DNA of 64,000 bases from Williamsia herbipolensis (GTDB lineage: Bacteria > Actinomycetota > Actinomycetes > Mycobacteriales > Mycobacteriaceae): positions 310,001 through 374,000 of the forward strand of contig NZ_JXYP01000021.1 in NCBI RefSeq assembly GCF_000964005.1, in the 5' to 3' direction. Position 1 is the stretch's first letter; the number at the start of each line of letters is the position of its first letter. Both the position numbers and the translations under genes were made by a program. Positions 1 to 64,000 of this stretch are shown here, in pieces. Below the pieces are notes generated by a model, which saw only the letters and a program-made list of their open reading frames with translations, was not told the DNA's origin and searched no databases.

Positions 1-524
1 GTGAAACCTATGCGGTTGAGCAGGGTGGCGTCCTTGGCCGCCTGCGCCCGCGCGCGATCGGCGGCGCGCCGATCGGCGTACCACTCGTCGATGATGCGGC
101 CCTGGATGCCGAACATCTCCTTCTCCTCGTCGGGTTCGGCGTGGTCGTACCCGAGGAGATGCAGCACGCCGTGGACGGTGAGGACCGCCAGCTCGTGTTC
201 GACGGGGTGGCGCGCGGTGGCCGCCTGCACCGCCGCGAACTCCGGGCACAGCACGATGTCGCCGAGCATGGCCGGTCCGGGATCGGGGGTGTCGGGACGA
301 CCGCCGGGGGTCAGCTCGTCCATCGGGAAACTCATCACGTCGGTCGGGCCGGGCAGGTCCATCCACCGCAGGTGCAGTTCTGCCATCGTCTCGTTGTCGA
401 CGAGCACCATCGACAGCTCGGCGCCGGGATGCACATCCATCTGGCCGAGCGCGTACTCGGCGACGTCGACGAGCATCCGCTCGGGGACCTCGACGCCCGA
501 CTCGTTGGAGACCTCGATGCTCAT
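1..524 (-). CDS. ybeY: YbeY endoribonuclease / rRNA maturation factor (3' end cut by window)
   Basis: Zinc-dependent single-strand endoribonuclease acting in 16S rRNA 3'-end maturation and ribosome quality control. About 174 codons are visible from an ATG at 524 and no stop is reached before the window edge, so the C-terminus is missing. The diagnostic metal site [11 protein letters not shown] (H-x3-H-x5-H) lies near residue 120, after a typical N-terminal half with [16 protein letters not shown]. The gene starts 4 bases after the phoH stop. The phoH-ybeY pair is a conserved arrangement, and the two are almost certainly cotranscribed with translational coupling. The family is usually 150-180 residues, so only a few codons are lost. 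Confidence 0.93.
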
Positions 525-528
525 CGGG

Positions 529-1590
529 TCACGACCGCCGACCGTTGCCCGCGGCGCGACGCCCCGCGCGGTTGGCGCCGGGTGCGATGTCCTGGTTCGC
601 CTCGAAACGACCGTAGGCGTCGACGATGTCGGCGACGAGGCGGTGTCGGACGACGTCGGCGCTGGTCAGCGTCGCGAAGTGGATGTCGTCGATGTCGGTG
701 AGGATGCGACTGGCGGCGCGCAGCCCGCTCTCGGCGCCGCCGGGCAGGTCGACCTGGGTGACGTCTCCGGTCACCACGACCTTCGACCCGAAGCCGAGGC
801 GGGTGAGGAACATCTTCATCTGCTCGCCGGTCGTGTTCTGGGCCTCGTCGAGGATGATGAACGCGTCGTTGAGGGTGCGGCCGCGCATGTAGGCCAGCGG
901 CGCGACCTCGATGACCCCGGCCGCCATGAGCTTGGGGATCGCGTCGGGATCCATCATGTCGTGCAACGCATCGTGCAGGGGTCGCAGATACGGGTCGATC
1001 TTGTCGTGCAGCGTGCCGGGCAGAAAGCCGAGGCGTTCGCCCGCCTCCACCGCGGGACGGGTCAGGATGATCCGGCTGACCGACTTCGTCTGCAGGGCCT
1101 GCACGGCCTTCGCCATCGCGAGGTAGGTCTTGCCGGTACCGGCGGGACCCATGCCGAAGACGATCGTGTTGACGTCGATGGCGTCGACGTAGCGCTTCTG
1201 GTTCACCGTCTTCGGGCGGATCGACTTACCGCGCCGGGAGATGATGTCGAGGCTCAGGACCTCCGCCGGCGACTCCCCCGAACCGTCGGTGAGCATCGAC
1301 ACGCTCTGTCGGACCAGGTCCGGGCTCAGCGCCGTACCGCGGCGCACCACCGACACCAGTTCGGCGATGACACGTTCGGCGGTCGCGACGTCGGCCGGGG
1401 CACCGTGCAGGGTGATCCGGTTGCCGCGGACGTGGACGTCGGCCGCGAGGAGCTTCTCCAGCTCCCGCAGATTACGGTCACCGGTACCGAGCAGCCCCAT
1501 GACGACGTCCGGTGCCACCTCCATACTGGATTCCGCCGACGGTCCGGCGGCTGCGCGGGGACCATTCCCGGCTGTGTGGGCATCGGTCAC
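529..1590 (-). CDS. phoH: PhoH-like ATPase
   Basis: Cytoplasmic P-loop ATPase of the PhoH/YbeZ family (353 aa), thought to act with YbeY in RNA metabolism. It has an N-terminal KH-like segment (about residues 25-85), then the PhoH ATPase core with Walker A GPAGTGKT at 148-155 and Walker B FIILDEAQ at 244-251. The GTG start at 1590 gives a full-length product. It precedes ybeY directly (4-base gap). The preceding 150 bases hold no gene, and a TAGAGT hexamer upstream may be its own promoter, so phoH-ybeY may be transcribed partly apart from the hrcA-dnaJ genes. Confidence 0.95.
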
Positions 1591-1659
1591 GTAGTGGAAC
1601 TCTCATCTCGTCGGCGAACCGCGGGTACGGCTCGGTCGGGGTGCGGCATGCGCTGCTTC

Positions 1660-1665
1660 ACTCTA
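1660..1665 (-). promoter_or_regulatory. Candidate -10 element for phoH-ybeY
   Basis: On the minus strand, TAGAGT fits the actinobacterial TANNNT -10 pattern and lies about 70 bases upstream of the phoH GTG in the 158-base gap 1591-1748. No convincing -35 is seen. Nothing else in this gap looks like a gene. Weak call from pattern alone. Confidence 0.3.
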
Positions 1666-1748
1666 TCGCTGATGAACGTGGGATCTCGCGTCGATATTTC
1701 GTCCGCGCATCTCGCGTGCACCGATCCCCGTCGCCGGGAAGGGGCACG

Positions 1749-2555
1749 TCAGATGCCCAGGCGTCGCAGCGTCTCGCGGTGGCAGCGGCTCGCCGGATCC
1801 ATGAAGGAGTCGTGCCCCTCACCGCCGACGGTGACCAGTTCGACCGACTGACCCGCCCGTCGCGCCCCGTCCACGTAGGCCATCGACATCTCCAGGGGCA
1901 CCGAGGTGTCGAGTTCTCCCTGCACCACCGCGACGTGGGCGGGGAACGGCGACAGGTGCGCCGGTGAGGCGTCGCGATACCGGTGAGGGGTGGCGGCGTA
2001 CTCGGCACCGATGAACGCCGCGAGCGCGGCGTGCCCGTCGGTGCCGGCACGCACGAGGTCGGAGGCGGGCGCCTGCACGACGACGGTGCTGATGGTCGAT
2101 CGATCGGTGCGGGCCTGCAGCCGGGCCGCCGCCCAGAGCGCGAGCTGGCCACCCGCGGAATGACCGATCACCGAGACCCGCCCGAAATCGGCCCGGGTCG
2201 CGAGGTCGGCGGGCAGGGCTGCGCGCACCGGCCCGTCGAGCGCACGGATGGCGTTGACGACGTCGTAACCCGTTCGCGGCCAACCGCCGTCGGGTTCGCC
2301 GACCCGCCGGTACTCGATGTTCCACACGATCGCACCGCGGGCGGCGAGATCGCGCGCGACGGGCGTCTGGACCACGAGTTCGAAATCGGTCGACCAGTAG
2401 CCGCCGTGCACCATCACCACGACCGGGACCCGGGGCGGGTCCTCGCCGGCGGCGACCGGCGCGACCGTCGGGAGGTGCAGGTGTCCGAACTGCGAGTTGC
2501 GATCGCCGTAGGCGATCTTGACGCGCTCGGCAGCGGTGGACCGTACGCCGTTCAC
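1749..2555 (-). CDS. Alpha/beta hydrolase (kynurenine-formamidase/esterase-like)
   Basis: Cytoplasmic serine hydrolase of about 268 aa. The oxyanion motif HGGYW (in VVMVHGGYWSTDF) and the nucleophile elbow GHSAGG are both present, followed by the acid and a C-terminal His (GGEGHDSFMDP). This pattern is shared by BD-FAE/kynurenine formamidase-like esterases. I prefer the GTG at 2555 because it overlaps the rsmE stop by four bases (GTGA), as at many junctions here; an in-frame GTG at 2567 would add four residues. It is the last gene of the hrcA-dnaJ2-rsmE run. The natural substrate is unknown. Confidence 0.82.
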   Translation of the reverse strand: MNGVRSTAAERVKIAYGDRNSQFGHLHLPTVAPVAAGEDPPRVPVVVMVHGGYWSTDFELVVQTPVARDLAARGAIVWNIEYRRVGEPDGGWPRTGYDVVNAIRALDGPVRAALPADLATRADFGRVSVIGHSAGGQLALWAAARLQARTDRSTISTVVVQAPASDLVRAGTDGHAALAAFIGAEYAATPHRYRDASPAHLSPFPAHVAVVQGELDTSVPLEMSMAYVDGARRAGQSVELVTVGGEGHDSFMDPASRCHRETLRRLGI

Positions 2556-3307
2556 GACCGCTCCCACCGGCTCGACATCGCACCGATCGCACCCAGGGCG
2601 ACGGTGCCCGCAGTCGAGGTGCGCAGCACCTCGGGTCCCATCCGCACCGACCGAGCACCGAGCGCGGTGAAATCGTCGAGCTCAGATGGGTCGATCCCGC
2701 CCTCGGGCCCCACGATCACGATCACCTCGCTCGCGTCGGCGACACCGACGGCGGTCAACGACTCGACAGCACCCTCGTGCAGGACCACAGCGACTCCTCC
2801 GGATTCGATGGACCCACTGATGATCGCGCGGATGTCGACGGTGTGCGCGACACCGGTGATCTCGGGGATGTGCGCACGCCGACTCTGCTTGGCCGCGGTC
2901 GCGGCCGCCGAGCGCCATTTCCGCAGGCCCTTCTCCTCCCGGGGCCCCACCCAACGGCTCACGCAGCGCGCGCTCTGCCACGCCACCACCCGGTCGACGC
3001 CCGCCTCGGTGGCCAGTTCGACCGCGAGCTCGGAGCGATCCGACTTCGGCAGCGCCTGCACCAGGGTCACCAGCGGCGACGGCCGCGGCACCTCTCGGCG
3101 GTCGAGCGCGGTGAGGCGCAGGCGATCCTTGGCGAGGGTGGCGACCACCTCGCAGTCGGCGACCGTACCGGCGCCGTCACCGACGGTGATGCGGTCGCCG
3201 GCGACGATCCGGGTGACGGTCACCGCATGGTGACCCTCGGTCCCGGTGAGGTCGGCGAGTGCGCCGACGGCCGGGACCTCGTCGATCCAGAACAGCGGCG
3301 GCGTCAT
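2552..3307 (-). CDS. rsmE: 16S rRNA m3U1498 methyltransferase RsmE
   Basis: SPOUT-family RNA methyltransferase (251 aa) that uses SAM to methylate N3 of U1498 in 16S rRNA. It has an N-terminal PUA-like domain (residues 1-70) and a C-terminal trefoil-knot domain with IVGPEGGIDPSELDDF and the knot loop LRTSTAGTVALGAI, both RsmE signatures. It lies 27 bases downstream of dnaJ2, as in mycobacteria (Rv2373c-Rv2372c), and overlaps the next hydrolase gene. Confidence 0.94.
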   Translation of the reverse strand: MTPPLFWIDEVPAVGALADLTGTEGHHAVTVTRIVAGDRITVGDGAGTVADCEVVATLAKDRLRLTALDRREVPRPSPLVTLVQALPKSDRSELAVELATEAGVDRVVAWQSARCVSRWVGPREEKGLRKWRSAAATAAKQSRRAHIPEITGVAHTVDIRAIISGSIESGGVAVVLHEGAVESLTAVGVADASEVIVIVGPEGGIDPSELDDFTALGARSVRMGPEVLRTSTAGTVALGAIGAMSSRWERS

Positions 3308-3334
3308 CGTCGGCGCGGTGTCATCGGCGGCGGG

Positions 3335-4486
3335 TCAGCGACCCGCGAAGGCGTTGCGGAGGCGGGAGAACAGGCCCCCGTTGGTGGCTGACTGCGAGTC
3401 GACGAGTTCGAGATGCTCGTGCGTCGCGACCTCTCTGTACTGCTTGAGCTTCTGGGTCTGCTTGTGGTCGAGACGGGTCGGGACCACCACGTCGAGGTGG
3501 ACGTGCACCGAGCCCCGCACCCCGGTGTGCAGGTGCGGCATGCCCTGGCCCTTGATGCGCGTGACCTGTCCGGGCTGGGTGCCCGGCTCGACCGTGACCG
3601 TCGCCGTCCCGCCCAGGACGGTGTCGATGTCGAGGCTGGCGCCGAGTGCGGCGTCGACCATGGGGACCTTGACGGTGCAGTGGAGGTCATCACCGTCACG
3701 GACGAAGACGTCGTGGGGCTTCTGGACGACCTCGACGTAGAGGTCACCGGCGGGGCCGCCGCCGGGGCCGACCTCGCCCTGACCCTGCAGACGCACCCGC
3801 ATCCCCTCGCCGACGCCGGCGGGGATCTTCACCGTCATGGTCCGACGCGAGCGGACACGCCCGTCGCCCGCGCACTTGCGGCACGGGTCGGGGATGGTCT
3901 GGCCGGTGCCGCCACAGGTGGGACACGGCCGCGAGGTCATGACCTGGCCGAGGAACGACCGCTGCACCGACTGGATCTCGCCGGCGCCCTTGCAGGTGTC
4001 GCAGTTCACCGGCTTGCTGCCGTCGTGGCCACCGGAGCCCTTGCACACGTCGCACAGCACGGCGGTGTCGACGGTGACCTCTTTGCTCACACCGGCGGCA
4101 CACTCGTCGAGATCGAGCTGCATCCGCAGCAGTGCGTCCGAGCCGGGCTGCACCCGACCGCGGGGGCCGCGACCACCGCCACCGGCGCCGGCGCCGAAGA
4201 ACGCCTCGAACACGTCGCCGAGGCCACCGCCCCCGAAGCCCCCACCGAACCCACCGCCGGAACCGGCGGTGGCGAGCGGGTCCCCGCCGGCGTCGACGAT
4301 GCGACGCTTCTCCGGATCCGACAAGACCTCGTACGCGGTCGACACCTCGGCGAACCGCTGCTGGGCGGCCTCGTCGGGGTTGACGTCGGGGTGCAGTTCG
4401 CGCGCCAACTTCCGGTAGGCGCGCTTGATCTCGGAATCACTGGAACCCGGGGCGACGCCCAGGGTCCCGTAGTAGTCACGTGCCAC
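3335..4486 (-). CDS. dnaJ: Chaperone protein DnaJ (DnaJ2 type)
   Basis: Class I Hsp40 cochaperone (383 aa) that delivers unfolded clients to DnaK and stimulates its ATPase. It has a J domain (1-70) with HPD at 32-34, a Gly/Phe-rich linker (about 74-125), four zinc-binding CxxCxGxG repeats ([32 protein letters not shown]), then the C-terminal client-binding domains. The start is GTG at 4486. The hrcA-dnaJ order identifies it as the second actinobacterial DnaJ rather than the one beside dnaK. Confidence 0.96.
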
Positions 4487-4554
4487 GCGCAGCGGTGTCC
4501 TTCACTCGTTCGAATCGTTCTTCGGGTGGTCTCGCGGTCCCGTCGCCGAGCGAG

Positions 4555-5604
4555 TCAGCGCTCGGCGAGGACCTCACCGACATATCTGGCAACGGCGGCG
4601 ACCGACGCAATGGTTCCCGGGTAGTCCATGCGTGTGGGGCCCAGAACCCCCAGACCACCGAAAACGGTGCCCGAGGCACCGTACCCCGTGGACACGACGG
4701 CGGCGCCACGCAGGTTGGCGGTGTTCGTCTCCTCGCCGATCTGCACGGTGACCGTGCCGGGCAGCTGGGTCGCCGCGAGCAGTTTGAGGACGACCACCTG
4801 TTCCTCGAGCGCCTCGAGGACCGAGTCCATCGACCCCTGGACCGGGGTGAAGTCGGCCGCCGAGCGGGCCAGGTTCGAGGTCCCGCCGAGCACGAGGCGG
4901 TCGTCGGAACGTTCGACGAGGGTCTCCACGAGCACCGAGGCCATCCGGATCACGGCCTGACGCAGATCGTCGGGCGCAGAGTTCGCCAGTTCGGCGACCG
5001 CGTGGGACGCGACCTCGAGTCGTTGACCGTGCAACGCCGCGGAGAACATGTCGCGCAGGCGCACGATCTCCTCGTCACCGATGTCCTCGGGGACGTCGAC
5101 CATCCGTTGCTCGACGCGACCGGTGTCGGTGATCACCACCAGCAGCAGACGCGACGGGGTCAAGGCGACCACCTCGAGGTGACGGACCGTCGCCGTGGAC
5201 AGCACCGGGTACTGGATCACCGCGACCTGTCGAGTGAGCTGGGCCAGCAACCGCACCGACCGTCGCAGCACGTCGTCGAGGTCGACGCCGGTGTCGAGGA
5301 AGCTCAGGATGGCGCGTCGCTCCACGCTCGAGAGCGGTTTGACCTCCGAGATCCGGTCGACGAAGAGGCGATAGCCCTTGTCCGTCGGCACCCGACCGGA
5401 GCTGGTGTGCGGTTGGGCGATGTACCCCTCGGCCTCGAGCACGGCCATGTCGTTGCGGATCGTCGCGCTCGACACCCCGAGGTGGTGTCGCTCCACGAGG
5501 GCCTTCGAGCCGATCGGCTCCTGGGTCGCCACGTAGTCGGTGACGATCGCGCGCAGGACCTCGAAACGGCGTTCGTCGGTGCTGGACAAGGTGATCACCT
5601 CCAT
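4555..5604 (-). CDS. hrcA: Heat-inducible transcription repressor HrcA
   Basis: Repressor of class I heat-shock genes (349 aa) that binds CIRCE operators and depends on GroEL for activity. The N-terminal winged helix (1-75, including [20 protein letters not shown]) and the C-terminal HrcA domain with the [10 protein letters not shown] motif are both complete. It is the first gene of the operon with dnaJ2 and rsmE. I looked for a CIRCE element (TTAGCACTC-N9-GAGTGCTAA) in the 143 bases upstream and did not find one, so this copy is probably not autoregulated through CIRCE. Confidence 0.96.
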
Positions 5605-5677
5605 GACTCGTGCAGACCCGTGGTCTGCGGTGGTGGGTCGCGGTCGTGTCCGTCGACCACGGTGTGGCCGGGAGTCC

Positions 5678-5683
5678 AGTTTA
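5678..5683 (-). promoter_or_regulatory. Candidate -10 element for hrcA operon
   Basis: TAAACT on the minus strand matches TANNNT and lies about 75 bases upstream of the hrcA ATG in the divergent hrcA/5748 intergenic region. A possible but poor -35 (GTCACC) lies 17-18 bases farther upstream. Pattern-based call. Confidence 0.35.
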
Positions 5684-5735
5684 CGGAGGAAACAGCTCCC
5701 GGTGACCGACCCGCCCGAACGGTCCTCGCGACGCC

Positions 5736-5741
5736 TACGGT
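5736..5741 (+). promoter_or_regulatory. -10 element for a leaderless transcript
   Basis: TACGGT (TANNNT) is followed by exactly six bases and then the GTG start at 5748. This spacing puts the transcription start on the first base of the start codon, the usual actinobacterial leaderless arrangement. No Shine-Dalgarno sequence is available to this gene. Confidence 0.5.
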
Positions 5742-5747
5742 GGTGGC

Positions 5748-6287
5748 GTGATCTTCAAGGGCGTACGCAACGGCAAGCCGTATCCCGACCACGGGCTGTC
5801 GATGCGTGACTGGGCACAGATCCCGCCGAGACAGTTCCGCCTCGACCAGCTCACGACGGTCACCACGGCCCTCGCGCTGGACAAGTTGTTGTCGGAGGAC
5901 AGCACGTTCTATGGCGACCTGTTCGCCCACGCCGTGCGGTGGCAGGGCGAGATGTACCTCGAGGACGGGCTGCACCGCGCGGTGCGCTCGGCGTTGCGCA
6001 ACCGCCACGTCATCCACGCCCGGCTGCTCGATCTCGACGCCCTCAGGATGGACGCGGTGACCGAGACCGCACCACCCGCGCGCACCGCCGACGGCGAACC
6101 CGTGGACGCCACCGCGACCACGGCGCCCATCCTCGCCGCGCCGGCCGACACCGGGTCCGTCGACGCCCCCACCGACCCGGCTATGGGTCCGTCAGCACCT
6201 GACGGACCACCCCGTCCGCGAGCAGACGCCCACGGTTGGACAGCACCACCCGATCGCCCCCGAGCCGATCGCTCACGAGCACGGTGA
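5748..6287 (+). CDS. Conserved actinobacterial protein (Rv2375-like) with C-terminal extension
   Basis: Unknown function, 179 aa. The first 105 residues contain the conserved stretch beginning [18 protein letters not shown] and including [26 protein letters not shown] and [17 protein letters not shown]; they resemble the roughly 105-aa mycobacterial protein encoded beside hrcA. Some annotations call this family VapB-like antitoxin, but no toxin gene is adjacent and I would not assign that role. The last 75 residues are Ala/Pro/Arg-rich, and the end of the gene overlaps the convergent hemW 3' end by about 107 bases. The GTG start is supported by a leaderless promoter pattern. Confidence 0.75.
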
Positions 6288-7413
6288 GTCCCGCCTCGAC
6301 GGTCTCGAGGACCCGTGCCCGCTCGGCGGCGTCGAGTTCGGACAGGGGCAATCCTGAGTCGCGACGGATCGCGAGCATCACGCGCTCGGTGTGCTTCTCG
6401 GTCTCGTCGAGCACCTCGACCGCGGCCACCGGCAGCCGACCGGCCGCCAGCGTCGACGCGTGGCGCCCCGGATGTCTCACCGTCGACCACCGCACCCCGC
6501 CGACGTGCGAGTGTGCGCCGGGACCGATGCCCCACCAGTCGGCGCTGTCCCAGTAGCCGATGTTGTGGCGACACCGCGCCTGCGGATCGCCGGCCCGCGC
6601 CCAGTTCGACACCTCGTACCACTCCATTCCGGCGGCGTGGAGTCGGGCGTCGATGGCCTCGTAGCGGTCGGCGAGCACGTCGTCGTCTGGTGCGGGCAGC
6701 TCGCCGCGCCGGACGCGTCGGGCCATCGCCGTGCCGTCCTCGACGATCAGGGCGTAGGCCGACACGTGATCGACCCCGGCGGCGAGCACCGCGTCGAGGG
6801 TCGCGTCGAGATCGGCGTCGGACTCCCCCGGCGTGCCGTAGATCACATCGAGATTGACATGGGCGAAGCCCGCCGCGGCCGCCTCGCGCGCTGCGTCGAC
6901 TGCACGGCCCGGTGTGTGCACCCGATCCAACGTGGCCAGCACATGCGGTGCGGCCGACTGCATCCCGAGGGACACCCGGGTGAACCCGGCGGTGAGCAAC
7001 CCGTCGAAGAACCGCGGCGACGTCGACTCGGGGTTGGACTCCGTGGTGACCTCCGCGCCGGGTGAGAGGTCGAAGTGATCGCGGACGGCGTCGAGCACCG
7101 ACGCCAGTCCGGCTGCGCCCAGCAGCGACGGCGTCCCGCCGCCGACGAACACCGTCGAGACCGGTCGGGCGGGGGTCATCGCGGCCGCAGCGAGCGCGAG
7201 CTCGGTCGCGATGGCGGCATGCCAGGTGTCCGGCGAGGAGTCCGATCCCAGTTCACCGGCGGTGTAGGTGTTGAAATCGCAGTACCCGCAGCGTGTCGCA
7301 CAGAACGGGACGTGGATGTAGAGACCCAGCGGCGTCGCCGGATCGCAGGCGGGGACGACCAGGTCGTGCGCCCCCGACTCGCCTCTCGTCGCGCCCGTCT
7401 CGTCCCTCGTCAT
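6181..7413 (-). CDS. hemW: HemW-like radical SAM heme chaperone (formerly HemN-like)
   Basis: About 410 aa. Radical SAM protein of the HemW family, which binds heme and is thought to deliver it to membrane enzymes; many such proteins are misannotated as coproporphyrinogen III oxidase. The radical SAM cluster motif CATRCGYCDF (CxxxCxxC) follows LYIHVPF, and the SAM-binding GGGTPS is present. The extra N-terminal cysteine of true HemN is not seen. The ATG at 7413 gives the family's normal length; ATG at 7467 is an alternative, and sequence farther upstream is not HemW-like. It converges with the gene starting at 5748. Confidence 0.88.
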   Translation of the reverse strand: MTRDETGATRGESGAHDLVVPACDPATPLGLYIHVPFCATRCGYCDFNTYTAGELGSDSSPDTWHAAIATELALAAAAMTPARPVSTVFVGGGTPSLLGAAGLASVLDAVRDHFDLSPGAEVTTESNPESTSPRFFDGLLTAGFTRVSLGMQSAAPHVLATLDRVHTPGRAVDAAREAAAAGFAHVNLDVIYGTPGESDADLDATLDAVLAAGVDHVSAYALIVEDGTAMARRVRRGELPAPDDDVLADRYEAIDARLHAAGMEWYEVSNWARAGDPQARCRHNIGYWDSADWWGIGPGAHSHVGGVRWSTVRHPGRHASTLAAGRLPVAAVEVLDETEKHTERVMLAIRRDSGLPLSELDAAERARVLETVEAGLTVLVSDRLGGDRVVLSNRGRLLADGVVRQVLTDP

Positions 7414-7572
7414 CACGGCCACGTCCCCATCATCCCTCTCCGGCGGGGAATGACCGGCATCACGCATGGCGTTGGCACAGAGGACACCGCTGTGCCGATC
7501 GGTCGAGCATCTCGAGTTGCGCTCACCGTGAATCCAAATAGTCCCAAGTAGACGCCGTGAGGAGGGCCGTGG

Positions 7573-7578
7573 CACTAT
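7573..7578 (+). promoter_or_regulatory. Candidate -10 element for the sulfur assimilation operon leader
   Basis: CACTAT keeps the A2 and T6 positions of a -10 element and is separated by seven bases from the GTG at 7586, a leaderless spacing. If correct, transcription of the operon starts at the first codon of the leader peptide. Confidence 0.4.
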
Positions 7579-7585
7579 GGCGACC

Positions 7586-7666
7586 GTGATCTTCCCCGGG
7601 GTGTGGCTGGCCGAGCGGCGCCACATCGATCTCAAGCGCGTGTGCAGCGCTTTCTGTCTCCCCTGA
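7586..7666 (+). CDS. Cysteine-containing leader peptide of the sulfite reductase operon
   Basis: Short ORF of 26 codons from GTG at 7586 (or 29 codons from ATG 7577), ending RRHIDLKRVCSAFCLP. Basic residues, then HIDLKR, then Cys-Ser-Ala-x-Cys next to the stop, resemble the short Cys-rich upstream ORFs that precede sulfur-metabolism operons in mycobacteria and other actinobacteria. There, ribosome stalling at Cys codons under cysteine limitation relieves attenuation. Here the stop lies 148 bases before sirA. The leader is likely the cysteine sensor for sirA-cysH-cysD-cysN. Function is inferred from peptide pattern and position. Confidence 0.68.
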   Translation: MIFPGVWLAERRHIDLKRVCSAFCLP

Positions 7667-7814
7667 CGCGTCACGCCCGCAGTCTGTCCGCGATCTCACC
7701 CGATCGCCTCCTGCGCCGAGCCACGCGAAACGTCGATGGGTCCTCCGTGACCCGCCACCCCGTGGGTGCTCGCATGTCGAGCGGAGCACCGCGACCATTT
7801 CCAGGAGCCACTCG

Positions 7815-9521
7815 ATGACCCCGACACCCCCCGCCACCGGACCCGACGCGCCCGCGCGGCGTGCCCGTCCCGTCAAACGTCGCGCCGAGGGCCAGTGGAA
7901 GCTCGGGTACCGCGAGCCGCTGAACGCCAACGAGCAGTCCAAGAAGGACGACAACCCGCTCAACGTCCGCGCCCGCATCGAGAACATCTACGCGCTGCGC
8001 GGGTTCGAGTCGATCGACAAGAGCGACCTGCGCGGGCGTTTCCGCTGGTGGGGTCTCTACACGCAACGCGCGCAGGGCTACGACGGCACGTGGACCGGCG
8101 ACGAGAACCTCGACCTGCTCGAGGACAGCCATTTCATGATGCGGGTGCGCTGCGACAAGGGCGCCCTGTCCGCCGAGCAGCTGCGCACCATCGGTGAGAT
8201 CTCCACCGAGTTCGCCCGCGACACCGCCGACCTCTCCGACCGCGAGAACGTCCAGTACCACTGGATCCGCATCGAGGACGTCCCCACCATCTGGAACCGC
8301 CTCGAGGCCGTCGGCCTGCAGACCACCGAGGCCTGCGGAGACTGCCCGCGTGTCGTGCTCGGGTCCCCGCTCGCCGGTGAGGCGATCGACGAGGTGCTCG
8401 ACCCCACCGAGGCGATCGACGAGATCGTCCGGCGCTACATCGGCGACCCCGCCTACTCGAACCTCCCGCGCAAGTTCAAGACCGCCATCTCGGGCCTGCA
8501 GGACGTCGCCCACGAGATCAACGACATCGCGTTCATCGGGGTCGAGCACCCCGAGCACGGTCCTGGTCTCGACCTCTGGGTCGGTGGCGGACTGTCGACG
8601 AATCCGATGCTGGCCCAACGGGTCGGTGCCTGGATCCCGCTCGACGAGGTGCCCGACGTGTGGCAGGGCGTCGTCTCGCTGTTCCGCGACTACGGGTACC
8701 GGCGTCTGCGCGCCAAGGCACGCCTGAAGTTCCTGCTCAAGGACTGGGGCATGGAGAAGTTCCGCCAGGTCCTCGAGGACGAGTACCTCGGCCGGAAGCT
8801 GATCGACGGACCCGCCCCCGCGCCGCTGACCGCCCCGCGCGACCACGTCGGCGTGCAGCGACTCAAGAACGGGCTCAACGCCGTCGGGTTCGCGGCCATC
8901 GCCGGACGCGTCTCGGGCTCGACGCTGACCGCGGTCGCCGACGCCGCGGCCCGGATCGGTTCCGACCGTATCCGTTTCACCCCGTACCAGAAGCTCGTCG
9001 TCCTCGACGTCGCCGACGAGCACGTCGACGGGCTCATCGAGGAGCTGGCCGCCCATGGCCTCGACGGACGGCCGTCGCGCTGGCGCCGCAACCTCATCGC
9101 CTGCTCGGGCATCGAGTTCTGCAAGCTGTCGTTCACCGAGACCCGCAAGCGTTCCCAGAAACTCGTGCCGGAGCTCGAGGAGCGGCTCGCCGACATCGAC
9201 GCCCAGCTCGATGTCCCCATCACGATCAACATCAACGGCTGCCCCAACTCGTGCGCGCGTGCCCAGATCGCCGACATCGGCTTCAAGGGCATGTTGATCG
9301 AGGACGACAAGGGCGACCACGTCGAGGGTTTCCAGGTCCACCTGGGCGGAAGTCTCGGCCAGGACGCGGGTTTCGGCCGCAAGGTCCGTCAGCACAAGGT
9401 CCCCACCGGTGAGCTCGGTGACTACGTCGACCGTGTGGTGCGCAATTTCGTCAAACACCGCTCGGAGGGGGAACGCTTCGCGGAGTGGACCCTTCGGGCC
9501 CAGGAGGAGGATCTGCGATGA
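7815..9521 (+). CDS. sirA: Assimilatory sulfite reductase (ferredoxin)
   Basis: Reduces sulfite to sulfide with six electrons from ferredoxin, in the cytoplasm (568 aa). It shows the duplicated nitrite/sulfite reductase fold. The siroheme/4Fe-4S ligands are in ACSGIEFCKLSF (C-x5-C) and INGCPNSCARAQ (C-x3-C) in the C-terminal half, and ferredoxin-like domains flank them. A ribosome binding site (AGGAG) lies just before the ATG. It is the first structural gene of the operon and overlaps cysH by four bases. The context with CysH and a sirohydrochlorin chelatase supports sulfite rather than nitrite as substrate. Confidence 0.94.
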   Translation: MTPTPPATGPDAPARRARPVKRRAEGQWKLGYREPLNANEQSKKDDNPLNVRARIENIYALRGFESIDKSDLRGRFRWWGLYTQRAQGYDGTWTGDENLDLLEDSHFMMRVRCDKGALSAEQLRTIGEISTEFARDTADLSDRENVQYHWIRIEDVPTIWNRLEAVGLQTTEACGDCPRVVLGSPLAGEAIDEVLDPTEAIDEIVRRYIGDPAYSNLPRKFKTAISGLQDVAHEINDIAFIGVEHPEHGPGLDLWVGGGLSTNPMLAQRVGAWIPLDEVPDVWQGVVSLFRDYGYRRLRAKARLKFLLKDWGMEKFRQVLEDEYLGRKLIDGPAPAPLTAPRDHVGVQRLKNGLNAVGFAAIAGRVSGSTLTAVADAAARIGSDRIRFTPYQKLVVLDVADEHVDGLIEELAAHGLDGRPSRWRRNLIACSGIEFCKLSFTETRKRSQKLVPELEERLADIDAQLDVPITININGCPNSCARAQIADIGFKGMLIEDDKGDHVEGFQVHLGGSLGQDAGFGRKVRQHKVPTGELGDYVDRVVRNFVKHRSEGERFAEWTLRAQEEDLR

Positions 9522-10249
9522 GTACTGCCGTACGCATCGAGGCGCATCTGCGCGAACTCGCCGAGTCCGGCGCCCGTGACCTCGGGCCCGACGCGACCCC
9601 CGAGGAGCTGTTGCGCTGGACCGCCGAGACCTTCGGCACCGATTTCGTGGTCGCGTCGAACATGCAGGACGCCGCGCTGGTCGACCTCGCCGTCGACGCG
9701 ATCGATCCCGCCTCGCTCGATCACGAGAAGCTCAAGGTGCTCTTCCTCGACACCGGCTACCACTTCGCCGAGACCCTCGGCACCCGTGACGCCGTCGAGC
9801 AGGTCTACGGCGTCGAGATCGTCAACGTCACCCCCGAGCAGACCGTCGCCGAGCAGGACGAGCTGTTGGGGCGCAACCTGTTCGCCTCCGATCCGGGAGA
9901 ATGCTGCCGGTTGCGCAAGGTGGTCCCGCTGCAGCGTCAGCTGTCAAACTACAGCGCCTGGGTGACCGGTATCCGACGGGTGGAGTCACCCACCCGCGCG
10001 AACGCGCCGCTGATCTCGTTCGACGAGGGCTTCGGTCTGGTGAAGATCAACCCGATCGCGGCGTGGACCGACGAGCAGATGCAGGACTACATCGACCGGC
10101 GCGGCGTGCTGGTGAACCCCCTCGTCGACGAGGGGTACCCGTCGATCGGGTGCGCGCCGTGCACGGCGAAACCCGCGCCCGGTTCCGATCCCCGCAGCGG
10201 CCGCTGGGCCGGCCGCTCCAAGACCGAATGTGGGTTGCACGCCTCATGA
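9518..10249 (+). CDS. cysH: Adenylyl-sulfate (APS) reductase
   Basis: Reduces activated sulfate to sulfite using thioredoxin (243 aa). It carries the 4Fe-4S cysteines in ECCRLRKV (CC) and GCAPC (CxxC), which mark APS reductases and are absent from the PAPS-specific enzymes, and the catalytic ECGLH at the C-terminus. The ATG at 9518 overlaps the sirA stop (ATGA), and its own stop overlaps cysD. With no APS kinase in the operon, direct reduction of APS is the expected route. Confidence 0.94.
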   Translation: MSTAVRIEAHLRELAESGARDLGPDATPEELLRWTAETFGTDFVVASNMQDAALVDLAVDAIDPASLDHEKLKVLFLDTGYHFAETLGTRDAVEQVYGVEIVNVTPEQTVAEQDELLGRNLFASDPGECCRLRKVVPLQRQLSNYSAWVTGIRRVESPTRANAPLISFDEGFGLVKINPIAAWTDEQMQDYIDRRGVLVNPLVDEGYPSIGCAPCTAKPAPGSDPRSGRWAGRSKTECGLHAS

Positions 10250-11214
10250 CCATCGAGCAGAGCACACCGACGACACCGTCGCTGGGCGGCACTCCGACGA
10301 CACCGTCGCTCCACGACGGGGAGCAGTTCAGCACCCTCGACGCACTGGAGTCCGAGGCGATCCACATTTTCCGTGAGGTCGCCGGCGAGTTCGAGCGTCC
10401 GGTGATCCTGTTCTCCGGCGGCAAGGACTCGACGGTCCTGCTGCACGTGGCGATCAAGGCGTTCTGGCCGGCCCCGGTCCCGTTCTCGCTGCTGCACGTC
10501 GACACCGGGCACAACCTTCCCGAGGTCCTCGCGTTCCGCGACGAGGTGGTCGCGCGCCACAACCTGCGCCTGCACGTGGCGAGCGTCGAGGACTACCTCG
10601 CCGACGGCCGCCTGACCGAGCGGGCCGACGGCGTCCGCAACCCCCTGCAGACCGTCCCCCTGCTCGACGCCATCAACGACCACCGCTTCGACGCGGTGTT
10701 CGGCGGCGGGCGTCGCGACGAGGAACGGTCGCGGGCCAAGGAGCGGATCTTCTCGCTGCGCAACGCCTTCGGGCAGTGGGACCCCAAGCGCCAGCGACCG
10801 GAGCTATGGAACCTCTACAACGGCAAGCACGCCCCCGGCGAGCACGTCCGTGTGTTCCCGCTGTCGAACTGGACAGAGCTCGACGTGTGGCGCTACATCG
10901 CCCGCGAGCAGGTGCTGCTCCCCGGCATCTACTACGCGCACGAGCGTGACGTCTTCGAGCGTGACGGCATGTGGATGACCCCCGGGCCGTGGGGCGGTCC
11001 CCGCGACGGCGAAGAGCTGCAACGACTCTCGGTGCGGTACCGCACCGTCGGCGACGGCTCCACGACCGGCGCGGTGCTCTCCGACGCCGCCGACAACGAC
11101 GCCGTCCTCGCCGAGGTCGCGGCCTCCCGGCTCACCGAGCGCGGCGCCACCCGTGGCGACGACCGCGTCTCCGAGGCGGCCATGGAAGACCGAAAGCGTG
11201 AGGGCTACTTCTGA
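10246..11214 (+). CDS. cysD: Sulfate adenylyltransferase subunit 2
   Basis: Catalytic adenylylating subunit of ATP sulfurylase (322 aa), forming APS from sulfate and ATP in complex with the GTPase CysN. It has the PP-loop SGGKDS at 57-62, GGGRRDEERSRAKER, and a C-terminal typical of CysD (ERGATRGDDR). The first 25 residues contain a duplicated Thr-Pro-Ser stretch (TPTTPSLGGTPTTPSL) unlike usual CysD, probably a disordered tail. It is linked by ATGA overlaps to cysH upstream and cysN downstream. Confidence 0.96.
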   Translation: MTIEQSTPTTPSLGGTPTTPSLHDGEQFSTLDALESEAIHIFREVAGEFERPVILFSGGKDSTVLLHVAIKAFWPAPVPFSLLHVDTGHNLPEVLAFRDEVVARHNLRLHVASVEDYLADGRLTERADGVRNPLQTVPLLDAINDHRFDAVFGGGRRDEERSRAKERIFSLRNAFGQWDPKRQRPELWNLYNGKHAPGEHVRVFPLSNWTELDVWRYIAREQVLLPGIYYAHERDVFERDGMWMTPGPWGGPRDGEELQRLSVRYRTVGDGSTTGAVLSDAADNDAVLAEVAASRLTERGATRGDDRVSEAAMEDRKREGYF

Positions 11215-12548
11215 TGACCACCACCGCCTCCCCCGCCGACACCACCGGTGGGCGCGTCGAGAACTCCGATCTGCTGCGCATCGCGACCGCGGGCAGCGTC
11301 GACGACGGCAAGTCGACCCTCGTCGGCCGCCTGCTGTTCGACACCAAATCGGTTCTGGCCGATCAGATCGACGCGGTCACCCGCGCCTCGGTGGACAAGG
11401 GACTCGACACCCCCGACCTGTCGCTGCTGGTCGACGGCCTCCGCGCCGAACGCGAGCAGGGCATCACCATCGACGTGGCCTACCGCTACTTCGCCACGCC
11501 GCGACGGTCGTTCGTGCTCGCCGACACCCCTGGTCACGTGCAGTACACCCGCAACACCGTGTCGGGCGCGTCGACCGCACAGCTGGTGATCCTGCTGGTC
11601 GACGCGCGCACCGGGGTCGTCGCCCAGACGCGACGCCACGCCGCCGTCATGGCGCTGCTCGGCGTGCCGCGGCTCGTGCTCGCGGTCAACAAGATCGACC
11701 TCGTCGACGACGCGGCCACGGTGTTCGCCGAGATCAGCGCCGAGTTCGCCCGACTCACCGGCACCCTCGGATGGGACGAGGCGGACGTGCAGGCCATCCC
11801 GGTCTCGGCCCTGCGTGGCGACAACGTCGCCCACCGGTCGGCGCTGACCGACTTCTACAGCGGCCCGACCCTCATCGAGCACCTCGAGTCGGTACCGAAC
11901 GTGGCCGACCGTGCGCCGGTGGGCTTCCGGTTCCCCGTGCAGTACGTCATCCGTCCCCGCACCGCCGAATACCTCGACTACCGGGGATACGCCGGTCAGG
12001 TCGCCGCGGGTCGCGTGGCCGTCGGCGACGAGGTCGTCGTGCTGCCGTCGGGCATCCGCACCACGGTGTCGGGAATCGACACCGCCGACGGATCGCTCGA
12101 GTCGGCCCACACCGGTCGCAGCATCACGGTGCTGCTCGCCGACGACATCGACATCTCGCGCGGTGACATCATCGCCGCGGTCGCCGATGCGCCGGAACCG
12201 ATCTCGTCGTTCACCGCGACGGTGTGCTGGCTCGGTGACAAGCCGCTGGCGCCGGGCGCTCGTCTGCTGCTCAAGCACGGGACACTGTCGACGCCGGCGA
12301 TCGTCGGGTCCCTCGACGCGCTGTTCGACGAGCAGGATCTGTCGGTGCACGACAGCCCGGAACGCCTCGAGCTCAACCAGATCGGGCGGATCACCGTGCA
12401 GACGGCCGCTCCGGTCGCGGCCGACGACTATCTCGTCAACCGCGAGACCGGCAGCTTCCTGCTGATCGATCCGCAGGGCGGCAACACCCTCGCCGCCGGC
12501 CTCGTGGGCGACGCACTGGCACCGTTGCACCTGTCCGCCCTGGCGTGA
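11214..12548 (+). CDS. cysN: Sulfate adenylyltransferase subunit 1 (GTPase)
   Basis: EF-Tu-like GTPase (444 aa) that couples GTP hydrolysis to APS formation by CysD. The P-loop GSVDDGKS is at 27-34, DTPGH at 104-108 and NKIDLV follows, then two beta-barrel domains. The protein ends after the GTPase and barrels, so there is no fused CysC APS kinase domain, unlike mycobacterial CysNC. PAPS must then come from a CysC encoded elsewhere if it is needed. The start overlaps the cysD stop (TGATG). Confidence 0.95.
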   Translation: MTTTASPADTTGGRVENSDLLRIATAGSVDDGKSTLVGRLLFDTKSVLADQIDAVTRASVDKGLDTPDLSLLVDGLRAEREQGITIDVAYRYFATPRRSFVLADTPGHVQYTRNTVSGASTAQLVILLVDARTGVVAQTRRHAAVMALLGVPRLVLAVNKIDLVDDAATVFAEISAEFARLTGTLGWDEADVQAIPVSALRGDNVAHRSALTDFYSGPTLIEHLESVPNVADRAPVGFRFPVQYVIRPRTAEYLDYRGYAGQVAAGRVAVGDEVVVLPSGIRTTVSGIDTADGSLESAHTGRSITVLLADDIDISRGDIIAAVADAPEPISSFTATVCWLGDKPLAPGARLLLKHGTLSTPAIVGSLDALFDEQDLSVHDSPERLELNQIGRITVQTAAPVAADDYLVNRETGSFLLIDPQGGNTLAAGLVGDALAPLHLSALA

Positions 12549-13288
12549 CCGACGCGCTCGTCCTCGCCGCGCACGGCAGTCGAGACCCCCGTTTCGCCGT
12601 CACCGCGCGCGAGGTCACCGACGCCGTCGGCGCGGCGCTGCCCGGGACCGACGTCCACCTGGGGTTCCTCGATCTCGACGAGCCATCGGTGGCCGAGGTG
12701 CTCGCGGAGGTGGCCGGGCCGCACGTGGTGGTCGTCCCGTTGTTGTTCTCGGCCGCGTTCCACACAACCGTCGATCTGCCCGCCGCGCTCGATGCCGAGC
12801 GCGGTCGGCGTCCGGAGGTGAGGTTCACCCAGGCACCGCCGCTGGGGTCCGACCCCCGACTTCTCACCGCGCTCGCCGACCGACTGCACGCGGCGGGTCT
12901 GGCACCTGACGACGGTGTCGTGCTGTGCGCCGTGGGGAGCCGCGATCGCGATGCCGACGCCCAGTTCCACGCGGTCGCGGCAGATCTCGCCGAGCGTGTC
13001 GCATGCCGCGGTGTCGAACCACTGTTCGCCACGCGTCTGGGTCCCGAGGCCCGGTACCTCCGCGAAGCCGTCGATCGCCTCGAGGCGACGGGTGCCCGCC
13101 GGATCGTGGTGGGCCCGTACTTCCTGTCTGCGGGAACACTCACCGATCGGGTCGAGAAGGCCCTGGCCGACCTGACGGTCGGTGTCGCGATCGCCGAACC
13201 GATCGGCGCGCATCCGGGACTGATCGACACCATCTGCGACCGCTACCGCACCGCGGCCACCGGGAATCCTGGGCAAAGCCTCAGCTGA
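12545..13288 (+). CDS. Sirohydrochlorin chelatase (CbiX/SirB-like)
   Basis: Inserts Fe(II) into sirohydrochlorin to make siroheme, the cofactor of the sulfite reductase encoded first in this operon. It has 247 aa in two repeats of the CbiX fold, with the active-site LAAHGSRDPRF at the N-terminus and metal-binding VVPLLFSAAFHTTVDLP. The second half retains the matching GPYFLSAGTLTDR. The GTG start overlaps the cysN stop by four bases. A cobalt chelatase role is possible by family, but the operon argues for siroheme. Confidence 0.86.
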   Translation: MTDALVLAAHGSRDPRFAVTAREVTDAVGAALPGTDVHLGFLDLDEPSVAEVLAEVAGPHVVVVPLLFSAAFHTTVDLPAALDAERGRRPEVRFTQAPPLGSDPRLLTALADRLHAAGLAPDDGVVLCAVGSRDRDADAQFHAVAADLAERVACRGVEPLFATRLGPEARYLREAVDRLEATGARRIVVGPYFLSAGTLTDRVEKALADLTVGVAIAEPIGAHPGLIDTICDRYRTAATGNPGQSLS

Positions 13289-13340
13289 TTCCGGTCGGAA
13301 CACTCGGGCTGCGCTCAGGTTCGGCGCGGACGGTGGTGTC

Positions 13341-14774
13341 ATGCACGAGAACCCCGACGACCACCAGAACCCGCACGACCACAATCCCGCCCACGCCGAC
13401 GGCGACCCGTACCGGTCGAACCCGGCCTACGCGGCACCCCCGGTATACGGGAGTTTCCCGACATACGGTGCGCCGCAGCCCGACCCGGGGGCGACCGCGC
13501 CCTTCGGGACCACGCCGGCGGCCACCGCCGCCACCCCGCCGGCACCCACACCCCGGCATCGCTCCGGCACGCCGGTTCTCGTCGCCGTCCTCGCGGCCGG
13601 ATTGATCGGCGGCGGTCTCGGCGCCGGCGGTGTCGCACTGCTCGACCACCGCGACTCCACCCCGGCCGCCCTGACCTCGGTCCCGTCGTCGCCGGGCACG
13701 GTGAACGCCAGCCCCGGCTCGGTCACCTACGCGGCCAAGGTCGCCTCGAAATCCACCGCCGACATCGCCGTCTCCGGGGCCCAGGGCACCGCGGTCGGCA
13801 GCGGGATCATCCTCACCGCAGACGGATACACACTCACCAACAACCACGTGGTGTCCGGCGTCGGCGACGGCGGCCGGATCCAGGTCACCCTCCCCGACGG
13901 CAGCACCCACGCCGCAACCGTCACCGGTGTCGCACCGTCCTACGACCTCGCCGTCATCAAGGTCTCCGGCGTCAGCAACCTCACCCCGGCCACCCTCGGA
14001 CAGTCGAACGGACTGCAGGTCGGCCAGCAGGTCGTCGCCGTGGGCAGCCCCGAGAATCTGTCCAACACCGTCACCTCCGGCATCATCAGCGCCCTGAGCC
14101 GCACCGTGACCGCCGGCGACGAATCCGGTTCACAGGTCGCGGTCTACAACGGACTGCAGACCGACACACCGATCAACCCCGGCAATTCCGGTGGGCCACT
14201 GGTCAATCTGCAGGGTCAGGTGGTCGGCGTGAACTCCGCCGTCGACACCGGGCAGGCCTCCAGCGGCGGCGTGCAGGCCTTCGGCCTGGGGTTCTCGATC
14301 CCCGTCGACACCGCCAAGCGTGTCGCCGAACAGCTCATGCAGGACGGCACGGCCACCAAACCCGTTCTGGGCGTCTCCGGTTCCCTGTCGCAGGCCACCA
14401 ACGCCTCGCAGACGAGCGTCAACGGAGCCCGCGTGGGATCGGTGTCGGCCGACGGTGCCGCCGCCCGCGCCGGCTTGCGCGCCGGCGACGTCATCACCGC
14501 CATCGACGGCAGCCCGATCAGCAACTACGCCGACCTGATGGCGCAGGTCCTGCGCCATCAGCCCGGTCAGCAGATCCCGATCACCGTCACCGACACGAGC
14601 GGGAAGTCGGAGAAACTGACCGTGACGCTGGGCAGCGCCAAGGACGACGCCACCACGACGGTGTCGACACAGTCGGCTCCGTCGCAGCAGGGTTCGCCGG
14701 ATCAGGGTTCACCCGACCAGGGTTCACCCGACCAGGGGTCGCCGTTCGGGGAACTGGATCCGTTCGGGCAGTGA
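13341..14774 (+). CDS. HtrA/DegP-like membrane-anchored serine protease
   Basis: Envelope protease of 477 aa for protein quality control. It has a Pro/His-rich cytoplasmic N-terminus (1-72), one membrane segment (about 77-101), a trypsin-like domain with catalytic His169 (NNHVVSG), Asp202 (YDLAVIKV) and Ser283 (NPGNSGGPL), then a PDZ domain (about 345-440, VSADGAAARAGLRAGDVI). The acidic, flexible C-terminus contains a four-unit repeat. It begins 52 bases after the sulfur operon and ends facing cysA. Substrates are unknown; the layout resembles mycobacterial PepD/HtrA proteins. Confidence 0.92.
   Translation: MHENPDDHQNPHDHNPAHADGDPYRSNPAYAAPPVYGSFPTYGAPQPDPGATAPFGTTPAATAATPPAPTPRHRSGTPVLVAVLAAGLIGGGLGAGGVALLDHRDSTPAALTSVPSSPGTVNASPGSVTYAAKVASKSTADIAVSGAQGTAVGSGIILTADGYTLTNNHVVSGVGDGGRIQVTLPDGSTHAATVTGVAPSYDLAVIKVSGVSNLTPATLGQSNGLQVGQQVVAVGSPENLSNTVTSGIISALSRTVTAGDESGSQVAVYNGLQTDTPINPGNSGGPLVNLQGQVVGVNSAVDTGQASSGGVQAFGLGFSIPVDTAKRVAEQLMQDGTATKPVLGVSGSLSQATNASQTSVNGARVGSVSADGAAARAGLRAGDVITAIDGSPISNYADLMAQVLRHQPGQQIPITVTDTSGKSEKLTVTLGSAKDDATTTVSTQSAPSQQGSPDQGSPDQGSPDQGSPFGELDPFGQ
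14688..14744 (+). repeat. 15-bp tandem repeat in the protease gene
   Basis: Three full copies and a partial fourth of a 15-base unit encode QGSPD repeated up to QGSPF at the extreme C-terminus of the HtrA-like protease. The units differ at one to three bases. Being in frame, copy number changes would only lengthen or shorten the flexible tail. Confidence 0.85.
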
Positions 14775-14788
14775 CGCGGTGCGCCCGC

Positions 14789-15784
14789 TCAGCCGGCGAT
14801 CGTCGGGACGCGTGTGGCGCGGACGTAGACCTCGTCTCCGTCCGACAGCGACAGCGCCTCGGCGTCGCCGCGGGTGATCTGGGCGTGGAAGTCGTCGCCG
14901 GTGGCGGCGTTGACGAGCTCCACCCGCACCTCGAAGCCCAGGTGCACGACGCGCGCCACAGTGGCCTTGAGGACGCCGGTCGCAGCGGCGGCCGAATCTG
15001 CGCCCGCCAGGGCCAGATCGGGTGAGCGCCCTACACGGATGTCGTGGGGCCGCACCAGAGAACCGTTGAGCCGGGCGACCGAACCCAGGAAGCCCATGAC
15101 GAACTCGTTGGCCGGGCGGTCGTAGAGGTCGTCGGGGCTCCCGACCTGCTCGATCCGACCGCGGTTGAGGACCGCGATGCGATCGGCAACGTCGAGCGCC
15201 TCCTGCTGGTCGTGGGTGACCAGCACCGTCGTCACGTGGACGTCGTCGTGCAGTCGTCGCAGCCACTTGCGAAGATCCTCACGGACCTTAGCGTCGAGCG
15301 CGCCGAACGGCTCGTCGAGGAGCAGCACCTGCGGGTCGACGGCCAGCGCCCGCGCCAGCGCCATGCGCTGACGCTGACCGCCGGAGAGCTGTGCGGGATA
15401 CCGGGTCTGGAACCCCGCCAGGCCCACCACCTCGAGCAGTTCGTCGACCTTGCGGGTCACCTCGGCCTTCGGCCGCTTGCGGATCTTCAGACCGAACGCG
15501 ACGTTCTCGCGGACCGTCATGTGCTTGAACGCCGCGTAGTGCTGGAACACGAACCCGATGTCGCGGTTCTGCGGCGAGACCCGGGTGACGTCCTCGCCGT
15601 TGATGCTCACCACACCCGAGTCGAGGGAGTCCAGGCCCGCGATGGACCGCAACAGGGTGGACTTGCCCGAACCCGACGGGCCGAGCAGCGCGGTGAGCGA
15701 CCCCGCCGGGATGTCCAGCGACACGTCGTCGAGGGCGGCGAAATCGCCATAGCGCTTGTTCGCGCGGGAGACCGAGATCGTCAT
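14789..15784 (-). CDS. cysA: Sulfate ABC transporter ATP-binding protein
   Basis: ATPase of the sulfate/thiosulfate importer (331 aa) on the cytoplasmic face. Walker A is GPSGSGKS, the signature [15 protein letters not shown] and Walker B LLLDEPF, with a C-terminal TOBE-like regulatory region. The ATG at 15784 overlaps the cysW stop by four bases, so the importer genes are translationally coupled in the order subI-cysT-cysW-cysA. It converges with the htrA-like gene with only 14 bases between stops, and no terminator hairpin is obvious there. Confidence 0.95.
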
Positions 15785-16698
15785 CGTGCGTACTCCTTGT
15801 CGGCGGTGGTCGTGTCCGGCACCTGTTCGGCGGCGGGGTCGATCGTGGGAACGGGGTCGTCGGTGCTGCCGCGCCGGGCACCCTTGGCCAGTCGGCCGGC
15901 GAGTCCGCGGCGTTCGATGAGCGTCATCGCCACCAGCACCAGCAATGCGATGAGCATGAGCAGGGTCGCCGCGGCGTAGGCGCCGTACTCGTTGTAGTCG
16001 TCGGTGTAGCGCGAGGAGACCAGCAGCGTCAGGGTCTGGGAGATCCCCGGGAACCCCGACGACACGATGATCACCGCGCCGTACTCGCCGAGGCTGCGGG
16101 CGACGGTGAGGACGACCCCGTAGGTGAGTCCCCACCGGATGGCGGGCAGGGTGATCCGGCGGAAGGTCTGCCACCCGTTGGCACCGAGGGTGGCCGCGGC
16201 CTCCTCCTGCTCGGTCCCGATCTCACGGAGCACCGGCTCGACCTCGCGCACCACGAACGGGAGCGTCACGAAGATGGTGGCGAGCACCATGCCGGGCAGG
16301 CCGAAGATCACGCGGAAGCCGAGACTCTCGACACCGCCGAACCAGCCGCCGTAACCCCACAGGAGCACCAGCGAGACACCCACGACGACGGGCGAGACGG
16401 CGAACGGCAGGTCGATGATCGCCTGCACGATTCCGCGGCCGCGAAAACGACCGCGCACCAACGCGATCGCGGTGGCGATGCCGAACACGACGTTGAGCGG
16501 CACCACGATCACGACGATCAGCAGACTCAGCTGCAGCGCCGATATGGCCGCCGGCGTGGTGATCCAGTCCCAGAACTGGCCGAGGCCGTGTTCGAAGGAT
16601 CGCCAGAAGATCAGCGCGACAGGGACCACAAGGAGGACGAACAGGTAGATCAGCGCGAGGGCGCGCAGACCGTAGCGCGAGGTGGGTGACAGTTTCAT
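15781..16698 (-). CDS. cysW: Sulfate ABC transporter permease CysW
   Basis: Second membrane subunit of the sulfate importer (305 aa) with about six membrane segments. The EAA coupling loop that contacts CysA is visible as [18 protein letters not shown]. It overlaps cysT and cysA by four bases each. The length and the N-terminal [11 protein letters not shown] stretch fit CysW. Confidence 0.93.
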
Positions 16699-17552
16699 CG
16701 GTCGGCCCCCTCACGCTTGGCCGAGCGACGACCGACGATCCGCAGCACGAAGAGCACCACGAACGCGATCAGCAGGAGCACCACCGACACCGCCGAGGCG
16801 TCGACCGGTGCGTCGACCTCGAGTTGCTGCTGGATGTACTGCGAGGCGACCTGGGTGTCGCCGGGGATGTTGCCGCCGATGAGGACGACCGACCCGAACT
16901 CGCCGATGGCGCGGGTGAAGGCCAGACCGGCGCCGGTGAGGATGGCCGGGGCCAGCGACGGCACCACGATCTTCGTCCAGATGGTCCAGTTCGAGGCGCC
17001 GAGCGACGCGGCGGCCTCCTCGACCTCGCGGTCGACCTCGATGAGGACAGGCTGCACCTGGCGCACCACGAAGGGCAGGGTCACGAACGCCAGCGCGATC
17101 ACCAGGGCGGGTTGGGTGGCGTTGAGCTGGATGTCGATGGGGCTGTTGGGTCCGTAGAGCGACAGCAGCACCAGGCTCGCGACGATGGTGGGCAACGCGA
17201 ACGGCAGGTCGATCAGCGCGTTCACGATCCCCTTGCCGGGGAACTCGTCACGGACGAGCACCCAGGCGATCACCGTGCCCATCACGACGTTGATCAGAGC
17301 GACCACGATCGACACCAGCACGGTCACCCGGATCGATGCGACCGCGTTGTCGGCGGTGACCGCCGTCCAGAAGCCACTCCATCCGTCGTCGAACGACTTC
17401 GTCGTGATCGCCGCGAGCGGCAGCAGCACGATGACGGTGAGCCAGAGCCCGGCGACGCCGATACCCAGGGGGCCGGCGCCGGTGATGCGTCGGCCGCCGG
17501 CGAGTGTCGGCGCGGGCGGGGTGTCGGGCGGTTCGACCTGCACCGTGGTCAT
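16695..17552 (-). CDS. cysT: Sulfate ABC transporter permease CysT
   Basis: First membrane subunit of the sulfate importer (285 aa from the ATG at 17552). It has six membrane segments and the EAA loop EEAAASLGASNWTIWTKI. The start overlaps the subI stop by four bases; longer upstream readings in this frame lie inside subI and are not permease-like. It pairs with CysW to form the channel. Confidence 0.93.
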   Translation of the reverse strand: MTTVQVEPPDTPPAPTLAGGRRITGAGPLGIGVAGLWLTVIVLLPLAAITTKSFDDGWSGFWTAVTADNAVASIRVTVLVSIVVALINVVMGTVIAWVLVRDEFPGKGIVNALIDLPFALPTIVASLVLLSLYGPNSPIDIQLNATQPALVIALAFVTLPFVVRQVQPVLIEVDREVEEAAASLGASNWTIWTKIVVPSLAPAILTGAGLAFTRAIGEFGSVVLIGGNIPGDTQVASQYIQQQLEVDAPVDASAVSVVLLLIAFVVLFVLRIVGRRSAKREGADR

Positions 17553-18691
17553 GCCTTGCCTCCTGCGTCGTAGATCCTGCTGATGGCGCCCTTGGTGCCG
17601 AACAACTCCGCGTCGACGGCCTTCCACCCGGTCAGGTCTTTCCCCTTGTTCTCGGCGGCGGTGCCCTTCCCGAGCACCTTGCCCAGGGCGGAGATGGTCC
17701 ACAGCTTGTCGATGGTGCCGGGGAACAGCGAGCGGGTCGCGGCGATCACCGACGGGGTGACCGGTCGGAAGCCCTGCTGGGCCCAGATGCGTTGTCCCTC
17801 ATCGGTGAAGAGGAACTCGACGAACTTCTCGGCCGACGCCTTGTCGTCGCTGGTGTTCACCACCGCGACCGGGTTCTCGATCTTGAACGTCTGCGGCGGG
17901 ATCACGTAGTCGACGCGTTGGGACGCCGGGGCCGTGCCGTTCTTGCGCTGCAGCATGATCGCCTCGTTCTCGTAGCTGATGAGGACGTCGCCCTGACCCT
18001 GCTCGAACGTGGTGGTGGCCTCGCGACCCGACTTCGGGTTGACGCGGATGTGGTCGCGCACGAGGTCGCTCACGTAGGCCAGGCCGGCCTTCTCGTCGAC
18101 GCCGCCGTCGCTCTTGGCCGCGAACGGCGCCAACAGGTTCCACTTGGCCGAACCGGAGCTTCCCGGGTTCGGGGTGATGACCTCGACGCCGGGCTTGAGC
18201 AGGTCGTCCCAGTCGCGGATGTTCTTGGGGTTGCCCTGGCGGACCACGAGCGCCACCACCGACCCGAACGGGGTGCTGTTGTTGGGGTGCTGGGTCTTCC
18301 AGTCCTCGTCGACCACGCCTGCCTTCACCAGTCGCGTGATGTCGGGCTCGACGGAGAAGTTGACGACGTCGGCGGGCACCCGTCGGGCGACCTTGCGCGA
18401 CTGGTCACCCGACGCACCGTAGGACTGGGAGAACCCGATGTCGGACCCGGCGTCGGTGTCGCGGAACGCGGGGATGATCTTGTCGAAACCGGGTTTCGGG
18501 GTCGCGTAGGCGATGAGGTTCACGTGGTGGGAGCCGCTGGAGATGTCACGGCCGCCGGGGGTGTCGGTGGAGCCACCACCGCAGGCGGTCAGCGTCGCCA
18601 CGAGGCCGACGGCCACGAGGCAGGCACCATAGGCGCGTCGGTGAGCACGCCATCGGTGGCGGCGCGGGGGACGGAGTTCGGGCACGGACAC
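17549..18691 (-). CDS. subI: Sulfate-binding lipoprotein
   Basis: Extracytoplasmic sulfate receptor of the CysTWA importer, about 380 aa. An Arg-rich N-region, a hydrophobic stretch (ACLVAVGLVATL) and a lipobox LTAC mark it as a lipoprotein anchored at the membrane. The mature part has the SBP family features NLIAYATPKPGFDKIIPAF and SYGASGDQSRKVARRVPADV. The start is GTG at 18691 or the in-frame GTG at 18685, which has better spacing to AAGG. Upstream lies a candidate Cys leader peptide, which would tie its expression to cysteine status. Confidence 0.93.
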   Translation of the reverse strand: MSVPELRPPRRHRWRAHRRAYGACLVAVGLVATLTACGGGSTDTPGGRDISSGSHHVNLIAYATPKPGFDKIIPAFRDTDAGSDIGFSQSYGASGDQSRKVARRVPADVVNFSVEPDITRLVKAGVVDEDWKTQHPNNSTPFGSVVALVVRQGNPKNIRDWDDLLKPGVEVITPNPGSSGSAKWNLLAPFAAKSDGGVDEKAGLAYVSDLVRDHIRVNPKSGREATTTFEQGQGDVLISYENEAIMLQRKNGTAPASQRVDYVIPPQTFKIENPVAVVNTSDDKASAEKFVEFLFTDEGQRIWAQQGFRPVTPSVIAATRSLFPGTIDKLWTISALGKVLGKGTAAENKGKDLTGWKAVDAELFGTKGAISRIYDAGGKA

Positions 18692-18806
18692 ACCCTTCAC
18701 GAGTGGGACGGGATTCGGCGGGGCCGGATGTCGGCGGGAGGCGGCCACGTTCGAGAGGCGACGGGCGCCGAGGGCAGCATGCGCGGGGCGCGGGGAGGAC
18801 CGGGTG

Positions 18807-18896
18807 TCAGCGACAGTGAATGTCTGCGACACAGCGGTATTCCACTGCGAAGAGGGCCATCCGGAGGTGTGTCCGGTAGCGCGGCGATGCGATCAC
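18807..18896 (-). CDS. Candidate leader peptide upstream of subI
   Basis: A 29-residue ORF from GTG at 18896, ending with Cys22 and Cys28 two positions before the stop (tail YRCVADIHCR). It begins nine bases after a GATAAT hexamer, so it would be nearly leaderless, and it stops about 115 bases before subI. Position, size and C-terminal Cys residues recall actinobacterial sulfur leader peptides, but the RRHxDL motif is absent and Cys codons are not clustered. Treat as a hypothesis. Confidence 0.35.
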   Translation of the reverse strand: MIASPRYRTHLRMALFAVEYRCVADIHCR

Positions 18897-18905
18897 AGCC
18901 GGAAG

Positions 18906-18911
18906 ATTATC
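18906..18911 (-). promoter_or_regulatory. -10 element for the sulfate importer operon
   Basis: GATAAT on the minus strand matches the TATAAT consensus at five of six positions and is unusual in this GC-rich context. It lies about 215 bases upstream of the subI start. The stretch 18692-18905 contains only the candidate leader ORF and no other gene. Confidence 0.55.
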
Positions 18912-19050
18912 AGCAGAGCAGTACGGTGCCCCGCGCTGCGAAGGCGGCGACGGTCGAGCTTCTGAGCAGGACTAACGGGTGGCGAGCCAGGCGACGAGCA
19001 CCAGCACGAGGAGTGCGATCAGCGCAAGGGTGACGCGGGAACGCGGCACC

Positions 19051-19257
19051 TCAGGGCTCTGTCCGGGTGGTGCGCCAGGGCGCGAACCGGTCGACGAGAT
19101 GCAGCACGCCGTTGACCAGTGCGTTGAGCACGATGGCGGCGAGGATCGCCAGCGGGATGAGCACCGCCAGGCTGACCAGCAGCTGCGGCACGAACGACAA
19201 ACCGGTCAACCACGCCTCGACGCCGTCCCACCACGTCCGGATCCCGTTCACCGCCAC
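19051..19257 (-). CDS. Small conserved membrane protein (Rv2401A-like)
   Basis: A 68-aa protein from a GTG at 19257. A hydrophobic central stretch (about 24-50, LLVSLAVLIPLAILAAIVLN) forms one long or two short membrane segments, flanked by an amphipathic N-terminus with Trp residues and a basic C-terminus. Size, orientation and position between subI and the GH15 gene match a small membrane protein at the same place in mycobacteria. Function unknown. Confidence 0.7.
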   Translation of the reverse strand: MAVNGIRTWWDGVEAWLTGLSFVPQLLVSLAVLIPLAILAAIVLNALVNGVLHLVDRFAPWRTTRTEP

Positions 19258-19377
19258 AGCGTAGCGCGAACGATTTAACTCACCGTGGTTCTAAAGCGGA
19301 CGGCGCCCACACCCGGCCGACCCGACGAGGTCACGCGACCCGACGCCTTGCTGTGGCGCACGGCGTGTCCCCTCACC

Positions 19378-19383
19378 CATGAT
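19378..19383 (+). promoter_or_regulatory. Candidate -10 element for the GH15 gene
   Basis: CATGAT keeps A2 and T6 and is followed by six bases and then the ATG at 19390, the leaderless spacing seen at several other genes here. Confidence 0.35.
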
Positions 19384-19389
19384 GGACCG

Positions 19390-21414
19390 ATGACAACCCC
19401 TGCCCACGAGGGCGCGGCCACTGCGGTCCCCGGTGCCACCGACTCGGGCCGTCCCGTACCCGGCACCCCGGGACTCGCCCACGCCTCCGACATCAGCGGC
19501 TTCACGCCGGCGACGGCGACGCACAACGCGTTCCCGCCGATCGACGACTACGCGTTCCTCTCCGACTGCGAGACGAACTGTCTGATCGCCCGCAACGGCG
19601 CGGTCGAGTGGATGTGCGTACCCCGACCGGACTCCCCGAGCGTCTTCGGCGCGATCCTCGACCGTTCGGCCGGGCATTTCAAGGTCGCACCGTACGGCGT
19701 CAACGTGCCGGTCGATCGCCGCTACCTGCCCGGCAGCCTGATGGTCGAGACCACATGGCAGACCGACACCGGCTGGATGATCGTGCGCGACGCACTGGTC
19801 ATGGGCCCCTGGCACGACAACGACACCCGCTCGCGCACGCATCGGCGGACGCCGACCGACTGGGATGCCGAGCACATCCTGCTGCGCACGGTGCGCTGTG
19901 TCAGCGGCACGGTCGAGGTGGCGGTCAGCTGCGAACCGGCCTTCGACTACCACCGCGGCACCACCACGTGGGAGTACTCCGGCCCGGCCTACGGCGAGGC
20001 GATCGCCACCGCGTCCGACACCACCCACCCGTCGCCGACGTTGAAGCTGACCACGAACTTCAAGCTCGGACTCGAGGGCCGCGAGGCCCGGGCCCGGTCG
20101 CGACTGAACGAGGGCGACAACCGGTTCATCGCGCTGAGCTGGTCGTCGCAGCCCGCGCCGCAGAACTGGGAGGAGGCGGCGCAGAAGATGTGGGCGACCT
20201 CGGAGTCGTGGCGCCAGTGGATCAACATCGGCTCGTTCCCCGACCATCCGTGGCGGGGACACCTGCAGCGCAGTGCGTTGACACTCAAGGGGCTCACCTA
20301 CTCGCCCACCGGCGCACTGCTCGCCGCGGCCACCACGTCGCTGCCGGAAACGCCCGGCGGCGAACGCAACTGGGATTACCGCTACGCCTGGGTACGCGAT
20401 TCGACCTTCGCCCTGTGGGGGCTCTACACCCTCGGGCTCGACCGCGAGGCCGACGACTTCTTCTCCTTCATCGCCGACGTGTCCGGAGCGACCAACGGCG
20501 AACACCATCCCCTGCAGGTGATGTACGGCGTCGGGGGCGAGCGCACCCTCGACGAGGAGGAGCTGCACCACCTCTCGGGATACGACGGCGCCCGACCGGT
20601 CCGCATCGGCAACGGCGCGTACAACCAGTCGCAGCACGACATCTGGGGCACCATGCTCGATTCGGTGTATCTCAACATGAAGTCGAACGAGACGATCTCG
20701 GAGACCCTGTGGCCGGTCCTCAAGGCGCAGGTCGAGGAGGCGGTGAAGCACTGGCGCAAACCCGATCGCGGTATCTGGGAGGTGCGCGGCGAACCGCAGC
20801 ACTTCACCTCGTCGAAGGTGATGTGCTGGATCGCGCTGGACCGCGGGGCACGGCTGGCCACCATGCACGGCGAGAAGTCGTATGCGCAGACGTGGGCGCA
20901 GATCGCCGACGAGATCAAGGCCGACATCCTCGAACACGGCGTCAACGACAAGGGCGTGTTCACCCAGCGCTACGGCAGCGACGCCCTCGACGCGTCGCTG
21001 CTACTGGTGCCGCTGCTGCGATTCATGCCGTCCGACGACGAGCGGGTCCGCAACACCGTCCTCGCCATCGCCGACGAACTCACCGAGAACGGCCTGGTGC
21101 TGCGCTACCGCGTCGAGGAGACCGACGACGGACTCTCCGGCGAGGAGGGCACGTTCACCATCTGCTCGTTCTGGCTGGTGTCGGCACTGGTGGAGATCGG
21201 CGAGCTGACCCGGGCCAAGCACCTGTGCGAGCGGTTGCTGAGCTACTCGAGTCCGTTGAAGCTCTACGCCGAGGAGATCGACTCCAACACCGGACGCCAC
21301 CTCGGCAACTTCCCGCAGGCGTTCACCCACCTGGCGCTCATCAACGCGGTCATGCACGTCATCCGCGCCGAGGAGGCCGGCTCGCACGGCACGTTCGTGC
21401 CCGCCAACGCCTGA
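19390..21414 (+). CDS. Glycoside hydrolase family 15 protein, probable trehalase
   Basis: Cytoplasmic GH15 protein of 674 aa. It has an N-terminal beta-sandwich domain (about 40-300) beginning PPIDDYAFLSDCETNCLI and a C-terminal (alpha/alpha)6 barrel with RNWDYRYAWVRDSTF and a late catalytic-region glutamate in EEGTFTICSFWLV. The mycobacterial protein at the same locus (Rv2402) belongs to a group shown to hydrolyse trehalose, so trehalase is more likely than glucoamylase. The ATG at 19390 is preferred over upstream in-frame codons because of its leaderless promoter and the Mtb-like N-terminus. Confidence 0.86.
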   Translation: MTTPAHEGAATAVPGATDSGRPVPGTPGLAHASDISGFTPATATHNAFPPIDDYAFLSDCETNCLIARNGAVEWMCVPRPDSPSVFGAILDRSAGHFKVAPYGVNVPVDRRYLPGSLMVETTWQTDTGWMIVRDALVMGPWHDNDTRSRTHRRTPTDWDAEHILLRTVRCVSGTVEVAVSCEPAFDYHRGTTTWEYSGPAYGEAIATASDTTHPSPTLKLTTNFKLGLEGREARARSRLNEGDNRFIALSWSSQPAPQNWEEAAQKMWATSESWRQWINIGSFPDHPWRGHLQRSALTLKGLTYSPTGALLAAATTSLPETPGGERNWDYRYAWVRDSTFALWGLYTLGLDREADDFFSFIADVSGATNGEHHPLQVMYGVGGERTLDEEELHHLSGYDGARPVRIGNGAYNQSQHDIWGTMLDSVYLNMKSNETISETLWPVLKAQVEEAVKHWRKPDRGIWEVRGEPQHFTSSKVMCWIALDRGARLATMHGEKSYAQTWAQIADEIKADILEHGVNDKGVFTQRYGSDALDASLLLVPLLRFMPSDDERVRNTVLAIADELTENGLVLRYRVEETDDGLSGEEGTFTICSFWLVSALVEIGELTRAKHLCERLLSYSSPLKLYAEEIDSNTGRHLGNFPQAFTHLALINAVMHVIRAEEAGSHGTFVPANA

Positions 21415-21436
21415 GACCGCCTCGAGCGCGCCGCCG

Positions 21437-22342
21437 TCAGTCCAGACGCCACGGTTCGTAGGCGCGGGGGTCGCCGATCGGCTCGAGGTGGATCGCGACG
21501 TGCAGGTGCTCGAGGGCGTCGACGAGGTCGGTCTCGACCCGTTCGACGAGGTCGTGGCCGCGTTGCACACTCCACTCGCCGGGCACGAGCATGTGCAACT
21601 GCAGGAATCGCTCGTGACCGGCCTCGCGGGTGCGGACGTCGTGGAAGTCGATCTCGTCGCTGCGGTGGCCGTCGAGGACGGCATCGAGCTTCGCGCGTTC
21701 GTCGTCGGGGAGCGCGGTGTCCATCAGCCCGGCGCCGGACTGCCAGACCAGTCGCCCTCCGACGACGAGGATGTTCACCGCGACCGCGATCGCGATGAGC
21801 GGATCGAGCGGCAGCCACCCGGTGAGCGCGACCAGCAGGACACCGATCACGACCCCCGCAGTCGTCCACACATCGGTGAGCAGGTGCTTGCCGTCGGCCT
21901 CCAGCGACAGCGAACGATGCCGGCGGCCGATGCGGATGAGGTAGAGGCCCACCACGCCGTTGATGACCGTCGCGACCACCGAGATCACCAGACCCAGTCC
22001 GACGGACTCGAGTTCGGCCGGCGACAGGAGTCGGTCGACCGCGGCGACGATGATGATCCCGGCCGCGACGACGATCATCACGCCCTCGAACACCGCGGAG
22101 AAGTACTCGGCCTTGGTGTGGCCGAAGTTGTGGTCGTCGTCGGCGGGTTTGACGGCGACCTTCAGGGCCACGAACGCCGCGATGGCCGCGACGACGTTGA
22201 CCAACGACTCGGCGGCGTCGGAGAGCAGGCCCACCGAACCCGACACCTGCCAGGCGATCACCTTGAGGGTGATGACGACGAGCGACGCCGCGAGACTGAG
22301 CAGGGCGAATCGCGACAGGTCGGCGCGGGCTTCGGAGGTCAC
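21437..22342 (-). CDS. Cation diffusion facilitator family transporter
   Basis: Proton-coupled divalent metal exporter (301 aa) in the inner membrane. Six membrane segments are followed by a cytoplasmic domain. The metal sites are visible in LLSDAAESLVN (TM2) and DDDHNFGHTKAEYFSAVFEG (HxxGHxxxE). The sequence is closest in style to FieF/ZitB-type Zn/Fe exporters, but the metal cannot be assigned from sequence alone. It converges with the GH15 gene and stands apart from the following peptidase. Confidence 0.9.
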   Translation of the reverse strand: MTSEARADLSRFALLSLAASLVVITLKVIAWQVSGSVGLLSDAAESLVNVVAAIAAFVALKVAVKPADDDHNFGHTKAEYFSAVFEGVMIVVAAGIIIVAAVDRLLSPAELESVGLGLVISVVATVINGVVGLYLIRIGRRHRSLSLEADGKHLLTDVWTTAGVVIGVLLVALTGWLPLDPLIAIAVAVNILVVGGRLVWQSGAGLMDTALPDDERAKLDAVLDGHRSDEIDFHDVRTREAGHERFLQLHMLVPGEWSVQRGHDLVERVETDLVDALEHLHVAIHLEPIGDPRAYEPWRLD

Positions 22343-22399
22343 CGGACCATTCTGTGCCCGGCCCGATCCGTGAGCGTCACCGCATCGCCGATCGGTGTG

Positions 22400-24445
22400 T
22401 CAGACGCGCACGAGACCCTTGCGGGAGAGCAGCGGGGCGATCTCGGCCGGACGGCCCAGCAGCGCCTCGTGTGAGGCGATGGGGTCGACGCTGTCACCGC
22501 GCGAGAGCGTCGCCTCGGCGAACCGACGGCCGTTGGCGCGCGTGAGACCGCCGTGCGCGAGGAACCACTGTTCGGTCTCGGCGTCGAGCACCTCCGACCA
22601 GATGTAGGAGTAGTACCCGGCCGCGTAACCCCCGCCGAAGATGTGGTTGAAGTAGGCACTGCGGTAGCGCGGCGGTATCAGTTCGCTCGCGACACCGGCG
22701 CGGCTCAGCGCGTGGGCCTCGAACGCCTCGACGCCGACCTCCAATGCGCCCGCGGCGATCTCGTCGTGGGTGATGCGGTGCCAGGCGAGGTCGAGGGCGG
22801 CGGCCGCGAGGTACTCGATGGTGCTGTGCGCCGATTCGACCGATGTCGCGGCGCGTGCGGCCTCGGCGAGTTCGGCGGGGATCGGTTCACCGGTCTGGTG
22901 GTGCCGTGCGTAGTTGGCGAGGACATCGGGGTGCAGCGACCACATCTCGTTGACCTGTGACGGGAACTCGACGAAGTCGCGCGGCACCGAGGTACCCGAC
23001 TGCGCCGGGAAACGCACCGCCGACAGCAGCCCGTGCAGGGCGTGACCGAACTCGTGGAACAGCGTGGTGAGCTGATCGAAGCTGAGCAGGCACCGTTCGT
23101 TCGCCTGCGGACGGGTGAAGTTGCAGACGTTGACCACGATCGGCTGCTCGCCGAGAAGCGTGGACTGGTCGACGATGTTGTTCATCCACGCGCCGCCACG
23201 CTTGCTGGATCGGGCGAAGTAGTCGCCGAGGTAGAGACCGATCGACACGCCCTCGGCGTCGAACACCTCCCACGTGCGCACGTCGGGGTGGTAGGTCGGC
23301 AGATCGCCACGTTCGACGAACTGCAGGCCGTAGAGCGATCGGGCGGCGAAGAAGACGCCGTCGGTGAGCACGCGGTCGAGATCGCAGTAGTCGGCGAAAT
23401 TGTCGAGCGAGACCGCCGCACCGCGCCGTTGCTCGACACCGAGCCAGTAGGTGATGTCCGACGGTGCGATGTGCTCGCCGGCCAACTCGCGCAACCGCGT
23501 CAGCTCACGCCCGCCGGCGCGCATGGCCGACGAGATCAGGTCGCCCAGCATCGTCTCGACGGCCTCGGCGTCGGGCGCGGTCTGCTCGGCGATCACGAAC
23601 TCGGCGTGATCGCGGTATCCGAGAAGCGCGGCGCGACGGGCCCGCAGCGTGACGATCTCGATGATGGTCGCGCGGGTGTCGTGGTCGTTGCCGCGCAGGC
23701 CACGGGAGATCGAGGCCTCGAACACCCGAGCACGCGTCGCGGGATCGGTCAGGGAGGCCACGGCGGACTGACTGCTGGGCAACTCCAGCGCCAGCAGATG
23801 ACCGCTGTCGTGACCGGCGGCGCGCGCGGCGTCGGCGGCCGCGGCGATCGACGACGCCGACAGGCCGTCGAGTTCAGCGGCGGTCTCGACGAGGACCGCG
23901 GCGTCATTGCTCTCGTCGAGCACGGCCTGGGTGAACGTGGTCGTCAGCACCGACAGCCGCGAGGAGATCTCCCGCATCTGCTGCTGCTCGTCGGGGTCGA
24001 GTCCGGCACCGGCGCGGATGGCCTCGCGATATCGCTTGTCCAGCAGTCGGATCGACGGCTCGTCGAGACCGAGATCGGCGCGACGGGCGTGCAGCGATGC
24101 GATGCGGGCGAACAGCTTCGGATGCAGCGCGATGGTGTTCTGGTGATCGGTCAGCGCAGGCGCGAGTTCCTGCGCGATCGCGTTGCGCTGCGGGTTGGTG
24201 TCGGGGCCGACCAGGTTGAAGAACGTGCCGACCGCGCGCCCGAGGAGCCGACCGGACCGTTCGAGCGCCTCCACGGTGTTGGCGAACGTCGGGTCCTGGG
24301 TGTCGGTCGCGATGGCCTCGATCTCGACGAGGTGTTCGGCCATCGCGATGGTGAACGCGGGCAGGAAGTCGTCGTCGGAGATCGACCCGAAATCGGGCAG
24401 CCCGTGGACATGTCGGCTGGGCGCGAGGACCGGGTTCGTTGCCAT
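22400..24445 (-). CDS. M3 family metallopeptidase (oligopeptidase A/Dcp-like)
   Basis: Cytoplasmic zinc peptidase of 681 aa that degrades short peptides. The zinc motif HEFGH is at 464-468 and the third ligand region follows; the N-terminal helical half is complete. The ATG at 24445 matches family starts (LAPSRHVHGLPDFGSI resembles the usual PWxGPFGLPPF region). It lies 45 bases downstream of lepA with a palindrome between them. Confidence 0.92.
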   Translation of the reverse strand: MATNPVLAPSRHVHGLPDFGSISDDDFLPAFTIAMAEHLVEIEAIATDTQDPTFANTVEALERSGRLLGRAVGTFFNLVGPDTNPQRNAIAQELAPALTDHQNTIALHPKLFARIASLHARRADLGLDEPSIRLLDKRYREAIRAGAGLDPDEQQQMREISSRLSVLTTTFTQAVLDESNDAAVLVETAAELDGLSASSIAAAADAARAAGHDSGHLLALELPSSQSAVASLTDPATRARVFEASISRGLRGNDHDTRATIIEIVTLRARRAALLGYRDHAEFVIAEQTAPDAEAVETMLGDLISSAMRAGGRELTRLRELAGEHIAPSDITYWLGVEQRRGAAVSLDNFADYCDLDRVLTDGVFFAARSLYGLQFVERGDLPTYHPDVRTWEVFDAEGVSIGLYLGDYFARSSKRGGAWMNNIVDQSTLLGEQPIVVNVCNFTRPQANERCLLSFDQLTTLFHEFGHALHGLLSAVRFPAQSGTSVPRDFVEFPSQVNEMWSLHPDVLANYARHHQTGEPIPAELAEAARAATSVESAHSTIEYLAAAALDLAWHRITHDEIAAGALEVGVEAFEAHALSRAGVASELIPPRYRSAYFNHIFGGGYAAGYYSYIWSEVLDAETEQWFLAHGGLTRANGRRFAEATLSRGDSVDPIASHEALLGRPAEIAPLLSRKGLVRV

Positions 24446-24468
24446 GACCTCGAGCCTAGTGCGCGGCC

Positions 24469-24486
24469 CCACCGGTGTACCGGTGG
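24469..24486 (-). repeat. Perfect 18-bp palindrome between lepA and the M3 peptidase
   Basis: CCACCGGT-GT-ACCGGTGG: eight-base arms and a two-base loop, located directly after the lepA stop codon and before the M3 peptidase start. No T-run follows, so it is not a classical terminator; it may be an mRNA 3' stabiliser or an operator. Confidence 0.6.
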
Positions 24487-24490
24487 CGAG

Positions 24491-26395
24491 TCACTTGCCC
24501 TTCGGCTTGTCCCCGCCCGCCTCCGACGACAGCGCCGCCACGAAGGCCTCCTGCGGGACCTCCACACGACCGATGGTCTTCATCCGCTTCTTGCCTTCCT
24601 TCTGCTTCTCGAGGAGTTTGCGCTTACGGCTGATGTCACCGCCGTAGCACTTGGCCAGGACGTCCTTGCGGATCGCCCGGATGTTCTCGCGCGCAATGAT
24701 CTTCGACCCCACTGCGGCCTGGATCGGTACCTCGAACTGCTGGCGCGGGATGAGCTCCTTGAGTTTCAGGGTCATCTTGTTGCCGTAGGCGAAGGCGCCG
24801 TCCTTGTGCACGATCGCGCTGAACGCGTCGACGGCCTCACCCTGCAGCAGGATGTCGACCTTCACCAGCGCCGACTCCTGCTCGCCCGCCTCCTCGTAGT
24901 CGAGGCTCGCGTAGCCGCGTGTCCGTGACTTGAGGGCGTCGAAGAAGTCGAAGATGATCTCGGCCATCGGCATCGTGTACCGCAGTTCGACGCGCGTCTC
25001 CGACAGGTAGTCCATGCCGCCGAGTTCGCCGCGGCGGGACTGACAGAGCTCCATGATGGTGCCGACGAACTCGCTCGGGGCGATCACGGTCGTCTTCACG
25101 ATGGGCTCGAAGATGGCCTTGGCCTTGCCATCCGGCCAGTCCGACGGGTTGGTCACCACCATCTCGGTGCCGTCCTCGCCGACGAGTCGGTAGATGACGT
25201 TGGGTGCGGTGGAGATCAGATCGAGGTTGAACTCCCGCTCGAGGCGTTCGCGGGTGATCTCCATGTGCAACAGACCCAGGAACCCACAGCGGAACCCGAA
25301 ACCGAGTGCCACCGACGTCTCCGGCTCCCACGTGAGCGCGGCGTCGTTGAGCTGGAGCTTCTCCAGGGCATCGCGCAGGTCCGGGTAGTCCGACCCGTCG
25401 ACCGGGTACAAGCCCGAGTACACCATCGGGCGCGGCTCGCGATAGCCCGTCAGCGCCTCGGTCGCACCGTTGCGCGCGGTGGTGACGGTGTCGCCGACCT
25501 TGGACTGCCGCACGTCCTTCACACCGGTGATGAGGTAGCCGACCTCGCCGACGCCGAGGCCCTTGGTGGGTTTCGGTTCCGGGGAGACGATGCCGACCTC
25601 GAGGCATTCGTGCACGCTGCCGGTCGACATCATCTCGATCTTCGCCTTGGGCTCGAGCCGCCCGTCGACGACGCGCACGTAGGTGACCACGCCGCGGTAG
25701 GTGTCGTAGACCGAGTCGAAGATCATCGCCCGCGCGGGGGCCGCGTCGTCGCCGACCGGCGCCGGGATCAGCCGGACGACCTCGTCGAGCAGTTCACGGA
25801 CACCCACGCCGGTCTTGCCCGACACGCGCAGGATGTCGTCGGGGTCACAGCCCACGATGTGAGCGATCTCCGCGGCGTAGCGGTCGGGATCGGCGGCGGG
25901 CAGATCGATCTTGTTCAGGACCGGGATGATCGTCAGGTCCTTGTCCATGGCGAGATAGAGATTCGCCAGCGTCTGGGCCTCGATGCCCTGCGCGGCGTCG
26001 ACGAGCAACACCGCTCCCTCGCACGCCTCCAGGGCGCGCGACACCTCGTAGGTGAAGTCGACGTGTCCGGGGGTGTCGATGAGGTGCATCACGTACTCGG
26101 TGGTCACACCGTTGTCGGTGACCTCCCATGGCAGCCGCACGTTCTGCGCCTTGATGGTGATGCCGCGCTCGCGCTCGATGTCCATCCGGTCGAGGTACTG
26201 CGCGCGCATGGCCCGCTCCTCCACCACACCGGTGAGCTGCAGCATCCGGTCGGCCAGGGTCGATTTGCCGTGGTCGATGTGGGCGATGATGCAGAAGTTC
26301 CGGATCCGGGCGGGATCGGTGAAGGTCGTGTCGGCGAAGCTGGGAATCGAACTCACTCCTCGTGGGGCGATGACGCGTACCTGCAAGTTTCGCAC
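24491..26395 (-). CDS. lepA: Elongation factor 4 (LepA)
   Basis: Ribosome-binding GTPase (about 634 aa) that acts in initiation/back-translocation under stress. G1 is AHIDHGKST at 38-46, then [18 protein letters not shown] and NKIDLP. The EF-Tu-like, EF-G III/V-like and LepA-specific C-terminal domain ([34 protein letters not shown]) are all present. The start is uncertain: GTG at 26395 gives the longest form, and another GTG at 26356 would shorten it by 13 non-conserved residues. Confidence 0.96.
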
Positions 26396-26444
26396 GTCCG
26401 CGCCGGCAGCCCTTCCTCGCGAGTCGTCGCACCCGCCGTGGGAC

Positions 26445-26450
26445 TAGCGT
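26445..26450 (+). promoter_or_regulatory. -10 element for a leaderless transcript
   Basis: TAGCGT (TANNNT) followed by seven bases and the GTG at 26458. The spacing fixes the likely start codon of the downstream hydrolase. Confidence 0.5.
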
Positions 26451-26457
26451 GAGGCTC

Positions 26458-27162
26458 GTGGCCGACCGTGTCCCCGCAGGATCCCCGGGTGCTCTCCCCG
26501 CCCCGGAGGATCTGCGTGGCGACGGTGTCGTCGGTGTGCTGCACCGTCCGGTCGGCACGCCGATCGCGGCGGCCGTGATCACCCACGGGGCGGGCAGCGA
26601 CCACGACGCGCTGGTGCTGCGACTGCTCGCGGCCGAGCTCGCCGATCGCGGACTCCTCGTCGCCCGCATCGACCTGCCCTACCGTCAGAAACGGCCCAAG
26701 GGTCCGCCGAGTCCGTCGGGAGCGGCCGCCGATCGGGCCGGGATCGCCGCGGCCGCGCAGGTGGTGCGCGGCCTGGGCGTCGACGCCGGCTGCACCGGCC
26801 CGCTCATCGTGGGCGGGCACTCCTACGGCGGACGGCAGGCGTCGACGGCCGTCGCCGAGGATCCGTCGGTGGCCGACGCGCTGCTGCTCACGTCGTACCC
26901 GCTGCACCCTCCGGGCAAACCCGAACGCGCACGGACCGAACATCTCCCAACGATCAGCTGCCCGACCGTGGTCGTGCACGGACCGTCGGACCCGTTCGCC
27001 ACCACCGACGAGATCACGGCGGCGCTCGACCTGATCCCCGGCGCGACCACGCTGGTGGAGATCCCCGGCACCGGTCACGATCTGCGTCCCGACCGCAAGC
27101 CGACGGCGGCGATGACGGCCGACGCCGTGCTGGCCCACCTGCTCCACACGGTGACTGACTAG
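26458..27162 (+). CDS. Alpha/beta hydrolase, KANL3/Tex30-like family
   Basis: Small cytoplasmic alpha/beta-fold protein of 234 aa, like mycobacterial Rv2405 beside lepA. It has an N-terminal strand and oxyanion region (AVITHGAGSDHDALVL), nucleophile elbow GGHSYGG, an Asp in PSDPFATTDE and His in GTGHDLRPDRKP, so the triad looks complete. Substrate unknown; the family includes dienelactone-hydrolase-like esterases. The GTG at 26458 is chosen on promoter spacing. Confidence 0.8.
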   Translation: MADRVPAGSPGALPAPEDLRGDGVVGVLHRPVGTPIAAAVITHGAGSDHDALVLRLLAAELADRGLLVARIDLPYRQKRPKGPPSPSGAAADRAGIAAAAQVVRGLGVDAGCTGPLIVGGHSYGGRQASTAVAEDPSVADALLLTSYPLHPPGKPERARTEHLPTISCPTVVVHGPSDPFATTDEITAALDLIPGATTLVEIPGTGHDLRPDRKPTAAMTADAVLAHLLHTVTD

Positions 27163-27165
27163 ATT
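27160..27165 (+). promoter_or_regulatory. -10 element overlapping the previous stop codon
   Basis: TAGATT matches TANNNT; its TAG is also the stop codon of the preceding hydrolase. Six bases separate it from the ATG at 27172, giving a leaderless transcript for the PemK-like gene even though the genes nearly touch. Confidence 0.5.
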
Positions 27166-27171
27166 CGTCGT

Positions 27172-27723
27172 ATGGCTCCCTGGACCACCACCGCCCTGCG
27201 CCTCGCCCGTCAGTACGGCCCGCGTCTGTACCGCGAACTGCAGAAGTCGGGTGCGATCGACAAGGGCCGAGAGGCGATCACGGCACGGATGAACGGTGGC
27301 GCGAACACCGGTGCCGGTCGGCCGATCACCGACACCGACCGCCCCACCGCCGACCGGGCGCGCCGGATCGAGTACTCCCCCGCGCTCGACGGCGCGGCCG
27401 ACCCCGGCGAGATCGTGTGGACATGGGTGGCGTTCGAGGAGGACGCGTCACAGGGCAAGGACCGTCCGGTGCTGGTGGTCGGCCGCGACGGGGAACACCT
27501 GCTGGGGCTGATGCTGTCGAGTCAGGGGCACCGCGCCGACGACGCCAACTGGATGGAGATCGGCACCGGCGGCTGGGACGGCGGCCACAAGACCAGCTAC
27601 CTGCGCCTCGACCGTGTCCTCGACGTGCCCGAGCAGGGCATCCGTCGCGAGGGTGCCGTCCTCGACCGTGACCGTTTCGACCGCGTCGCCGCCGCCCTGC
27701 GCTCCACCTACGGCTGGTCCTGA
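27172..27723 (+). CDS. PemK/MazF-like domain protein, no adjacent antitoxin
   Basis: A 183-aa cytoplasmic protein. An N-terminal helical region (1-60) precedes a PemK/MazF-like beta-barrel (about 75-180) with IVWTWVAFEED, KDRPVLVVGRDG and LGLMLSSQGH, the usual strand order of the toxin family. No antitoxin-sized gene flanks it and it has its own leaderless promoter, so a classical toxin-antitoxin pair is not supported. It may be a domesticated RNA-binding or RNase member. The similar mycobacterial protein is also solitary. Confidence 0.68.
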   Translation: MAPWTTTALRLARQYGPRLYRELQKSGAIDKGREAITARMNGGANTGAGRPITDTDRPTADRARRIEYSPALDGAADPGEIVWTWVAFEEDASQGKDRPVLVVGRDGEHLLGLMLSSQGHRADDANWMEIGTGGWDGGHKTSYLRLDRVLDVPEQGIRREGAVLDRDRFDRVAAALRSTYGWS

Positions 27724-27755
27724 CCCGACCCCTCACCGGGCAGACACCTCCGCCG

Positions 27756-28820
27756 TCAGCGGAGGGCGACCAACTCGTGCAGCGTGGTGCCCGTCCGGAC
27801 GTCCACGCGCCCGTCGTCGCGGGTGACCGACAGTCGGAAGTCGGACTCGAACCGGAAGTACCCGGGATGCCCGACGAGGCGGCTCACCAGCGGCCGCAGC
27901 ACCTTGCTGCCGACGACGGGGATGTCGCCGAGCAGGTCGTGACCGTGCAGGACCGTGCGCACGTCGAGTCGCAGTTCGAGTCGTCCCGGGATGGTCAGCG
28001 AGATCCACGACGGGTAGTCGCGGCCGGCGTCGGCGTCGGGCAGCAGGGGCCCCTCCTCGAGGACGGCCTCACCGCTGCTGAGGATCACCTCGGCGCCGTC
28101 GGCCACCATCACCGGGGCGATCTGATGGGATCCGTACCCCTCCTGGGTCAACACCACCGCGTAGAGGAGCGAGTAGTCCTCGACGTAGAGGCGGCCCCAG
28201 TGCCAGCGGTCGATGACCTTGCGCATGTCCCCGACGCCCCAGTTGTGATCGGCGTACCCGGTGCCGGTCACCTCCCACCGCTTCGCACCGATCGACAGGC
28301 GACCGGTGACCTTCGCCCGCGGTCCCCCGACACACCAGCCGAACACCTCGCCGTTGCCGAAATGCGTCTCGCCCTGCCCCGGCATCCAGGGCGCGATCTC
28401 GTTCGCGAACTCGAGATCGATCACCACGTCGTCCTCGGCGAAATGTACGGTGTAGGTGGGCAGCTCGTCGTGGAACGTCACGTAGGCGAAGTTCTCCCCA
28501 ACCGCGACGTCGCACTTCTCGACCGAGAAGTGGCATGCACGCGCCGGGTAGCGCTGCGCGATCTGTCGGCGGCTGCCGTCGGGCCCGTAGAGGATGATCT
28601 CCACCCACGGGCGGCTGCGCGGCAGGTCTTCGGGGCGACGCTTGGTGAGGAAGCCGACCACGGTGTAGCCGTTGTCGAGGGCGGCGTCGAAATACCAGTG
28701 CTCGAACGCCGTCAGCTTCGTCGACGCGTGCAGCGCATTGTGTTCCGGGCGTACGTCGGTCAACGACCCGTCGGCTCGTCCGGGGCCGTTCCAGGCCTCG
28801 ACCAGGTCGGTTCTGCTCAC
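27756..28820 (-). CDS. CrtC/AttH-like lipocalin-fold protein
   Basis: A 354-aa protein without signal peptide or membrane segment. Features such as HWYFDAALDNGYTVVGFL, GTGYADHNWGVGDM, WHWGRLYVEDYSLLYAVV and a C-terminal beta-rich domain resemble the CrtC (carotenoid 1,2-hydratase)/AttH double-lipocalin family, which acts on or binds hydrophobic isoprenoid-like substrates. The start is GTG at 28820, with GGAG seven bases upstream. It is the last gene of the leftward operon, 34 bases after the CoA-transferase. The exact reaction is unknown; the context suggests hydration or binding of a lipophilic intermediate. Confidence 0.65.
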   Translation of the reverse strand: MSRTDLVEAWNGPGRADGSLTDVRPEHNALHASTKLTAFEHWYFDAALDNGYTVVGFLTKRRPEDLPRSRPWVEIILYGPDGSRRQIAQRYPARACHFSVEKCDVAVGENFAYVTFHDELPTYTVHFAEDDVVIDLEFANEIAPWMPGQGETHFGNGEVFGWCVGGPRAKVTGRLSIGAKRWEVTGTGYADHNWGVGDMRKVIDRWHWGRLYVEDYSLLYAVVLTQEGYGSHQIAPVMVADGAEVILSSGEAVLEEGPLLPDADAGRDYPSWISLTIPGRLELRLDVRTVLHGHDLLGDIPVVGSKVLRPLVSRLVGHPGYFRFESDFRLSVTRDDGRVDVRTGTTLHELVALR

Positions 28821-28854
28821 GATGGGCTCCGTTCGTGGTGGTGTACTGGTGTGG

Positions 28855-30072
28855 TCATACGATCCCCTCGCGGACGAGGGCGCCGAGGTCGGCGTCGGTG
28901 AGTCCGAGCAGCTCGGTGTAGATCTCACGGTTGTGCTGGCCCGGTCGCGCCGAACCCGCCGAGCGCACCGATCCCGGCGTTCCGGTCAGGCGCGGTATCA
29001 CGCCGGGGCCCAGCACTTCTCGCCCCAGCCGCTCGTCATCGTGCGCGACGAGCATGTCGCGAGCCCGCAATTGCGGGTCCTCCACGAGTTCGGCGACGGT
29101 GTTGACGCGCCGTGCGGGTACGCCTGCGGCGGAGAGCATCTCGACGATGTCCTCGGCGTCGCGGGTGGCGACGCGTTCGGCGATCATCTCGTCGAGCAGA
29201 TCCTGGTGACGCCCGCGCGCCAGGTGGTCGACGAACCGGGGGTCGGTCGCCCATCCCGGCACACCGAGAGCCGTGCTCAGACGGCCGAAGACCGAATCCT
29301 GATTCGCCGCGATCACCAGCCAGACACCGTTTCTCGTGCGGTAGAGGTTCGAGGGTGCGATGCCGTCGAGTCGTGTGCCCGACGGCTGCCGGATCACACC
29401 GGCGACGTCGTAGTCGGGGATCGTCGACTCGACGACGGCCAGACATGCCTCGGTCAGGGCGACGTCGACCACCTGGCCCACACCGGTCCGGGTGCGGGCG
29501 TGCAGCGCCGCGAGGACGCCGTTGGCGGCGAAGACGCCGGCGAGGGTGTCGCCGAGCGACAACGACAGCCTCGGCGGCGGACCACCCGGGAACCCGTTGA
29601 GGTGACGGAGGCCGCTGACCGCCTCGGCCACCGACGCGTACCCCGCACGCTGCGCATGCGGGCCGGTCTGTCCGTACCCCGACACCCGCGCGACGATGAT
29701 GCGCGGGTTGCGTTCGGACAGGACGTCGTAACCCAGCCCCCACCGCTCGAGTGTGCCGGGGCGGAAGTTCTCCACGATCACGTCGGCGTGCTCGGCGAGG
29801 TCGAGGAACAACCGTCGCCCGGCGTCGGTCCGCAGGTCGAGGGTGGCGGCGCGCTTGTTGCGCGCGTGGACCGTCCAGAAGACGTGCTCGCCGTCGACCT
29901 CCGCCTGTCCCCAGGTACGGAGCGGATCGGGTTGGCCGGGGGCCTCGATCTTGATCACGTCTGCGCCCATGTCGCCGAGGAGGCGGGCCGCGAACGGCCC
30001 TGCGATCAGCGAACCGAGCTCGAGAACGCGGACACCGGCGAGTGCGCCGGTGTCGTCGGTGGTGGTCGTCAT
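28855..30072 (-). CDS. CaiB/BaiF class III CoA-transferase
   Basis: Transfers CoA between an acyl-CoA donor and a free carboxylic acid (405 aa). It has VRVLELGSLIAGPFAARLLGD at the N-terminus, the family motif VENFRPGTLERWG, and GDTLAG at the position of the catalytic aspartate of formyl-CoA transferase. The ATG at 30072 overlaps the aldehyde dehydrogenase stop by one base. In this operon it would activate the acid produced by the dehydrogenase for beta-oxidation-like degradation. The specific acid is not predictable. Confidence 0.88.
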   Translation of the reverse strand: MTTTTDDTGALAGVRVLELGSLIAGPFAARLLGDMGADVIKIEAPGQPDPLRTWGQAEVDGEHVFWTVHARNKRAATLDLRTDAGRRLFLDLAEHADVIVENFRPGTLERWGLGYDVLSERNPRIIVARVSGYGQTGPHAQRAGYASVAEAVSGLRHLNGFPGGPPPRLSLSLGDTLAGVFAANGVLAALHARTRTGVGQVVDVALTEACLAVVESTIPDYDVAGVIRQPSGTRLDGIAPSNLYRTRNGVWLVIAANQDSVFGRLSTALGVPGWATDPRFVDHLARGRHQDLLDEMIAERVATRDAEDIVEMLSAAGVPARRVNTVAELVEDPQLRARDMLVAHDDERLGREVLGPGVIPRLTGTPGSVRSAGSARPGQHNREIYTELLGLTDADLGALVREGIV

Positions 30073-31553
30073 CAGAAGGCGAGGTGGACGGTTTTCTCCT
30101 CGGTGTGTGCCGTGACCCCCGACAGACCGAGTTCGCGACCGAAACCGCTGGCTTCCCGTCCACCCCAGGGCAGATGCGGTTCGGGGACACCCCATCCGTT
30201 GACCCACACCGTCCCCACCCGTAGCCGCGGGATGACCGAGTGCGCGGTGGAGAGATCCGAGGTGTAGATCATCGCGTTGAGTCCGAAGCGGGTGTCGTTG
30301 GCGATCCGGATCGCCTCGTCGGTGTCGCGGAAGGTGATGACGGTGGCGACGGGCCCGAAGATCTCCTCACGCGCGATGGTGAGATCGTTGGTGCCGCGGA
30401 AGACGGTGGGTTCGACGAAGAATCCCGGTCGGTCCACGCGCGCGCCGCCGGTGATGAGCTGCGCACCTTCGGATTTCCCGGTCTCGATGTAGCCGAGGAT
30501 GCCGTCGAGCTGCTTGGCGTTGACGATGGTGCCCATCGTCGAGGCGGGGTCGCGCGGATCGCCGATCACCGAGCTCTCCGCGATGGCGACCAGGCGCGCC
30601 ACGACGTCGTCGGCGATGGACTCGTGCACGAGGACGCGGGTGCCGGCGGCACACACCTGCCCCTGGTGATAGAAGTTGCCCATCGCGATCCAGGGCATGG
30701 CGGCGTCGAGATCGGCGTCGGGCAAGACGATCTGGGGCGATTTCCCGCCGAGCTCCAGGGTCATCTTGCGGAACTTGTCGCCCGCGAGCGGGGTGATGCC
30801 GCGCCCGACGCGCGGGCTGCCGGTGAAGGTGATCTTGTCGAGGCCCGCGTGTCCGGCGAGCGCGGCGCCGGCGACCGGCCCGAGGCCGGTGACCACGTTC
30901 ACCACACCGTCGGGCAGGCCGGCCTCGGTGAGCAGCTCAGCGAGGCGGATGGTCGACAGCGCCGCGTCCTCGGCCGGTTTCACCACCACGGTGCAACCGG
31001 CGGCGAGCGCGGGGGCGAGCTTCCATCCGGCGATGACCGCCGGGTTGTTCCACGGCGTGATGGCGCCGACGACACCGACCGGTTGGCGCATCGTGAAACC
31101 GAACCGGTGCTGGCCGGCAAAGTCGGGAAGTGCGGTGGTCTGGCCGGTGATCTTGTCCGCCCACCCGGCGAAGTGTCGGAACGTCCCCGCCGTGACGGGC
31201 ATGTCACCGGCGACGCTGTGCTGGTACAGCTTTCCCATCTCGACGGCCTCGAGCGCGGCCAGGTTCTCGGCGTCGGCCTCGATGAGGTCGGCGGCGCGCG
31301 CGAGGATCCGGCCGCGCTCCGATCCCGGGAGTTCCGACCAGACACCGCTGTCGAACACCGCACGCGACGCCGCGACGGCCCGGTCGACGTCGTCGGTCGT
31401 CGCCGCTGCGATCTCGACGACCAGCGACTCGTCGGCCGGGTTGATCGAGGTGTAGGTGCCTCCGTCGGAGGCCGCGACAGCGACACCGCCGATGCGCAGT
31501 GTCGGGTCCGATAGTACCGGATCGACGACGGGGGCGAGAGCGGGTGCGGTCAT
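30072..31553 (-). CDS. NAD(P)-dependent aldehyde dehydrogenase
   Basis: Oxidises an aldehyde to a carboxylate (493 aa). The signature residues are present: Asn in PWNN (167-170), catalytic-base Glu268 in LELGGKS and nucleophile Cys301 in GQVCAAGTR. The ATG at 31553 overlaps the hmgA stop by four bases. Sequence style is that of betaine-aldehyde/aromatic aldehyde dehydrogenases. In context it probably receives an aldehyde released by the oxygenase encoded two genes upstream. Confidence 0.92.
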
Positions 31554-32932
31554 CGTGTCCTCGGATCTGTCTCGGTGGCGACTGTGGTGCCGGTGGCCTG
31601 GGCGTCGAAATGCGGTGTGAGGCCCGACCAGACGGCGTCGTAGTCGGGTTGGCGGTGAGCGGCCGACATGGCCGTCGGGGTGGTGACGAGCGGGAAGCGC
31701 GTCTCGAACATGATCGCCATGGTGTTGGCGAGGTACTGCGGTTCGAGGTCGGCGTCCGTACCCATCTCGAAGGTGGCGAGATCGGGGCCGTGCGCGGCGA
31801 ACATGTTGTGCAGGCTGGCCCCACCGGGCAGGAAGCCCTCCGCCTTGGAGTCGTGGACGCCGTAGATCAGACCCATGAACTCGGTCATCACGTTCCGATG
31901 GAAGTGCGGCGGACGGAAGGTCCGTTCGGCCACCATCCAGCGGGGCGGGAAGGCGACGAAATCGACGTTGGCCTGCCCGGGATGCCCCGACGGTGAGGTG
32001 AGCACGGTGAACACCGAGGGATCGGGGTGGTCGACGTTGGCGTTGGTGATGGAGCTGAACGACTCGAGATCGTAGACGTGGCAACCGTGGTTGCCGTGCC
32101 AGGCCACCACGTCGAGCGGAGAGTGGTCGAGTTCGGTCGCCCACAGGTGACCGCCGAACTTCACGACGAGCTCGACCGAGCGGGTCCCCTCCTCGAATGC
32201 CGCGACCGGGTGCCGGAAGTCGCGCGCGTGCGCCAGTCCGTTGGCGCCGATGGGGCCGAGATCGGGCAGAACGAACGGAGCACCGTAGTTCTCGCACACG
32301 TACCCGCGGATCGGTCCGTCGAGGACGTCGACCGCGAACTTGATGGCGCGCGAGATCAGCACGACCTCACCGGGACGGGCCTCGATGACACCGAGTTCGG
32401 TCCGCACCCGGATGCTGCCGGTCTCGGGCACGATGAGCAGCTCGCCGTCGTCGTCGGCGAGGTAGCGGTCGGTCATGGAGCGCGCCGCGGTGTACTGGTG
32501 GACGCCGATACCGGTGCGCGCCAGCACATCACCGTTCGCGCCGATCGTGTACAGACCGTCGAGGAAGTCTCCGGTCGAGGTCTCCTGCGGCAGCGGGTTC
32601 CACCGGAGTCGGTTCGGGTCGGCGTCGCCGGCGATCGGCGCGGTGGCCAGGTGGCGGTCGTCGATCCGGTGGTACGCGCCGTGCGCGGCGGTGGGCATGA
32701 TCCGGTACATCCAGGTGCGGCGGTTGATCCCGCGCGGCTCGGTGAACGCGGTACCGGAGATCTGTTCGGCGTAGAGACCCATGGGGGCTCGCTGCGGCGA
32801 GTTCTGCCCCCACACCAGCGCGCCGGGCACGGCCTCGGAGTGGTGCTCGTTGCCGAAGCCGTGGAGATAGTCGAGCGACGTGCGCATCCGCGCCGGGGCT
32901 TGGGTCGCAGGGCGGTCGGTGATCTGGGTCAT
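31550..32932 (-). CDS. hmgA: Homogentisate 1,2-dioxygenase
   Basis: Non-heme Fe(II) extradiol dioxygenase that opens the ring of homogentisate to maleylacetoacetate (460 aa). It is full length, with the family stretches [70 protein letters not shown] and [18 protein letters not shown], including the iron-binding His and Glu region. The next two enzymes of the homogentisate pathway (maleylacetoacetate isomerase and fumarylacetoacetase) are not in the window, which is unusual for an hmgA operon. It is coupled by ATGA to the aldehyde dehydrogenase. Confidence 0.93.
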
Positions 32933-32979
32933 CGTGTCGGTTCCTTCACGGGGTGGTGACGGGTACGGGTCGGGTGCCG

Positions 32980-34308
32980 TCAGCGACGGAGTGCGCCCGA
33001 TGCGTCGAATTCGGCTTCACGGCCGTCCATCTGGGCTCGGTACCAGCTCTCGCGGTGCCACCGCATCCACTTCTCGTGCACGCGACCGATCGGGGGCACG
33101 CGCCGCGCGAGTTCGACACCGGCGATGAGCGGTACGCGTCCGAGGACCCACAACAGCCACGGGAAGGCCGAGGGCATCTCGTATCGGCGATAGGTCTGCG
33201 GGAACATGAACAGTCGCGCGTAGGCGGCGTAGACGCCGCCGTTGTAGACCTCCCGCAACCGCCGCACACCGGTGTGGCCGTCACGGGCCGCGAACGCCTT
33301 CGGGAACGAGGTGATCAGTTCGGCGCCGTGATCCCCGGCGTCGTGGCTGCGCGCGACCGACACCAGCGCCAGCAGTCGCAACGAGTCGGGGATGGTCTGG
33401 GGATACCAGCGGCTGCGCACGCCCACCACGTGGCCGAGGTAGCGCTGGAAGGCAATGAGGTCGTAGATCTCCGAGCGGGTCGTCTGGATACCCGTGGTCC
33501 AGAGCGCGAGCGCGGGTGCCACGCTGCCGCCGAGAAGCGTCATCATCATGTACGACTGGCTGATCGGGATACCCCACTTCGAGGTGTCCCACTCGGGGTG
33601 TTCGGCGACGCGACGCCGGACCGAGACGTGCATGACGCGCACCATCATGGCGGTCGCCCGTCCGGTCGATCCCGGTGTGAACAGTGCACCCGGCTCGGAC
33701 ACGTCGATCCAGAACCGAGCGGTCTCGAGGAATCGGCGCAACGCGTTGTCGCCCGCGTACCCACCCGCCAGCGACAGCGGTGTCGCGACAGCTGCCTCGG
33801 TGTACATCTCGAGGGTGATGCCGCCCGCGACGCTGAACAGCATCGTCCCCCACCGCCGCCAGATGCGGGCACCGGCCTCGACCACCTCGGGGTCCACCCA
33901 GTCGGGTACCGACTCGAACTCCTCGAACAACGCGACCATCGACGGCGGGGGGTTGTCGATCGACGACAATCCCTCGGCGAGTGCCTTCTTCAACATCGCG
34001 CGACCCTCGACTGGGCCGATGTCGCCGTAGAAGACCTCGTCGACGAACCGCTCGGCGACCGGGTCGGCGGTGAACATGTCCGCACAGAACGCGTCGATCT
34101 GGTCCTGGGTCGGGAAGATGTCCTTGCCGGTGAGCCGACGCGCGAGCGTGCGTGCGCGACGCATCCCGGGGGTGTTCATGCCCTCGCGATACGGGAATGC
34201 CGTTGCGACGTCGGGGTGTACGAGGTCGTCGAAACCCGAACGTTCGGCCGGGGCCCCCGTCGGGGCAACAGCCGGGGCAACGGTCGGGTCGTCTGCGTGG
34301 GTGGTCAT
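32980..34308 (-). CDS. MpaB/rubber-oxygenase-like (DUF2236) protein
   Basis: A 442-aa protein of the DUF2236 family, which includes the fungal oxygenase MpaB that cleaves the farnesyl tail of a mycophenolic acid precursor, and heme b latex-clearing/rubber oxygenases. Family features seen include [61 protein letters not shown] and a C-terminal [16 protein letters not shown]. No export signal. It is coupled by a four-base overlap to the upstream hydrolase. Likely role: oxidative cleavage of a C=C bond in an isoprenoid chain, giving an aldehyde (inference). Confidence 0.8.
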
Positions 34309-35552
34309 GCGATCTCCGCTGCGTGGTGGTCTGGGCGGTGGTTGACGTACTCGCCGACGCCGAATCCCCGCGTGGGGAGCCAGTCACCGATGGTCTCGGC
34401 GATACGGGTCACGCCGTCGGGCTGGTCGACGAGGTAGTGGTTGAGGTCGTCGAGTTCGACATGTGACACGTCCGGGTCGCCCGATGCCCGGGCCATGTCG
34501 TCGGAGTCGCTGACGAAGGCCGCCTGATCGGCGCGCAGGCACACGATCTGGGTCGGGGTGGTGACCGTGGTGAGGTTGCGCAGGGCATCGGCGTGGGTGT
34601 GGTCGAAACTCCAGGTGCTCAACCAACTCCGCGCCGTCGCGAAGCGGGCGAGCCCACCGGCGGCGGAGTTGGCGGCCTGCGGGTCGCCGTACATGCTGCC
34701 GACCAGGCGGTCGCTCGGATCGAGGGTCACGTCGACGAAGCGGGGATCGCCCACGGTGTAGTGGACCACGAACGCTCGATCGGACGCTCCCGTCTTCTCG
34801 AGACGTTCGATCTGTTCGAGCGCCCACGCGTCGATTCGACGGACACGGGCGAGCTGCGCGTCGCGGTAGGCCGACACCCACTCACGGTCGAGCGGGACCG
34901 TGCGATCCGGCGCGTACAGGTCGAGGTCGGGGTCGGTCGCGTACGGATCGGCCTCGTCGGTCACCGCGGCGTCGATCCAGTGCCGGAGTACGCGCGCACG
35001 ACCGGGGTGCGCACCGACCAGGACCAGTCCGTCGGCCGGTTCGCACTCACCGAGGTCCAACGGATCGCCTGCCGGCGTCCGGGCGACCGTCGGCGAGAGT
35101 GCCTGCGACTGATAGAACGACGCGAGCGATCCGCCCCCGGAGAACCCGAGCAGGATCACCTTCTCGAATCCCAGCTCCTCGCGCATCCACCGCACGCCCT
35201 GACCGAGGTCGTCGGCGGCGCGTTCCATGATCAACGCCGGCTCGTTAGTGGTGTAGCGGGTGTTCACCGCCATCATCGGCAGACCGCGCTCGGCGAGCCC
35301 GCGGAGCAGGAAGTGGGTGATGAAACTCGATGCCGGATGCGCCATGAGGATGCCGACCTCGCGCGAATATGTCTCGCCGGCAACGAAGTTCGCCGCCAGG
35401 GTCGGATAGTGGCGGGTGAGGCCCGAATGACTCTCCACGCGACCGTCGTTCGCCGGACGAAACGGTATGCGCTGGAACCGATCGACGAGAACTGCGATCA
35501 CCGGCGACGTACCTCCCTCTCGATGGGGGTCGCGTTCTGCGACCTGAATCAC
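34305..35552 (-). CDS. Alpha/beta hydrolase, first gene of the catabolic operon
   Basis: Cytoplasmic alpha/beta hydrolase of about 415 aa. An N-terminal extension precedes the core; the nucleophile elbow is GFSGGG (ILLGFSGGGSLASFYQS), with acid in CLRADQAAF and C-terminal His in DDLNHYLVDQP. The start is placed at GTG 35552 because TACAGT lies exactly six bases upstream (leaderless); the ATG at 35558 is in frame two codons earlier. Its promoter abuts the inverted repeat described at 35563. It probably hydrolyses an ester of the imported substrate or a ring-cleavage product. Confidence 0.8.
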   Translation of the reverse strand: MIQVAERDPHREGGTSPVIAVLVDRFQRIPFRPANDGRVESHSGLTRHYPTLAANFVAGETYSREVGILMAHPASSFITHFLLRGLAERGLPMMAVNTRYTTNEPALIMERAADDLGQGVRWMREELGFEKVILLGFSGGGSLASFYQSQALSPTVARTPAGDPLDLGECEPADGLVLVGAHPGRARVLRHWIDAAVTDEADPYATDPDLDLYAPDRTVPLDREWVSAYRDAQLARVRRIDAWALEQIERLEKTGASDRAFVVHYTVGDPRFVDVTLDPSDRLVGSMYGDPQAANSAAGGLARFATARSWLSTWSFDHTHADALRNLTTVTTPTQIVCLRADQAAFVSDSDDMARASGDPDVSHVELDDLNHYLVDQPDGVTRIAETIGDWLPTRGFGVGEYVNHRPDHHAAEIA

Positions 35553-35558
35553 AGGCAT

Positions 35559-35564
35559 ACTGTA
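35559..35564 (-). promoter_or_regulatory. -10 element of the leftward catabolic operon
   Basis: TACAGT (TANNNT) on the minus strand, six bases before the GTG at 35552. It is partly inside the left arm of the inverted repeat, so a bound repressor would block RNA polymerase directly. The same relation (TAC[A/T]GT beside the repeat) occurs at the mce operon promoter. Confidence 0.55.
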
Positions 35565-35579
35565 CCATACCGGATGGTA
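35563..35579. promoter_or_regulatory. Inverted-repeat operator, site 1
   Basis: TACCAT-ACCGG-ATGGTA, a perfect six-base-arm inverted repeat with a five-base spacer, between the divergent catabolic operon and the Mce-associated protein genes. A near copy, TACCAT-TCGGT-ATGGTC, occupies the other divergent control region of the island at 47508. Size and symmetry fit a TetR-family operator; the TetR encoded at 48417 is the obvious candidate. Confidence 0.65.
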
Positions 35580-35605
35580 TGTGATTCGACTTCGAGGAGA
35601 CAGCC

Positions 35606-36211
35606 ATGACCAGAACAGGCGCCGCCGAGGCACCCGGCGACGAGACCACCGACGACGAGGCGACCGCCACTGTCGACGGCAGCGCCGACACACTCGACGA
35701 GCCCACGCCCGAGCGGGGTTCCGCTCACCGACTCCGTCGTGCGGTGGTGCCGCTGGCGGCCGCGCTGCTCGTCGCCGGCGCCGGTGCGACGACGTGGTGG
35801 ACGCACGCCGAGACCGTGGCCGACACCGAGCGGGTGGCACTCGACGGGCGCTATCTCTCGGCGGCACGTCAGATGGTGCTGAACCTGATCACGGTCGACC
35901 CCGCGGACGCCTCGGCGGTCACCGACCGCATCCTCGACGGCGGGACGGGTGAGTTCCGGTCGGAGTTCGCCTCCCGCGCGGACAGTTTCGTGTCCGTGGT
36001 GCGTCAGGCCGCGGTGAGCACCAAGGGCTCGGTCACCGAGGCGGGGATCGAGCGTTCCGACTCCCGCACGGCGAGCGTATTGGTCGCGGCGACGTCCACC
36101 GTCACCAACGGCGCCGGCGCCGACAACGAACCCCGCGTATGGCGTCTGCGACTCACGCTCGCCCACGACGGCGACCGCATCCTCACATCGAAGGTGGATT
36201 TCGCGGTATGA
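35606..36211 (+). CDS. Mce-associated membrane protein (first)
   Basis: A 201-aa Mas/Mam-type protein. It has an acidic cytoplasmic N-terminus (1-45), a single membrane segment (about 48-68, VVPLAAALLVAGAGATTWW), then a roughly 125-residue outer domain with the NTF2-like fold expected of this group (ALDGRYLSAARQMVLNLI through WRLRLTLAHDGDRILTSKV). Such proteins stabilise Mce transport complexes. A GAGGAG ribosome site precedes the ATG. It is transcribed divergently from the catabolic operon and overlaps the next gene by four bases. Confidence 0.82.
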   Translation: MTRTGAAEAPGDETTDDEATATVDGSADTLDEPTPERGSAHRLRRAVVPLAAALLVAGAGATTWWTHAETVADTERVALDGRYLSAARQMVLNLITVDPADASAVTDRILDGGTGEFRSEFASRADSFVSVVRQAAVSTKGSVTEAGIERSDSRTASVLVAATSTVTNGAGADNEPRVWRLRLTLAHDGDRILTSKVDFAV

Positions 36212-36843
36212 CCACACACGACGATCTCGACGCGCCGACCATCGACACGACCGACGAGCCCGACACCGACATGACCATCGACACCGACAGCGCTCCGGAC
36301 GGAGCAGAGGAAGCGGTGGCCATCGAACGCCCCGAGGCAACCGAGAGAACTCCGCGGCGCACACGACGGCGTACGGTCGTCCTCACCGGTGGGGCCGGCG
36401 CGGTGGTGGTCGCACTGGGCGCCACCTCGCTGTACTTCCATCTCGAACACCGTGACTCGGCCGCGGTCGCCGCCTCCCGCGCCGACGTGATGACCGCGGC
36501 GACCGACGGCACCCGCGCAGTCCTGACCTACCGCGCGGGCAGCGTGGATGCCGATCTCGCGCGCGCGGCAACGTTTCTCACCGGTGATTTCCGCGACTAC
36601 TACACCAAGCTGGGGACCGATGCCATTGCCCCGAACGCACGCTCACGCGGGTTGTCGTCGGAGGCCGCGGTCGCGGGTACCTCGACCATCCGCGTCGACC
36701 AGGGCTCGGCCGGGGCCCTCGTGTTCGTCAACCAGTCGGTGACCCCGGCATCGGGCGCGGCGTCGGTGACGTCGACCGCGATCCGGGTGCATCTCACCGA
36801 GGTCGACGGGCGGTGGCTGATCGATCGCTTCGAACCGATCTGA
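36208..36843 (+). CDS. Mce-associated membrane protein (second)
   Basis: A 211-aa paralogue of the preceding gene product, with acidic Thr/Asp-rich N-terminus (1-55), one membrane segment (about 58-80, VVLTGGAGAVVVALGATSLYF) and an outer domain containing AVLTYRAGSVDADLARAATFLTGDF and VNQSVT, typical of Mce-associated proteins. Its ATG overlaps the first gene's stop, and it ends 20 bases from the convergent mceF. Mce-associated genes often come in such pairs downstream of mce operons; here they sit convergent to it instead. Confidence 0.82.
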   Translation: MTTHDDLDAPTIDTTDEPDTDMTIDTDSAPDGAEEAVAIERPEATERTPRRTRRRTVVLTGGAGAVVVALGATSLYFHLEHRDSAAVAASRADVMTAATDGTRAVLTYRAGSVDADLARAATFLTGDFRDYYTKLGTDAIAPNARSRGLSSEAAVAGTSTIRVDQGSAGALVFVNQSVTPASGAASVTSTAIRVHLTEVDGRWLIDRFEPI

Positions 36844-36863
36844 CGCGGCCGCCACCGGCCACG

Positions 36864-38246
36864 TCAGGCCGGCGGGACCAACAGATCGCGGAGCGGGATC
36901 GGCCCGTGCGCGCTCACACCGGTCACCCGGGTCACGCGGGCGTCGTCGGCGACGAACTCGCCGCGGCGCGGATCGTATTGGCGCGCGGCGACAACCGGCC
37001 GGGGTGCCGACACCGGATCGGACGCAGGCCCCACGACGGGGGCCGTCGGCAGTCGTGGAGCACGCCCGCCCGCGAGTTGCCGACACAGTGTCACCGTCGC
37101 GGCCCGGTATCCGGGGTACTCGAGGCAGGGGAGGTTACGGGCACCGCGTAGCGACCGCGGATCGCTCGGGTCGACCTTGCAGTACAGGTTCTTGGGGGCC
37201 GGTGCCGGTGACAGGTCCGCCGGCGACCGTCGCTGGGACGGGTCGAGGAAGCCGGTGATGCAGGGCGGCGGGTCGTTGAGTCCGGCCGCGGCGAAGAACG
37301 TGTTCTGACCGGGATCGTCGGCGTTGACCAACCCGGTTCCCTGGGTGGCGGCGATCAGCGGCGGATAGAGGACGAGCACCTGCTCCAACGCCGGGTTGTA
37401 GACGGCGAGAACCTGTTCGACGGTGGTCAGGTTGGCCAGGAGGATGCCCACGGTGGGGGCGACGTCGTCGAAGAGTGCGGTGGCCTCCGACGCCGCTCCC
37501 GGCGCCCTGGCCAGCACACCGCGCAGTGCTGCGTCCGAACCGGCGAGCGACCCGGTCACCCGGGCCAGCGATGCCGCCCAGGCACCGATGGCGTCGGCGC
37601 TGTCGACCTGACTGTCGAGAACCGGACCCAACCGGTCGATCACCGTGGCGGTCGGGGTGATCGTGTCCGCCGCCTCGGCCATGATGTCGCTGACGGAATC
37701 GACCAACGACCGCAGAGCTGGCCCCTGTCCGTTCAGGGCCGTGAAACTCTCGTCGATGACGACACGGAGATTCGTCGCATCGACCGACGCGAGCAGCGAC
37801 TGCACCTGCGCCACCGCGTCGGAGACCGGTGTCGGCAGGCGCACCCGGTCGGCGCCGATCACCGCACCGTCGGTCAGGTCGCGGTGCGGATCCGCCCCGC
37901 TGCGCGGATCGAGGGCCACGTACATCTCCCCCACCGCCGACATCGGCGCGATCGTCGCGTCGAGGTCGGCGGCGATGTGGGCGTCGGACGAGATCGACAG
38001 CCGAGCACGGGCACCGGTGTCGGTGGCCTCCACGGCGGTGACCCGTCCGACGACGCTGCCGCGGTAGGTGACGTTGGCGTTGGGATAGAGACCGCCCGCC
38101 GAGGTCATGTCGACGGTCACCGCGTAGCGGCCGATCCCCGCCTGCTGCGGCAGTTGCGCGTAGAGAACGCCGACGACCGCGACGGCGATCACCGAGATCA
38201 CCGCGAAGACGACGAGCTTCCACCGGATCGTCCGGGTCAGGTTCAC
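36864..38246 (-). CDS. mceF: Mce family protein, MceF position
   Basis: Sixth substrate-binding subunit of an Mce lipid importer (460 aa). It has an N-terminal membrane segment (about 10-30), an MlaD domain (about 40-115, SAGGLYPNANVTYRGSVVGRV), a helical region with repeated Val/Leu heptads, and a C-terminal Cys/Pro region (NDPPPCITGFLDPSQRR, NLPCLEYPGYR) often seen in Mce proteins. It overlaps mceE by four bases and is the last gene of the operon. The substrate of this mce system is unknown. Confidence 0.9.
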   Translation of the reverse strand: MNLTRTIRWKLVVFAVISVIAVAVVGVLYAQLPQQAGIGRYAVTVDMTSAGGLYPNANVTYRGSVVGRVTAVEATDTGARARLSISSDAHIAADLDATIAPMSAVGEMYVALDPRSGADPHRDLTDGAVIGADRVRLPTPVSDAVAQVQSLLASVDATNLRVVIDESFTALNGQGPALRSLVDSVSDIMAEAADTITPTATVIDRLGPVLDSQVDSADAIGAWAASLARVTGSLAGSDAALRGVLARAPGAASEATALFDDVAPTVGILLANLTTVEQVLAVYNPALEQVLVLYPPLIAATQGTGLVNADDPGQNTFFAAAGLNDPPPCITGFLDPSQRRSPADLSPAPAPKNLYCKVDPSDPRSLRGARNLPCLEYPGYRAATVTLCRQLAGGRAPRLPTAPVVGPASDPVSAPRPVVAARQYDPRRGEFVADDARVTRVTGVSAHGPIPLRDLLVPPA

Positions 38247-39409
38247 GGTGTGCCTCCCGGCGACGGACCGACCGCCGGTCGGGGTGTCAGCAGATCGGTC
38301 AGACCGGGCGCCGGGCGCGACGAGGAGGCCGGCGCCGCACGCCCGACGATGCCCTCGACCCCGGAGAGCATCCCCTGCAGCGGGGTACCGAGCAGCAGCG
38401 CGTTGTCGAGCGTCTTGAGTCGGAGATCGAGGGTGACCTCGCCGTTGGCATAGTCACCGCGGACGGCGTTGGCGTAGGTGTCGATGGGGAACGGATAGGT
38501 CAGCAGGTACCGCGTCGACTCGGTCAACGACTTCCCCGAGTCGGCGAGAGAACCGAGAATCGGTGGCAGCGCGGCGAGATCGGCACGCAACGCCGAACCC
38601 GACGCCGTGACGATCGACGTCGCCGTGCGGGAGAGGGCACCGAGCGAGTCCAGGGCACGGGTCAGATCGACGCGTCGCGTGGCCAGCACCGACAGCGCCG
38701 GTCGCAGCGACTCGATCGCGTCGGCGAGCGTCTCCCGCTGGGCGGCGACCCGGGTCGTCAGGTCGTCGAGACCCTCGATGGCCCGGGTGATCTGGGCGCG
38801 TTGTCCGTCGAGATCGCCGAGGAGGGTGTCGAGACGACCGATCACCGACCGCGCCGCCGATTCCCGCCCGCCGAGCGCGGCGTTCACCTCGCGGGTGATG
38901 TCCTGGATCTGGTCGATCCCGCCCCCGCCGAGCACCATCGACACCGTCGCGAGGGTCTGTTCGGTGGTCGGGTACGCACCCGCGTGGGCGAGGTCGATGG
39001 TGTCGCCGGCTCGCAACGACCCGTGCGCCGCCTGCCCGGACGGCACGCCGAGTTCGATGTGCGCCGACCCGAGCAGGGTGGTCTGTCCGATGGTCGCGGT
39101 CGCATTGGCCGGCACCCGGGTGTGCGCGTCGAGCGACACCGTCACCAGCGCGTGCGAACCCTGCACCTGGAGATCGGCGACGCGTCCGACCTCGACGTCG
39201 TCGACGAGGACCTGCGAGTTCCGTTGCAGCGTCACCACGTCGGGCATCTGGATCCGTACCTCCCAGGCGCCGTCACCGCGGCCGTGTGTGCCCGGTAGCG
39301 CGATCGAGTTGATCCCCTGCCATCCACACGCCGACGCGGTGCACGCCAGGACCAGCGCGAGGGCGGCGACGACGGGCGACCGACGCCGGAGTCCGCGGGC
39401 CGCCATCAT
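38243..39409 (-). CDS. mceE: Mce family lipoprotein, MceE position
   Basis: Fifth Mce subunit (388 aa) and the lipoprotein of the set. The N-terminus MMAARGLRRR is followed by a hydrophobic stretch and a lipobox-like ACTASACGWQ with the modified Cys near residue 27. The MlaD domain (about 45-125) begins after GDGAWEVRIQMPDVVTLQRN. MceE/LprK lipoproteins occupy this place in other mce operons, which supports the lettering. The start ATG at 39409 overlaps the mceD stop (ATGA). Confidence 0.9.
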   Translation of the reverse strand: MMAARGLRRRSPVVAALALVLACTASACGWQGINSIALPGTHGRGDGAWEVRIQMPDVVTLQRNSQVLVDDVEVGRVADLQVQGSHALVTVSLDAHTRVPANATATIGQTTLLGSAHIELGVPSGQAAHGSLRAGDTIDLAHAGAYPTTEQTLATVSMVLGGGGIDQIQDITREVNAALGGRESAARSVIGRLDTLLGDLDGQRAQITRAIEGLDDLTTRVAAQRETLADAIESLRPALSVLATRRVDLTRALDSLGALSRTATSIVTASGSALRADLAALPPILGSLADSGKSLTESTRYLLTYPFPIDTYANAVRGDYANGEVTLDLRLKTLDNALLLGTPLQGMLSGVEGIVGRAAPASSSRPAPGLTDLLTPRPAVGPSPGGTP

Positions 39410-40635
39410 CGACCACCCTGTGGCACCAGCATCGACGGCAGGTCGGGTGTGGACGGCGTGGCACCCTTTCTCGCCGAGGGGGTTCCGGGCCGCAGCGACG
39501 GTTCGCTGTAGACGAGTTGGTCGGGTAGCGCGCCGACGCCACGGGTGGGATTGAACGCGATCGGCGGGTAGTCCGCGGTGAGCAGCGACAGCAGTGGACC
39601 GAGATACCGGACGCACAGCGAGGCACCGCGTTCGGCGCTGCTCTGTTGGGCGGCCGCGATCGCCGAACACACGAACTGCACCGGGTTGGCGAAGTTGCTC
39701 AGCGCCAACGCCGAGGTGATCGAGTTGTGCGCGGGTTGGTAGATGTTGTTCAGGTTCGCCAGTGCGGTGGGCGTGACGTGCAGCACCTGGGCGAGATCGT
39801 CACGGTGTGAGGCCAGTTCGCCGGCCACCAGGTTCAGGTTCTTCAGCGCGTCGGACAGGCCGGGCCGGTTGTCCTTCACGAAGGAGCGCACCTCACCCAG
39901 TGACACGTCGAGATCGCCCAGTGCCGAACCGATGTCGTCACGGTTGCGGTCGAGGACCGCGGTGACCGACGCCATCCGTCGGTTGAAGGAGACGATCTGC
40001 TGGTCGCTGTCGGACAGTGCCTCGACGAACACCGCGAGGTTCCGGACGACACCGAACAGGTCGGTGCGGCCGTCGGAGATCGTGCGCAGCGCGGCGGAGA
40101 GGGATCCGAGGGTCGAGTTCAGCGCGCCGCCCTGTCCGCGCAGGTTGGCGGCGGCGGAGTCGACGAGTGCACCGACGGCACCCCTGGTCTCGCCGTTGCG
40201 GGGTGCCAGTGCTTTCGACACGCGTTCGAGTTGCGCGGTCACCTCGTTCCACTCGACCGGGACCGCGGTGCGTGCGATGGGGACGACCGCGCCGTCGGTC
40301 ATCCGCGCCCCACTCGTCCATGCCGGGGTGAACTGGACGAACCGACCGGACACCAGCGACTGGTTGAGCACCACGGCGGTCGCCTCGGCGGGGACGGGTC
40401 GTGCGCGGTCGAGCCGCAGCACCACCTCGGCGTGGTCGACCCGCGGGTGCACCTCCGACACCTCACCGATCCGAACACCCACCACGCGGACGTCGTCGCC
40501 GACGTAGAGCCCGGTGGCCGAAGCGAGTTCGACTCGCACCGAGTAGGTCGTCAGTCGTGGGACCACGGCATAGGACACCACCGCCGCGAGCGCGACGATC
40601 GCGGCGAGAATCGCCCATGTGCGACGAGCTGTCAT
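39406..40635 (-). CDS. mceD: Mce family protein, MceD position
   Basis: Fourth Mce subunit (409 aa), with a membrane anchor (about 7-27), an MlaD domain (about 32-110, TGLYVGDDVRVVGVRIGEV) and a helical tunnel-forming region with LNNIYQPAHNSITSALAL and FVCSAIAAAQ characteristic of MceD. A Pro/Ser-rich tail ends the protein. Four-base overlaps with both neighbours. Confidence 0.9.
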   Translation of the reverse strand: MTARRTWAILAAIVALAAVVSYAVVPRLTTYSVRVELASATGLYVGDDVRVVGVRIGEVSEVHPRVDHAEVVLRLDRARPVPAEATAVVLNQSLVSGRFVQFTPAWTSGARMTDGAVVPIARTAVPVEWNEVTAQLERVSKALAPRNGETRGAVGALVDSAAANLRGQGGALNSTLGSLSAALRTISDGRTDLFGVVRNLAVFVEALSDSDQQIVSFNRRMASVTAVLDRNRDDIGSALGDLDVSLGEVRSFVKDNRPGLSDALKNLNLVAGELASHRDDLAQVLHVTPTALANLNNIYQPAHNSITSALALSNFANPVQFVCSAIAAAQQSSAERGASLCVRYLGPLLSLLTADYPPIAFNPTRGVGALPDQLVYSEPSLRPGTPSARKGATPSTPDLPSMLVPQGGR

Positions 40636-41660
40636 CGTCCGCCCTGTCGTCCGGGGGTCGGGAGACCCTGCCGTGCCATCGCATCGCGGATGAACGGCTC
40701 GATGATCTGGCCCGGGATCAGGTTGGTGATGTACGAGCTGAAGAACGGCCCGCTCGCCACCGCCTCACCGAGTTCGGTGACGTAGGGGCCGAGGTCGGCC
40801 AGCGCCTTGCCGATGTTGTCGCGGTTGTCCCGCAACACCCCCAGCACGGAATTGACCCGGGTCAGGGTCGGGGTGAGCTGGGCTCGGTTGTCCCGCACGA
40901 GATCGGTGAGGCTGCGCGCGAGCGCGGAGACGTTCGCGAACAGGGTCTCCACCGTCTGGCGCCGGCGATCGAGCTCGCCGAGTATCTCGTCGGCGGCCAG
41001 GACGAGTGTGTTGATCTGCTCGCTCCGCAGGGCCAGGACCCCGGTCACCCGCCGGGCCCGGTCGAGCAGGGACCGGAGATCGGCGTCGCGGGCGGCGACG
41101 GTCTGCGACAGGCGTCCGACACCGTCGACCGCCGAACGCAGGTCGTCCGGGGTCTGCGACAACGTGAGGTCCAGGGCGCGGAAGGAGTCGGCGAGCTGAT
41201 CGGTGTCAGTCGCGGCGGTGCTGCGCGCGAGGTCACCGAGGATGGTCGACAGGTCGTACGGCGACGTCGTCCGCGCCAACGGGATCTCGCTCCCCGCCCG
41301 CAACGCGCCGCCACCCTCGCTGGTCAGCCGCAGGTTGCGGGTGCCCAGGACGGTCGCCGTCGCGATGGAGGCGCGGGTGGACTCACCCAGGCTCGGGTTG
41401 CCGGAGACGGTGAACGCGATCTCGACGTGGGCGCCGTCGAGATCGATCGACCGCACCCGTCCGCTGGCGACACCCGCGACCTCCACCTCGGCGCCCACCT
41501 GCAGGCCGCCCGCATCGGCGAACTGTGCGGTGTACTCGCGTTCCGACGACAGGAACGGCAGGGTGGCGACGTTGCCTGCGGCGACGGCGACCAGGACGGT
41601 GACGATCAGTCCGACCGCACCGGTGCGTACGGTGTCGACGCGGTCGTATCGGTTCATCAT
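40632..41660 (-). CDS. mceC: Mce family protein, MceC position
   Basis: Third Mce subunit (342 aa). The membrane anchor is at about 14-34, followed by an MlaD domain (ADAGGLQVGAEVEVAGVASGRV, about 46-65) and a long helical region with Asp/Arg-Asn repeats. The ATG at 41660 is one of two consecutive ATGs and overlaps the mceB stop. It is shorter than typical MceC proteins because it lacks the Pro-rich tail. Confidence 0.9.
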   Translation of the reverse strand: MMNRYDRVDTVRTGAVGLIVTVLVAVAAGNVATLPFLSSEREYTAQFADAGGLQVGAEVEVAGVASGRVRSIDLDGAHVEIAFTVSGNPSLGESTRASIATATVLGTRNLRLTSEGGGALRAGSEIPLARTTSPYDLSTILGDLARSTAATDTDQLADSFRALDLTLSQTPDDLRSAVDGVGRLSQTVAARDADLRSLLDRARRVTGVLALRSEQINTLVLAADEILGELDRRRQTVETLFANVSALARSLTDLVRDNRAQLTPTLTRVNSVLGVLRDNRDNIGKALADLGPYVTELGEAVASGPFFSSYITNLIPGQIIEPFIRDAMARQGLPTPGRQGGR

Positions 41661-42679
41661 CGCGGCGCGCACCTCCCGTGGTCCTGGCCGATGAGCGGTG
41701 TCGTGAGGTCGTTGCCGTCGGGTCCGGTGAGCTTCAGTCGGATGCCGCACAGGTAGTAGTTGAAGAAGTTCCCGTAGGCGCCGAGTCGGGTGAGTGCGGT
41801 GTAGGTGTCGGGCAGTCGTCCCAGCACGCTGTTCACCGTGTCGCGTCCGGCGTCGAGTTGGGTTGCGGTGCGCCGTAGTTCGCCGATGGTGTCCCGGACG
41901 GGGTCGCGGGTGTCTCCCAGGAGGTCGGCGAGTGAGCCCGCAGCCGTGTCGATGCGGGTCAGTGCCGTCCCCACGGTCGCGGAGTCCGCGGCGAGGCCGG
42001 CGGCGAGCTGCGAGGCCGACGACAAGGCCTGCGAGAAGTCGTCACGGTGATCGTCGAGGGTCCCCAACACCGCGTTGAGGTTGGTGATGAGACCACCGAT
42101 CACCTGATCGCGGTCGGCGAGGGACGAGGTGAGCGACGCGGTGCGCGCGAGCAGTGAGGCGACGGTGCCGCCCTGGCCCTGCAGGACCGCCAACACCTCC
42201 GAGGACAGTTGGTTGACCTGGTCGGGGGCGACCGCACGCAACAGCGGACGGAAGCTGCCGAGGAGCAGGTCGAGATCGAGGGCGGGCGTCGTCTGCCGCA
42301 GCGGGATCGTGCCGCCCGCCGGCAGGGGTGTGGGAGCACCCGGACCGTCGAGCAGCTCGAGATACCGGTCGCCGGTGAGATTGAGGTAGCGGACCATGGC
42401 GCGGGTCCCACGAGTCGGTCGGTAGGAGTCGTCGACCCCGAGATCGACACGCACACGGTTCTTCCCGGTGATCCGAACACCCGAGACCGAGCCGACCTCG
42501 ACCCCGGCGACGGTGACCCGGTCGCCCGATCGCAGCCCGGACACGTCGGAGAACTCGGCGTGGATTCCGCGGGTGCTGGTGAACCGTACGTCACCGAACA
42601 CCACGAACAGACCGCCGAGGACAAGGGTCGTGACCGTCACGAACACACCGAGCCGCAGCCACCGCCACCGCGTCATCAT
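41657..42679 (-). CDS. mceB: Mce family protein, MceB position
   Basis: Second Mce subunit (340 aa), with an N-terminal anchor (about 8-28), an MlaD domain (about 36-110, VSGLRSGDRVTVAGVEVGSV) and a helical region ending in GAYGNFFNYYLCGIRLKL, a stretch shared by MceB proteins. Overlaps mceA and mceC by four bases each. Confidence 0.92.
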   Translation of the reverse strand: MMTRWRWLRLGVFVTVTTLVLGGLFVVFGDVRFTSTRGIHAEFSDVSGLRSGDRVTVAGVEVGSVSGVRITGKNRVRVDLGVDDSYRPTRGTRAMVRYLNLTGDRYLELLDGPGAPTPLPAGGTIPLRQTTPALDLDLLLGSFRPLLRAVAPDQVNQLSSEVLAVLQGQGGTVASLLARTASLTSSLADRDQVIGGLITNLNAVLGTLDDHRDDFSQALSSASQLAAGLAADSATVGTALTRIDTAAGSLADLLGDTRDPVRDTIGELRRTATQLDAGRDTVNSVLGRLPDTYTALTRLGAYGNFFNYYLCGIRLKLTGPDGNDLTTPLIGQDHGRCAPR

Positions 42680-43878
42680 CGCCGACCCGCCCAGTCACTG
42701 CCCAGGAGCAGCTGCAGGATCGGACCGTTGACCAGGCGCGGGGACGTCGGCCGGTCGGCGTACGGGTTCGCGCCGGTGTCGGCCACGACGTACGGCGCCG
42801 GGATGTCGCCGGCACCGAGCCGCGGCAGGGCCCCGCAGCGTGGTCCTCCCCCGGCCGAGACCTTCGGCAGGTTGCCGGGGTAGGTGTACGGCGCGGCACC
42901 CAGGACGATGGTCGAGTTGAGCAACATGGTCGAACCGTTTCCGCCACTGACCTTCTCGGCGTTCTCCGAGGCGAGGTCGGCGCCCTTGAGGAAGCAGCTG
43001 AACTCCGGCGAGTATCGCGCCAGGAGTTCCGCGGTGGGTTGCAGCAACTGGATGGCCGAGACCAGCGCACCCGAGTTCGGTGAGAGCACGCGGTTGCCGC
43101 TGTCGCCGAGGCCGATCGCCGACATCAGCACCGCGTCGAGATCGCCGGATCGTTCGTCGAGGGTGCGGGCGGTCGGCGTGAGGTTGCGCAGCGACGCCAT
43201 GAGGTCGTCGGCCGAGCCGGCGTAGATCTCCGCGGTCGTCGCCCCCGACCGCAGGTCCCGGTTCAGCGCGGGCAGTCGTGCGTTCACCGACCGGACCACC
43301 GCGTCGGTGTCGTCGATCGCGGCACCGAGCCGTGCGCCGTTGCCCCGCAACGCCCCGGCCAGCGCGCCGAGCACGGAGTTCAGCTTGGCGGGCTCCACGG
43401 CGCCGAGAACCCGCGTGAGCGACTCGAAGACGGTGTCGACCTCGACGCTCACGGAATCGGCGTCGATCGTCTGGCCACGGGTCAGTCCCCGGGCCCGGGT
43501 GACGGGAGGATCGGTCAGCGCAACGGCTTTCGCGCCGAAGACCGTCGGTGAGGAGATGTCGACCCCGGTGTCGACGGGGACCGAGCGCGCGGCGTCGGCG
43601 GCCACCGCGATCCTCACGACGGCGCCGTCACCGGTGTCGGCGACGGAGGTGACGCGACCGACGGCCACCCCGTGGCGCGTGACGAGCGAGCCGGGACTCA
43701 TGGCGAGTCCCGCGCGAGGGGTGTGGACCGACACGGTGACGGTGTCGGCGAGATCGCCGCGGAACGAGGCGACGGTGACGTAGCCGACGGCGACGAGGAG
43801 ACATGCCGCGGCGAGGGCGCATGCCCTAGTGATCAGGGTGTCGGAGACCCTGGTTCTCGAGGTCGTGGCGGTGGTCAT
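42676..43878 (-). CDS. mceA: Mce family protein, MceA position
   Basis: First Mce subunit (400 aa from the ATG at 43878). It has a membrane segment (about 18-38), an MlaD domain (about 45-125, TPRAGLAMSPGSLVTRHGVAVGRV) and a helical domain with DLASENAEKVSGGNGSTMLLN and the C-terminal PYTYPGNLPKVSAGGGPRCG typical of MceA. It begins seven bases after the yrbEB stop. Mce hexamers form a periplasmic conduit for lipids or sterols driven by the MceG ATPase, which is not in the window. Confidence 0.92.
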   Translation of the reverse strand: MTTATTSRTRVSDTLITRACALAAACLLVAVGYVTVASFRGDLADTVTVSVHTPRAGLAMSPGSLVTRHGVAVGRVTSVADTGDGAVVRIAVAADAARSVPVDTGVDISSPTVFGAKAVALTDPPVTRARGLTRGQTIDADSVSVEVDTVFESLTRVLGAVEPAKLNSVLGALAGALRGNGARLGAAIDDTDAVVRSVNARLPALNRDLRSGATTAEIYAGSADDLMASLRNLTPTARTLDERSGDLDAVLMSAIGLGDSGNRVLSPNSGALVSAIQLLQPTAELLARYSPEFSCFLKGADLASENAEKVSGGNGSTMLLNSTIVLGAAPYTYPGNLPKVSAGGGPRCGALPRLGAGDIPAPYVVADTGANPYADRPTSPRLVNGPILQLLLGSDWAGRR

Positions 43879-43885
43879 GGCGTCA

Positions 43886-44734
43886 TCAGGCGAGACGCAG
43901 TTGACGTGCACTGCCGTACAGGGCGAGCGCGATGACGAGGGTGACCGTGACGACCGCGAGCAGCGACAGCCGCACCGCACGCCCGGTGGCCATGCCGACC
44001 CCCTCGGGTCCGCCGGTGGCGTGGAACCCGTAGTAGGTGTGGATGATCATGACGATCGCGGCCATCACCAGTGCCTGCAGGAACGACCACATCACGTCGG
44101 TCGGGATGAGGAACGTCGCGAAGTAGTGGTCGTAGACGCCGGGCGACTGGCCCATCACGACGACGGTCACCACCCGGCTGGCGAGGAACGACGTGATGAG
44201 GCCCAATGCGTAGAGCGGGATGATCGTCACCATCCCGGCGACGATGCGGGTGCCCACGAGGTAGGGCACCGACGAGATGGCCATCACCTCCAGGGCGTCG
44301 ATCTCTTCGCTGATCCGCATCGCACCGAGTTGGGCGGTGGTGCCGGCGCCGATGGTCGCGGCGAGACCCACGCCCGCGGTGACCGGGACGACGACACGGA
44401 CGTTGACGTAGGCGGCGAGGAACCCGGTGAGCGCGTCGACGCCGACGTCGCCGAGTGTGCTGAACCCCTGTACGGCGACCGTCGCGCCGGCGAAGAGGGT
44501 GAGGAACCCGATGATGACGACGGTGCCGCCGATCATCGCGAGAACCCCTGTCCCGAGGCTCAGTTCGGAGATGATGCGCAGGGTCTCGACGCGGTGGCGG
44601 CGGACGGCGCGCCCGGTCGAGGCGACCGACACCACGGTGAACCGCGCGAGCGCGCCGAACCGGTCGATCGAATCCCCCACGCGTCGTAGCTGTGTGGTCA
44701 TCATGCGTGCGGACGGCCGCTGTGCGAGCGTCAC
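43886..44734 (-). CDS. yrbEB: Mce permease YrbEB
   Basis: MlaE-family inner membrane permease subunit of the Mce importer (about 282 aa), with five to six membrane segments. The MlaE signature appears in GAGTTAQLGAMRISEEIDALEVMAI. The GTG at 44734 is preferred because it overlaps the yrbEA stop (GTGA); ATGs at 44704 and 44701 are shorter alternatives. Forms the membrane pore with YrbEA. Confidence 0.92.
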   Translation of the reverse strand: MTLAQRPSARMMTTQLRRVGDSIDRFGALARFTVVSVASTGRAVRRHRVETLRIISELSLGTGVLAMIGGTVVIIGFLTLFAGATVAVQGFSTLGDVGVDALTGFLAAYVNVRVVVPVTAGVGLAATIGAGTTAQLGAMRISEEIDALEVMAISSVPYLVGTRIVAGMVTIIPLYALGLITSFLASRVVTVVVMGQSPGVYDHYFATFLIPTDVMWSFLQALVMAAIVMIIHTYYGFHATGGPEGVGMATGRAVRLSLLAVVTVTLVIALALYGSARQLRLA

Positions 44735-45522
44735 AGCACCGTCCCGCCGAGGGCGACGCCGATCGCGGTGAGGACGAGATTGAGGACGAACAGGGCGGCG
44801 AAGGCGAACACCACGGTCTCGTTGACCGCGTTGCCGACGCCCTTGGGGCCACCCGACACCGAGAGTCCGCGGTAGCAGGCGATGAGCGCCGCCACCAGAC
44901 CGAACAGAGCGGCCTTCACCTCCGACAGCACCAGCTCGGGGAGCCCGACCAGCAGCGTGACCCCCGACGCATAAGCACCGGCCCCCACGTGTTGGACGTA
45001 GACGGAGAAGACGAACCCGCCGACGATGCCGATCGCGCAGACGGTTCCGTTGAGCAGCACCGCGACCACCGTCGAGGCGAGCACGCGAGGCACCACGAGG
45101 CGGGCGACGGGATCGATGCCGAGCACCTCCATCGCGTCGATCTCCTCGCAAATGGTCCGTGACCCGAGATCGGCGGTCATCGCGGTCGCCCCGGCACCGG
45201 CGACGACGAGAACGGTGACGAGCGGGCCGATCTGGGTGATCGCGCCGAACCCGGCTCCCGCACCGGCGAGGTCCTTCGCACCGATCTCGCCCAGCAGCGA
45301 GTTGAGGGTGAACACCACGAGGACTGTGAACGGGATGGACATGAGGATGGTGGGGATCAGCGACACCCGCACGAGGAACAGCGCCTGCGCACCGAACTCG
45401 TCGACCTGCACCGGTCGCCGGAAGATCGCCCTCGCGGTGTCGGCCGACAGGGCGTAGAACTCTCCGATCGCACCGAAGGCGCCCCGTGTCGCCGCCACGA
45501 CCGACGTCGAGGATGCGGCCAT
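44731..45522 (-). CDS. yrbEA: Mce permease YrbEA
   Basis: First MlaE-family permease subunit (263 aa from the ATG at 45522). It carries ATAMTADLGSRTICEEIDAMEVLGI, the coupling-helix region contacted by the ATPase, and SGGPKGVGNAVNETVV at the C-terminus as in other YrbE proteins. Its start shares one base with the stop of the multicopper oxidase gene, so it is downstream in the same operon. That junction means translation of yrbEA may depend on the upstream, frame-broken gene or on reinitiation. Confidence 0.93.
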   Translation of the reverse strand: MAASSTSVVAATRGAFGAIGEFYALSADTARAIFRRPVQVDEFGAQALFLVRVSLIPTILMSIPFTVLVVFTLNSLLGEIGAKDLAGAGAGFGAITQIGPLVTVLVVAGAGATAMTADLGSRTICEEIDAMEVLGIDPVARLVVPRVLASTVVAVLLNGTVCAIGIVGGFVFSVYVQHVGAGAYASGVTLLVGLPELVLSEVKAALFGLVAALIACYRGLSVSGGPKGVGNAVNETVVFAFAALFVLNLVLTAIGVALGGTVL

Positions 45523-47470
45523 CAGGCCCTCACGCGGTAGCGCAGCATCATGTCGTGGTCCTCGTGGTCGAGGATGTGGCAGTGCCACACGTAGCCCTGC
45601 AAGGTGGACGGGTGCATGTGCGGTCCGGAGGCGGGATGCATGCCGTCATGCATCGAGTGGTCGGATGGTGGGGTCACCGATGGTGCCGGCGCGGAGGGCA
45701 TCTCGGCCGGCGTGGTGCCGGGAGCCATGGGGGCCGGCGGCGCGGACACGGGTGCCGCGGGCGAACGCCCGCCCGTGGTGTCGAGGGTGCCCGCGGGGGG
45801 GTCGGCGGCGAAGGTGGCGTCGGGGTCGAAGCCGAGTTCGTCGGCGGTCGGGAAGCGGACCACCACCTGGGTGACCGTCCCGCCGTCGGTGCGCACGGTG
45901 TCCTTCCAGCCGGCCTCCCACGGTGCGGGGCCCTGACTCGGCCCTGCGTGGAACCTGTCGGGGGCCGGCGCCCAACGGGTACCGATCGCCGGTTGTGGAT
46001 GGGCGGCCTGGTATTCCACGGTGCGCAGGGGTCGCCGCCCGAGGATGCGGAAGGTGACGAGATGTATGTGGATGGGGTGCGGATCCGGGGTGACGTTGAT
46101 GATGTTCCAGATCTCGGTGGCCCCTGTCTCGGCATCTCCATCTGCGGGTCCGAGTAGCGGAGATTGTTGAGCGACATGATCGCCGGCGGCAGTCGCAGCG
46201 CGTAGGGCTGGCTGACCGTCACGTTGCGCACCGACGTGGCGGTGGCGAGGGGCGGCAACACATCCGGCAGCCCGGGACGGCCACGGAGTCGGCTCGGCAC
46301 CCGCCCACGGAAACCCGTGCGGGGCGACGCCACGAACCGTCCGAAGACCGGCATCCGGACCTCACCGAGCATCGCCGCCTGGAACGGCGGGTCCTCGCGG
46401 TTGCAGAGGTCGACGGTGGCGCCGGGGCGGAGACCGGAGAAGTCGACGAGGACGTCGTACCGCTCCCCCGGCGCGATGCGGAACGAGCGCACGCGGACCG
46501 GCGCGTCGAGCACCCCGCCCTCGTTGCCGATGACCCACATCGGCGTGGCGTCCGAGAGGTGCAGGGTCCACACGCTGTACGACCCGGCGTTGAGGATCCG
46601 GAACCGGTACAGCCCGCGGTCGACGGTGATCTTCGGCCACACGGTCCCGTTGATCATGCCGACGTCGCCGACGGCCCCGCCCTCCCAACGGCCCTGTGGC
46701 ACCACCGGTGTCGAGCGCAGGCTCATGTGGCCGTCGGCGGTGAAGATCTTCTCCTGCAGGATCAGCGGGAGCTCGTACTCGCCGGACGGGAGCCCGAGCC
46801 GGTTCGAGGCGTCGCCGGTGTCGTGGTCGTCGCGCAGGAGGAAGTTGCCCGCGAGTCCGGCGTAGACGTTCGTGCGGGTGATGCCCATCGAATGGTCGTG
46901 ATACCAGAGGTGTCCGGCCTCCTGCCGGTTCGGATAGTGGTGCACGGCGGTTCCGACCCGCGGCATCAGCAGCCGTTCGGGGTTGCCGTCGCTGTCGGGT
47001 GCGGTGACCGCGCCGTGCAGATGCAGGCTGTTCGGCGGGCGGTCCCGGTAGCTCTCGCTGACGCCGTGCAGCGTGGTGTCGATGTCGGCGGCGAACGGGT
47101 GGCGCAGGAGTTCGTTGCGGTACCTGAAGGTGGTCGGCTCGCCGACCCTGCCGTCGATGGTGGCGCCGAGATAGGGCATGTCGGAGTAGCCGAACGACGG
47201 CACCGACGGCAGGTCACGGTGCATGCGCGCCCTCCCGGATCGAGCGGTCACCGACAGGTCGCCGACCCCGGATCGCACCGGCGGCGGGACCATCTCGTCG
47301 ACGAACTTCGCCAGCGGCGGTGAGTGGAAGATCGTGGGCAGCGGGAACGGGTACGCCGGCGGATAGTCGGGACGGGCAGCTGCTCGTGGCGCGAGTCCTC
47401 CGACGGCGGCGAGGCCACCGATGGCCGCGGTCGTCCGAAACAGCTTCCGCCGACTGATCTCCTGTGACAC
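45522..47470 (-). pseudogene. Tat-exported multicopper oxidase with one frameshift
   Basis: Three-domain multicopper oxidase (CueO/CotA/bilirubin-oxidase-like) of about 649 aa if read across one shift. The start GTG at 47470 gives a twin-arginine signal (SRRKLFRTTAAIGG). Copper motifs HLHGA (150-154) and WYHDHSMG (189-196) lie before the break. After codon 447 (about 46130) the frame must move by -1, and then TEIWNIINV, HPIHIHLV and HCHILDHEDHDMM follow, completing all four copper sites. Without the shift the product ends in non-homologous Arg/Pro-rich sequence. No slippery heptamer is visible, so a one-base loss or sequencing error is more likely than programmed frameshifting. First gene of the mce operon. 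Confidence 0.82.
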
Positions 47471-47503
47471 CGAACCCTCATCTCGTCGATCCGAACTCGA
47501 TTG

Positions 47504-47509
47504 ACAGTA
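47504..47509 (-). promoter_or_regulatory. -10 element of the multicopper oxidase-mce operon
   Basis: TACTGT (TANNNT) on the minus strand, 33 bases before the GTG at 47470, which has GAGGG as ribosome site. It abuts the left arm of the second inverted repeat exactly as TACAGT abuts the first. Confidence 0.5.
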
Positions 47510-47524
47510 CCATTCGGTATGGTC
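47508..47524. promoter_or_regulatory. Inverted-repeat operator, site 2
   Basis: TACCAT-TCGGT-ATGGTC, with five of six arm bases paired, in the divergent region between the mce operon and the lipase-fold/TetR genes. Aligned with site 1 at 35563, 12 or more of the 17 positions are identical, including TACCAT and ATGGT with the same spacing. Both outward promoters overlap it. Confidence 0.65.
47518..47523 (+). promoter_or_regulatory. -10 element for the lipase-fold gene and tetR
   Basis: TATGGT (TANNNT) lies within the right arm of the operator, and seven bases later comes the GTG at 47531, giving a leaderless start. Repressor binding would cover this element. Confidence 0.45.
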
Positions 47525-47530
47525 TGGTTC

Positions 47531-48382
47531 GTGACGTATCGAGAACTCTTCCGTGACCTTCGACGATCCCGCCGACGTGCCCGCCGGTGGCTGGTGTTGC
47601 TCCCGATCGCGGTCGTCGTCGTCGTGTCGAGCCCGTCGGGGTACGGTCCGGCGGCCGCCCGCCCGTCGTCGTGCGACCGCCCGGTGGTCCTCGTCGGCGA
47701 GGTCGCCTCCGACACCGCATCCCTGGCGGGCCTGCGCCGTGATCTCGACCGAGCCGGTATGTGCGCGACCGTCCTCGACTACGGGAGAACGCCTCTCGCA
47801 ACAGATCTCGCACGCGCCGGCGGGCTGCGGTTGAACGGCCTGACGTCACTGGAGGACTCGGGCCGCGAGCTGGTGGGCCTCCTGCGGTCGGCGAGTCCCG
47901 ACCGACCACTGACCGTCGTCGCGCACGGCGGTGGCGCGCTCGCCGTGCAGTACGCGCTGACCCACGGCGTCCCCACCGGACGCGTGGCCCGGCTCATCAC
48001 CCTCGGACCCCTCTGGAACGGCACCGGGGTCGCCGGGCTGGCCGACATCGAACAGATCAGTCGCCGCCTCGGAACCTACGACACCGTCCTGCGACTCGAA
48101 CGACCCATCGTCGACCCGATCTGTGCGAGCTGCCGACAACTCGTCACCGGATCGGACTTCCTCGTCGCGATGCGACGCGCCGCGTTCCCCACCCCCGGCG
48201 TGTCCTACGTCGACATCGTCTCCCGCTCCGACGGTCTCGCCGGCGACCCCCGCACCTCCACCGCACCGGGGTCGCGGGTCGTCGTGCTGCAGTCGATCGA
48301 CCCGCGGGCGAACGTCGATCATTTCCGTCTCCCGGCCGATACGCTGGTGCGATCGCTCGTCGTCGACAACACGCGCGGGTGA
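47531..48382 (+). CDS. Exported lipase-fold (class 2 lipase-like) protein lacking the nucleophile Ser
   Basis: About 283 aa, starting at GTG 47531 (ATG 47519 is in frame). A basic N-region and hydrophobic segment (20-35) form a signal peptide or anchor. The body resembles EstA/class 2 lipase-type alpha/beta hydrolases: RPVVLVGEVASD, the elbow region TVVAHGGGALAVQYAL, LITLGPLWNGTG and a C-terminal His in RANVDHFRLPAD. The elbow should read G-x-S-x-G, but residues 131-135 are A-H-G-G-G, so the nucleophile is replaced by Gly133. It is probably non-catalytic, binding a lipid or serving as a sensor. It is divergent from the mce operon and lies 34 bases before tetR. Confidence 0.7.
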   Translation: MTYRELFRDLRRSRRRARRWLVLLPIAVVVVVSSPSGYGPAAARPSSCDRPVVLVGEVASDTASLAGLRRDLDRAGMCATVLDYGRTPLATDLARAGGLRLNGLTSLEDSGRELVGLLRSASPDRPLTVVAHGGGALAVQYALTHGVPTGRVARLITLGPLWNGTGVAGLADIEQISRRLGTYDTVLRLERPIVDPICASCRQLVTGSDFLVAMRRAAFPTPGVSYVDIVSRSDGLAGDPRTSTAPGSRVVVLQSIDPRANVDHFRLPADTLVRSLVVDNTRG

Positions 48383-48416
48383 ACCACCGACGTGACCGCG
48401 ACCGAAAGCGAGAGAC

Positions 48417-48983
48417 GTGACCACCGCTCCGTCGACAGGGCGCAAGAGCCCGCGGCTCAGCGCCGACGACTGGATCGCGGCCGCTTTCGACCTGCTGACC
48501 GAAGAAGGTGTCGCGGCGGTCAAGGTCGTCACCCTCTGTAAGCGGTTGCGGGTGACCAAGGGCAGCTTCTACTGGCATTTCGCCGACATCAACGGATTGT
48601 TCGAGGCCATGTCGGCGGCCTGGACCGCCGAGTCCGACGCCTATCTGCGCGGTCTCACCGAACTCGGCGCCGCACCGCCCGCCGAACGCATCGAACAGAT
48701 GACGCGACGCCTCGTCGACCACCAGACCTGGGCGCGGGAATCGGCCGTACGCGAATGGGCCCGCACCCACCCGGTCGTCGCCGACGCGGTCGCGCAACTC
48801 GACAACCGGATCTTCGAGGTCGTGCAGCAGACCCTCACCGAACTCGGACTGACCCCCGAGGACGCCCGTATCCGCGCGGGACTCCTCGTCTACGCCGGCA
48901 TCGGCTTCGTCGAGAGCAGGGGAAGTCTTCCCACCCCCACCCCCGAGGACATCCACAAGATGATCGAGGTCATCTTCACCTGA
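48417..48983 (+). CDS. TetR family transcriptional regulator
   Basis: A 188-aa one-component repressor. The N-terminal helix-turn-helix lies at about 36-58 (VVTLCKRLRVTKGSFYWHF, the TetR signature); the C-terminal ligand domain is full length with no similarity that names a ligand. The GTG start is 34 bases after the lipase-fold gene, so it is likely cotranscribed with it from the operator-bearing promoter at 47518 and hence autoregulated. It is the only regulator in the island and the likely binder of the TACCAT-N5-ATGGT repeats. Confidence 0.9.
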   Translation: MTTAPSTGRKSPRLSADDWIAAAFDLLTEEGVAAVKVVTLCKRLRVTKGSFYWHFADINGLFEAMSAAWTAESDAYLRGLTELGAAPPAERIEQMTRRLVDHQTWARESAVREWARTHPVVADAVAQLDNRIFEVVQQTLTELGLTPEDARIRAGLLVYAGIGFVESRGSLPTPTPEDIHKMIEVIFT

Positions 48984-49000
48984 CCCGCGCCACCCTCTCC

Positions 49001-49091
49001 CTACGTCAGACGGGTGATCTCCACTGTGACAACCCTTTCGGTGGCGATCACGCCCGTACCCCGGCCCCTACGCCAGACGGGTGATCTCCAC
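49001..49091. repeat. Imperfect direct repeat at the transglutaminase 3' end
   Basis: Bases 49001-49024 and 49068-49091 are identical at 23 of 24 positions, starting CTACG[T/C]CAGACGGG. The second copy encodes the VEITRLA C-terminus and stop of the transglutaminase gene; the first lies 67 bases beyond the stop and also ends in a TAG when read leftward. This looks like a partial duplication of the gene's end. Confidence 0.8.
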
Positions 49092-49916
49092 CACGACATC
49101 GAGGTCGGTGGCACCTCCACCGGTGTAGATCCCCTTGAGCGGCGGCACATCCGAGTAGTCGCGACCGATTCCCACCGACACGTGCTGCTCGTTGATCGGG
49201 ACGTCGTTGGTCGGGTCGTACCCCCACCACGCGCCGGTCCATGCCTCGATCCACGCGTGGCTCTGCCCCTCCACGACGTCGTCGATCTCCGCGTCACGGT
49301 TCGGGTGCAGGTACCCCGAGACGTAGCGGGCGGGGATGCCCAGGCTGCGCAACATCAGCAGCGTCAGGTGCGCGTAGTCCTGGCACACACCCTTGCGCTC
49401 ACTCCAGGCGTCGACCGCGCTGGTGTGCACGCCGGTTGTGCCGGGTACGTACTGCATCTCGGCGTTCACCCAGCTGCAGATCGCGACCACCGCCGCCTCG
49501 GGATCGAGTCCCTTGGCGAGCTTGCGGGCCGTCGTGGCGAGCGGACGGTTGCGCGGGACGTAGTCGGTCTTGCCCAACACCTCGTCGAAGCGGTCGATCA
49601 CGTACTCCGACTTGAGGTCGTCCCAGTCGGTCTGCTCGGACTCGTTCGGGCGCTGACCGGCCTCGGTCTCGACCACCGACGACCCCGACACCTCCAGCTC
49701 CTCGTGCGGCGCATGGAGATCGAACGCCGTCACCGCGGTACCCCAGTAGTCGGTGTAGCGGTAGGAACGGGTGGCCGGGACGGTCTCGACGCGGTTGACG
49801 ATGACGTTCTGTCGGTTGTCGCTGCGCGGGGTCAACCGCGCCTCGTTGTACGACGACGTCACCGGCGCGTTGTAGGCGAATCCGGTGGAATGGACGACCC
49901 GCAGACGCCAGCTCAC
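49068..49916 (-). CDS. Transglutaminase-like cysteine peptidase domain protein
   Basis: A 282-aa protein with an N-terminal beta domain (1-110) starting RLRVVHSTGFAY and a transglutaminase-core domain with Cys in GVCQDYAHLTLLMLR, His in GQSHAWIEAW and Asp in GYDPTND, the complete triad. It is the third gene of a conserved trio with an alpha-E protein and an ATP-grasp protein (Rv2409c-Rv2411c in M. tuberculosis). The trio is thought to form or cleave an amide-linked peptide-like compound that remains uncharacterised. The start overlaps the alpha-E gene stop by four bases. Confidence 0.9.
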   Translation of the reverse strand: MSWRLRVVHSTGFAYNAPVTSSYNEARLTPRSDNRQNVIVNRVETVPATRSYRYTDYWGTAVTAFDLHAPHEELEVSGSSVVETEAGQRPNESEQTDWDDLKSEYVIDRFDEVLGKTDYVPRNRPLATTARKLAKGLDPEAAVVAICSWVNAEMQYVPGTTGVHTSAVDAWSERKGVCQDYAHLTLLMLRSLGIPARYVSGYLHPNRDAEIDDVVEGQSHAWIEAWTGAWWGYDPTNDVPINEQHVSVGIGRDYSDVPPLKGIYTGGGATDLDVVVEITRLA

Positions 49917-50899
49917 AGTTCACTCTCCTCGATGAAGTGCTCCTCGGCGGAGCTCGCGCGCACGTCGGCCCACGCCACATAGGGCGAGACGTGGAAATAC
50001 TGCAGCGTGACAGCCTCGTTCAGGTCGCGGCACGCCTCCTGCAGGGCCAGCAGTCGATCCTGGAGGTCGTCGAGCAACAGGCCCGGCTGCATGAACTCCA
50101 GTGAGCTGCGGGCACGTCCGAGGACGCGCTGGGCCTCCGCGCGCGCACCCACACGACTGTTCGGCCGGTTGTCGAGTTCCATCAACGACTGCTCGGCGAG
50201 CGTGATCGCATGGAACACCGACCGCGGGAAAAGCCGGTCCAGCAACATGAACTCGACCACGCGACTCGCGTCGAGAGCGCCGCGATAGGTGCGCAGATAC
50301 GTGTCGTGTGCCCCGGCGGACCGCAGGACCGTGACCCACGCCGGCGAACCCGACCGGTCCCCCGCTCGCGACAGCAGCATCCGGACGGTCATGTCGACCC
50401 GCTCCACGGAGCGACCGAGGAGCAGGTAGCGGTACCCGTCGTCGCGGCTGAGCGTCGCGTCCGCGAGCCCGGCGAACATCGCCGCACGGTTCTTCACGTA
50501 CGAGAGGAACTCGTACGGACCGAGTTTGCGTGCCGAGCGCTCGGCCTCCGACAGCCCGTTGTAGGTGGTGTTGAGGCACTCCCACATCTCGCTGGAGGTG
50601 ACCTCGCGTGCGCCGCGGGCGTTCTCGCGTCCGGCGGCGATGCAGTCGACGATCGAGCCGTGGCCCTTCTTGTCGTAGGCCACCCGCTCGGTCAGCGACC
50701 ACACGTCGAGCTCGACGTCGTCGTCAGGAGCCTCCATGCCCAACACCTGCAGCACCAGCCGACAGGTGCGGTCGGGGTTGACCGTGGCGTCCTCGAGCAG
50801 CTGGTGCACGGCCACGTCGAGGATGCGCGCGGTGTCGTCGGCACGCTCCACGTATCGGCCGATCCAGTACAGCGACTCGGCATTGCGCGCCAACATCAT
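49913..50899 (-). CDS. Alpha-E domain protein
   Basis: All-helical 328-aa protein of the alpha-E (DUF403) family. The N-terminus is MMLARNAESLYWIGRYVERADDTAR, and later conserved parts include SYVKNRAAMFAGLADATLSRDDGYRYLLLGRSVERVDMT in separate helices. It has no known catalytic residues. It always accompanies a circularly permuted ATP-grasp protein and a transglutaminase, and overlaps both here by four bases. Confidence 0.92.
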   Translation of the reverse strand: MMLARNAESLYWIGRYVERADDTARILDVAVHQLLEDATVNPDRTCRLVLQVLGMEAPDDDVELDVWSLTERVAYDKKGHGSIVDCIAAGRENARGAREVTSSEMWECLNTTYNGLSEAERSARKLGPYEFLSYVKNRAAMFAGLADATLSRDDGYRYLLLGRSVERVDMTVRMLLSRAGDRSGSPAWVTVLRSAGAHDTYLRTYRGALDASRVVEFMLLDRLFPRSVFHAITLAEQSLMELDNRPNSRVGARAEAQRVLGRARSSLEFMQPGLLLDDLQDRLLALQEACRDLNEAVTLQYFHVSPYVAWADVRASSAEEHFIEESEL

Positions 50900-52740
50900 T
50901 CGGTGACCCCCTGCGAACGGAAACGGGTCTGCGACCGGCCCTGTTGCTGTTGCTGTTGTTGCTGTTCCATCGGATTGGCCGTGGCCTCGGGACCCTGCTC
51001 GGTCTGCTGTGCGGGCGGGAGGTCCTTGCCGCTCACCAGTTCGTCGCCGCCGAGTTCACGTTCGGACTCCGACGCACGCGACGCGAGCACCCAGGTGTCC
51101 TTCGATCCACCACCCTGGCTCGAGTTCACCACCAGCGACCCCTCCGGCAGCGCGACACGCGTCAACCCGCCGGGCAGGACCCACACCGACTCACCGTCGT
51201 TGACCGCGAACGGCCGCAGGTCCACGTGGCGCGGCTGCAGCCGGTCACCGATCTTGGTCGGCACGGTCGACAACTGCACCACCGGCTGCGCGATCCAGCC
51301 GCGCGGATCGGCCCGCACCTTGCGGGCCAGCACGTCGAGTTCATCGCGGGTGGCGTCGGGTCCGAACACGATGCCGTAACCACCCGAACCCTCAACGGGT
51401 TTCACGACGAGTTCGTCGATGCGGTCGAGGACCTCCTCGCGCTCGTCGTCGAGCCAGCACCGCAGCGTGTCGACGTTGCCGAGGCTGGGCTTCTCGCCCA
51501 GGTAGTACTCGATGATCTCCGGGACGTAGGTGTAGACCAGCTTGTCGTCGCCGACGCCGTTGCCCACCGCGCTCGAGATCACCACGTTGCCCGCGCGTGC
51601 GGCGTTGAGCAGTCCCGCCACCCCCAGCATGGAGTCGGGCCGGAACTGCATGGGGTCGAGGAAATCGTCGTCGATGCGTCGGTAGATGACGTCGACGCGC
51701 TGCTCGCCCTGGGTCGTGCGCATGTAGACGACGTTGTCGCGGCAGAACAGGTCGCGACCCTCGACGAGTTCGACACCCATCTGCCGGGCGAGCAGCGAGT
51801 GTTCGAAATAGGCCGAGTTCGCGACACCGGGTGTCAGCACCACCACGTTGGGATCGGCCTCGTTGAACGCCGCCGAGGCACGCAGCGCCTTGAGCAACTG
51901 GCTCGAGTAGTCCGCGACGGCCCGCACCCGATGACTCGAGAACAGGTCGGGGAACACGCGTGCCATGGTGCGGCGGTTCTCCATCACATAGGAGACGCCC
52001 GACGGCGACCGCAGATTGTCCTCGAGCACACGGAAATCGCCCTGCTCGTCGCGGATCAGGTCGATCCCGGCGACGTGGATCCGGACACCGTTGGGGGGCT
52101 TGATGCCGACGGCCTGCCGGTGGAAGTGCTCACACGAGGTGACCAGGCGCTTGGGGACGACACCGTCGCGCAGGATCTCCTGCTCGCCGTAGATGTCGTC
52201 GAGGAACATCTCCAACGCCTTCACGCGCTGGGTGATACCCCGCTCCAGCTTCGCCCACTCGGCGGCCGAGATGACCCGTGGCACAACGTCCAACGGGAAC
52301 GGCCGCTCCTGGCCCGAGAGCGAGAACGTGATGCCCTGATCGACGAACGCACGCCCGAGGGCGTCGACACGGTTGTTCAGGTCGGCGCGGTCCGACGGCG
52401 CGAGCGCCTTGTGGATCCCCTTGTAGGGCGTGCGCACTTCGCTGTTCGCGTCGAACATCTCGTCGAAGGCGTTCTCGTAGGGGCCCTTGGCGTAGCCCGA
52501 GAAGATGCCCGTCGCACCGCCTGCGGTCTTCGCACCCGACTTCTCGATGCGACCGTTCTTCGGGCCGACCGATCGACGCGCCGCCGGGGCGCTGCTCGGC
52601 TTGCGGTCGGGGGCGGCGATCTTGCCGGCCTTGGCGGGCGACGCCTTCCTCGCGCCGCCGGACGCCGATGCCTTGGTGGGACGCTGTCGTCCGTCCGAGG
52701 ACCGTGTGTCGGTGTTCTCGGAGGAGGTTCCGGGGCTCAT
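50896..52740 (-). CDS. Circularly permuted ATP-grasp type 2 protein
   Basis: 614-aa predicted ATP-dependent carboxylate-amine ligase of the DUF404/407 group. A low-complexity Lys/Ala/Ser-rich head (1-75) precedes the ATP-grasp core with RFPLDVVPR-like region, LIRDEQGDFRVLEDNLRSPSG, KPVEGSGGYGIVFG and WIAQPVVQLST. The C-terminus ends in a glutamine run and a short charged tail. The ATG at 52740 is chosen. First gene of the trio; in this arrangement the ligase probably builds a peptide bond that the transglutaminase processes. Confidence 0.9.
   Translation of the reverse strand: MSPGTSSENTDTRSSDGRQRPTKASASGGARKASPAKAGKIAAPDRKPSSAPAARRSVGPKNGRIEKSGAKTAGGATGIFSGYAKGPYENAFDEMFDANSEVRTPYKGIHKALAPSDRADLNNRVDALGRAFVDQGITFSLSGQERPFPLDVVPRVISAAEWAKLERGITQRVKALEMFLDDIYGEQEILRDGVVPKRLVTSCEHFHRQAVGIKPPNGVRIHVAGIDLIRDEQGDFRVLEDNLRSPSGVSYVMENRRTMARVFPDLFSSHRVRAVADYSSQLLKALRASAAFNEADPNVVVLTPGVANSAYFEHSLLARQMGVELVEGRDLFCRDNVVYMRTTQGEQRVDVIYRRIDDDFLDPMQFRPDSMLGVAGLLNAARAGNVVISSAVGNGVGDDKLVYTYVPEIIEYYLGEKPSLGNVDTLRCWLDDEREEVLDRIDELVVKPVEGSGGYGIVFGPDATRDELDVLARKVRADPRGWIAQPVVQLSTVPTKIGDRLQPRHVDLRPFAVNDGESVWVLPGGLTRVALPEGSLVVNSSQGGGSKDTWVLASRASESERELGGDELVSGKDLPPAQQTEQGPEATANPMEQQQQQQQQGRSQTRFRSQGVTE
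50941..50964 (-). repeat. CAG/CAA run encoding eight glutamines
   Basis: Eight consecutive Gln codons alternating CAG and CAA lie 13 codons before the end of the ATP-grasp gene. A mixed-codon run limits replication slippage and suggests the glutamine tract is kept at protein level, though a disordered tail without function is possible. Confidence 0.8.
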
Positions 52741-52833
52741 AACCAACCATGTTGCCCCACATGGGCCGACTCGGCAGGAGGTTGCCGTGCGCGCAGGGTC
52801 GCGTCGCAGGTGAACACGCTGTTCGCGGCGCCG

Positions 52834-53955
52834 TCACCGGGCGCGGCGGCGCAGCGCGAGGGCCGCGGCCCGTCGCCGACCACCGCGGACCACCGATCCC
52901 ACGCGGGAGCGCATCCGACGCCGCTGCGCGGGCATCGGCATCGTCGCGAGGATCCGTGCCAGCGCTGCGGCCGCCACCTCGAGGGTCTCCTCCGGTGTCG
53001 GTTCACCCGTCGCGCCGGTGTCGGTGGTGGGGACGACCCGGAGATCGCCGGTGTCACCGACGATGTCGAATCCGGCATCGTCGACGGCCGCGATCATCGC
53101 CTCGGATCGTTCCGCCGCCCATCGCGACTGGTCGGCGGTGAGGGTCCGGCCGTGGCGGTCGACACTGTCGAACAGGATGTCGCCGATGAGGTGTCGTTTG
53201 ACGGCCCACTCGTACCGGTCCCATGCGACGGTGTCGGGTTGCAGGTGGGCGTTGAGTCGGCGCAGCAGTTCCACCTGCGCCGGGGTGAGGGCGGCATTGC
53301 TCGGCGGCACCGGGACGTCGAGGTCCGCGCCGTCCACCCCGAGAACCGAGGTGAACCGGTCCCACAGCGACGGCGTCGGGCCGGACCCGGATCGCGGCAC
53401 CGTGACGAGATGGACCCGTTCGGCCGGCAGTCCGTCACCCCATGTGCGCAGGATGCGCACGAAATCCTGGAACTCCCAGAACGGTTCCTGCTCGTCGATC
53501 GGGTCGTGGCGCAGCGATCCGATGAACTCGTCGAGAGTGCTGGTGTGCTGGTTCTTGACGTTCTCCTGCCACACCGACGGCAGCTGTCGGGCGAGATCAC
53601 GCACGGTCGCGACGACGTGGACGTCGGCGAAGTCGAGATCGGCGAGAAGCCTCCGCACCTGCTCGGACGTGGCCGTCGAGAACAGCTCGTGCGATACCAG
53701 CGACGTCCCCGGCCAGGCCCGCATCTGGGCGACCATGCGGCCCCAGGCGTCGGCGTGCGCCGGGTCGACCCAGTCAAGGTAGCGCTCCGGCTGCAGGTGC
53801 ACCGCGGCGTGGAAGTGATCGCTCATCTCCACCCCGGGGTAGAGCAGACCACCGACCCGCAGGGCGGTGTCGCGGTTGCGCCACAGTCGGTCCTGCAGAT
53901 AGGTCGTGCCCGTCTTGGGCAGACCCACATGGATGACGACGGTGGGACGGCTCAT
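52834..53955 (-). CDS. Sulfotransferase-like protein
   Basis: Transfers sulfate from PAPS to an acceptor (373 aa predicted). The 5'-phosphosulfate loop GLPKTGTTYL is at 11-20, and a 3'-phosphate-binding-like stretch (VVATVRDLARQLPSVWQENVKN) occurs in the first half. The C-terminal 60 residues are a helical, Arg-rich extension. No membrane segment. The acceptor may be a carbohydrate or lipid of the envelope; this is not determinable here. It is transcribed alone, leftward. PAPS requires an APS kinase, which is not encoded in the window. Confidence 0.82.
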   Translation of the reverse strand: MSRPTVVIHVGLPKTGTTYLQDRLWRNRDTALRVGGLLYPGVEMSDHFHAAVHLQPERYLDWVDPAHADAWGRMVAQMRAWPGTSLVSHELFSTATSEQVRRLLADLDFADVHVVATVRDLARQLPSVWQENVKNQHTSTLDEFIGSLRHDPIDEQEPFWEFQDFVRILRTWGDGLPAERVHLVTVPRSGSGPTPSLWDRFTSVLGVDGADLDVPVPPSNAALTPAQVELLRRLNAHLQPDTVAWDRYEWAVKRHLIGDILFDSVDRHGRTLTADQSRWAAERSEAMIAAVDDAGFDIVGDTGDLRVVPTTDTGATGEPTPEETLEVAAAALARILATMPMPAQRRRMRSRVGSVVRGGRRRAAALALRRRAR

Positions 53956-54277
53956 CGGGGCGCGACCCACAGGGTCCGCACGGCGTGGTCACCCGACACG
54001 GCGAAAGCGGTCGAACCCCGGGAAAAGGACATTGCCCTCGACTGTATCGGACACTCCGGGCCCCTCCCGGGGGCTGCGCGGACGCCTCGCGGATTTGGGT
54101 GGTCACGCAGCGTGCGGTAAAGTCCATCGCTGGTGCTCACGACGTGTCCGGCTGGTCCGGAGAGGTCGGCGAGAGCAGGTGAGGGATCACCACATTCTTC
54201 GCAGTACGACACAGAGTTTTCCGTAACTGATGCGCATCCCGTGGGGCGCCGCATCGAAGATCAAGAGGTAGTGACGC
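53956..54277. other. Divergent intergenic region sulfotransferase / rpsT
   Basis: About 320 bases with no gene. It carries the rpsT promoter at 54095-54123 and, on the minus strand, a TACAGT hexamer (54046-54041) that may serve the sulfotransferase gene. The rpsT 5' untranslated region would be about 145 bases, long for this genome, and could hold a regulatory structure or an S20 autoregulation site; I could not define one by eye. Confidence 0.45.
54095..54123 (+). promoter_or_regulatory. rpsT promoter (-35/-10)
   Basis: TTGGGT at 54095-54100 and TAAAGT at 54118-54123 with a 17-base spacer form the best sigma-70-like promoter in the window. Transcription would begin near 54130. Confidence 0.6.
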
Positions 54278-54538
54278 GTGGCAAACATCAAGTCGCAGGT
54301 GAAGCGCAACAAGACCAACGAGGTCGCCCGTCGGCGTAACCAGTCGGTCCGGTCGGCGCTGCGTACCGCGCTCCGGAACTTCCGCGCGGCCGTCGACGCC
54401 GGCGAGAAGGACAAGGCGACCGAGCTGCTCGCCGCCACCGGCCGCCAGCTCGACAAGGCCGCCAGCAAGGGCGTCATCCACGCCAACCAGGCCGCCAACA
54501 AGAAGTCGGCCATGGCGCTCTCGCTCAACAAGCTCTGA
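54278..54538 (+). CDS. rpsT: 30S ribosomal protein bS20
   Basis: Primary 16S rRNA-binding protein of the small subunit (86 aa), with the family N-terminus [15 protein letters not shown] and the C-terminal [20 protein letters not shown] in two helices. The GTG at 54278 is preceded by AAGAGG. Monocistronic, with its own promoter and terminator, beside holA as in other Mycobacteriales. Confidence 0.97.
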
Positions 54539-54582
54539 CGCGCCGCGGCGCACCCTCGTCGGGTGCGTCGTCGGTGGGTACG

Positions 54583-54618
54583 ACCCCGGATGGTGCAGTC
54601 CGACCGTCCGGGGTTTTT
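54583..54618 (+). terminator. Intrinsic terminator of rpsT
   Basis: ACCCCGGA (54583-54590) pairs with TCCGGGGT (54607-54614), loop of 16 bases, followed by a run of five T (54614-54618). It lies 45 bases after the rpsT stop and faces the convergent holA gene. Confidence 0.75.
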
Positions 54619-54642
54619 CGTGTCCGGACGGCGGGGTGACAC

Positions 54643-55620
54643 CTAGCGGCGGGCTCCCGACGGCTTGAGCTCGGCCACCTCGACGACCGCGCGCTGCAAC
54701 GCATAGTCGGCGTTGGCGGCCTGACCCTTCACGTCGCCGTTGAGGGTCGCCACCACCGACATCGCCCTCGCGATCGACGGCGCGTCCCAGGCCTGGGCCT
54801 GCGACTGCACCTTCCGCACCCGCCACGGGGGCATGCCGAGCTCGGCTGCGGCGGAGTTCGCGTCGCGACCGCCCACGCTCTTCACCCGGGCGATGCCGTG
54901 CACGGCCTCCGCCAGTGCATCGGCGAGCAACACATGCGGGACACCGTGATGGCCGGCCCACGCCAACGCCTCCAGGGCGCCGGCACGATCGCCGGTGACC
55001 GCGCAGTCCGCGATCTCGAACCCCGTGACCTCCGGACGACCCGAGTAATAAGTGGCGACGGCGGCGGCGTCGACCTTGCCGCCGGTGTCGGACACCAGCT
55101 GACTGCAGGCGGCGGCGAGCTCACGGAGATCGGCGCGAACGGCCTCGACGACCTGAGTGACTACGTCGCCCGAGACCCGCACCCCGTGGGAGGCGAACTC
55201 CTTCTTCACGAAGTCGATGCGGTCGCCGACGCGGGTCGAGCCCACGCAGTCATGGGTGCGAGCTCCGGCCTTGCGCAGCGCCGCGACCATCGACTTCGCC
55301 CGGCCACCACCGGAGTGCACCACCACCAGGGTGATGCCGTCGGGGAGCTCTTCGGCCGCCGAGGTGACCGCCGCGGCGGGTTCCTTGCCGGCGTCGCCGG
55401 CCGCCTCGACCACCACCATCCGCTCATCGGCGAACAACGACGGGCTCAGCAGCTCGGCCAGTTCGTGTTCGCTGACGTCACCCGCGCGCACGCGGGTCAC
55501 CGGGAGGTCGGCACCCCCGGCCGCGGCGATCGCCTCGGCGCGGACGGCGGCCGTCGCGCGTTCGACCAGGAAGTCGTCGTCGCCCAGCAGCAGGTGCAGT
55601 CGGTCGCTCACGCCGGTCAT
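54643..55620 (-). CDS. holA: DNA polymerase III delta subunit
   Basis: Clamp loader delta subunit (325 aa from the ATG at 55620). It has the delta N-terminal domain ([20 protein letters not shown]), the MVVVEAAGD strand and C-terminal [19 protein letters not shown] collar region. Without Walker A, it binds and opens the beta clamp as part of the replicase. The upstream comEC reading frame runs 143 bases into this gene. Confidence 0.93.
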
Positions 55621-57220
55621 GCTGCCAGACCGCTGCGACACGAGACGAACAGCGGACAGGAGACCATCGACGCTCTCCCGGCGGCGACCCCCGTGCCGAC
55701 CGCGAGACCGCGCGGGCGACGGACCGCACCGCCAGCACGACGACCAGGACGACCACGGCCGCCAGGGCGGCTCCCCCGACACCGTCGGGCACTGCGATCG
55801 TCGCACCGGGGACGTGCGCGGCGACGTCGGCGACCCGGACCATCCACCACAGCGACGGCTCGCACAGACGGATCAGTACCGCCGCGGCGACGGTCGACAC
55901 CCCGGCCACCGCCGCGGCGAGGGACCCCAGGACGGTGATGAGCGGAACCGCCGGGGCGACAGCGATGTTGGCGAGCACGCCGACCGGCCCGATCGAGCCG
56001 GCGATCATCACCACCAGCGGGATGGTGACGATCTGCGCGGCCACGGCGACCGCGAGGGATTCGGCCACCACGCGGGGACATCCGCGGTCGCACAACCAGG
56101 TTCGTATCGGCGGTGCGAGCGCGATCAGGCCCGCGGTGGCCGCCACCGACAGCGCGAAGCCGGGATCGACGGCCATCGCGGGCCAGATGATCAGAACGCC
56201 CAGGACCGCCACGGCGAGGGCGGGCACCGCGGCGGTCCGTCGCTCGGCGACGAGCGCGATCAGGCCGACGAGCCCCATCAACGCCGCACGCACCACACTC
56301 GGCGACGGACGCACCACCACGACGAAGCATCCGAGCACCGCCATCGTGAGGAACGCCGCCGGAATCCGCGGCGTGCCGCACACTCGCAACACGAGCAACA
56401 CCGCACCGGCGATGATCGCGAAGTTCGCACCCGACACGGCGAGAAGGTGAGTCAGGCCCGCGGTCCGGAACTCGTCGGCTACCTCGTCGGGCATGCCCTC
56501 GGTGTCCCCCACCGCGAGACCGGGCAGCAGTCCCGATTCGGCGGCGGGCAGCTGCCGTCGGGCGAGGCTCGCCAGTCGCGTGCGGACCCCGGTGGCCCAG
56601 ATCTGATGTCGTGGAGGCGGGGCCACGGCCTTCGGTGGCGTCGTGGTGCGCAACGCAGCGGCGGTGAGGTCGGACCGGAACGGACGGTCGACCGCGACGA
56701 CGGCAACCGCCCGCTGGCCCGGGACCAGATCGGCCCATCCGTCCTGCGGTGCGGTCAGCGTCGCGGCGACCGGGGCGTCGCCCGAACGCACCGGCGCCGC
56801 CCGCACCGCGATCCTCACCCGGGGTGGCCCCGGGCCACGCAGGGTGCGGGCATCGTCGACGACGGTCATCACGGCGGTCACTTTGTGGCCGAGGAGTTCT
56901 GGTGCGGCCAGGGGACTCGCCGCGACATACGCCGCGCGGATCGCGATCGCCGTCCCGAATCCGGCGGTGATGCCCGCGGTGGCGACGAGGACCAGCACCA
57001 CCTCCGCCACCGCCGGTCGCAGACCGCCGCGGCGGACCGCCATCGCGCCCACCCCCGCGACGATCCCACAGACTGCGGCGACCGACCCGGTCACGACGGG
57101 TGCGGCGACGACGCCGATCACCGTGACGGCCCAGCACCCAACCGCCGGGGCGATCAACCGGAGGTCGGTGACCGAGGGTGCGGCCTCCGGCGACGACGAG
57201 CGGTCGGAGTCGGTCGTCAC
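55478..57220 (-). CDS. comEC: ComEC/Rec2-like membrane protein
   Basis: Polytopic membrane protein (about 580 aa) of the ComEC family, the DNA-uptake channel of competent bacteria. It has an N-terminal outer OB-fold domain (about 90-200) and the competence domain with [14 protein letters not shown] and around ten membrane segments. No C-terminal metallo-beta-lactamase domain is present. The GTG at 57220 overlaps the comEA stop. The last 60 residues are Arg-rich and overlap the start of holA in another frame, so the true C-terminus may be shorter or a frameshift may lie near 55700. Natural competence in this organism is not implied. Confidence 0.85.
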
Positions 57221-58311
57221 CCCGCGCCGACGGTGACACGGTCGCGCAGCTTGGCCAGACGCCCCGGCCCGATGCCGTCGACCTCGGCGAGCTGGTCGAC
57301 GGAGGTGAATCGCCCGTTGCGCGTACGCCATTCGATGATCGCGGCCGCGGTGACCGGCCCGACGCCGGGCAGGGTGTCCAGGGCCGCCTCGTCGGCGGTG
57401 TTGAGGTCCACGGTTCCCGCCGACCCCGATGCGCCCGACCCGGCCGCGCCCACGGACGGCGCCGTTCCCGCCGTGGCCGTCGGCGGCCGATCACCGGGCG
57501 TCGCGGGTGACGACGCACCACCGCCCGACACCACCGCACTGCGCAGCCGCGTGCCGCCCGACGGGTCGGCGAACCCGACGAGGATCTGGTCTCCGTCGCG
57601 TACCGGTTGCGCCATGTTCAGGCTCAGGAGGTCGGCTCCCGGGCGACCACCACCGGCCGCGGCGATGGCGTCGGCGATCCGCGCGGTCGTCGACAGGTGG
57701 ACCAGGCCCGGTGTCCGCACGAGACCGACGACACTCACCACCATGGCCGCACCCCCGCCGGCGGGTGCCTCCGACGACGGGGGTCCCGTTGCGCGCGAGG
57801 GGTTCGCAGCGGTGACTCCCGCGGTGGCGCGATCGGACGGTGCCGCCGCACCCGCACTCGACGGGAACGCGACGACCGTCGGGACGTCGTCCGACGACCC
57901 CGACACGACGGTGTAGACGGTGACCACGCACGCGAGCACGCCGACCACCACGAGCGCGACCGCCGCCGGCGGTGCCATCAGCAGCCCCCGGCGACGCCGA
58001 CCTCGAGGACGGGATCGTGGTGTGGCAAGCGATGTGTCGGCGTCGGGGTCCGCGGCCGGGTCGAGCCACCGCGGCGTCGCCGGCTGATCCCAGCGGGGTG
58101 ACGGCGCGCGATCGGGCGTGTCGAACTCGCCATCGGGCTGCCGCGTCAGGTCGTCGGGTCCGAGCGGCCAGTCGGTGACGCGATCGGGGTCGTCGAGGTC
58201 GAGATCGGGGCCCGACACCACGTCGTCACCCAACCTCGCCCACGGCGCGGCGGGAGACTGCAGGCGCGCGAGACCATCGCCGCCACGCGGAGACCGGGAG
58301 CTGAGTGCCAT
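57217..58311 (-). CDS. comEA: ComEA-like helix-hairpin-helix DNA-binding protein
   Basis: A 364-aa protein with a long acidic cytoplasmic N-terminus (1-105), one membrane segment (about 112-135, PPAAVALVVVGVLACVVTV), a SLBB-like domain (VSVVGLVRTPGLVHL to QILVGF) and C-terminal helix-hairpin-helix motifs (VDLNTADEAALDTLPGVGPVTAAAI, VDGIGPGRL in the final 65 residues). It captures DNA outside the membrane for ComEC. Coupled to comEC by a GTGA overlap. Confidence 0.9.
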   Translation of the reverse strand: MALSSRSPRGGDGLARLQSPAAPWARLGDDVVSGPDLDLDDPDRVTDWPLGPDDLTRQPDGEFDTPDRAPSPRWDQPATPRWLDPAADPDADTSLATPRSRPRGRRRRGLLMAPPAAVALVVVGVLACVVTVYTVVSGSSDDVPTVVAFPSSAGAAAPSDRATAGVTAANPSRATGPPSSEAPAGGGAAMVVSVVGLVRTPGLVHLSTTARIADAIAAAGGGRPGADLLSLNMAQPVRDGDQILVGFADPSGGTRLRSAVVSGGGASSPATPGDRPPTATAGTAPSVGAAGSGASGSAGTVDLNTADEAALDTLPGVGPVTAAAIIEWRTRNGRFTSVDQLAEVDGIGPGRLAKLRDRVTVGAG

Positions 58312-58407
58312 GGCACGACGCTAGGACCACCGCGTCGACCCGGAGCCGTTCATGACCCGACGCGACCGCCGCAGCTGTGGATGACCACGCAGCTGTGGAC
58401 GGATCGG

Positions 58408-59268
58408 TCAGGCCGGGGTCTCGTACCCCTCGACCGGATCGAGCTCGGTGCTGATCACAACACCCACCGCGCCGCTGCCGACGTGGCTGCTGAGCACCGG
58501 CCCCATGTCGGAGGTGATGACCGAGACGGTGCGCACCCGCTCACTGATCCGGGCCACGATGTCGGCGGCGGCCTCGGGTGCCTCACAGTGCAGTACGCCG
58601 ATCGTGGCGGGGCGACGGTGGGTCGCGGCGACGGCGGCGTCGACGAGTTTGGTGACCGCCTTGCTCAGGGTGCGTTGCCGTTCGGCGACCACGAGCGTGC
58701 CGTCGACCACACGCAGCACCGGCTTGATCGACAGCGCCGACCCGAAGAGCTTCGTCGCCGCGCCGATCCGACCGCTCGCGCGCAGGTTGTCGAGTTGCGC
58801 GACGCAGAGCAGGGTCTCGCTGGTGGAGCCGGCGCGGATGGCTGCCTCGTAGACGCGATCGAGGTCCGCGCCCGCCACGGCGGCCTGCGCCGCGGCGATG
58901 GCCGCGAACCCCACTGCGAGACCCACCGACCGCGAGTCGACCACACGAACCCGGCCCGGGAACTTCTCCGCGGCCACCCGCGCCGAACCCCACGTACCGC
59001 TCAGTCGTCTGCTCATCAGCACCGCCACGACACCGTCGTCACCGCTGTCGGCGACCGCCTGGTCGAACGCGGCGGCCAGATCGGCGGGCACGGCACCGGA
59101 GGTGGTGGTGGTCGGATCGTTGTAGATCTCGGGACCGATGTCGTCGACGTCCTCGGACAGATCGAGGTCGCCGTTCATCACGTGCAGCGGGACCTGACGG
59201 ATGTCGTAGTGCTGACGGATCGGCGCGGGCAACCGCGCCGAGGAATCGGTCACCACCACCACGGTCAC
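58408..59268 (-). CDS. DegV family fatty-acid-binding protein
   Basis: A 286-aa cytoplasmic DegV/FakB fold protein that binds one fatty acid. It has TVVVVTDSSARLP at the N-terminus, TTSGAVPADL, LSGTWGSAR and the C-terminal GPVLSSHVGSGAVGVV typical of the family. In Firmicutes such proteins present fatty acids to the FakA kinase; in actinobacteria the partner is unclear. The GTG start lies 24 bases after the upstream OctT-like gene's stop, so they are probably cotranscribed. Confidence 0.9.
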   Translation of the reverse strand: MTVVVVTDSSARLPAPIRQHYDIRQVPLHVMNGDLDLSEDVDDIGPEIYNDPTTTTSGAVPADLAAAFDQAVADSGDDGVVAVLMSRRLSGTWGSARVAAEKFPGRVRVVDSRSVGLAVGFAAIAAAQAAVAGADLDRVYEAAIRAGSTSETLLCVAQLDNLRASGRIGAATKLFGSALSIKPVLRVVDGTLVVAERQRTLSKAVTKLVDAAVAATHRRPATIGVLHCEAPEAAADIVARISERVRTVSVITSDMGPVLSSHVGSGAVGVVISTELDPVEGYETPA

Positions 59269-59292
59269 GCCGCCCAGCGTAGGGGGCGGGGA

Positions 59293-60090
59293 TCAGCGAG
59301 GTGTCGGCGGTGCCGAGACGGTTCGATCGTCACCCGTCGCATCGCGCACGGCGTCGGTCATGAGGGCACCGATCGCGGTGTGGCACGCGAAGCCCCAGTG
59401 GATGCCGTCGGGGTTGTGGTCGGCGGCGATCATCGCCACCGGTCCGGCGGCGCGGTCCTCGGCGGCGAAATGCGCCGCCGTCACCGGATAGAAGTCGACC
59501 GTCGGCATCGCATGGTCGGCCGCCCACCGTCGCATCGCGCTGGTGTGACGGGCGCGGGCGCTGTGCACGAACCCGTAGTACGGGCTGCTGTGCGTCGAGG
59601 GCAGACACAGGATGACCGGCAGGTCGGGACGCACCATCGCCAACGCCGACCGGATCTTCTCGAGGTACTCCACGGTCACCGGCGCCGGCAACGCCACGGG
59701 CCAGCCGAGCGGCGACAACAGCGGCTGCAGCCGGCCGTACGCGGCACGTACCGCCTGTCGCAGCCACGACGGTCGCAGGTAGCGGATCTGCTCGCGCACC
59801 GCGGTCGGCAGCGGCGAGGGCAACGTGTCCATCCCGCCGATCGCGATCACCACCACACGAGCTGTCGGGATCGCCGCCCAGATCCGCGGATCCTGGGTGA
59901 TCGCCCACCACACGTCACGGGTGGTCCACCCGATCCGACCGAAGAGTTCCGACCGCAGCCCGACACCCTCGGCGGCGATGGTCGGCCAGATGCGCGGATC
60001 ATCGGCGGGCAATCCGCCCTCGGGTCCGTAGTAGGCGAGGGAGTCCGACAGCACCAGCATGCTGTCGCCGCCTCTGGCCTGTGCCGTCAT
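59293..60090 (-). CDS. octT: SGNH hydrolase, OctT-like octanoyltransferase
   Basis: A 265-aa SGNH/GDSL-fold protein. Block I reads LVLSDSLAYYGPEGG; a later VVIAIGGMD and C-terminal DGIHWGFACH (Asp and His) complete the triad. The mycobacterial protein at this place (Rv2418c) octanoylates diglucosylglycerate during methylglucose lipopolysaccharide synthesis, and the adjacent gpgP supports that role. The ATG at 60090 is chosen because the conserved region begins shortly after. Confidence 0.82.
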   Translation of the reverse strand: MTAQARGGDSMLVLSDSLAYYGPEGGLPADDPRIWPTIAAEGVGLRSELFGRIGWTTRDVWWAITQDPRIWAAIPTARVVVIAIGGMDTLPSPLPTAVREQIRYLRPSWLRQAVRAAYGRLQPLLSPLGWPVALPAPVTVEYLEKIRSALAMVRPDLPVILCLPSTHSSPYYGFVHSARARHTSAMRRWAADHAMPTVDFYPVTAAHFAAEDRAAGPVAMIAADHNPDGIHWGFACHTAIGALMTDAVRDATGDDRTVSAPPTPR

Positions 60091-60100
60091 CGCACGGCCG

Positions 60101-60802
60101 TCACTGCACGGCGGCGTCGGCGATCTCCGCCGAGGCGTTCCACACGTCCAGACGCCAGGTCGGTGCGTCACCGTGGCCGCTGAGCTGCACCCAGCTGGTG
60201 TTGGCGAGGCCACCGAAGACCGGCCACGACCGCTGCGGGAGGCCCAGGAGGCCGGCCGTCATGGCGGCGATGACCCCACCGTGTGCAACGAGCACCACAG
60301 GGTTGTCCGCGTCGGGACCACTGCCCCAGTCGGGGAGGTCCGCGACGAGTTCGGTCACCACCGGGATGGAGCGCTCGGCGACGTCGACCCGGCTCTCGCC
60401 CTGCGGCGGACGCCACGTCGAGTCGTCACGCCAGTCGCGTCGGGCGCCGGGCATCGCGTCGTCGACCTCGTGATGGGTCAGGCCCTGCCAGTCGCCCAGG
60501 TGCGTCTCCCGCAGCCGCTGGTCGGTGGTGATCGGGAGGCCGACGACGTCGGCCAGGGCTTTCGCGGTGTCGTGGGCGCGCCTCAGGTCCGAGGAGATGA
60601 TCTGACGCGGGGATCGCTTGGCGAGCACCCGGGCCGCCGCACGCGCCTGGGCGACGCCCACCTCGGACAGGTCGGTGTCGAGCTGACCCTGCATCCGGCT
60701 CGCGGCGTTGTAGTCGGTCTGCCCGTGGCGCAACAGGATCAGGCGACGGACCACGGGGGTCATCCGCTCGACAGAACTGTCCCCGGTGTCGGGTCCGCTC
60801 AC
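60101..60802 (-). CDS. gpgP: Glucosyl-3-phosphoglycerate phosphatase
   Basis: Histidine phosphatase of about 233 aa (Rv2419c-like). The catalytic RHGQ lies in LILLRHGQTDYN, the acid in RETHLGDW and the second His in VLVAHGG. It dephosphorylates glucosyl-3-phosphoglycerate in methylglucose lipopolysaccharide synthesis, next to octT. The GTG at 60802 overlaps the rsfS stop (GTGA); ATG at 60763 is a 13-codon shorter option with family-like length. A general phosphoglycerate mutase activity is less likely. Confidence 0.85.
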   Translation of the reverse strand: MSGPDTGDSSVERMTPVVRRLILLRHGQTDYNAASRMQGQLDTDLSEVGVAQARAAARVLAKRSPRQIISSDLRRAHDTAKALADVVGLPITTDQRLRETHLGDWQGLTHHEVDDAMPGARRDWRDDSTWRPPQGESRVDVAERSIPVVTELVADLPDWGSGPDADNPVVLVAHGGVIAAMTAGLLGLPQRSWPVFGGLANTSWVQLSGHGDAPTWRLDVWNASAEIADAAVQ

Positions 60803-61161
60803 GCGAGGGTCTCGGGGTCGACCACCGGGCAGTCCTTCCACAGGCTGTCGAGGGCGTAGAACTCGCGCTCCTCGCTGTGCTGGATGTGGACGACGATCTC
60901 GGAGTAGTCGAGCAGCGTCCAACGGCCCTCGCGGGCACCCTCGCGACGCAGCGGCTTGTGTCCGACCTCGCGGAGCTTCTCCTCGACCGCGTCGACGATG
61001 GCGCCCACCTGACGTTCGTTGCCCGCCGAGGCGATCACGAACAGGTCGGTGATGACGAGCTGCTCGGAGACGTCGATGATCGTGACGTTCTCGGCGAGCT
61101 TGTCGGAGGCGGCGTCGGCGGCGACCTTCGCCATCGCGAGCGCCTCGGGTGTGGCTGTCAC
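60799..61161 (-). CDS. rsfS: Ribosome silencing factor RsfS
   Basis: Binds uL14 and blocks subunit joining in starvation (120 aa). The Iojap-type domain is complete: [48 protein letters not shown] and [12 protein letters not shown]. The GTG at 61161 has AGGACA upstream and overlaps the nadD stop, an arrangement conserved in bacteria. Confidence 0.95.
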
Positions 61162-62018
61162 AGGTGTCCTCTCGAAGACGTTTGTTCGGTGGCGGGGAAC
61201 GTGTCCCCGACCCGGGGTGCATCGGTGGGGTCGGCCGTCGCGGGGTGCACGGCCGAGGGGTGGACGGCACCGTCGGGATCGGCCGACGGGCCCGACACCC
61301 CGCGCGACTCGGGGCGCGGCACGCGGTAGAGACGCCGCTTGGTGATGTACTGCACGACACCGTCGGGTACGAGGTACCAGACGGGCCGCCCCTGCGCCGC
61401 GCGGTCGCGACAGTCGGTGGACGAGATCGCCAACGCCGGCACCTCGATGAGGTGCAGAGCGTCCGGCGACAACGTCTCGAGGTGCGTGCCCAGATGCGCG
61501 GCACCGAGTTCGTACCCCGGGCGGCTGACGCCGACGAATCGCGCCAGCGCGAAGAGTTCCTCCCAGTCGTGCCAGGTCAGGATCGAGCTGAGCGCGTCGG
61601 CGCCGGTGATGAAGTAGAGGTCGGAATCGGGGTGCAGTCGACTGAGGTCGCGCAGAGTGTCGACGGTGTAGGTGTCGCCCTGGCGTTCGATGTCGACCCG
61701 GCTCACCGAGAACCGCGGATTGGCCGCGGTCGCGATGACGGTCATCAGATAGCGATCCTCGGCCGGGCTGACCACGGGGACCACCGTGCTCTCGCCCTGG
61801 CGCACCGCCTGCTCGTCGGACAACTTCTGCCACGGACGTCCGGTGGGGACGAAGATGACCTCGTCGAGATCGAACCGGTCGGCGACCTCGTTCGCGGCGA
61901 CGAGGTGCCCGTTGTGGATGGGGTCGAAGGTGCCGCCCATCACGCCGACCCGTCGTCGTCGGAGTGCGCCGACCGGTGCGGTCGACTCGACCGGTGCGGT
62001 CGGACGGATCTCGGGCAT
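61158..62018 (-). CDS. nadD: Nicotinate-nucleotide adenylyltransferase
   Basis: Adenylates nicotinate mononucleotide in NAD synthesis (286 aa). Nucleotidyltransferase motif [12 protein letters not shown] near residue 28 and the C-terminal [13 protein letters not shown] with [11 protein letters not shown] are present. The ATG at 62018 gives a 20-residue Pro-rich lead; the conserved core starts at about residue 22. A C-terminal tail of about 60 residues after RRLYRV is low-complexity and not part of the enzyme fold. Confidence 0.95.
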
Positions 62019-62062
62019 GTCTGCGGAGTCTACGTGCCCGCCAACCGGGGGAACCGACACGC

Positions 62063-63511
62063 TCAGACCGGCAGCAGGTCGGCGATGACCTGCGCCAACT
62101 GGCGCGCGTTGCGGCATTCGTGCATCTCGATGATGGTCGAGTAATCCTGGGCGACCGAATCACCGGTGTCCCACAGCGACTCGGACTCGGGGTTGAGCCA
62201 GTAGGCGTGGCGGGCACGGTCGACCAGCGTGCGCAACGCCTCGAACCGTGGGTCGTGATAGTTGTTGCGGCCGTCACCGAGGACGAGCAACGCGCCGCGG
62301 TGGGTGAGCGACTCGATGTGGTCGTCGACGAACCCGGCCAGGGCGTGGCCGTAGTCGGAGTGACCGTCGCGGGTGATCAGCCGGGCGTTGTGCAGCATCT
62401 CGGTGACGGCGGTGGAGATGTCGATGTCGTCGGGACGCCTGCTGAAGTAGTCGGTCACCTCGTCGACGGTGTCGACGAACGCGAACACGCGCACCGCGGA
62501 GAAATGCTGACGCAACGCGTGGACGAGCTGCAGCGTGAACTGCGAGAACCCCGACACCGAGCCCGACACGTCGCACAGGATGACCAGCTCGGGTCGGCCC
62601 GGACGGGGGCGGCGGTAGGTGAGGTCGATGGGGACACCGCCCGTCGACATCGAGGCCCGCAGGGTCTTGCGGATGTCGACGACTCCACGCCGTGCCCGGC
62701 GGCGCCGCACCTCGAGCTTCGCGGCGAGCAGCCGGGCGAGCGGGTCGACGGTGCGGCGCAGTTCGATCATCTCCGCGCGACCGGCCGAGAGGAACGCGAT
62801 GTTCTCCGGCAGGGTCGGTACGGCGTACTCCCCCACCCGCTCCCGGCCCGACCGCTCGGTCATGCGGCGTCGGGTCTCCTCGGACACCAGGTCGCCGAAG
62901 CGCCCCACCCGGTCGGCCGCCGAACGCCGATAGCGTGGTCCGACACCGCCGTCGTCGTCGTCACCGGACGCCGCCGCCATGGCCGCCGCGATACGCGCGA
63001 TGAGGGTCTGCGGCCGGATCGACGACATCGCCTGATAGGTCGAGAACGCGTCGCCCCGCGTGGATCGGTAGCCGCCGATCTGATCGACGATCAGCGAGAT
63101 CAACTGCGCCAGACGACCATCGTTCTGCGCGTCGCCGTCGGCGAGCATCTCGGCGACCATCTCGCGCACCGCGTCGATGTCGACCGCGCCGGTGTCGTCG
63201 GTGGGGAGTTCGAGATCGGTGGTGCGGGTACCGGTCCCGAGGGGGAACCAGAGGTCGAACACCGCGTCGAAGACCGGCCGTTGGGTGTGATCGGTGACGA
63301 GCGTGCACGCCAGTCCCTCGCGGAACCCGGTGCGGTCGAGCAGGTCGAGCACCTCGGTGGCACACGCGGCGTCGATCAGCGACGCCGGACCCACCACGAT
63401 CCCCCGGTCGCGCAGGTCGTCGACGAACCCGGTCAGGTGGTCGACGAGGTGGGCCCCCGCGTCACCGCGACGCGGTCCACCGCGGCGGCGACCGACGAGG
63501 GGGGACGTCAT
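62063..63511 (-). CDS. VWA (CoxE-like) domain protein
   Basis: A 482-aa cytoplasmic protein with a charged central region (residues 180-290) and a C-terminal von Willebrand A domain. The MIDAS motif appears as CDVSGSVS (DxSxS), with later Thr/Asp residues in [10 protein letters not shown] and [10 protein letters not shown]. It pairs with the MoxR ATPase upstream (four-base overlap); such MoxR-VWA pairs act as chaperones for metal insertion or complex assembly. The client is unknown. Matches Rv2425c by position. Confidence 0.9.
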
Positions 63512-64000
63512 CGGTCGAGCTTCAACTCCGCCGCCGCGGCCTTGAGGTCGGGGCGGTGCTTGAGGACGACCCCCAGGGTGCGACTGAGGATCTCGTCGTC
63601 GAGCCGCCCGCGCGGCTTCTCCCCGATCCCCAACGCCAACAACGTGTTGCCCCAGTCGATGGTCTCTGCCACCGACGGCTTCTTGCGGAGATCGAGTGAC
63701 CGCAGGACACCGATCACGCGGATCATCTCCCGCGCGATCGAGTCCGACAGGGCCGGCACCCGCGAGGCGAGGATCTCCCGCTCACGCGCGGGGTCCGGGA
63801 AGTCGATGTAGAGGTACAGACACCGACGCTTGAGCGCCTCGGAGAGTTCGCGGGTCGCGTTCGAGGTCAGCAGCACGATCGGACGGCGCACCGCGGCAAC
63901 GGTTCCCATCTCGGGGATCGTCACCGCGAAGTCGCTGAGCACCTCGAGGAGCAGGCCCTCGACGTCGACGTCGGCCTTGTCGACCTCGTCGATCAACAGC
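63508..64000 (-). CDS. MoxR family AAA+ ATPase (5' part beyond the window)
   Basis: Only the C-terminal 163 or so codons are seen. They begin in Walker B (LLIDEVDKAD), then sensor 1 VLLTSNATRELSEALKRRC with the arginine finger, and the lid domain. Works with the VWA protein encoded downstream. The start codon and Walker A are outside the window. Confidence 0.88.
   Translation of the reverse strand, partial: LLIDEVDKADVDVEGLLLEVLSDFAVTIPEMGTVAAVRRPIVLLTSNATRELSEALKRRCLYLYIDFPDPAREREILASRVPALSDSIAREMIRVIGVLRSLDLRKKPSVAETIDWGNTLLALGIGEKPRGRLDDEILSRTLGVVLKHRPDLKAAAAELKLDR

Follow-up and report, generated by a model that had tools for sequence, protein, structure and literature searches.

Whether the genes between positions 27,756 and 48,983 of the window, a 64,000-nucleotide stretch of the Williamsia herbipolensis genome, form one functional unit, and what compound such a unit might import and degrade, is the question raised by this locus. 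The original prediction named a set of genes here that joins an Mce importer to a multicopper oxidase (MCO), an MpaB-like oxygenase, a homogentisate dioxygenase, an aldehyde dehydrogenase (ALDH), a class III CoA-transferase and a CrtC-like protein, and profile searches found all of its members. To this set we add an alpha/beta hydrolase (abH), two Mce-associated-type genes and a small hydrolase-like ORF. To our knowledge, the cargo has been established for few Mce importers, and searches of an open-licence library returned no paper describing this gene combination.

The genes fall into two operons, both on the minus strand. The catabolic operon consists of abH (34305..35501, with a predicted GTG start), MpaB (32980..34308), the homogentisate 1,2-dioxygenase HgmA (31550..32932), ALDH (30072..31553), the CoA-transferase (28855..30072; PF02515, 405 bits) and, as its last gene, the CrtC-like protein (27756..28820, predicted start). 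Overlaps of 1-4 bp between abH and MpaB, HgmA and ALDH, and ALDH and the CoA-transferase give the arrangement expected of an operon. The importer operon carries MCO (45525..47470), the permeases YrbEA (44731..45588, whose true start is probably further in) and YrbEB (43886..44704), both matching PF02405, and MceA (42676..43878), MceB (41657..42679), MceC (40632..41660), MceD (39406..40635), MceE (38243..39403) and MceF (36864..38246), so that the two YrbE and six Mce proteins of an actinobacterial Mce system are all present. The Mce proteins have MlaD and Mce4_CUP1 domains; for MceA, whose start is predicted, these and TIGR00996 were matched on a longer ORF. On the plus strand lie the two Mce-associated-type membrane proteins (35606..36211 and 36208..36843, the second with a predicted start), which were assigned by resemblance only and have no Pfam or NCBIfam match, the small hydrolase-like ORF (47501..48382), which has no family match and whose true start is probably further in, and a TetR-family regulator (48417..48983; PF00440, 40.6 bits).

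A 17-bp palindrome links the two operons. It occurs as TACCATACCGGATGGTA (35563..35579) between abH and the divergent Mce-associated-type gene, and as TACCATTCGGTATGGTC (47508..47524) between MCO and the divergent small hydrolase-like ORF. Without mismatches it is found only twice in the 4.74-Mb genome, once at each operon. With at most one mismatch, 25 sites were found in 20 of the 24 genomes searched and, on comparison with the gene maps, all 25 fell at this cluster; a reversed-palindrome control gave one match per strand in all 24 genomes. The palindrome also precedes yrbEA at loci where yrbEA does not lie behind MCO (L061/L097, from one genome, L080, L095 and L104), and it was below threshold in the stretches of at most 10 kb per side of 10 of 33 related loci (six from Nocardia, three from Rhodococcoides and one from Rhodococcus). 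The two putative operators, for which the TetR protein is the candidate binder, very probably define a single regulon that includes Mce, a conclusion well supported by sequence. A cluster-specific palindrome common to the Mce and catabolic operons offers a direct handle on cargo: knowing what the small enzyme set acts on, or which ligand the regulator binds, would reveal what Mce imports.

The gene set is also more than a co-location. We compared 33 actinobacterial loci found by name, for which the counts are lower bounds because the stretches extend at most 10 kb per side and several stop at contig ends. MpaB and abH were present in all 33 and HgmA in 32, the remaining locus sitting on a 5-kb contig that covers just a piece. 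The CrtC-like gene was found in at least 31, ALDH in at least 30, Mce/YrbE of the same type in at least 25 (one of them through a piece of MceF only), MCO in at least 18, TetR in at least 16, the CoA-transferase in at least 11 (in one genome it sits at a greater distance, still within the cluster) and relatives of the small hydrolase-like ORF in at least nine. We estimate that, with about five mce operons, a 21-kb stretch chosen at random has a chance of roughly 3% of reaching into one of them. The W. maris cluster has neither mce nor the CoA-transferase. The proposal of one conserved unit including the Mce importer was upheld, in the form of two operons with a common palindrome that are apparently jointly regulated.

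HgmA is of the canonical type, scoring 600.8 bits against an equivalog cut-off of 510.75 (TIGR01015). Its residues H302, H345, E351 and H381 are invariant in 16 sequences, and it keeps the equivalents of His331, Glu337 and His367 (P. putida numbers), along with His288, which we take to be the catalytic base. The former three are given as the iron ligands of the P. putida enzyme (HGD) in a literature passage. At the position of Tyr346, whose role in HGD is treated in a passage of PMC6337169, HgmA has His360; histidine occurs here in all 31 aligned cluster HgmA proteins and tyrosine in all six ordinary HGDs counted, a seventh (hmgA_2 of TomTYG65) being gapped at this position and left out. The same 31 proteins have histidine for Asn221.

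A homogentisate dioxygenase could simply serve tyrosine breakdown next to an mce operon by chance, and a score above the hmgA equivalog cut-off fits ordinary breakdown of homogentisate from tyrosine or phenylacetate. This genome, however, has no match over cut-off to HPPD (best 32.2 against 277 bits) or to fumarylacetoacetase (FAH; 32.4 and 25.7 against 375.3 bits). Canonical HgmA was found in 20 of 151 family genomes, seven of which have neither HPPD nor FAH, while 13 have a separate HGD-FAH pair. Each of the 58 FAH genes in the 151 genomes has a divergent HgmA-like gene no more than 5 kb away, and none is beside the canonical cluster type. The absence of HPPD and FAH over cut-off and the FAH pairing argue that the cluster HgmA is not the tyrosine enzyme, and it almost certainly acts outside that route. 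The palindrome held in common with Mce, and the R. ruber homogentisate locus, described as hmgR-hmgA-hmgB in PMC6498646, also speak against ordinary homogentisate breakdown, which we regard as very improbable.

The partner of HgmA appears to be abH, which adjoins it in all 20 genomes with canonical HgmA and was found in none of 21 other MpaB neighbourhoods fetched. abH has a GFSGGG motif, no Pfam match and a predicted alpha/beta fold (pLDDT 85.6). By fold it is closest to monoglyceride lipases, which makes an ester substrate possible; HsaD, a C-C hydrolase, is not met before rank 23. Relatives of abH occur in 49 records, from which five plasmid regions were opened: in two (R. oxybenzonivorans and R. 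opacus) the abH relative adjoins an HgmA-like gene, one has a VOC protein, one has hmgA about 9 kb away and one has none of these. VOC proteins are not necessarily ring-cleaving. A ring-cleavage partner was also absent at L119, where ten genes were scanned. The co-occurrence suggests that abH probably acts on the HgmA ring-fission product. The sequences themselves thus show four properties of this locus: a palindrome common to both operons, conservation of the cluster, separation of HgmA from the tyrosine route, and its coupling to abH.

The MpaB/Lcp-family (DUF2236) protein is a candidate haem oxygenase. It scores 48.1 bits to PF09995 (cut-off 23) and matches LcpK30 structures at 45 bits. The LcpK30 haem-site residues Arg164, Thr168 and His198 correspond to R192, T196 and H227, which do not vary among 23 sequences. 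The equivalent of Lys167 is Glu195, likewise invariant in this set, so cleavage of a C=C bond by MpaB is not assured, and Glu148 aligns next to a gap. MpaB occurs without HgmA and abH in half of the rows compared (20 of 40), often with the CrtC-like gene and TetR (a pattern with six gains or losses on the tree), which indicates that MpaB is not specific to this ring. Beside MpaB in genome G027, HgmA is represented only by short matches (26.6 and 25.1 bits).

ALDH (546 bits; best PDB match 4o5h) is nearest to the phenylacetaldehyde dehydrogenase StyD. It scores 634.5 bits to NF045736, below the equivalog cut-off of 800, although StyD is its best NCBIfam family by 141 bits (next 493.7), and it is 55% identical to an annotated StyD. 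StyD was also nearest for all three orthologues scanned, and at E 1e-130 four of four cluster ALDHs and none of two other ALDHs were of this type. The CrtC-like protein, with a beta-rich predicted structure, straddles the Pfam CrtC cut-off of 22.5 (the long ORF reaches 22.4 bits and the trimmed ORF 22.7) and scores 22.1 bits against 400 for the hydratase equivalog NF045922. The MCO has Cu-oxidase domains, but a single break interrupts its reading frame near 46.12-46.15 kb: a 651-aa MCO from the same genus aligns in two frames, residues 1-450 in one and 440-651 in another. The break may be a mutation or a sequence error. The earlier interpretation stands in part, with respect to one unit including Mce and an HgmA outside the tyrosine route. 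No support emerged for hydration of an isoprenoid by the CrtC-like protein, for acid activation by the CoA-transferase as a general role, for an intact MCO to oxidise a hydroquinone outside the cell in this genome, or for any specific substrate.

We infer a dedicated regulon for uptake and breakdown of a lipophilic hydroquinone with an alkenyl, most likely prenyl, side chain (probability about 0.42), the substrate being a guess. The arriving ligand would release the local TetR repressor from both palindromes and switch on the Mce importer and catabolic operons. Mce/YrbE would import the compound, and MCO, where intact, might act on the phenol outside the membrane. MpaB would cut the double bond nearest the ring, converting Ar-CH2-CH=C(CH3)R to Ar-CH2-CHO and a methyl ketone, and the StyD-like ALDH, as its family suggests, would oxidise the arylacetaldehyde, giving homogentisate or a derivative of it substituted on the ring. 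HgmA, by family and active site, would open the ring. Judging from co-occurrence, abH would hydrolyse the fission product directly, replacing maleylacetoacetate isomerase and fumarylacetoacetase, and the CoA-transferase, where present, might activate the product acid. We give even odds to the arylacetaldehyde route and hold the prenylated substrate somewhat more tentatively. Doubtful, though worth stating, is a narrower version in which plastoquinol- or geranylhydroquinone-like compounds enter through the dedicated Mce and become homogentisates by haem-dependent, ring-proximal prenyl cleavage and arylacetaldehyde dehydrogenase, the modified HGD and the alpha/beta hydrolase finishing the pathway. 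If the route is right, actinobacteria would have one way to recycle prenylated quinones and phenols, MpaB-type alkene cleavage would have a place in aromatic-compound breakdown, and abH would be a hydrolase of ring-fission products that does not belong to the fumarylacetoacetase family.

The original prediction had treated the tail (MpaB, ALDH, CoA-transferase) and the head (HgmA) as separate lines. The enzymes are there, but an ALDH resembling phenylacetaldehyde dehydrogenases, and the fact that an arylacetic acid is what HgmA opens, suggest that tail cutting and ring opening form one line. A distal cut by MpaB, with ALDH and the CoA-transferase sending the shortened tail to beta-oxidation, would agree with the tail cleavage by MpaB in mycophenolic acid synthesis described in PMC12724181 and with the CoA-transferase in the operon; given the ALDH type and a CoA-transferase in at least 11 of the 33 loci only, we consider it improbable. 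Somewhat unlikely, too, is the same regulon acting on a non-prenylated alkylated or styryl-type lipophilic phenol, in which MpaB would attack an aryl-alkene or perform another oxidation and HgmA would open a substituted hydroquinone without homogentisate ever being formed from it. The two histidine replacements in HgmA, which suggest a changed substrate, MpaB Glu195 and the MpaB loci lacking HgmA favor this reading, whereas the HGD score and the arylacetaldehyde-type ALDH favor an arylacetic acid intermediate. Removal of toxic plant or microbial quinones, rather than growth on them, would account for the twin-arginine-like N-terminus of MCO (read by eye), the TetR control and the incomplete downstream steps; Mce import with ring cleavage suggests carbon use, making detoxification quite improbable.

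Compared with known systems, our preferred regulon for an alkenylated hydroquinone resembles the mce4 system with which rhodococci and mycobacteria take up and degrade steroids, where KstR is the TetR-family counterpart: a Mce/YrbE importer is joined with ring-degrading enzymes, apparently under one such regulator, but HgmA, MpaB, the StyD-like ALDH and abH replace the steroid genes and the palindrome is its own. Set against the hmgABC pathway (P. putida; R. ruber hmgR-hmgA-hmgB), the HgmA is of the canonical P. putida type, yet is paired with an alpha/beta hydrolase in a genome without HPPD or FAH over cut-off and has the active-site change from Tyr to His. With the styrene side chain route StyABCD the locus would share arylacetaldehyde oxidation, the aldehyde arising by C=C cleavage by MpaB rather than from styrene oxide; no StyA, StyB or StyC was recognised among its genes. 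MpaB shares the family domain and the LcpK30 haem-site His, Arg and Thr with mycophenolic acid MpaB, LcpK30 and Nro1 of Gordonia J1A, but differs in the change from Lys167 to Glu and in its catabolic setting with an aromatic ring dioxygenase. The CoA-transferase adjoins an HMG-CoA-lyase-like gene at three of the related loci (L085, L088 and L166).

The genome containing the window is a draft of 4.74 Mb in 50 contigs. On the minus strand, gene calls and domain matches placed a catabolic operon running from 35501 down to 27756 and encoding an alpha/beta hydrolase (abH, 34305-35501), MpaB, HgmA, an aldehyde dehydrogenase (ALDH), a class III CoA-transferase and a CrtC-like protein. Upstream of it, on the same strand, domain matches identified a multicopper oxidase (MCO), YrbEA, YrbEB and MceA-F (47470 down to 36864). 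Two Mce-associated-type (Mam-type) genes lie between these sets on the plus strand (35606-36843), and a small hydrolase-like ORF followed by a TetR gene occupies 47501-48983, also on the plus strand. The whole genome yielded 31 MCE-domain matches. The MCO gene (45525-47470, minus strand) has a single frame break relative to a same-genus protein, which is either a mutation or a sequence error.

A palindrome of the form TACCATNCNGNATGGTA was found about 60 bp upstream of where abH is inferred to start and 37 bp upstream of the MCO start. Its 15-base core occurred without mismatch at just these two places in the whole genome; at one mismatch two further places appeared, the same number as for a reversed control, and at two mismatches the count in the window alone was not significant (3 found vs 1.45 expected, with 22 of 100 shuffles reaching 3). 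A stricter form, searched at one mismatch in 24 genomes picked for having the cluster or MpaB, gave 25 sites in 20 of them, and comparison with the gene maps placed every site at the cluster, before abH, MCO, MpaB/TetR, yrbEA or the Mam-type pair. Weaker versions were seen in family genomes G025, G005, G089 and G103. Across 73 fetched loci, which count many genomes twice, no site scoring at least 13 of 16 was flagged inside a matched gene; some sites reached into the end of a match, by no more than 23 bp. Twenty loci shuffled by single bases contained none. Within the stretch examined, sites were not found in 10 of the 33 named actinobacterial cluster loci. On these sequence grounds a palindrome common to both operons is well supported, and the TetR protein is, by its position, a candidate binder.

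The cluster is also present in a same-genus genome (G107). Of the 151 family genomes, 101 had an MpaB relative at E 0.001, and 45, our own genome included, had one at 59% identity or more. We compared 40 MpaB neighbourhoods, comprising 39 of the 44 other close-kind examples (those in G106, G142, G010, G042 and G027 lay outside the comparison) and a weaker match in G037. Because its ORF is short, the G037 row was then removed, and the 40 rows counted include the window; HgmA was present in 20 of these, and abH in the identical 20. A non-exhaustive pattern scan with the abH alignment over 84,980 species gave at least 38 loci, 33 of them in Williamsia, Gordonia, Rhodococcus, Rhodococcoides, Nocardia, Tomitella, Speluncibacter and Dietzia and the other five, at 38-42%, in proteobacteria. 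The Mce genes lie between abH and MCO, lie beyond the CoA-transferase or are absent, as in the W. maris cluster. That the gene set is kept despite this shifting order suggests that selection maintains it. A chance neighbourhood with Mce was rejected, given the restriction of the perfect palindrome to the cluster in this genome, the placing of all sites there in the searched relatives, and conservation across the 33 named loci. Four small loci (L055, L058, L071 and L072) carry CrtC-like, MpaB and TetR genes with no HgmA or abH adjoining, and form a smaller unit. No paper on this gene combination was found in searches limited to open-licence PMC papers.

The genome contains one HgmA_C match, and neither HPPD nor fumarylacetoacetase (FAH) was found above cut-off genome-wide, where matches were weak only. 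Among the 151 family genomes, HgmA exceeded the TIGR01015 cut-off in 20 (canonical HgmA), FAH was present in 57 at E 1e-30 (56 above cut-off) and HPPD in 54; 13 of the 20 canonical-HgmA genomes also have FAH, and seven have neither FAH nor HPPD. Every one of the 58 FAH genes has a divergent HgmA-like gene of low score within 5 kb, and a canonical HgmA stands near none of them, an arrangement that fits the hmgR-hmgA-hmgB homogentisate locus of R. ruber described in PMC6498646. The tyrosine route was rejected, given the missing above-cut-off HPPD and FAH and the 0 of 58 FAH genes near canonical HgmA; judged from gene content, separation of HgmA from tyrosine breakdown is well supported. The idea that MpaB genomes without the cluster HgmA carry an ordinary pair of homogentisate dioxygenase (HGD) and FAH instead was dropped after a by-eye comparison gave a mixed picture.

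The iron ligands and base of HgmA are kept. In all 31 cluster HgmA proteins (one from the window and one from each of the 30 named loci, out of 33, whose ORF was usable), the positions of P. putida Tyr346, whose role is treated in PMC6337169, and of the residue counted as Asn221 are both His, whereas six of six plasmid-borne HGDs have Tyr and Asn. Of those six, three have an annotated fahA adjoining, one an FAH-family gene and MaiA, and one MaiA only; the Azospirillum plasmid HGD has neither FAH nor MaiA within 3 kb.

We hypothesize a pathway order in which MpaB would cut a prenylated hydroquinone to an arylacetaldehyde, ALDH would oxidize this to a homogentisate-type acid, and HgmA and then abH would follow. 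This order accounts for MpaB, a StyD-like ALDH and HgmA standing together; the substrate class is its weakest link. Arylacetaldehyde formation was proposed ahead of the ALDH family scan, in which the best family was phenylacetaldehyde dehydrogenase StyD, 141 bits above the second. Three scanned orthologues were likewise StyD-type, and two unrelated ALDHs did not reach StyD at E 1e-130. The closest solved relative is also a phenylacetaldehyde dehydrogenase (462.6 bits vs 435.9 for the second). MpaB keeps the haem-site His, Arg and Thr of LcpK30 and does not keep Lys167; a bacterial alkene-cleaving MpaB class is described in PMC12724181. For the CrtC-like protein, the predicted model shows only that it is beta-rich.

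The structure predicted for abH has the alpha/beta hydrolase fold. Monoglyceride lipases are its nearest matches in a fold search that does not discriminate, in which HsaD first appears at rank 23, and a profile search against PDB sequences gave nothing significant (best E 0.11). Relatives of abH were matched in 49 records, from which five plasmid regions were opened. An HgmA-like gene abuts or overlaps the abH relative in R. oxybenzonivorans and R. opacus PD630, a VOC protein accompanies it in Variovorax, and hmgA_2 lies about 9 kb away in TomTYG65; the Sphingobium CAP-1 region had no such partner. On proteobacterial chromosomes, a glyoxalase/VOC gene adjoins abH in L116 and lies near it on the opposite strand in L114, VOC proteins not all being ring-cleaving. 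Ten genes scanned in L119 included no ring-cleavage enzyme, and the scans of L117 and L118 were partial. In six loci, all of which also have abH in the locus or cluster, the gene for the class III CoA-transferase comes with an HMG-CoA-lyase-like gene; three are actinobacterial (L085, L088 and L166, the last at 12063-14190, minus strand) and three proteobacterial (L116, L118 and L119). This pair may mark a shared downstream step; the window has no match to the lyase-like gene.

In L151 (10842-13161) and L153 (10774-13101) a divergent HgmA-like dioxygenase overlaps or abuts a relative of abH, and the displayed stretch carries no FAH annotation; the dioxygenase gene of R. oxybenzonivorans stands beside a styrene operon. 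In the window itself, a plus-strand gene at 27172-27723, adjoining an alpha/beta hydrolase gene, encodes a 183-aa protein with a PemK/MazF-like toxin domain in its C-terminal part (45.2 bits). Consecutive Transglutaminase-like, Alpha-E and circularly permuted ATP-grasp genes occupy 49068-52746 on the minus strand, a recurring trio.
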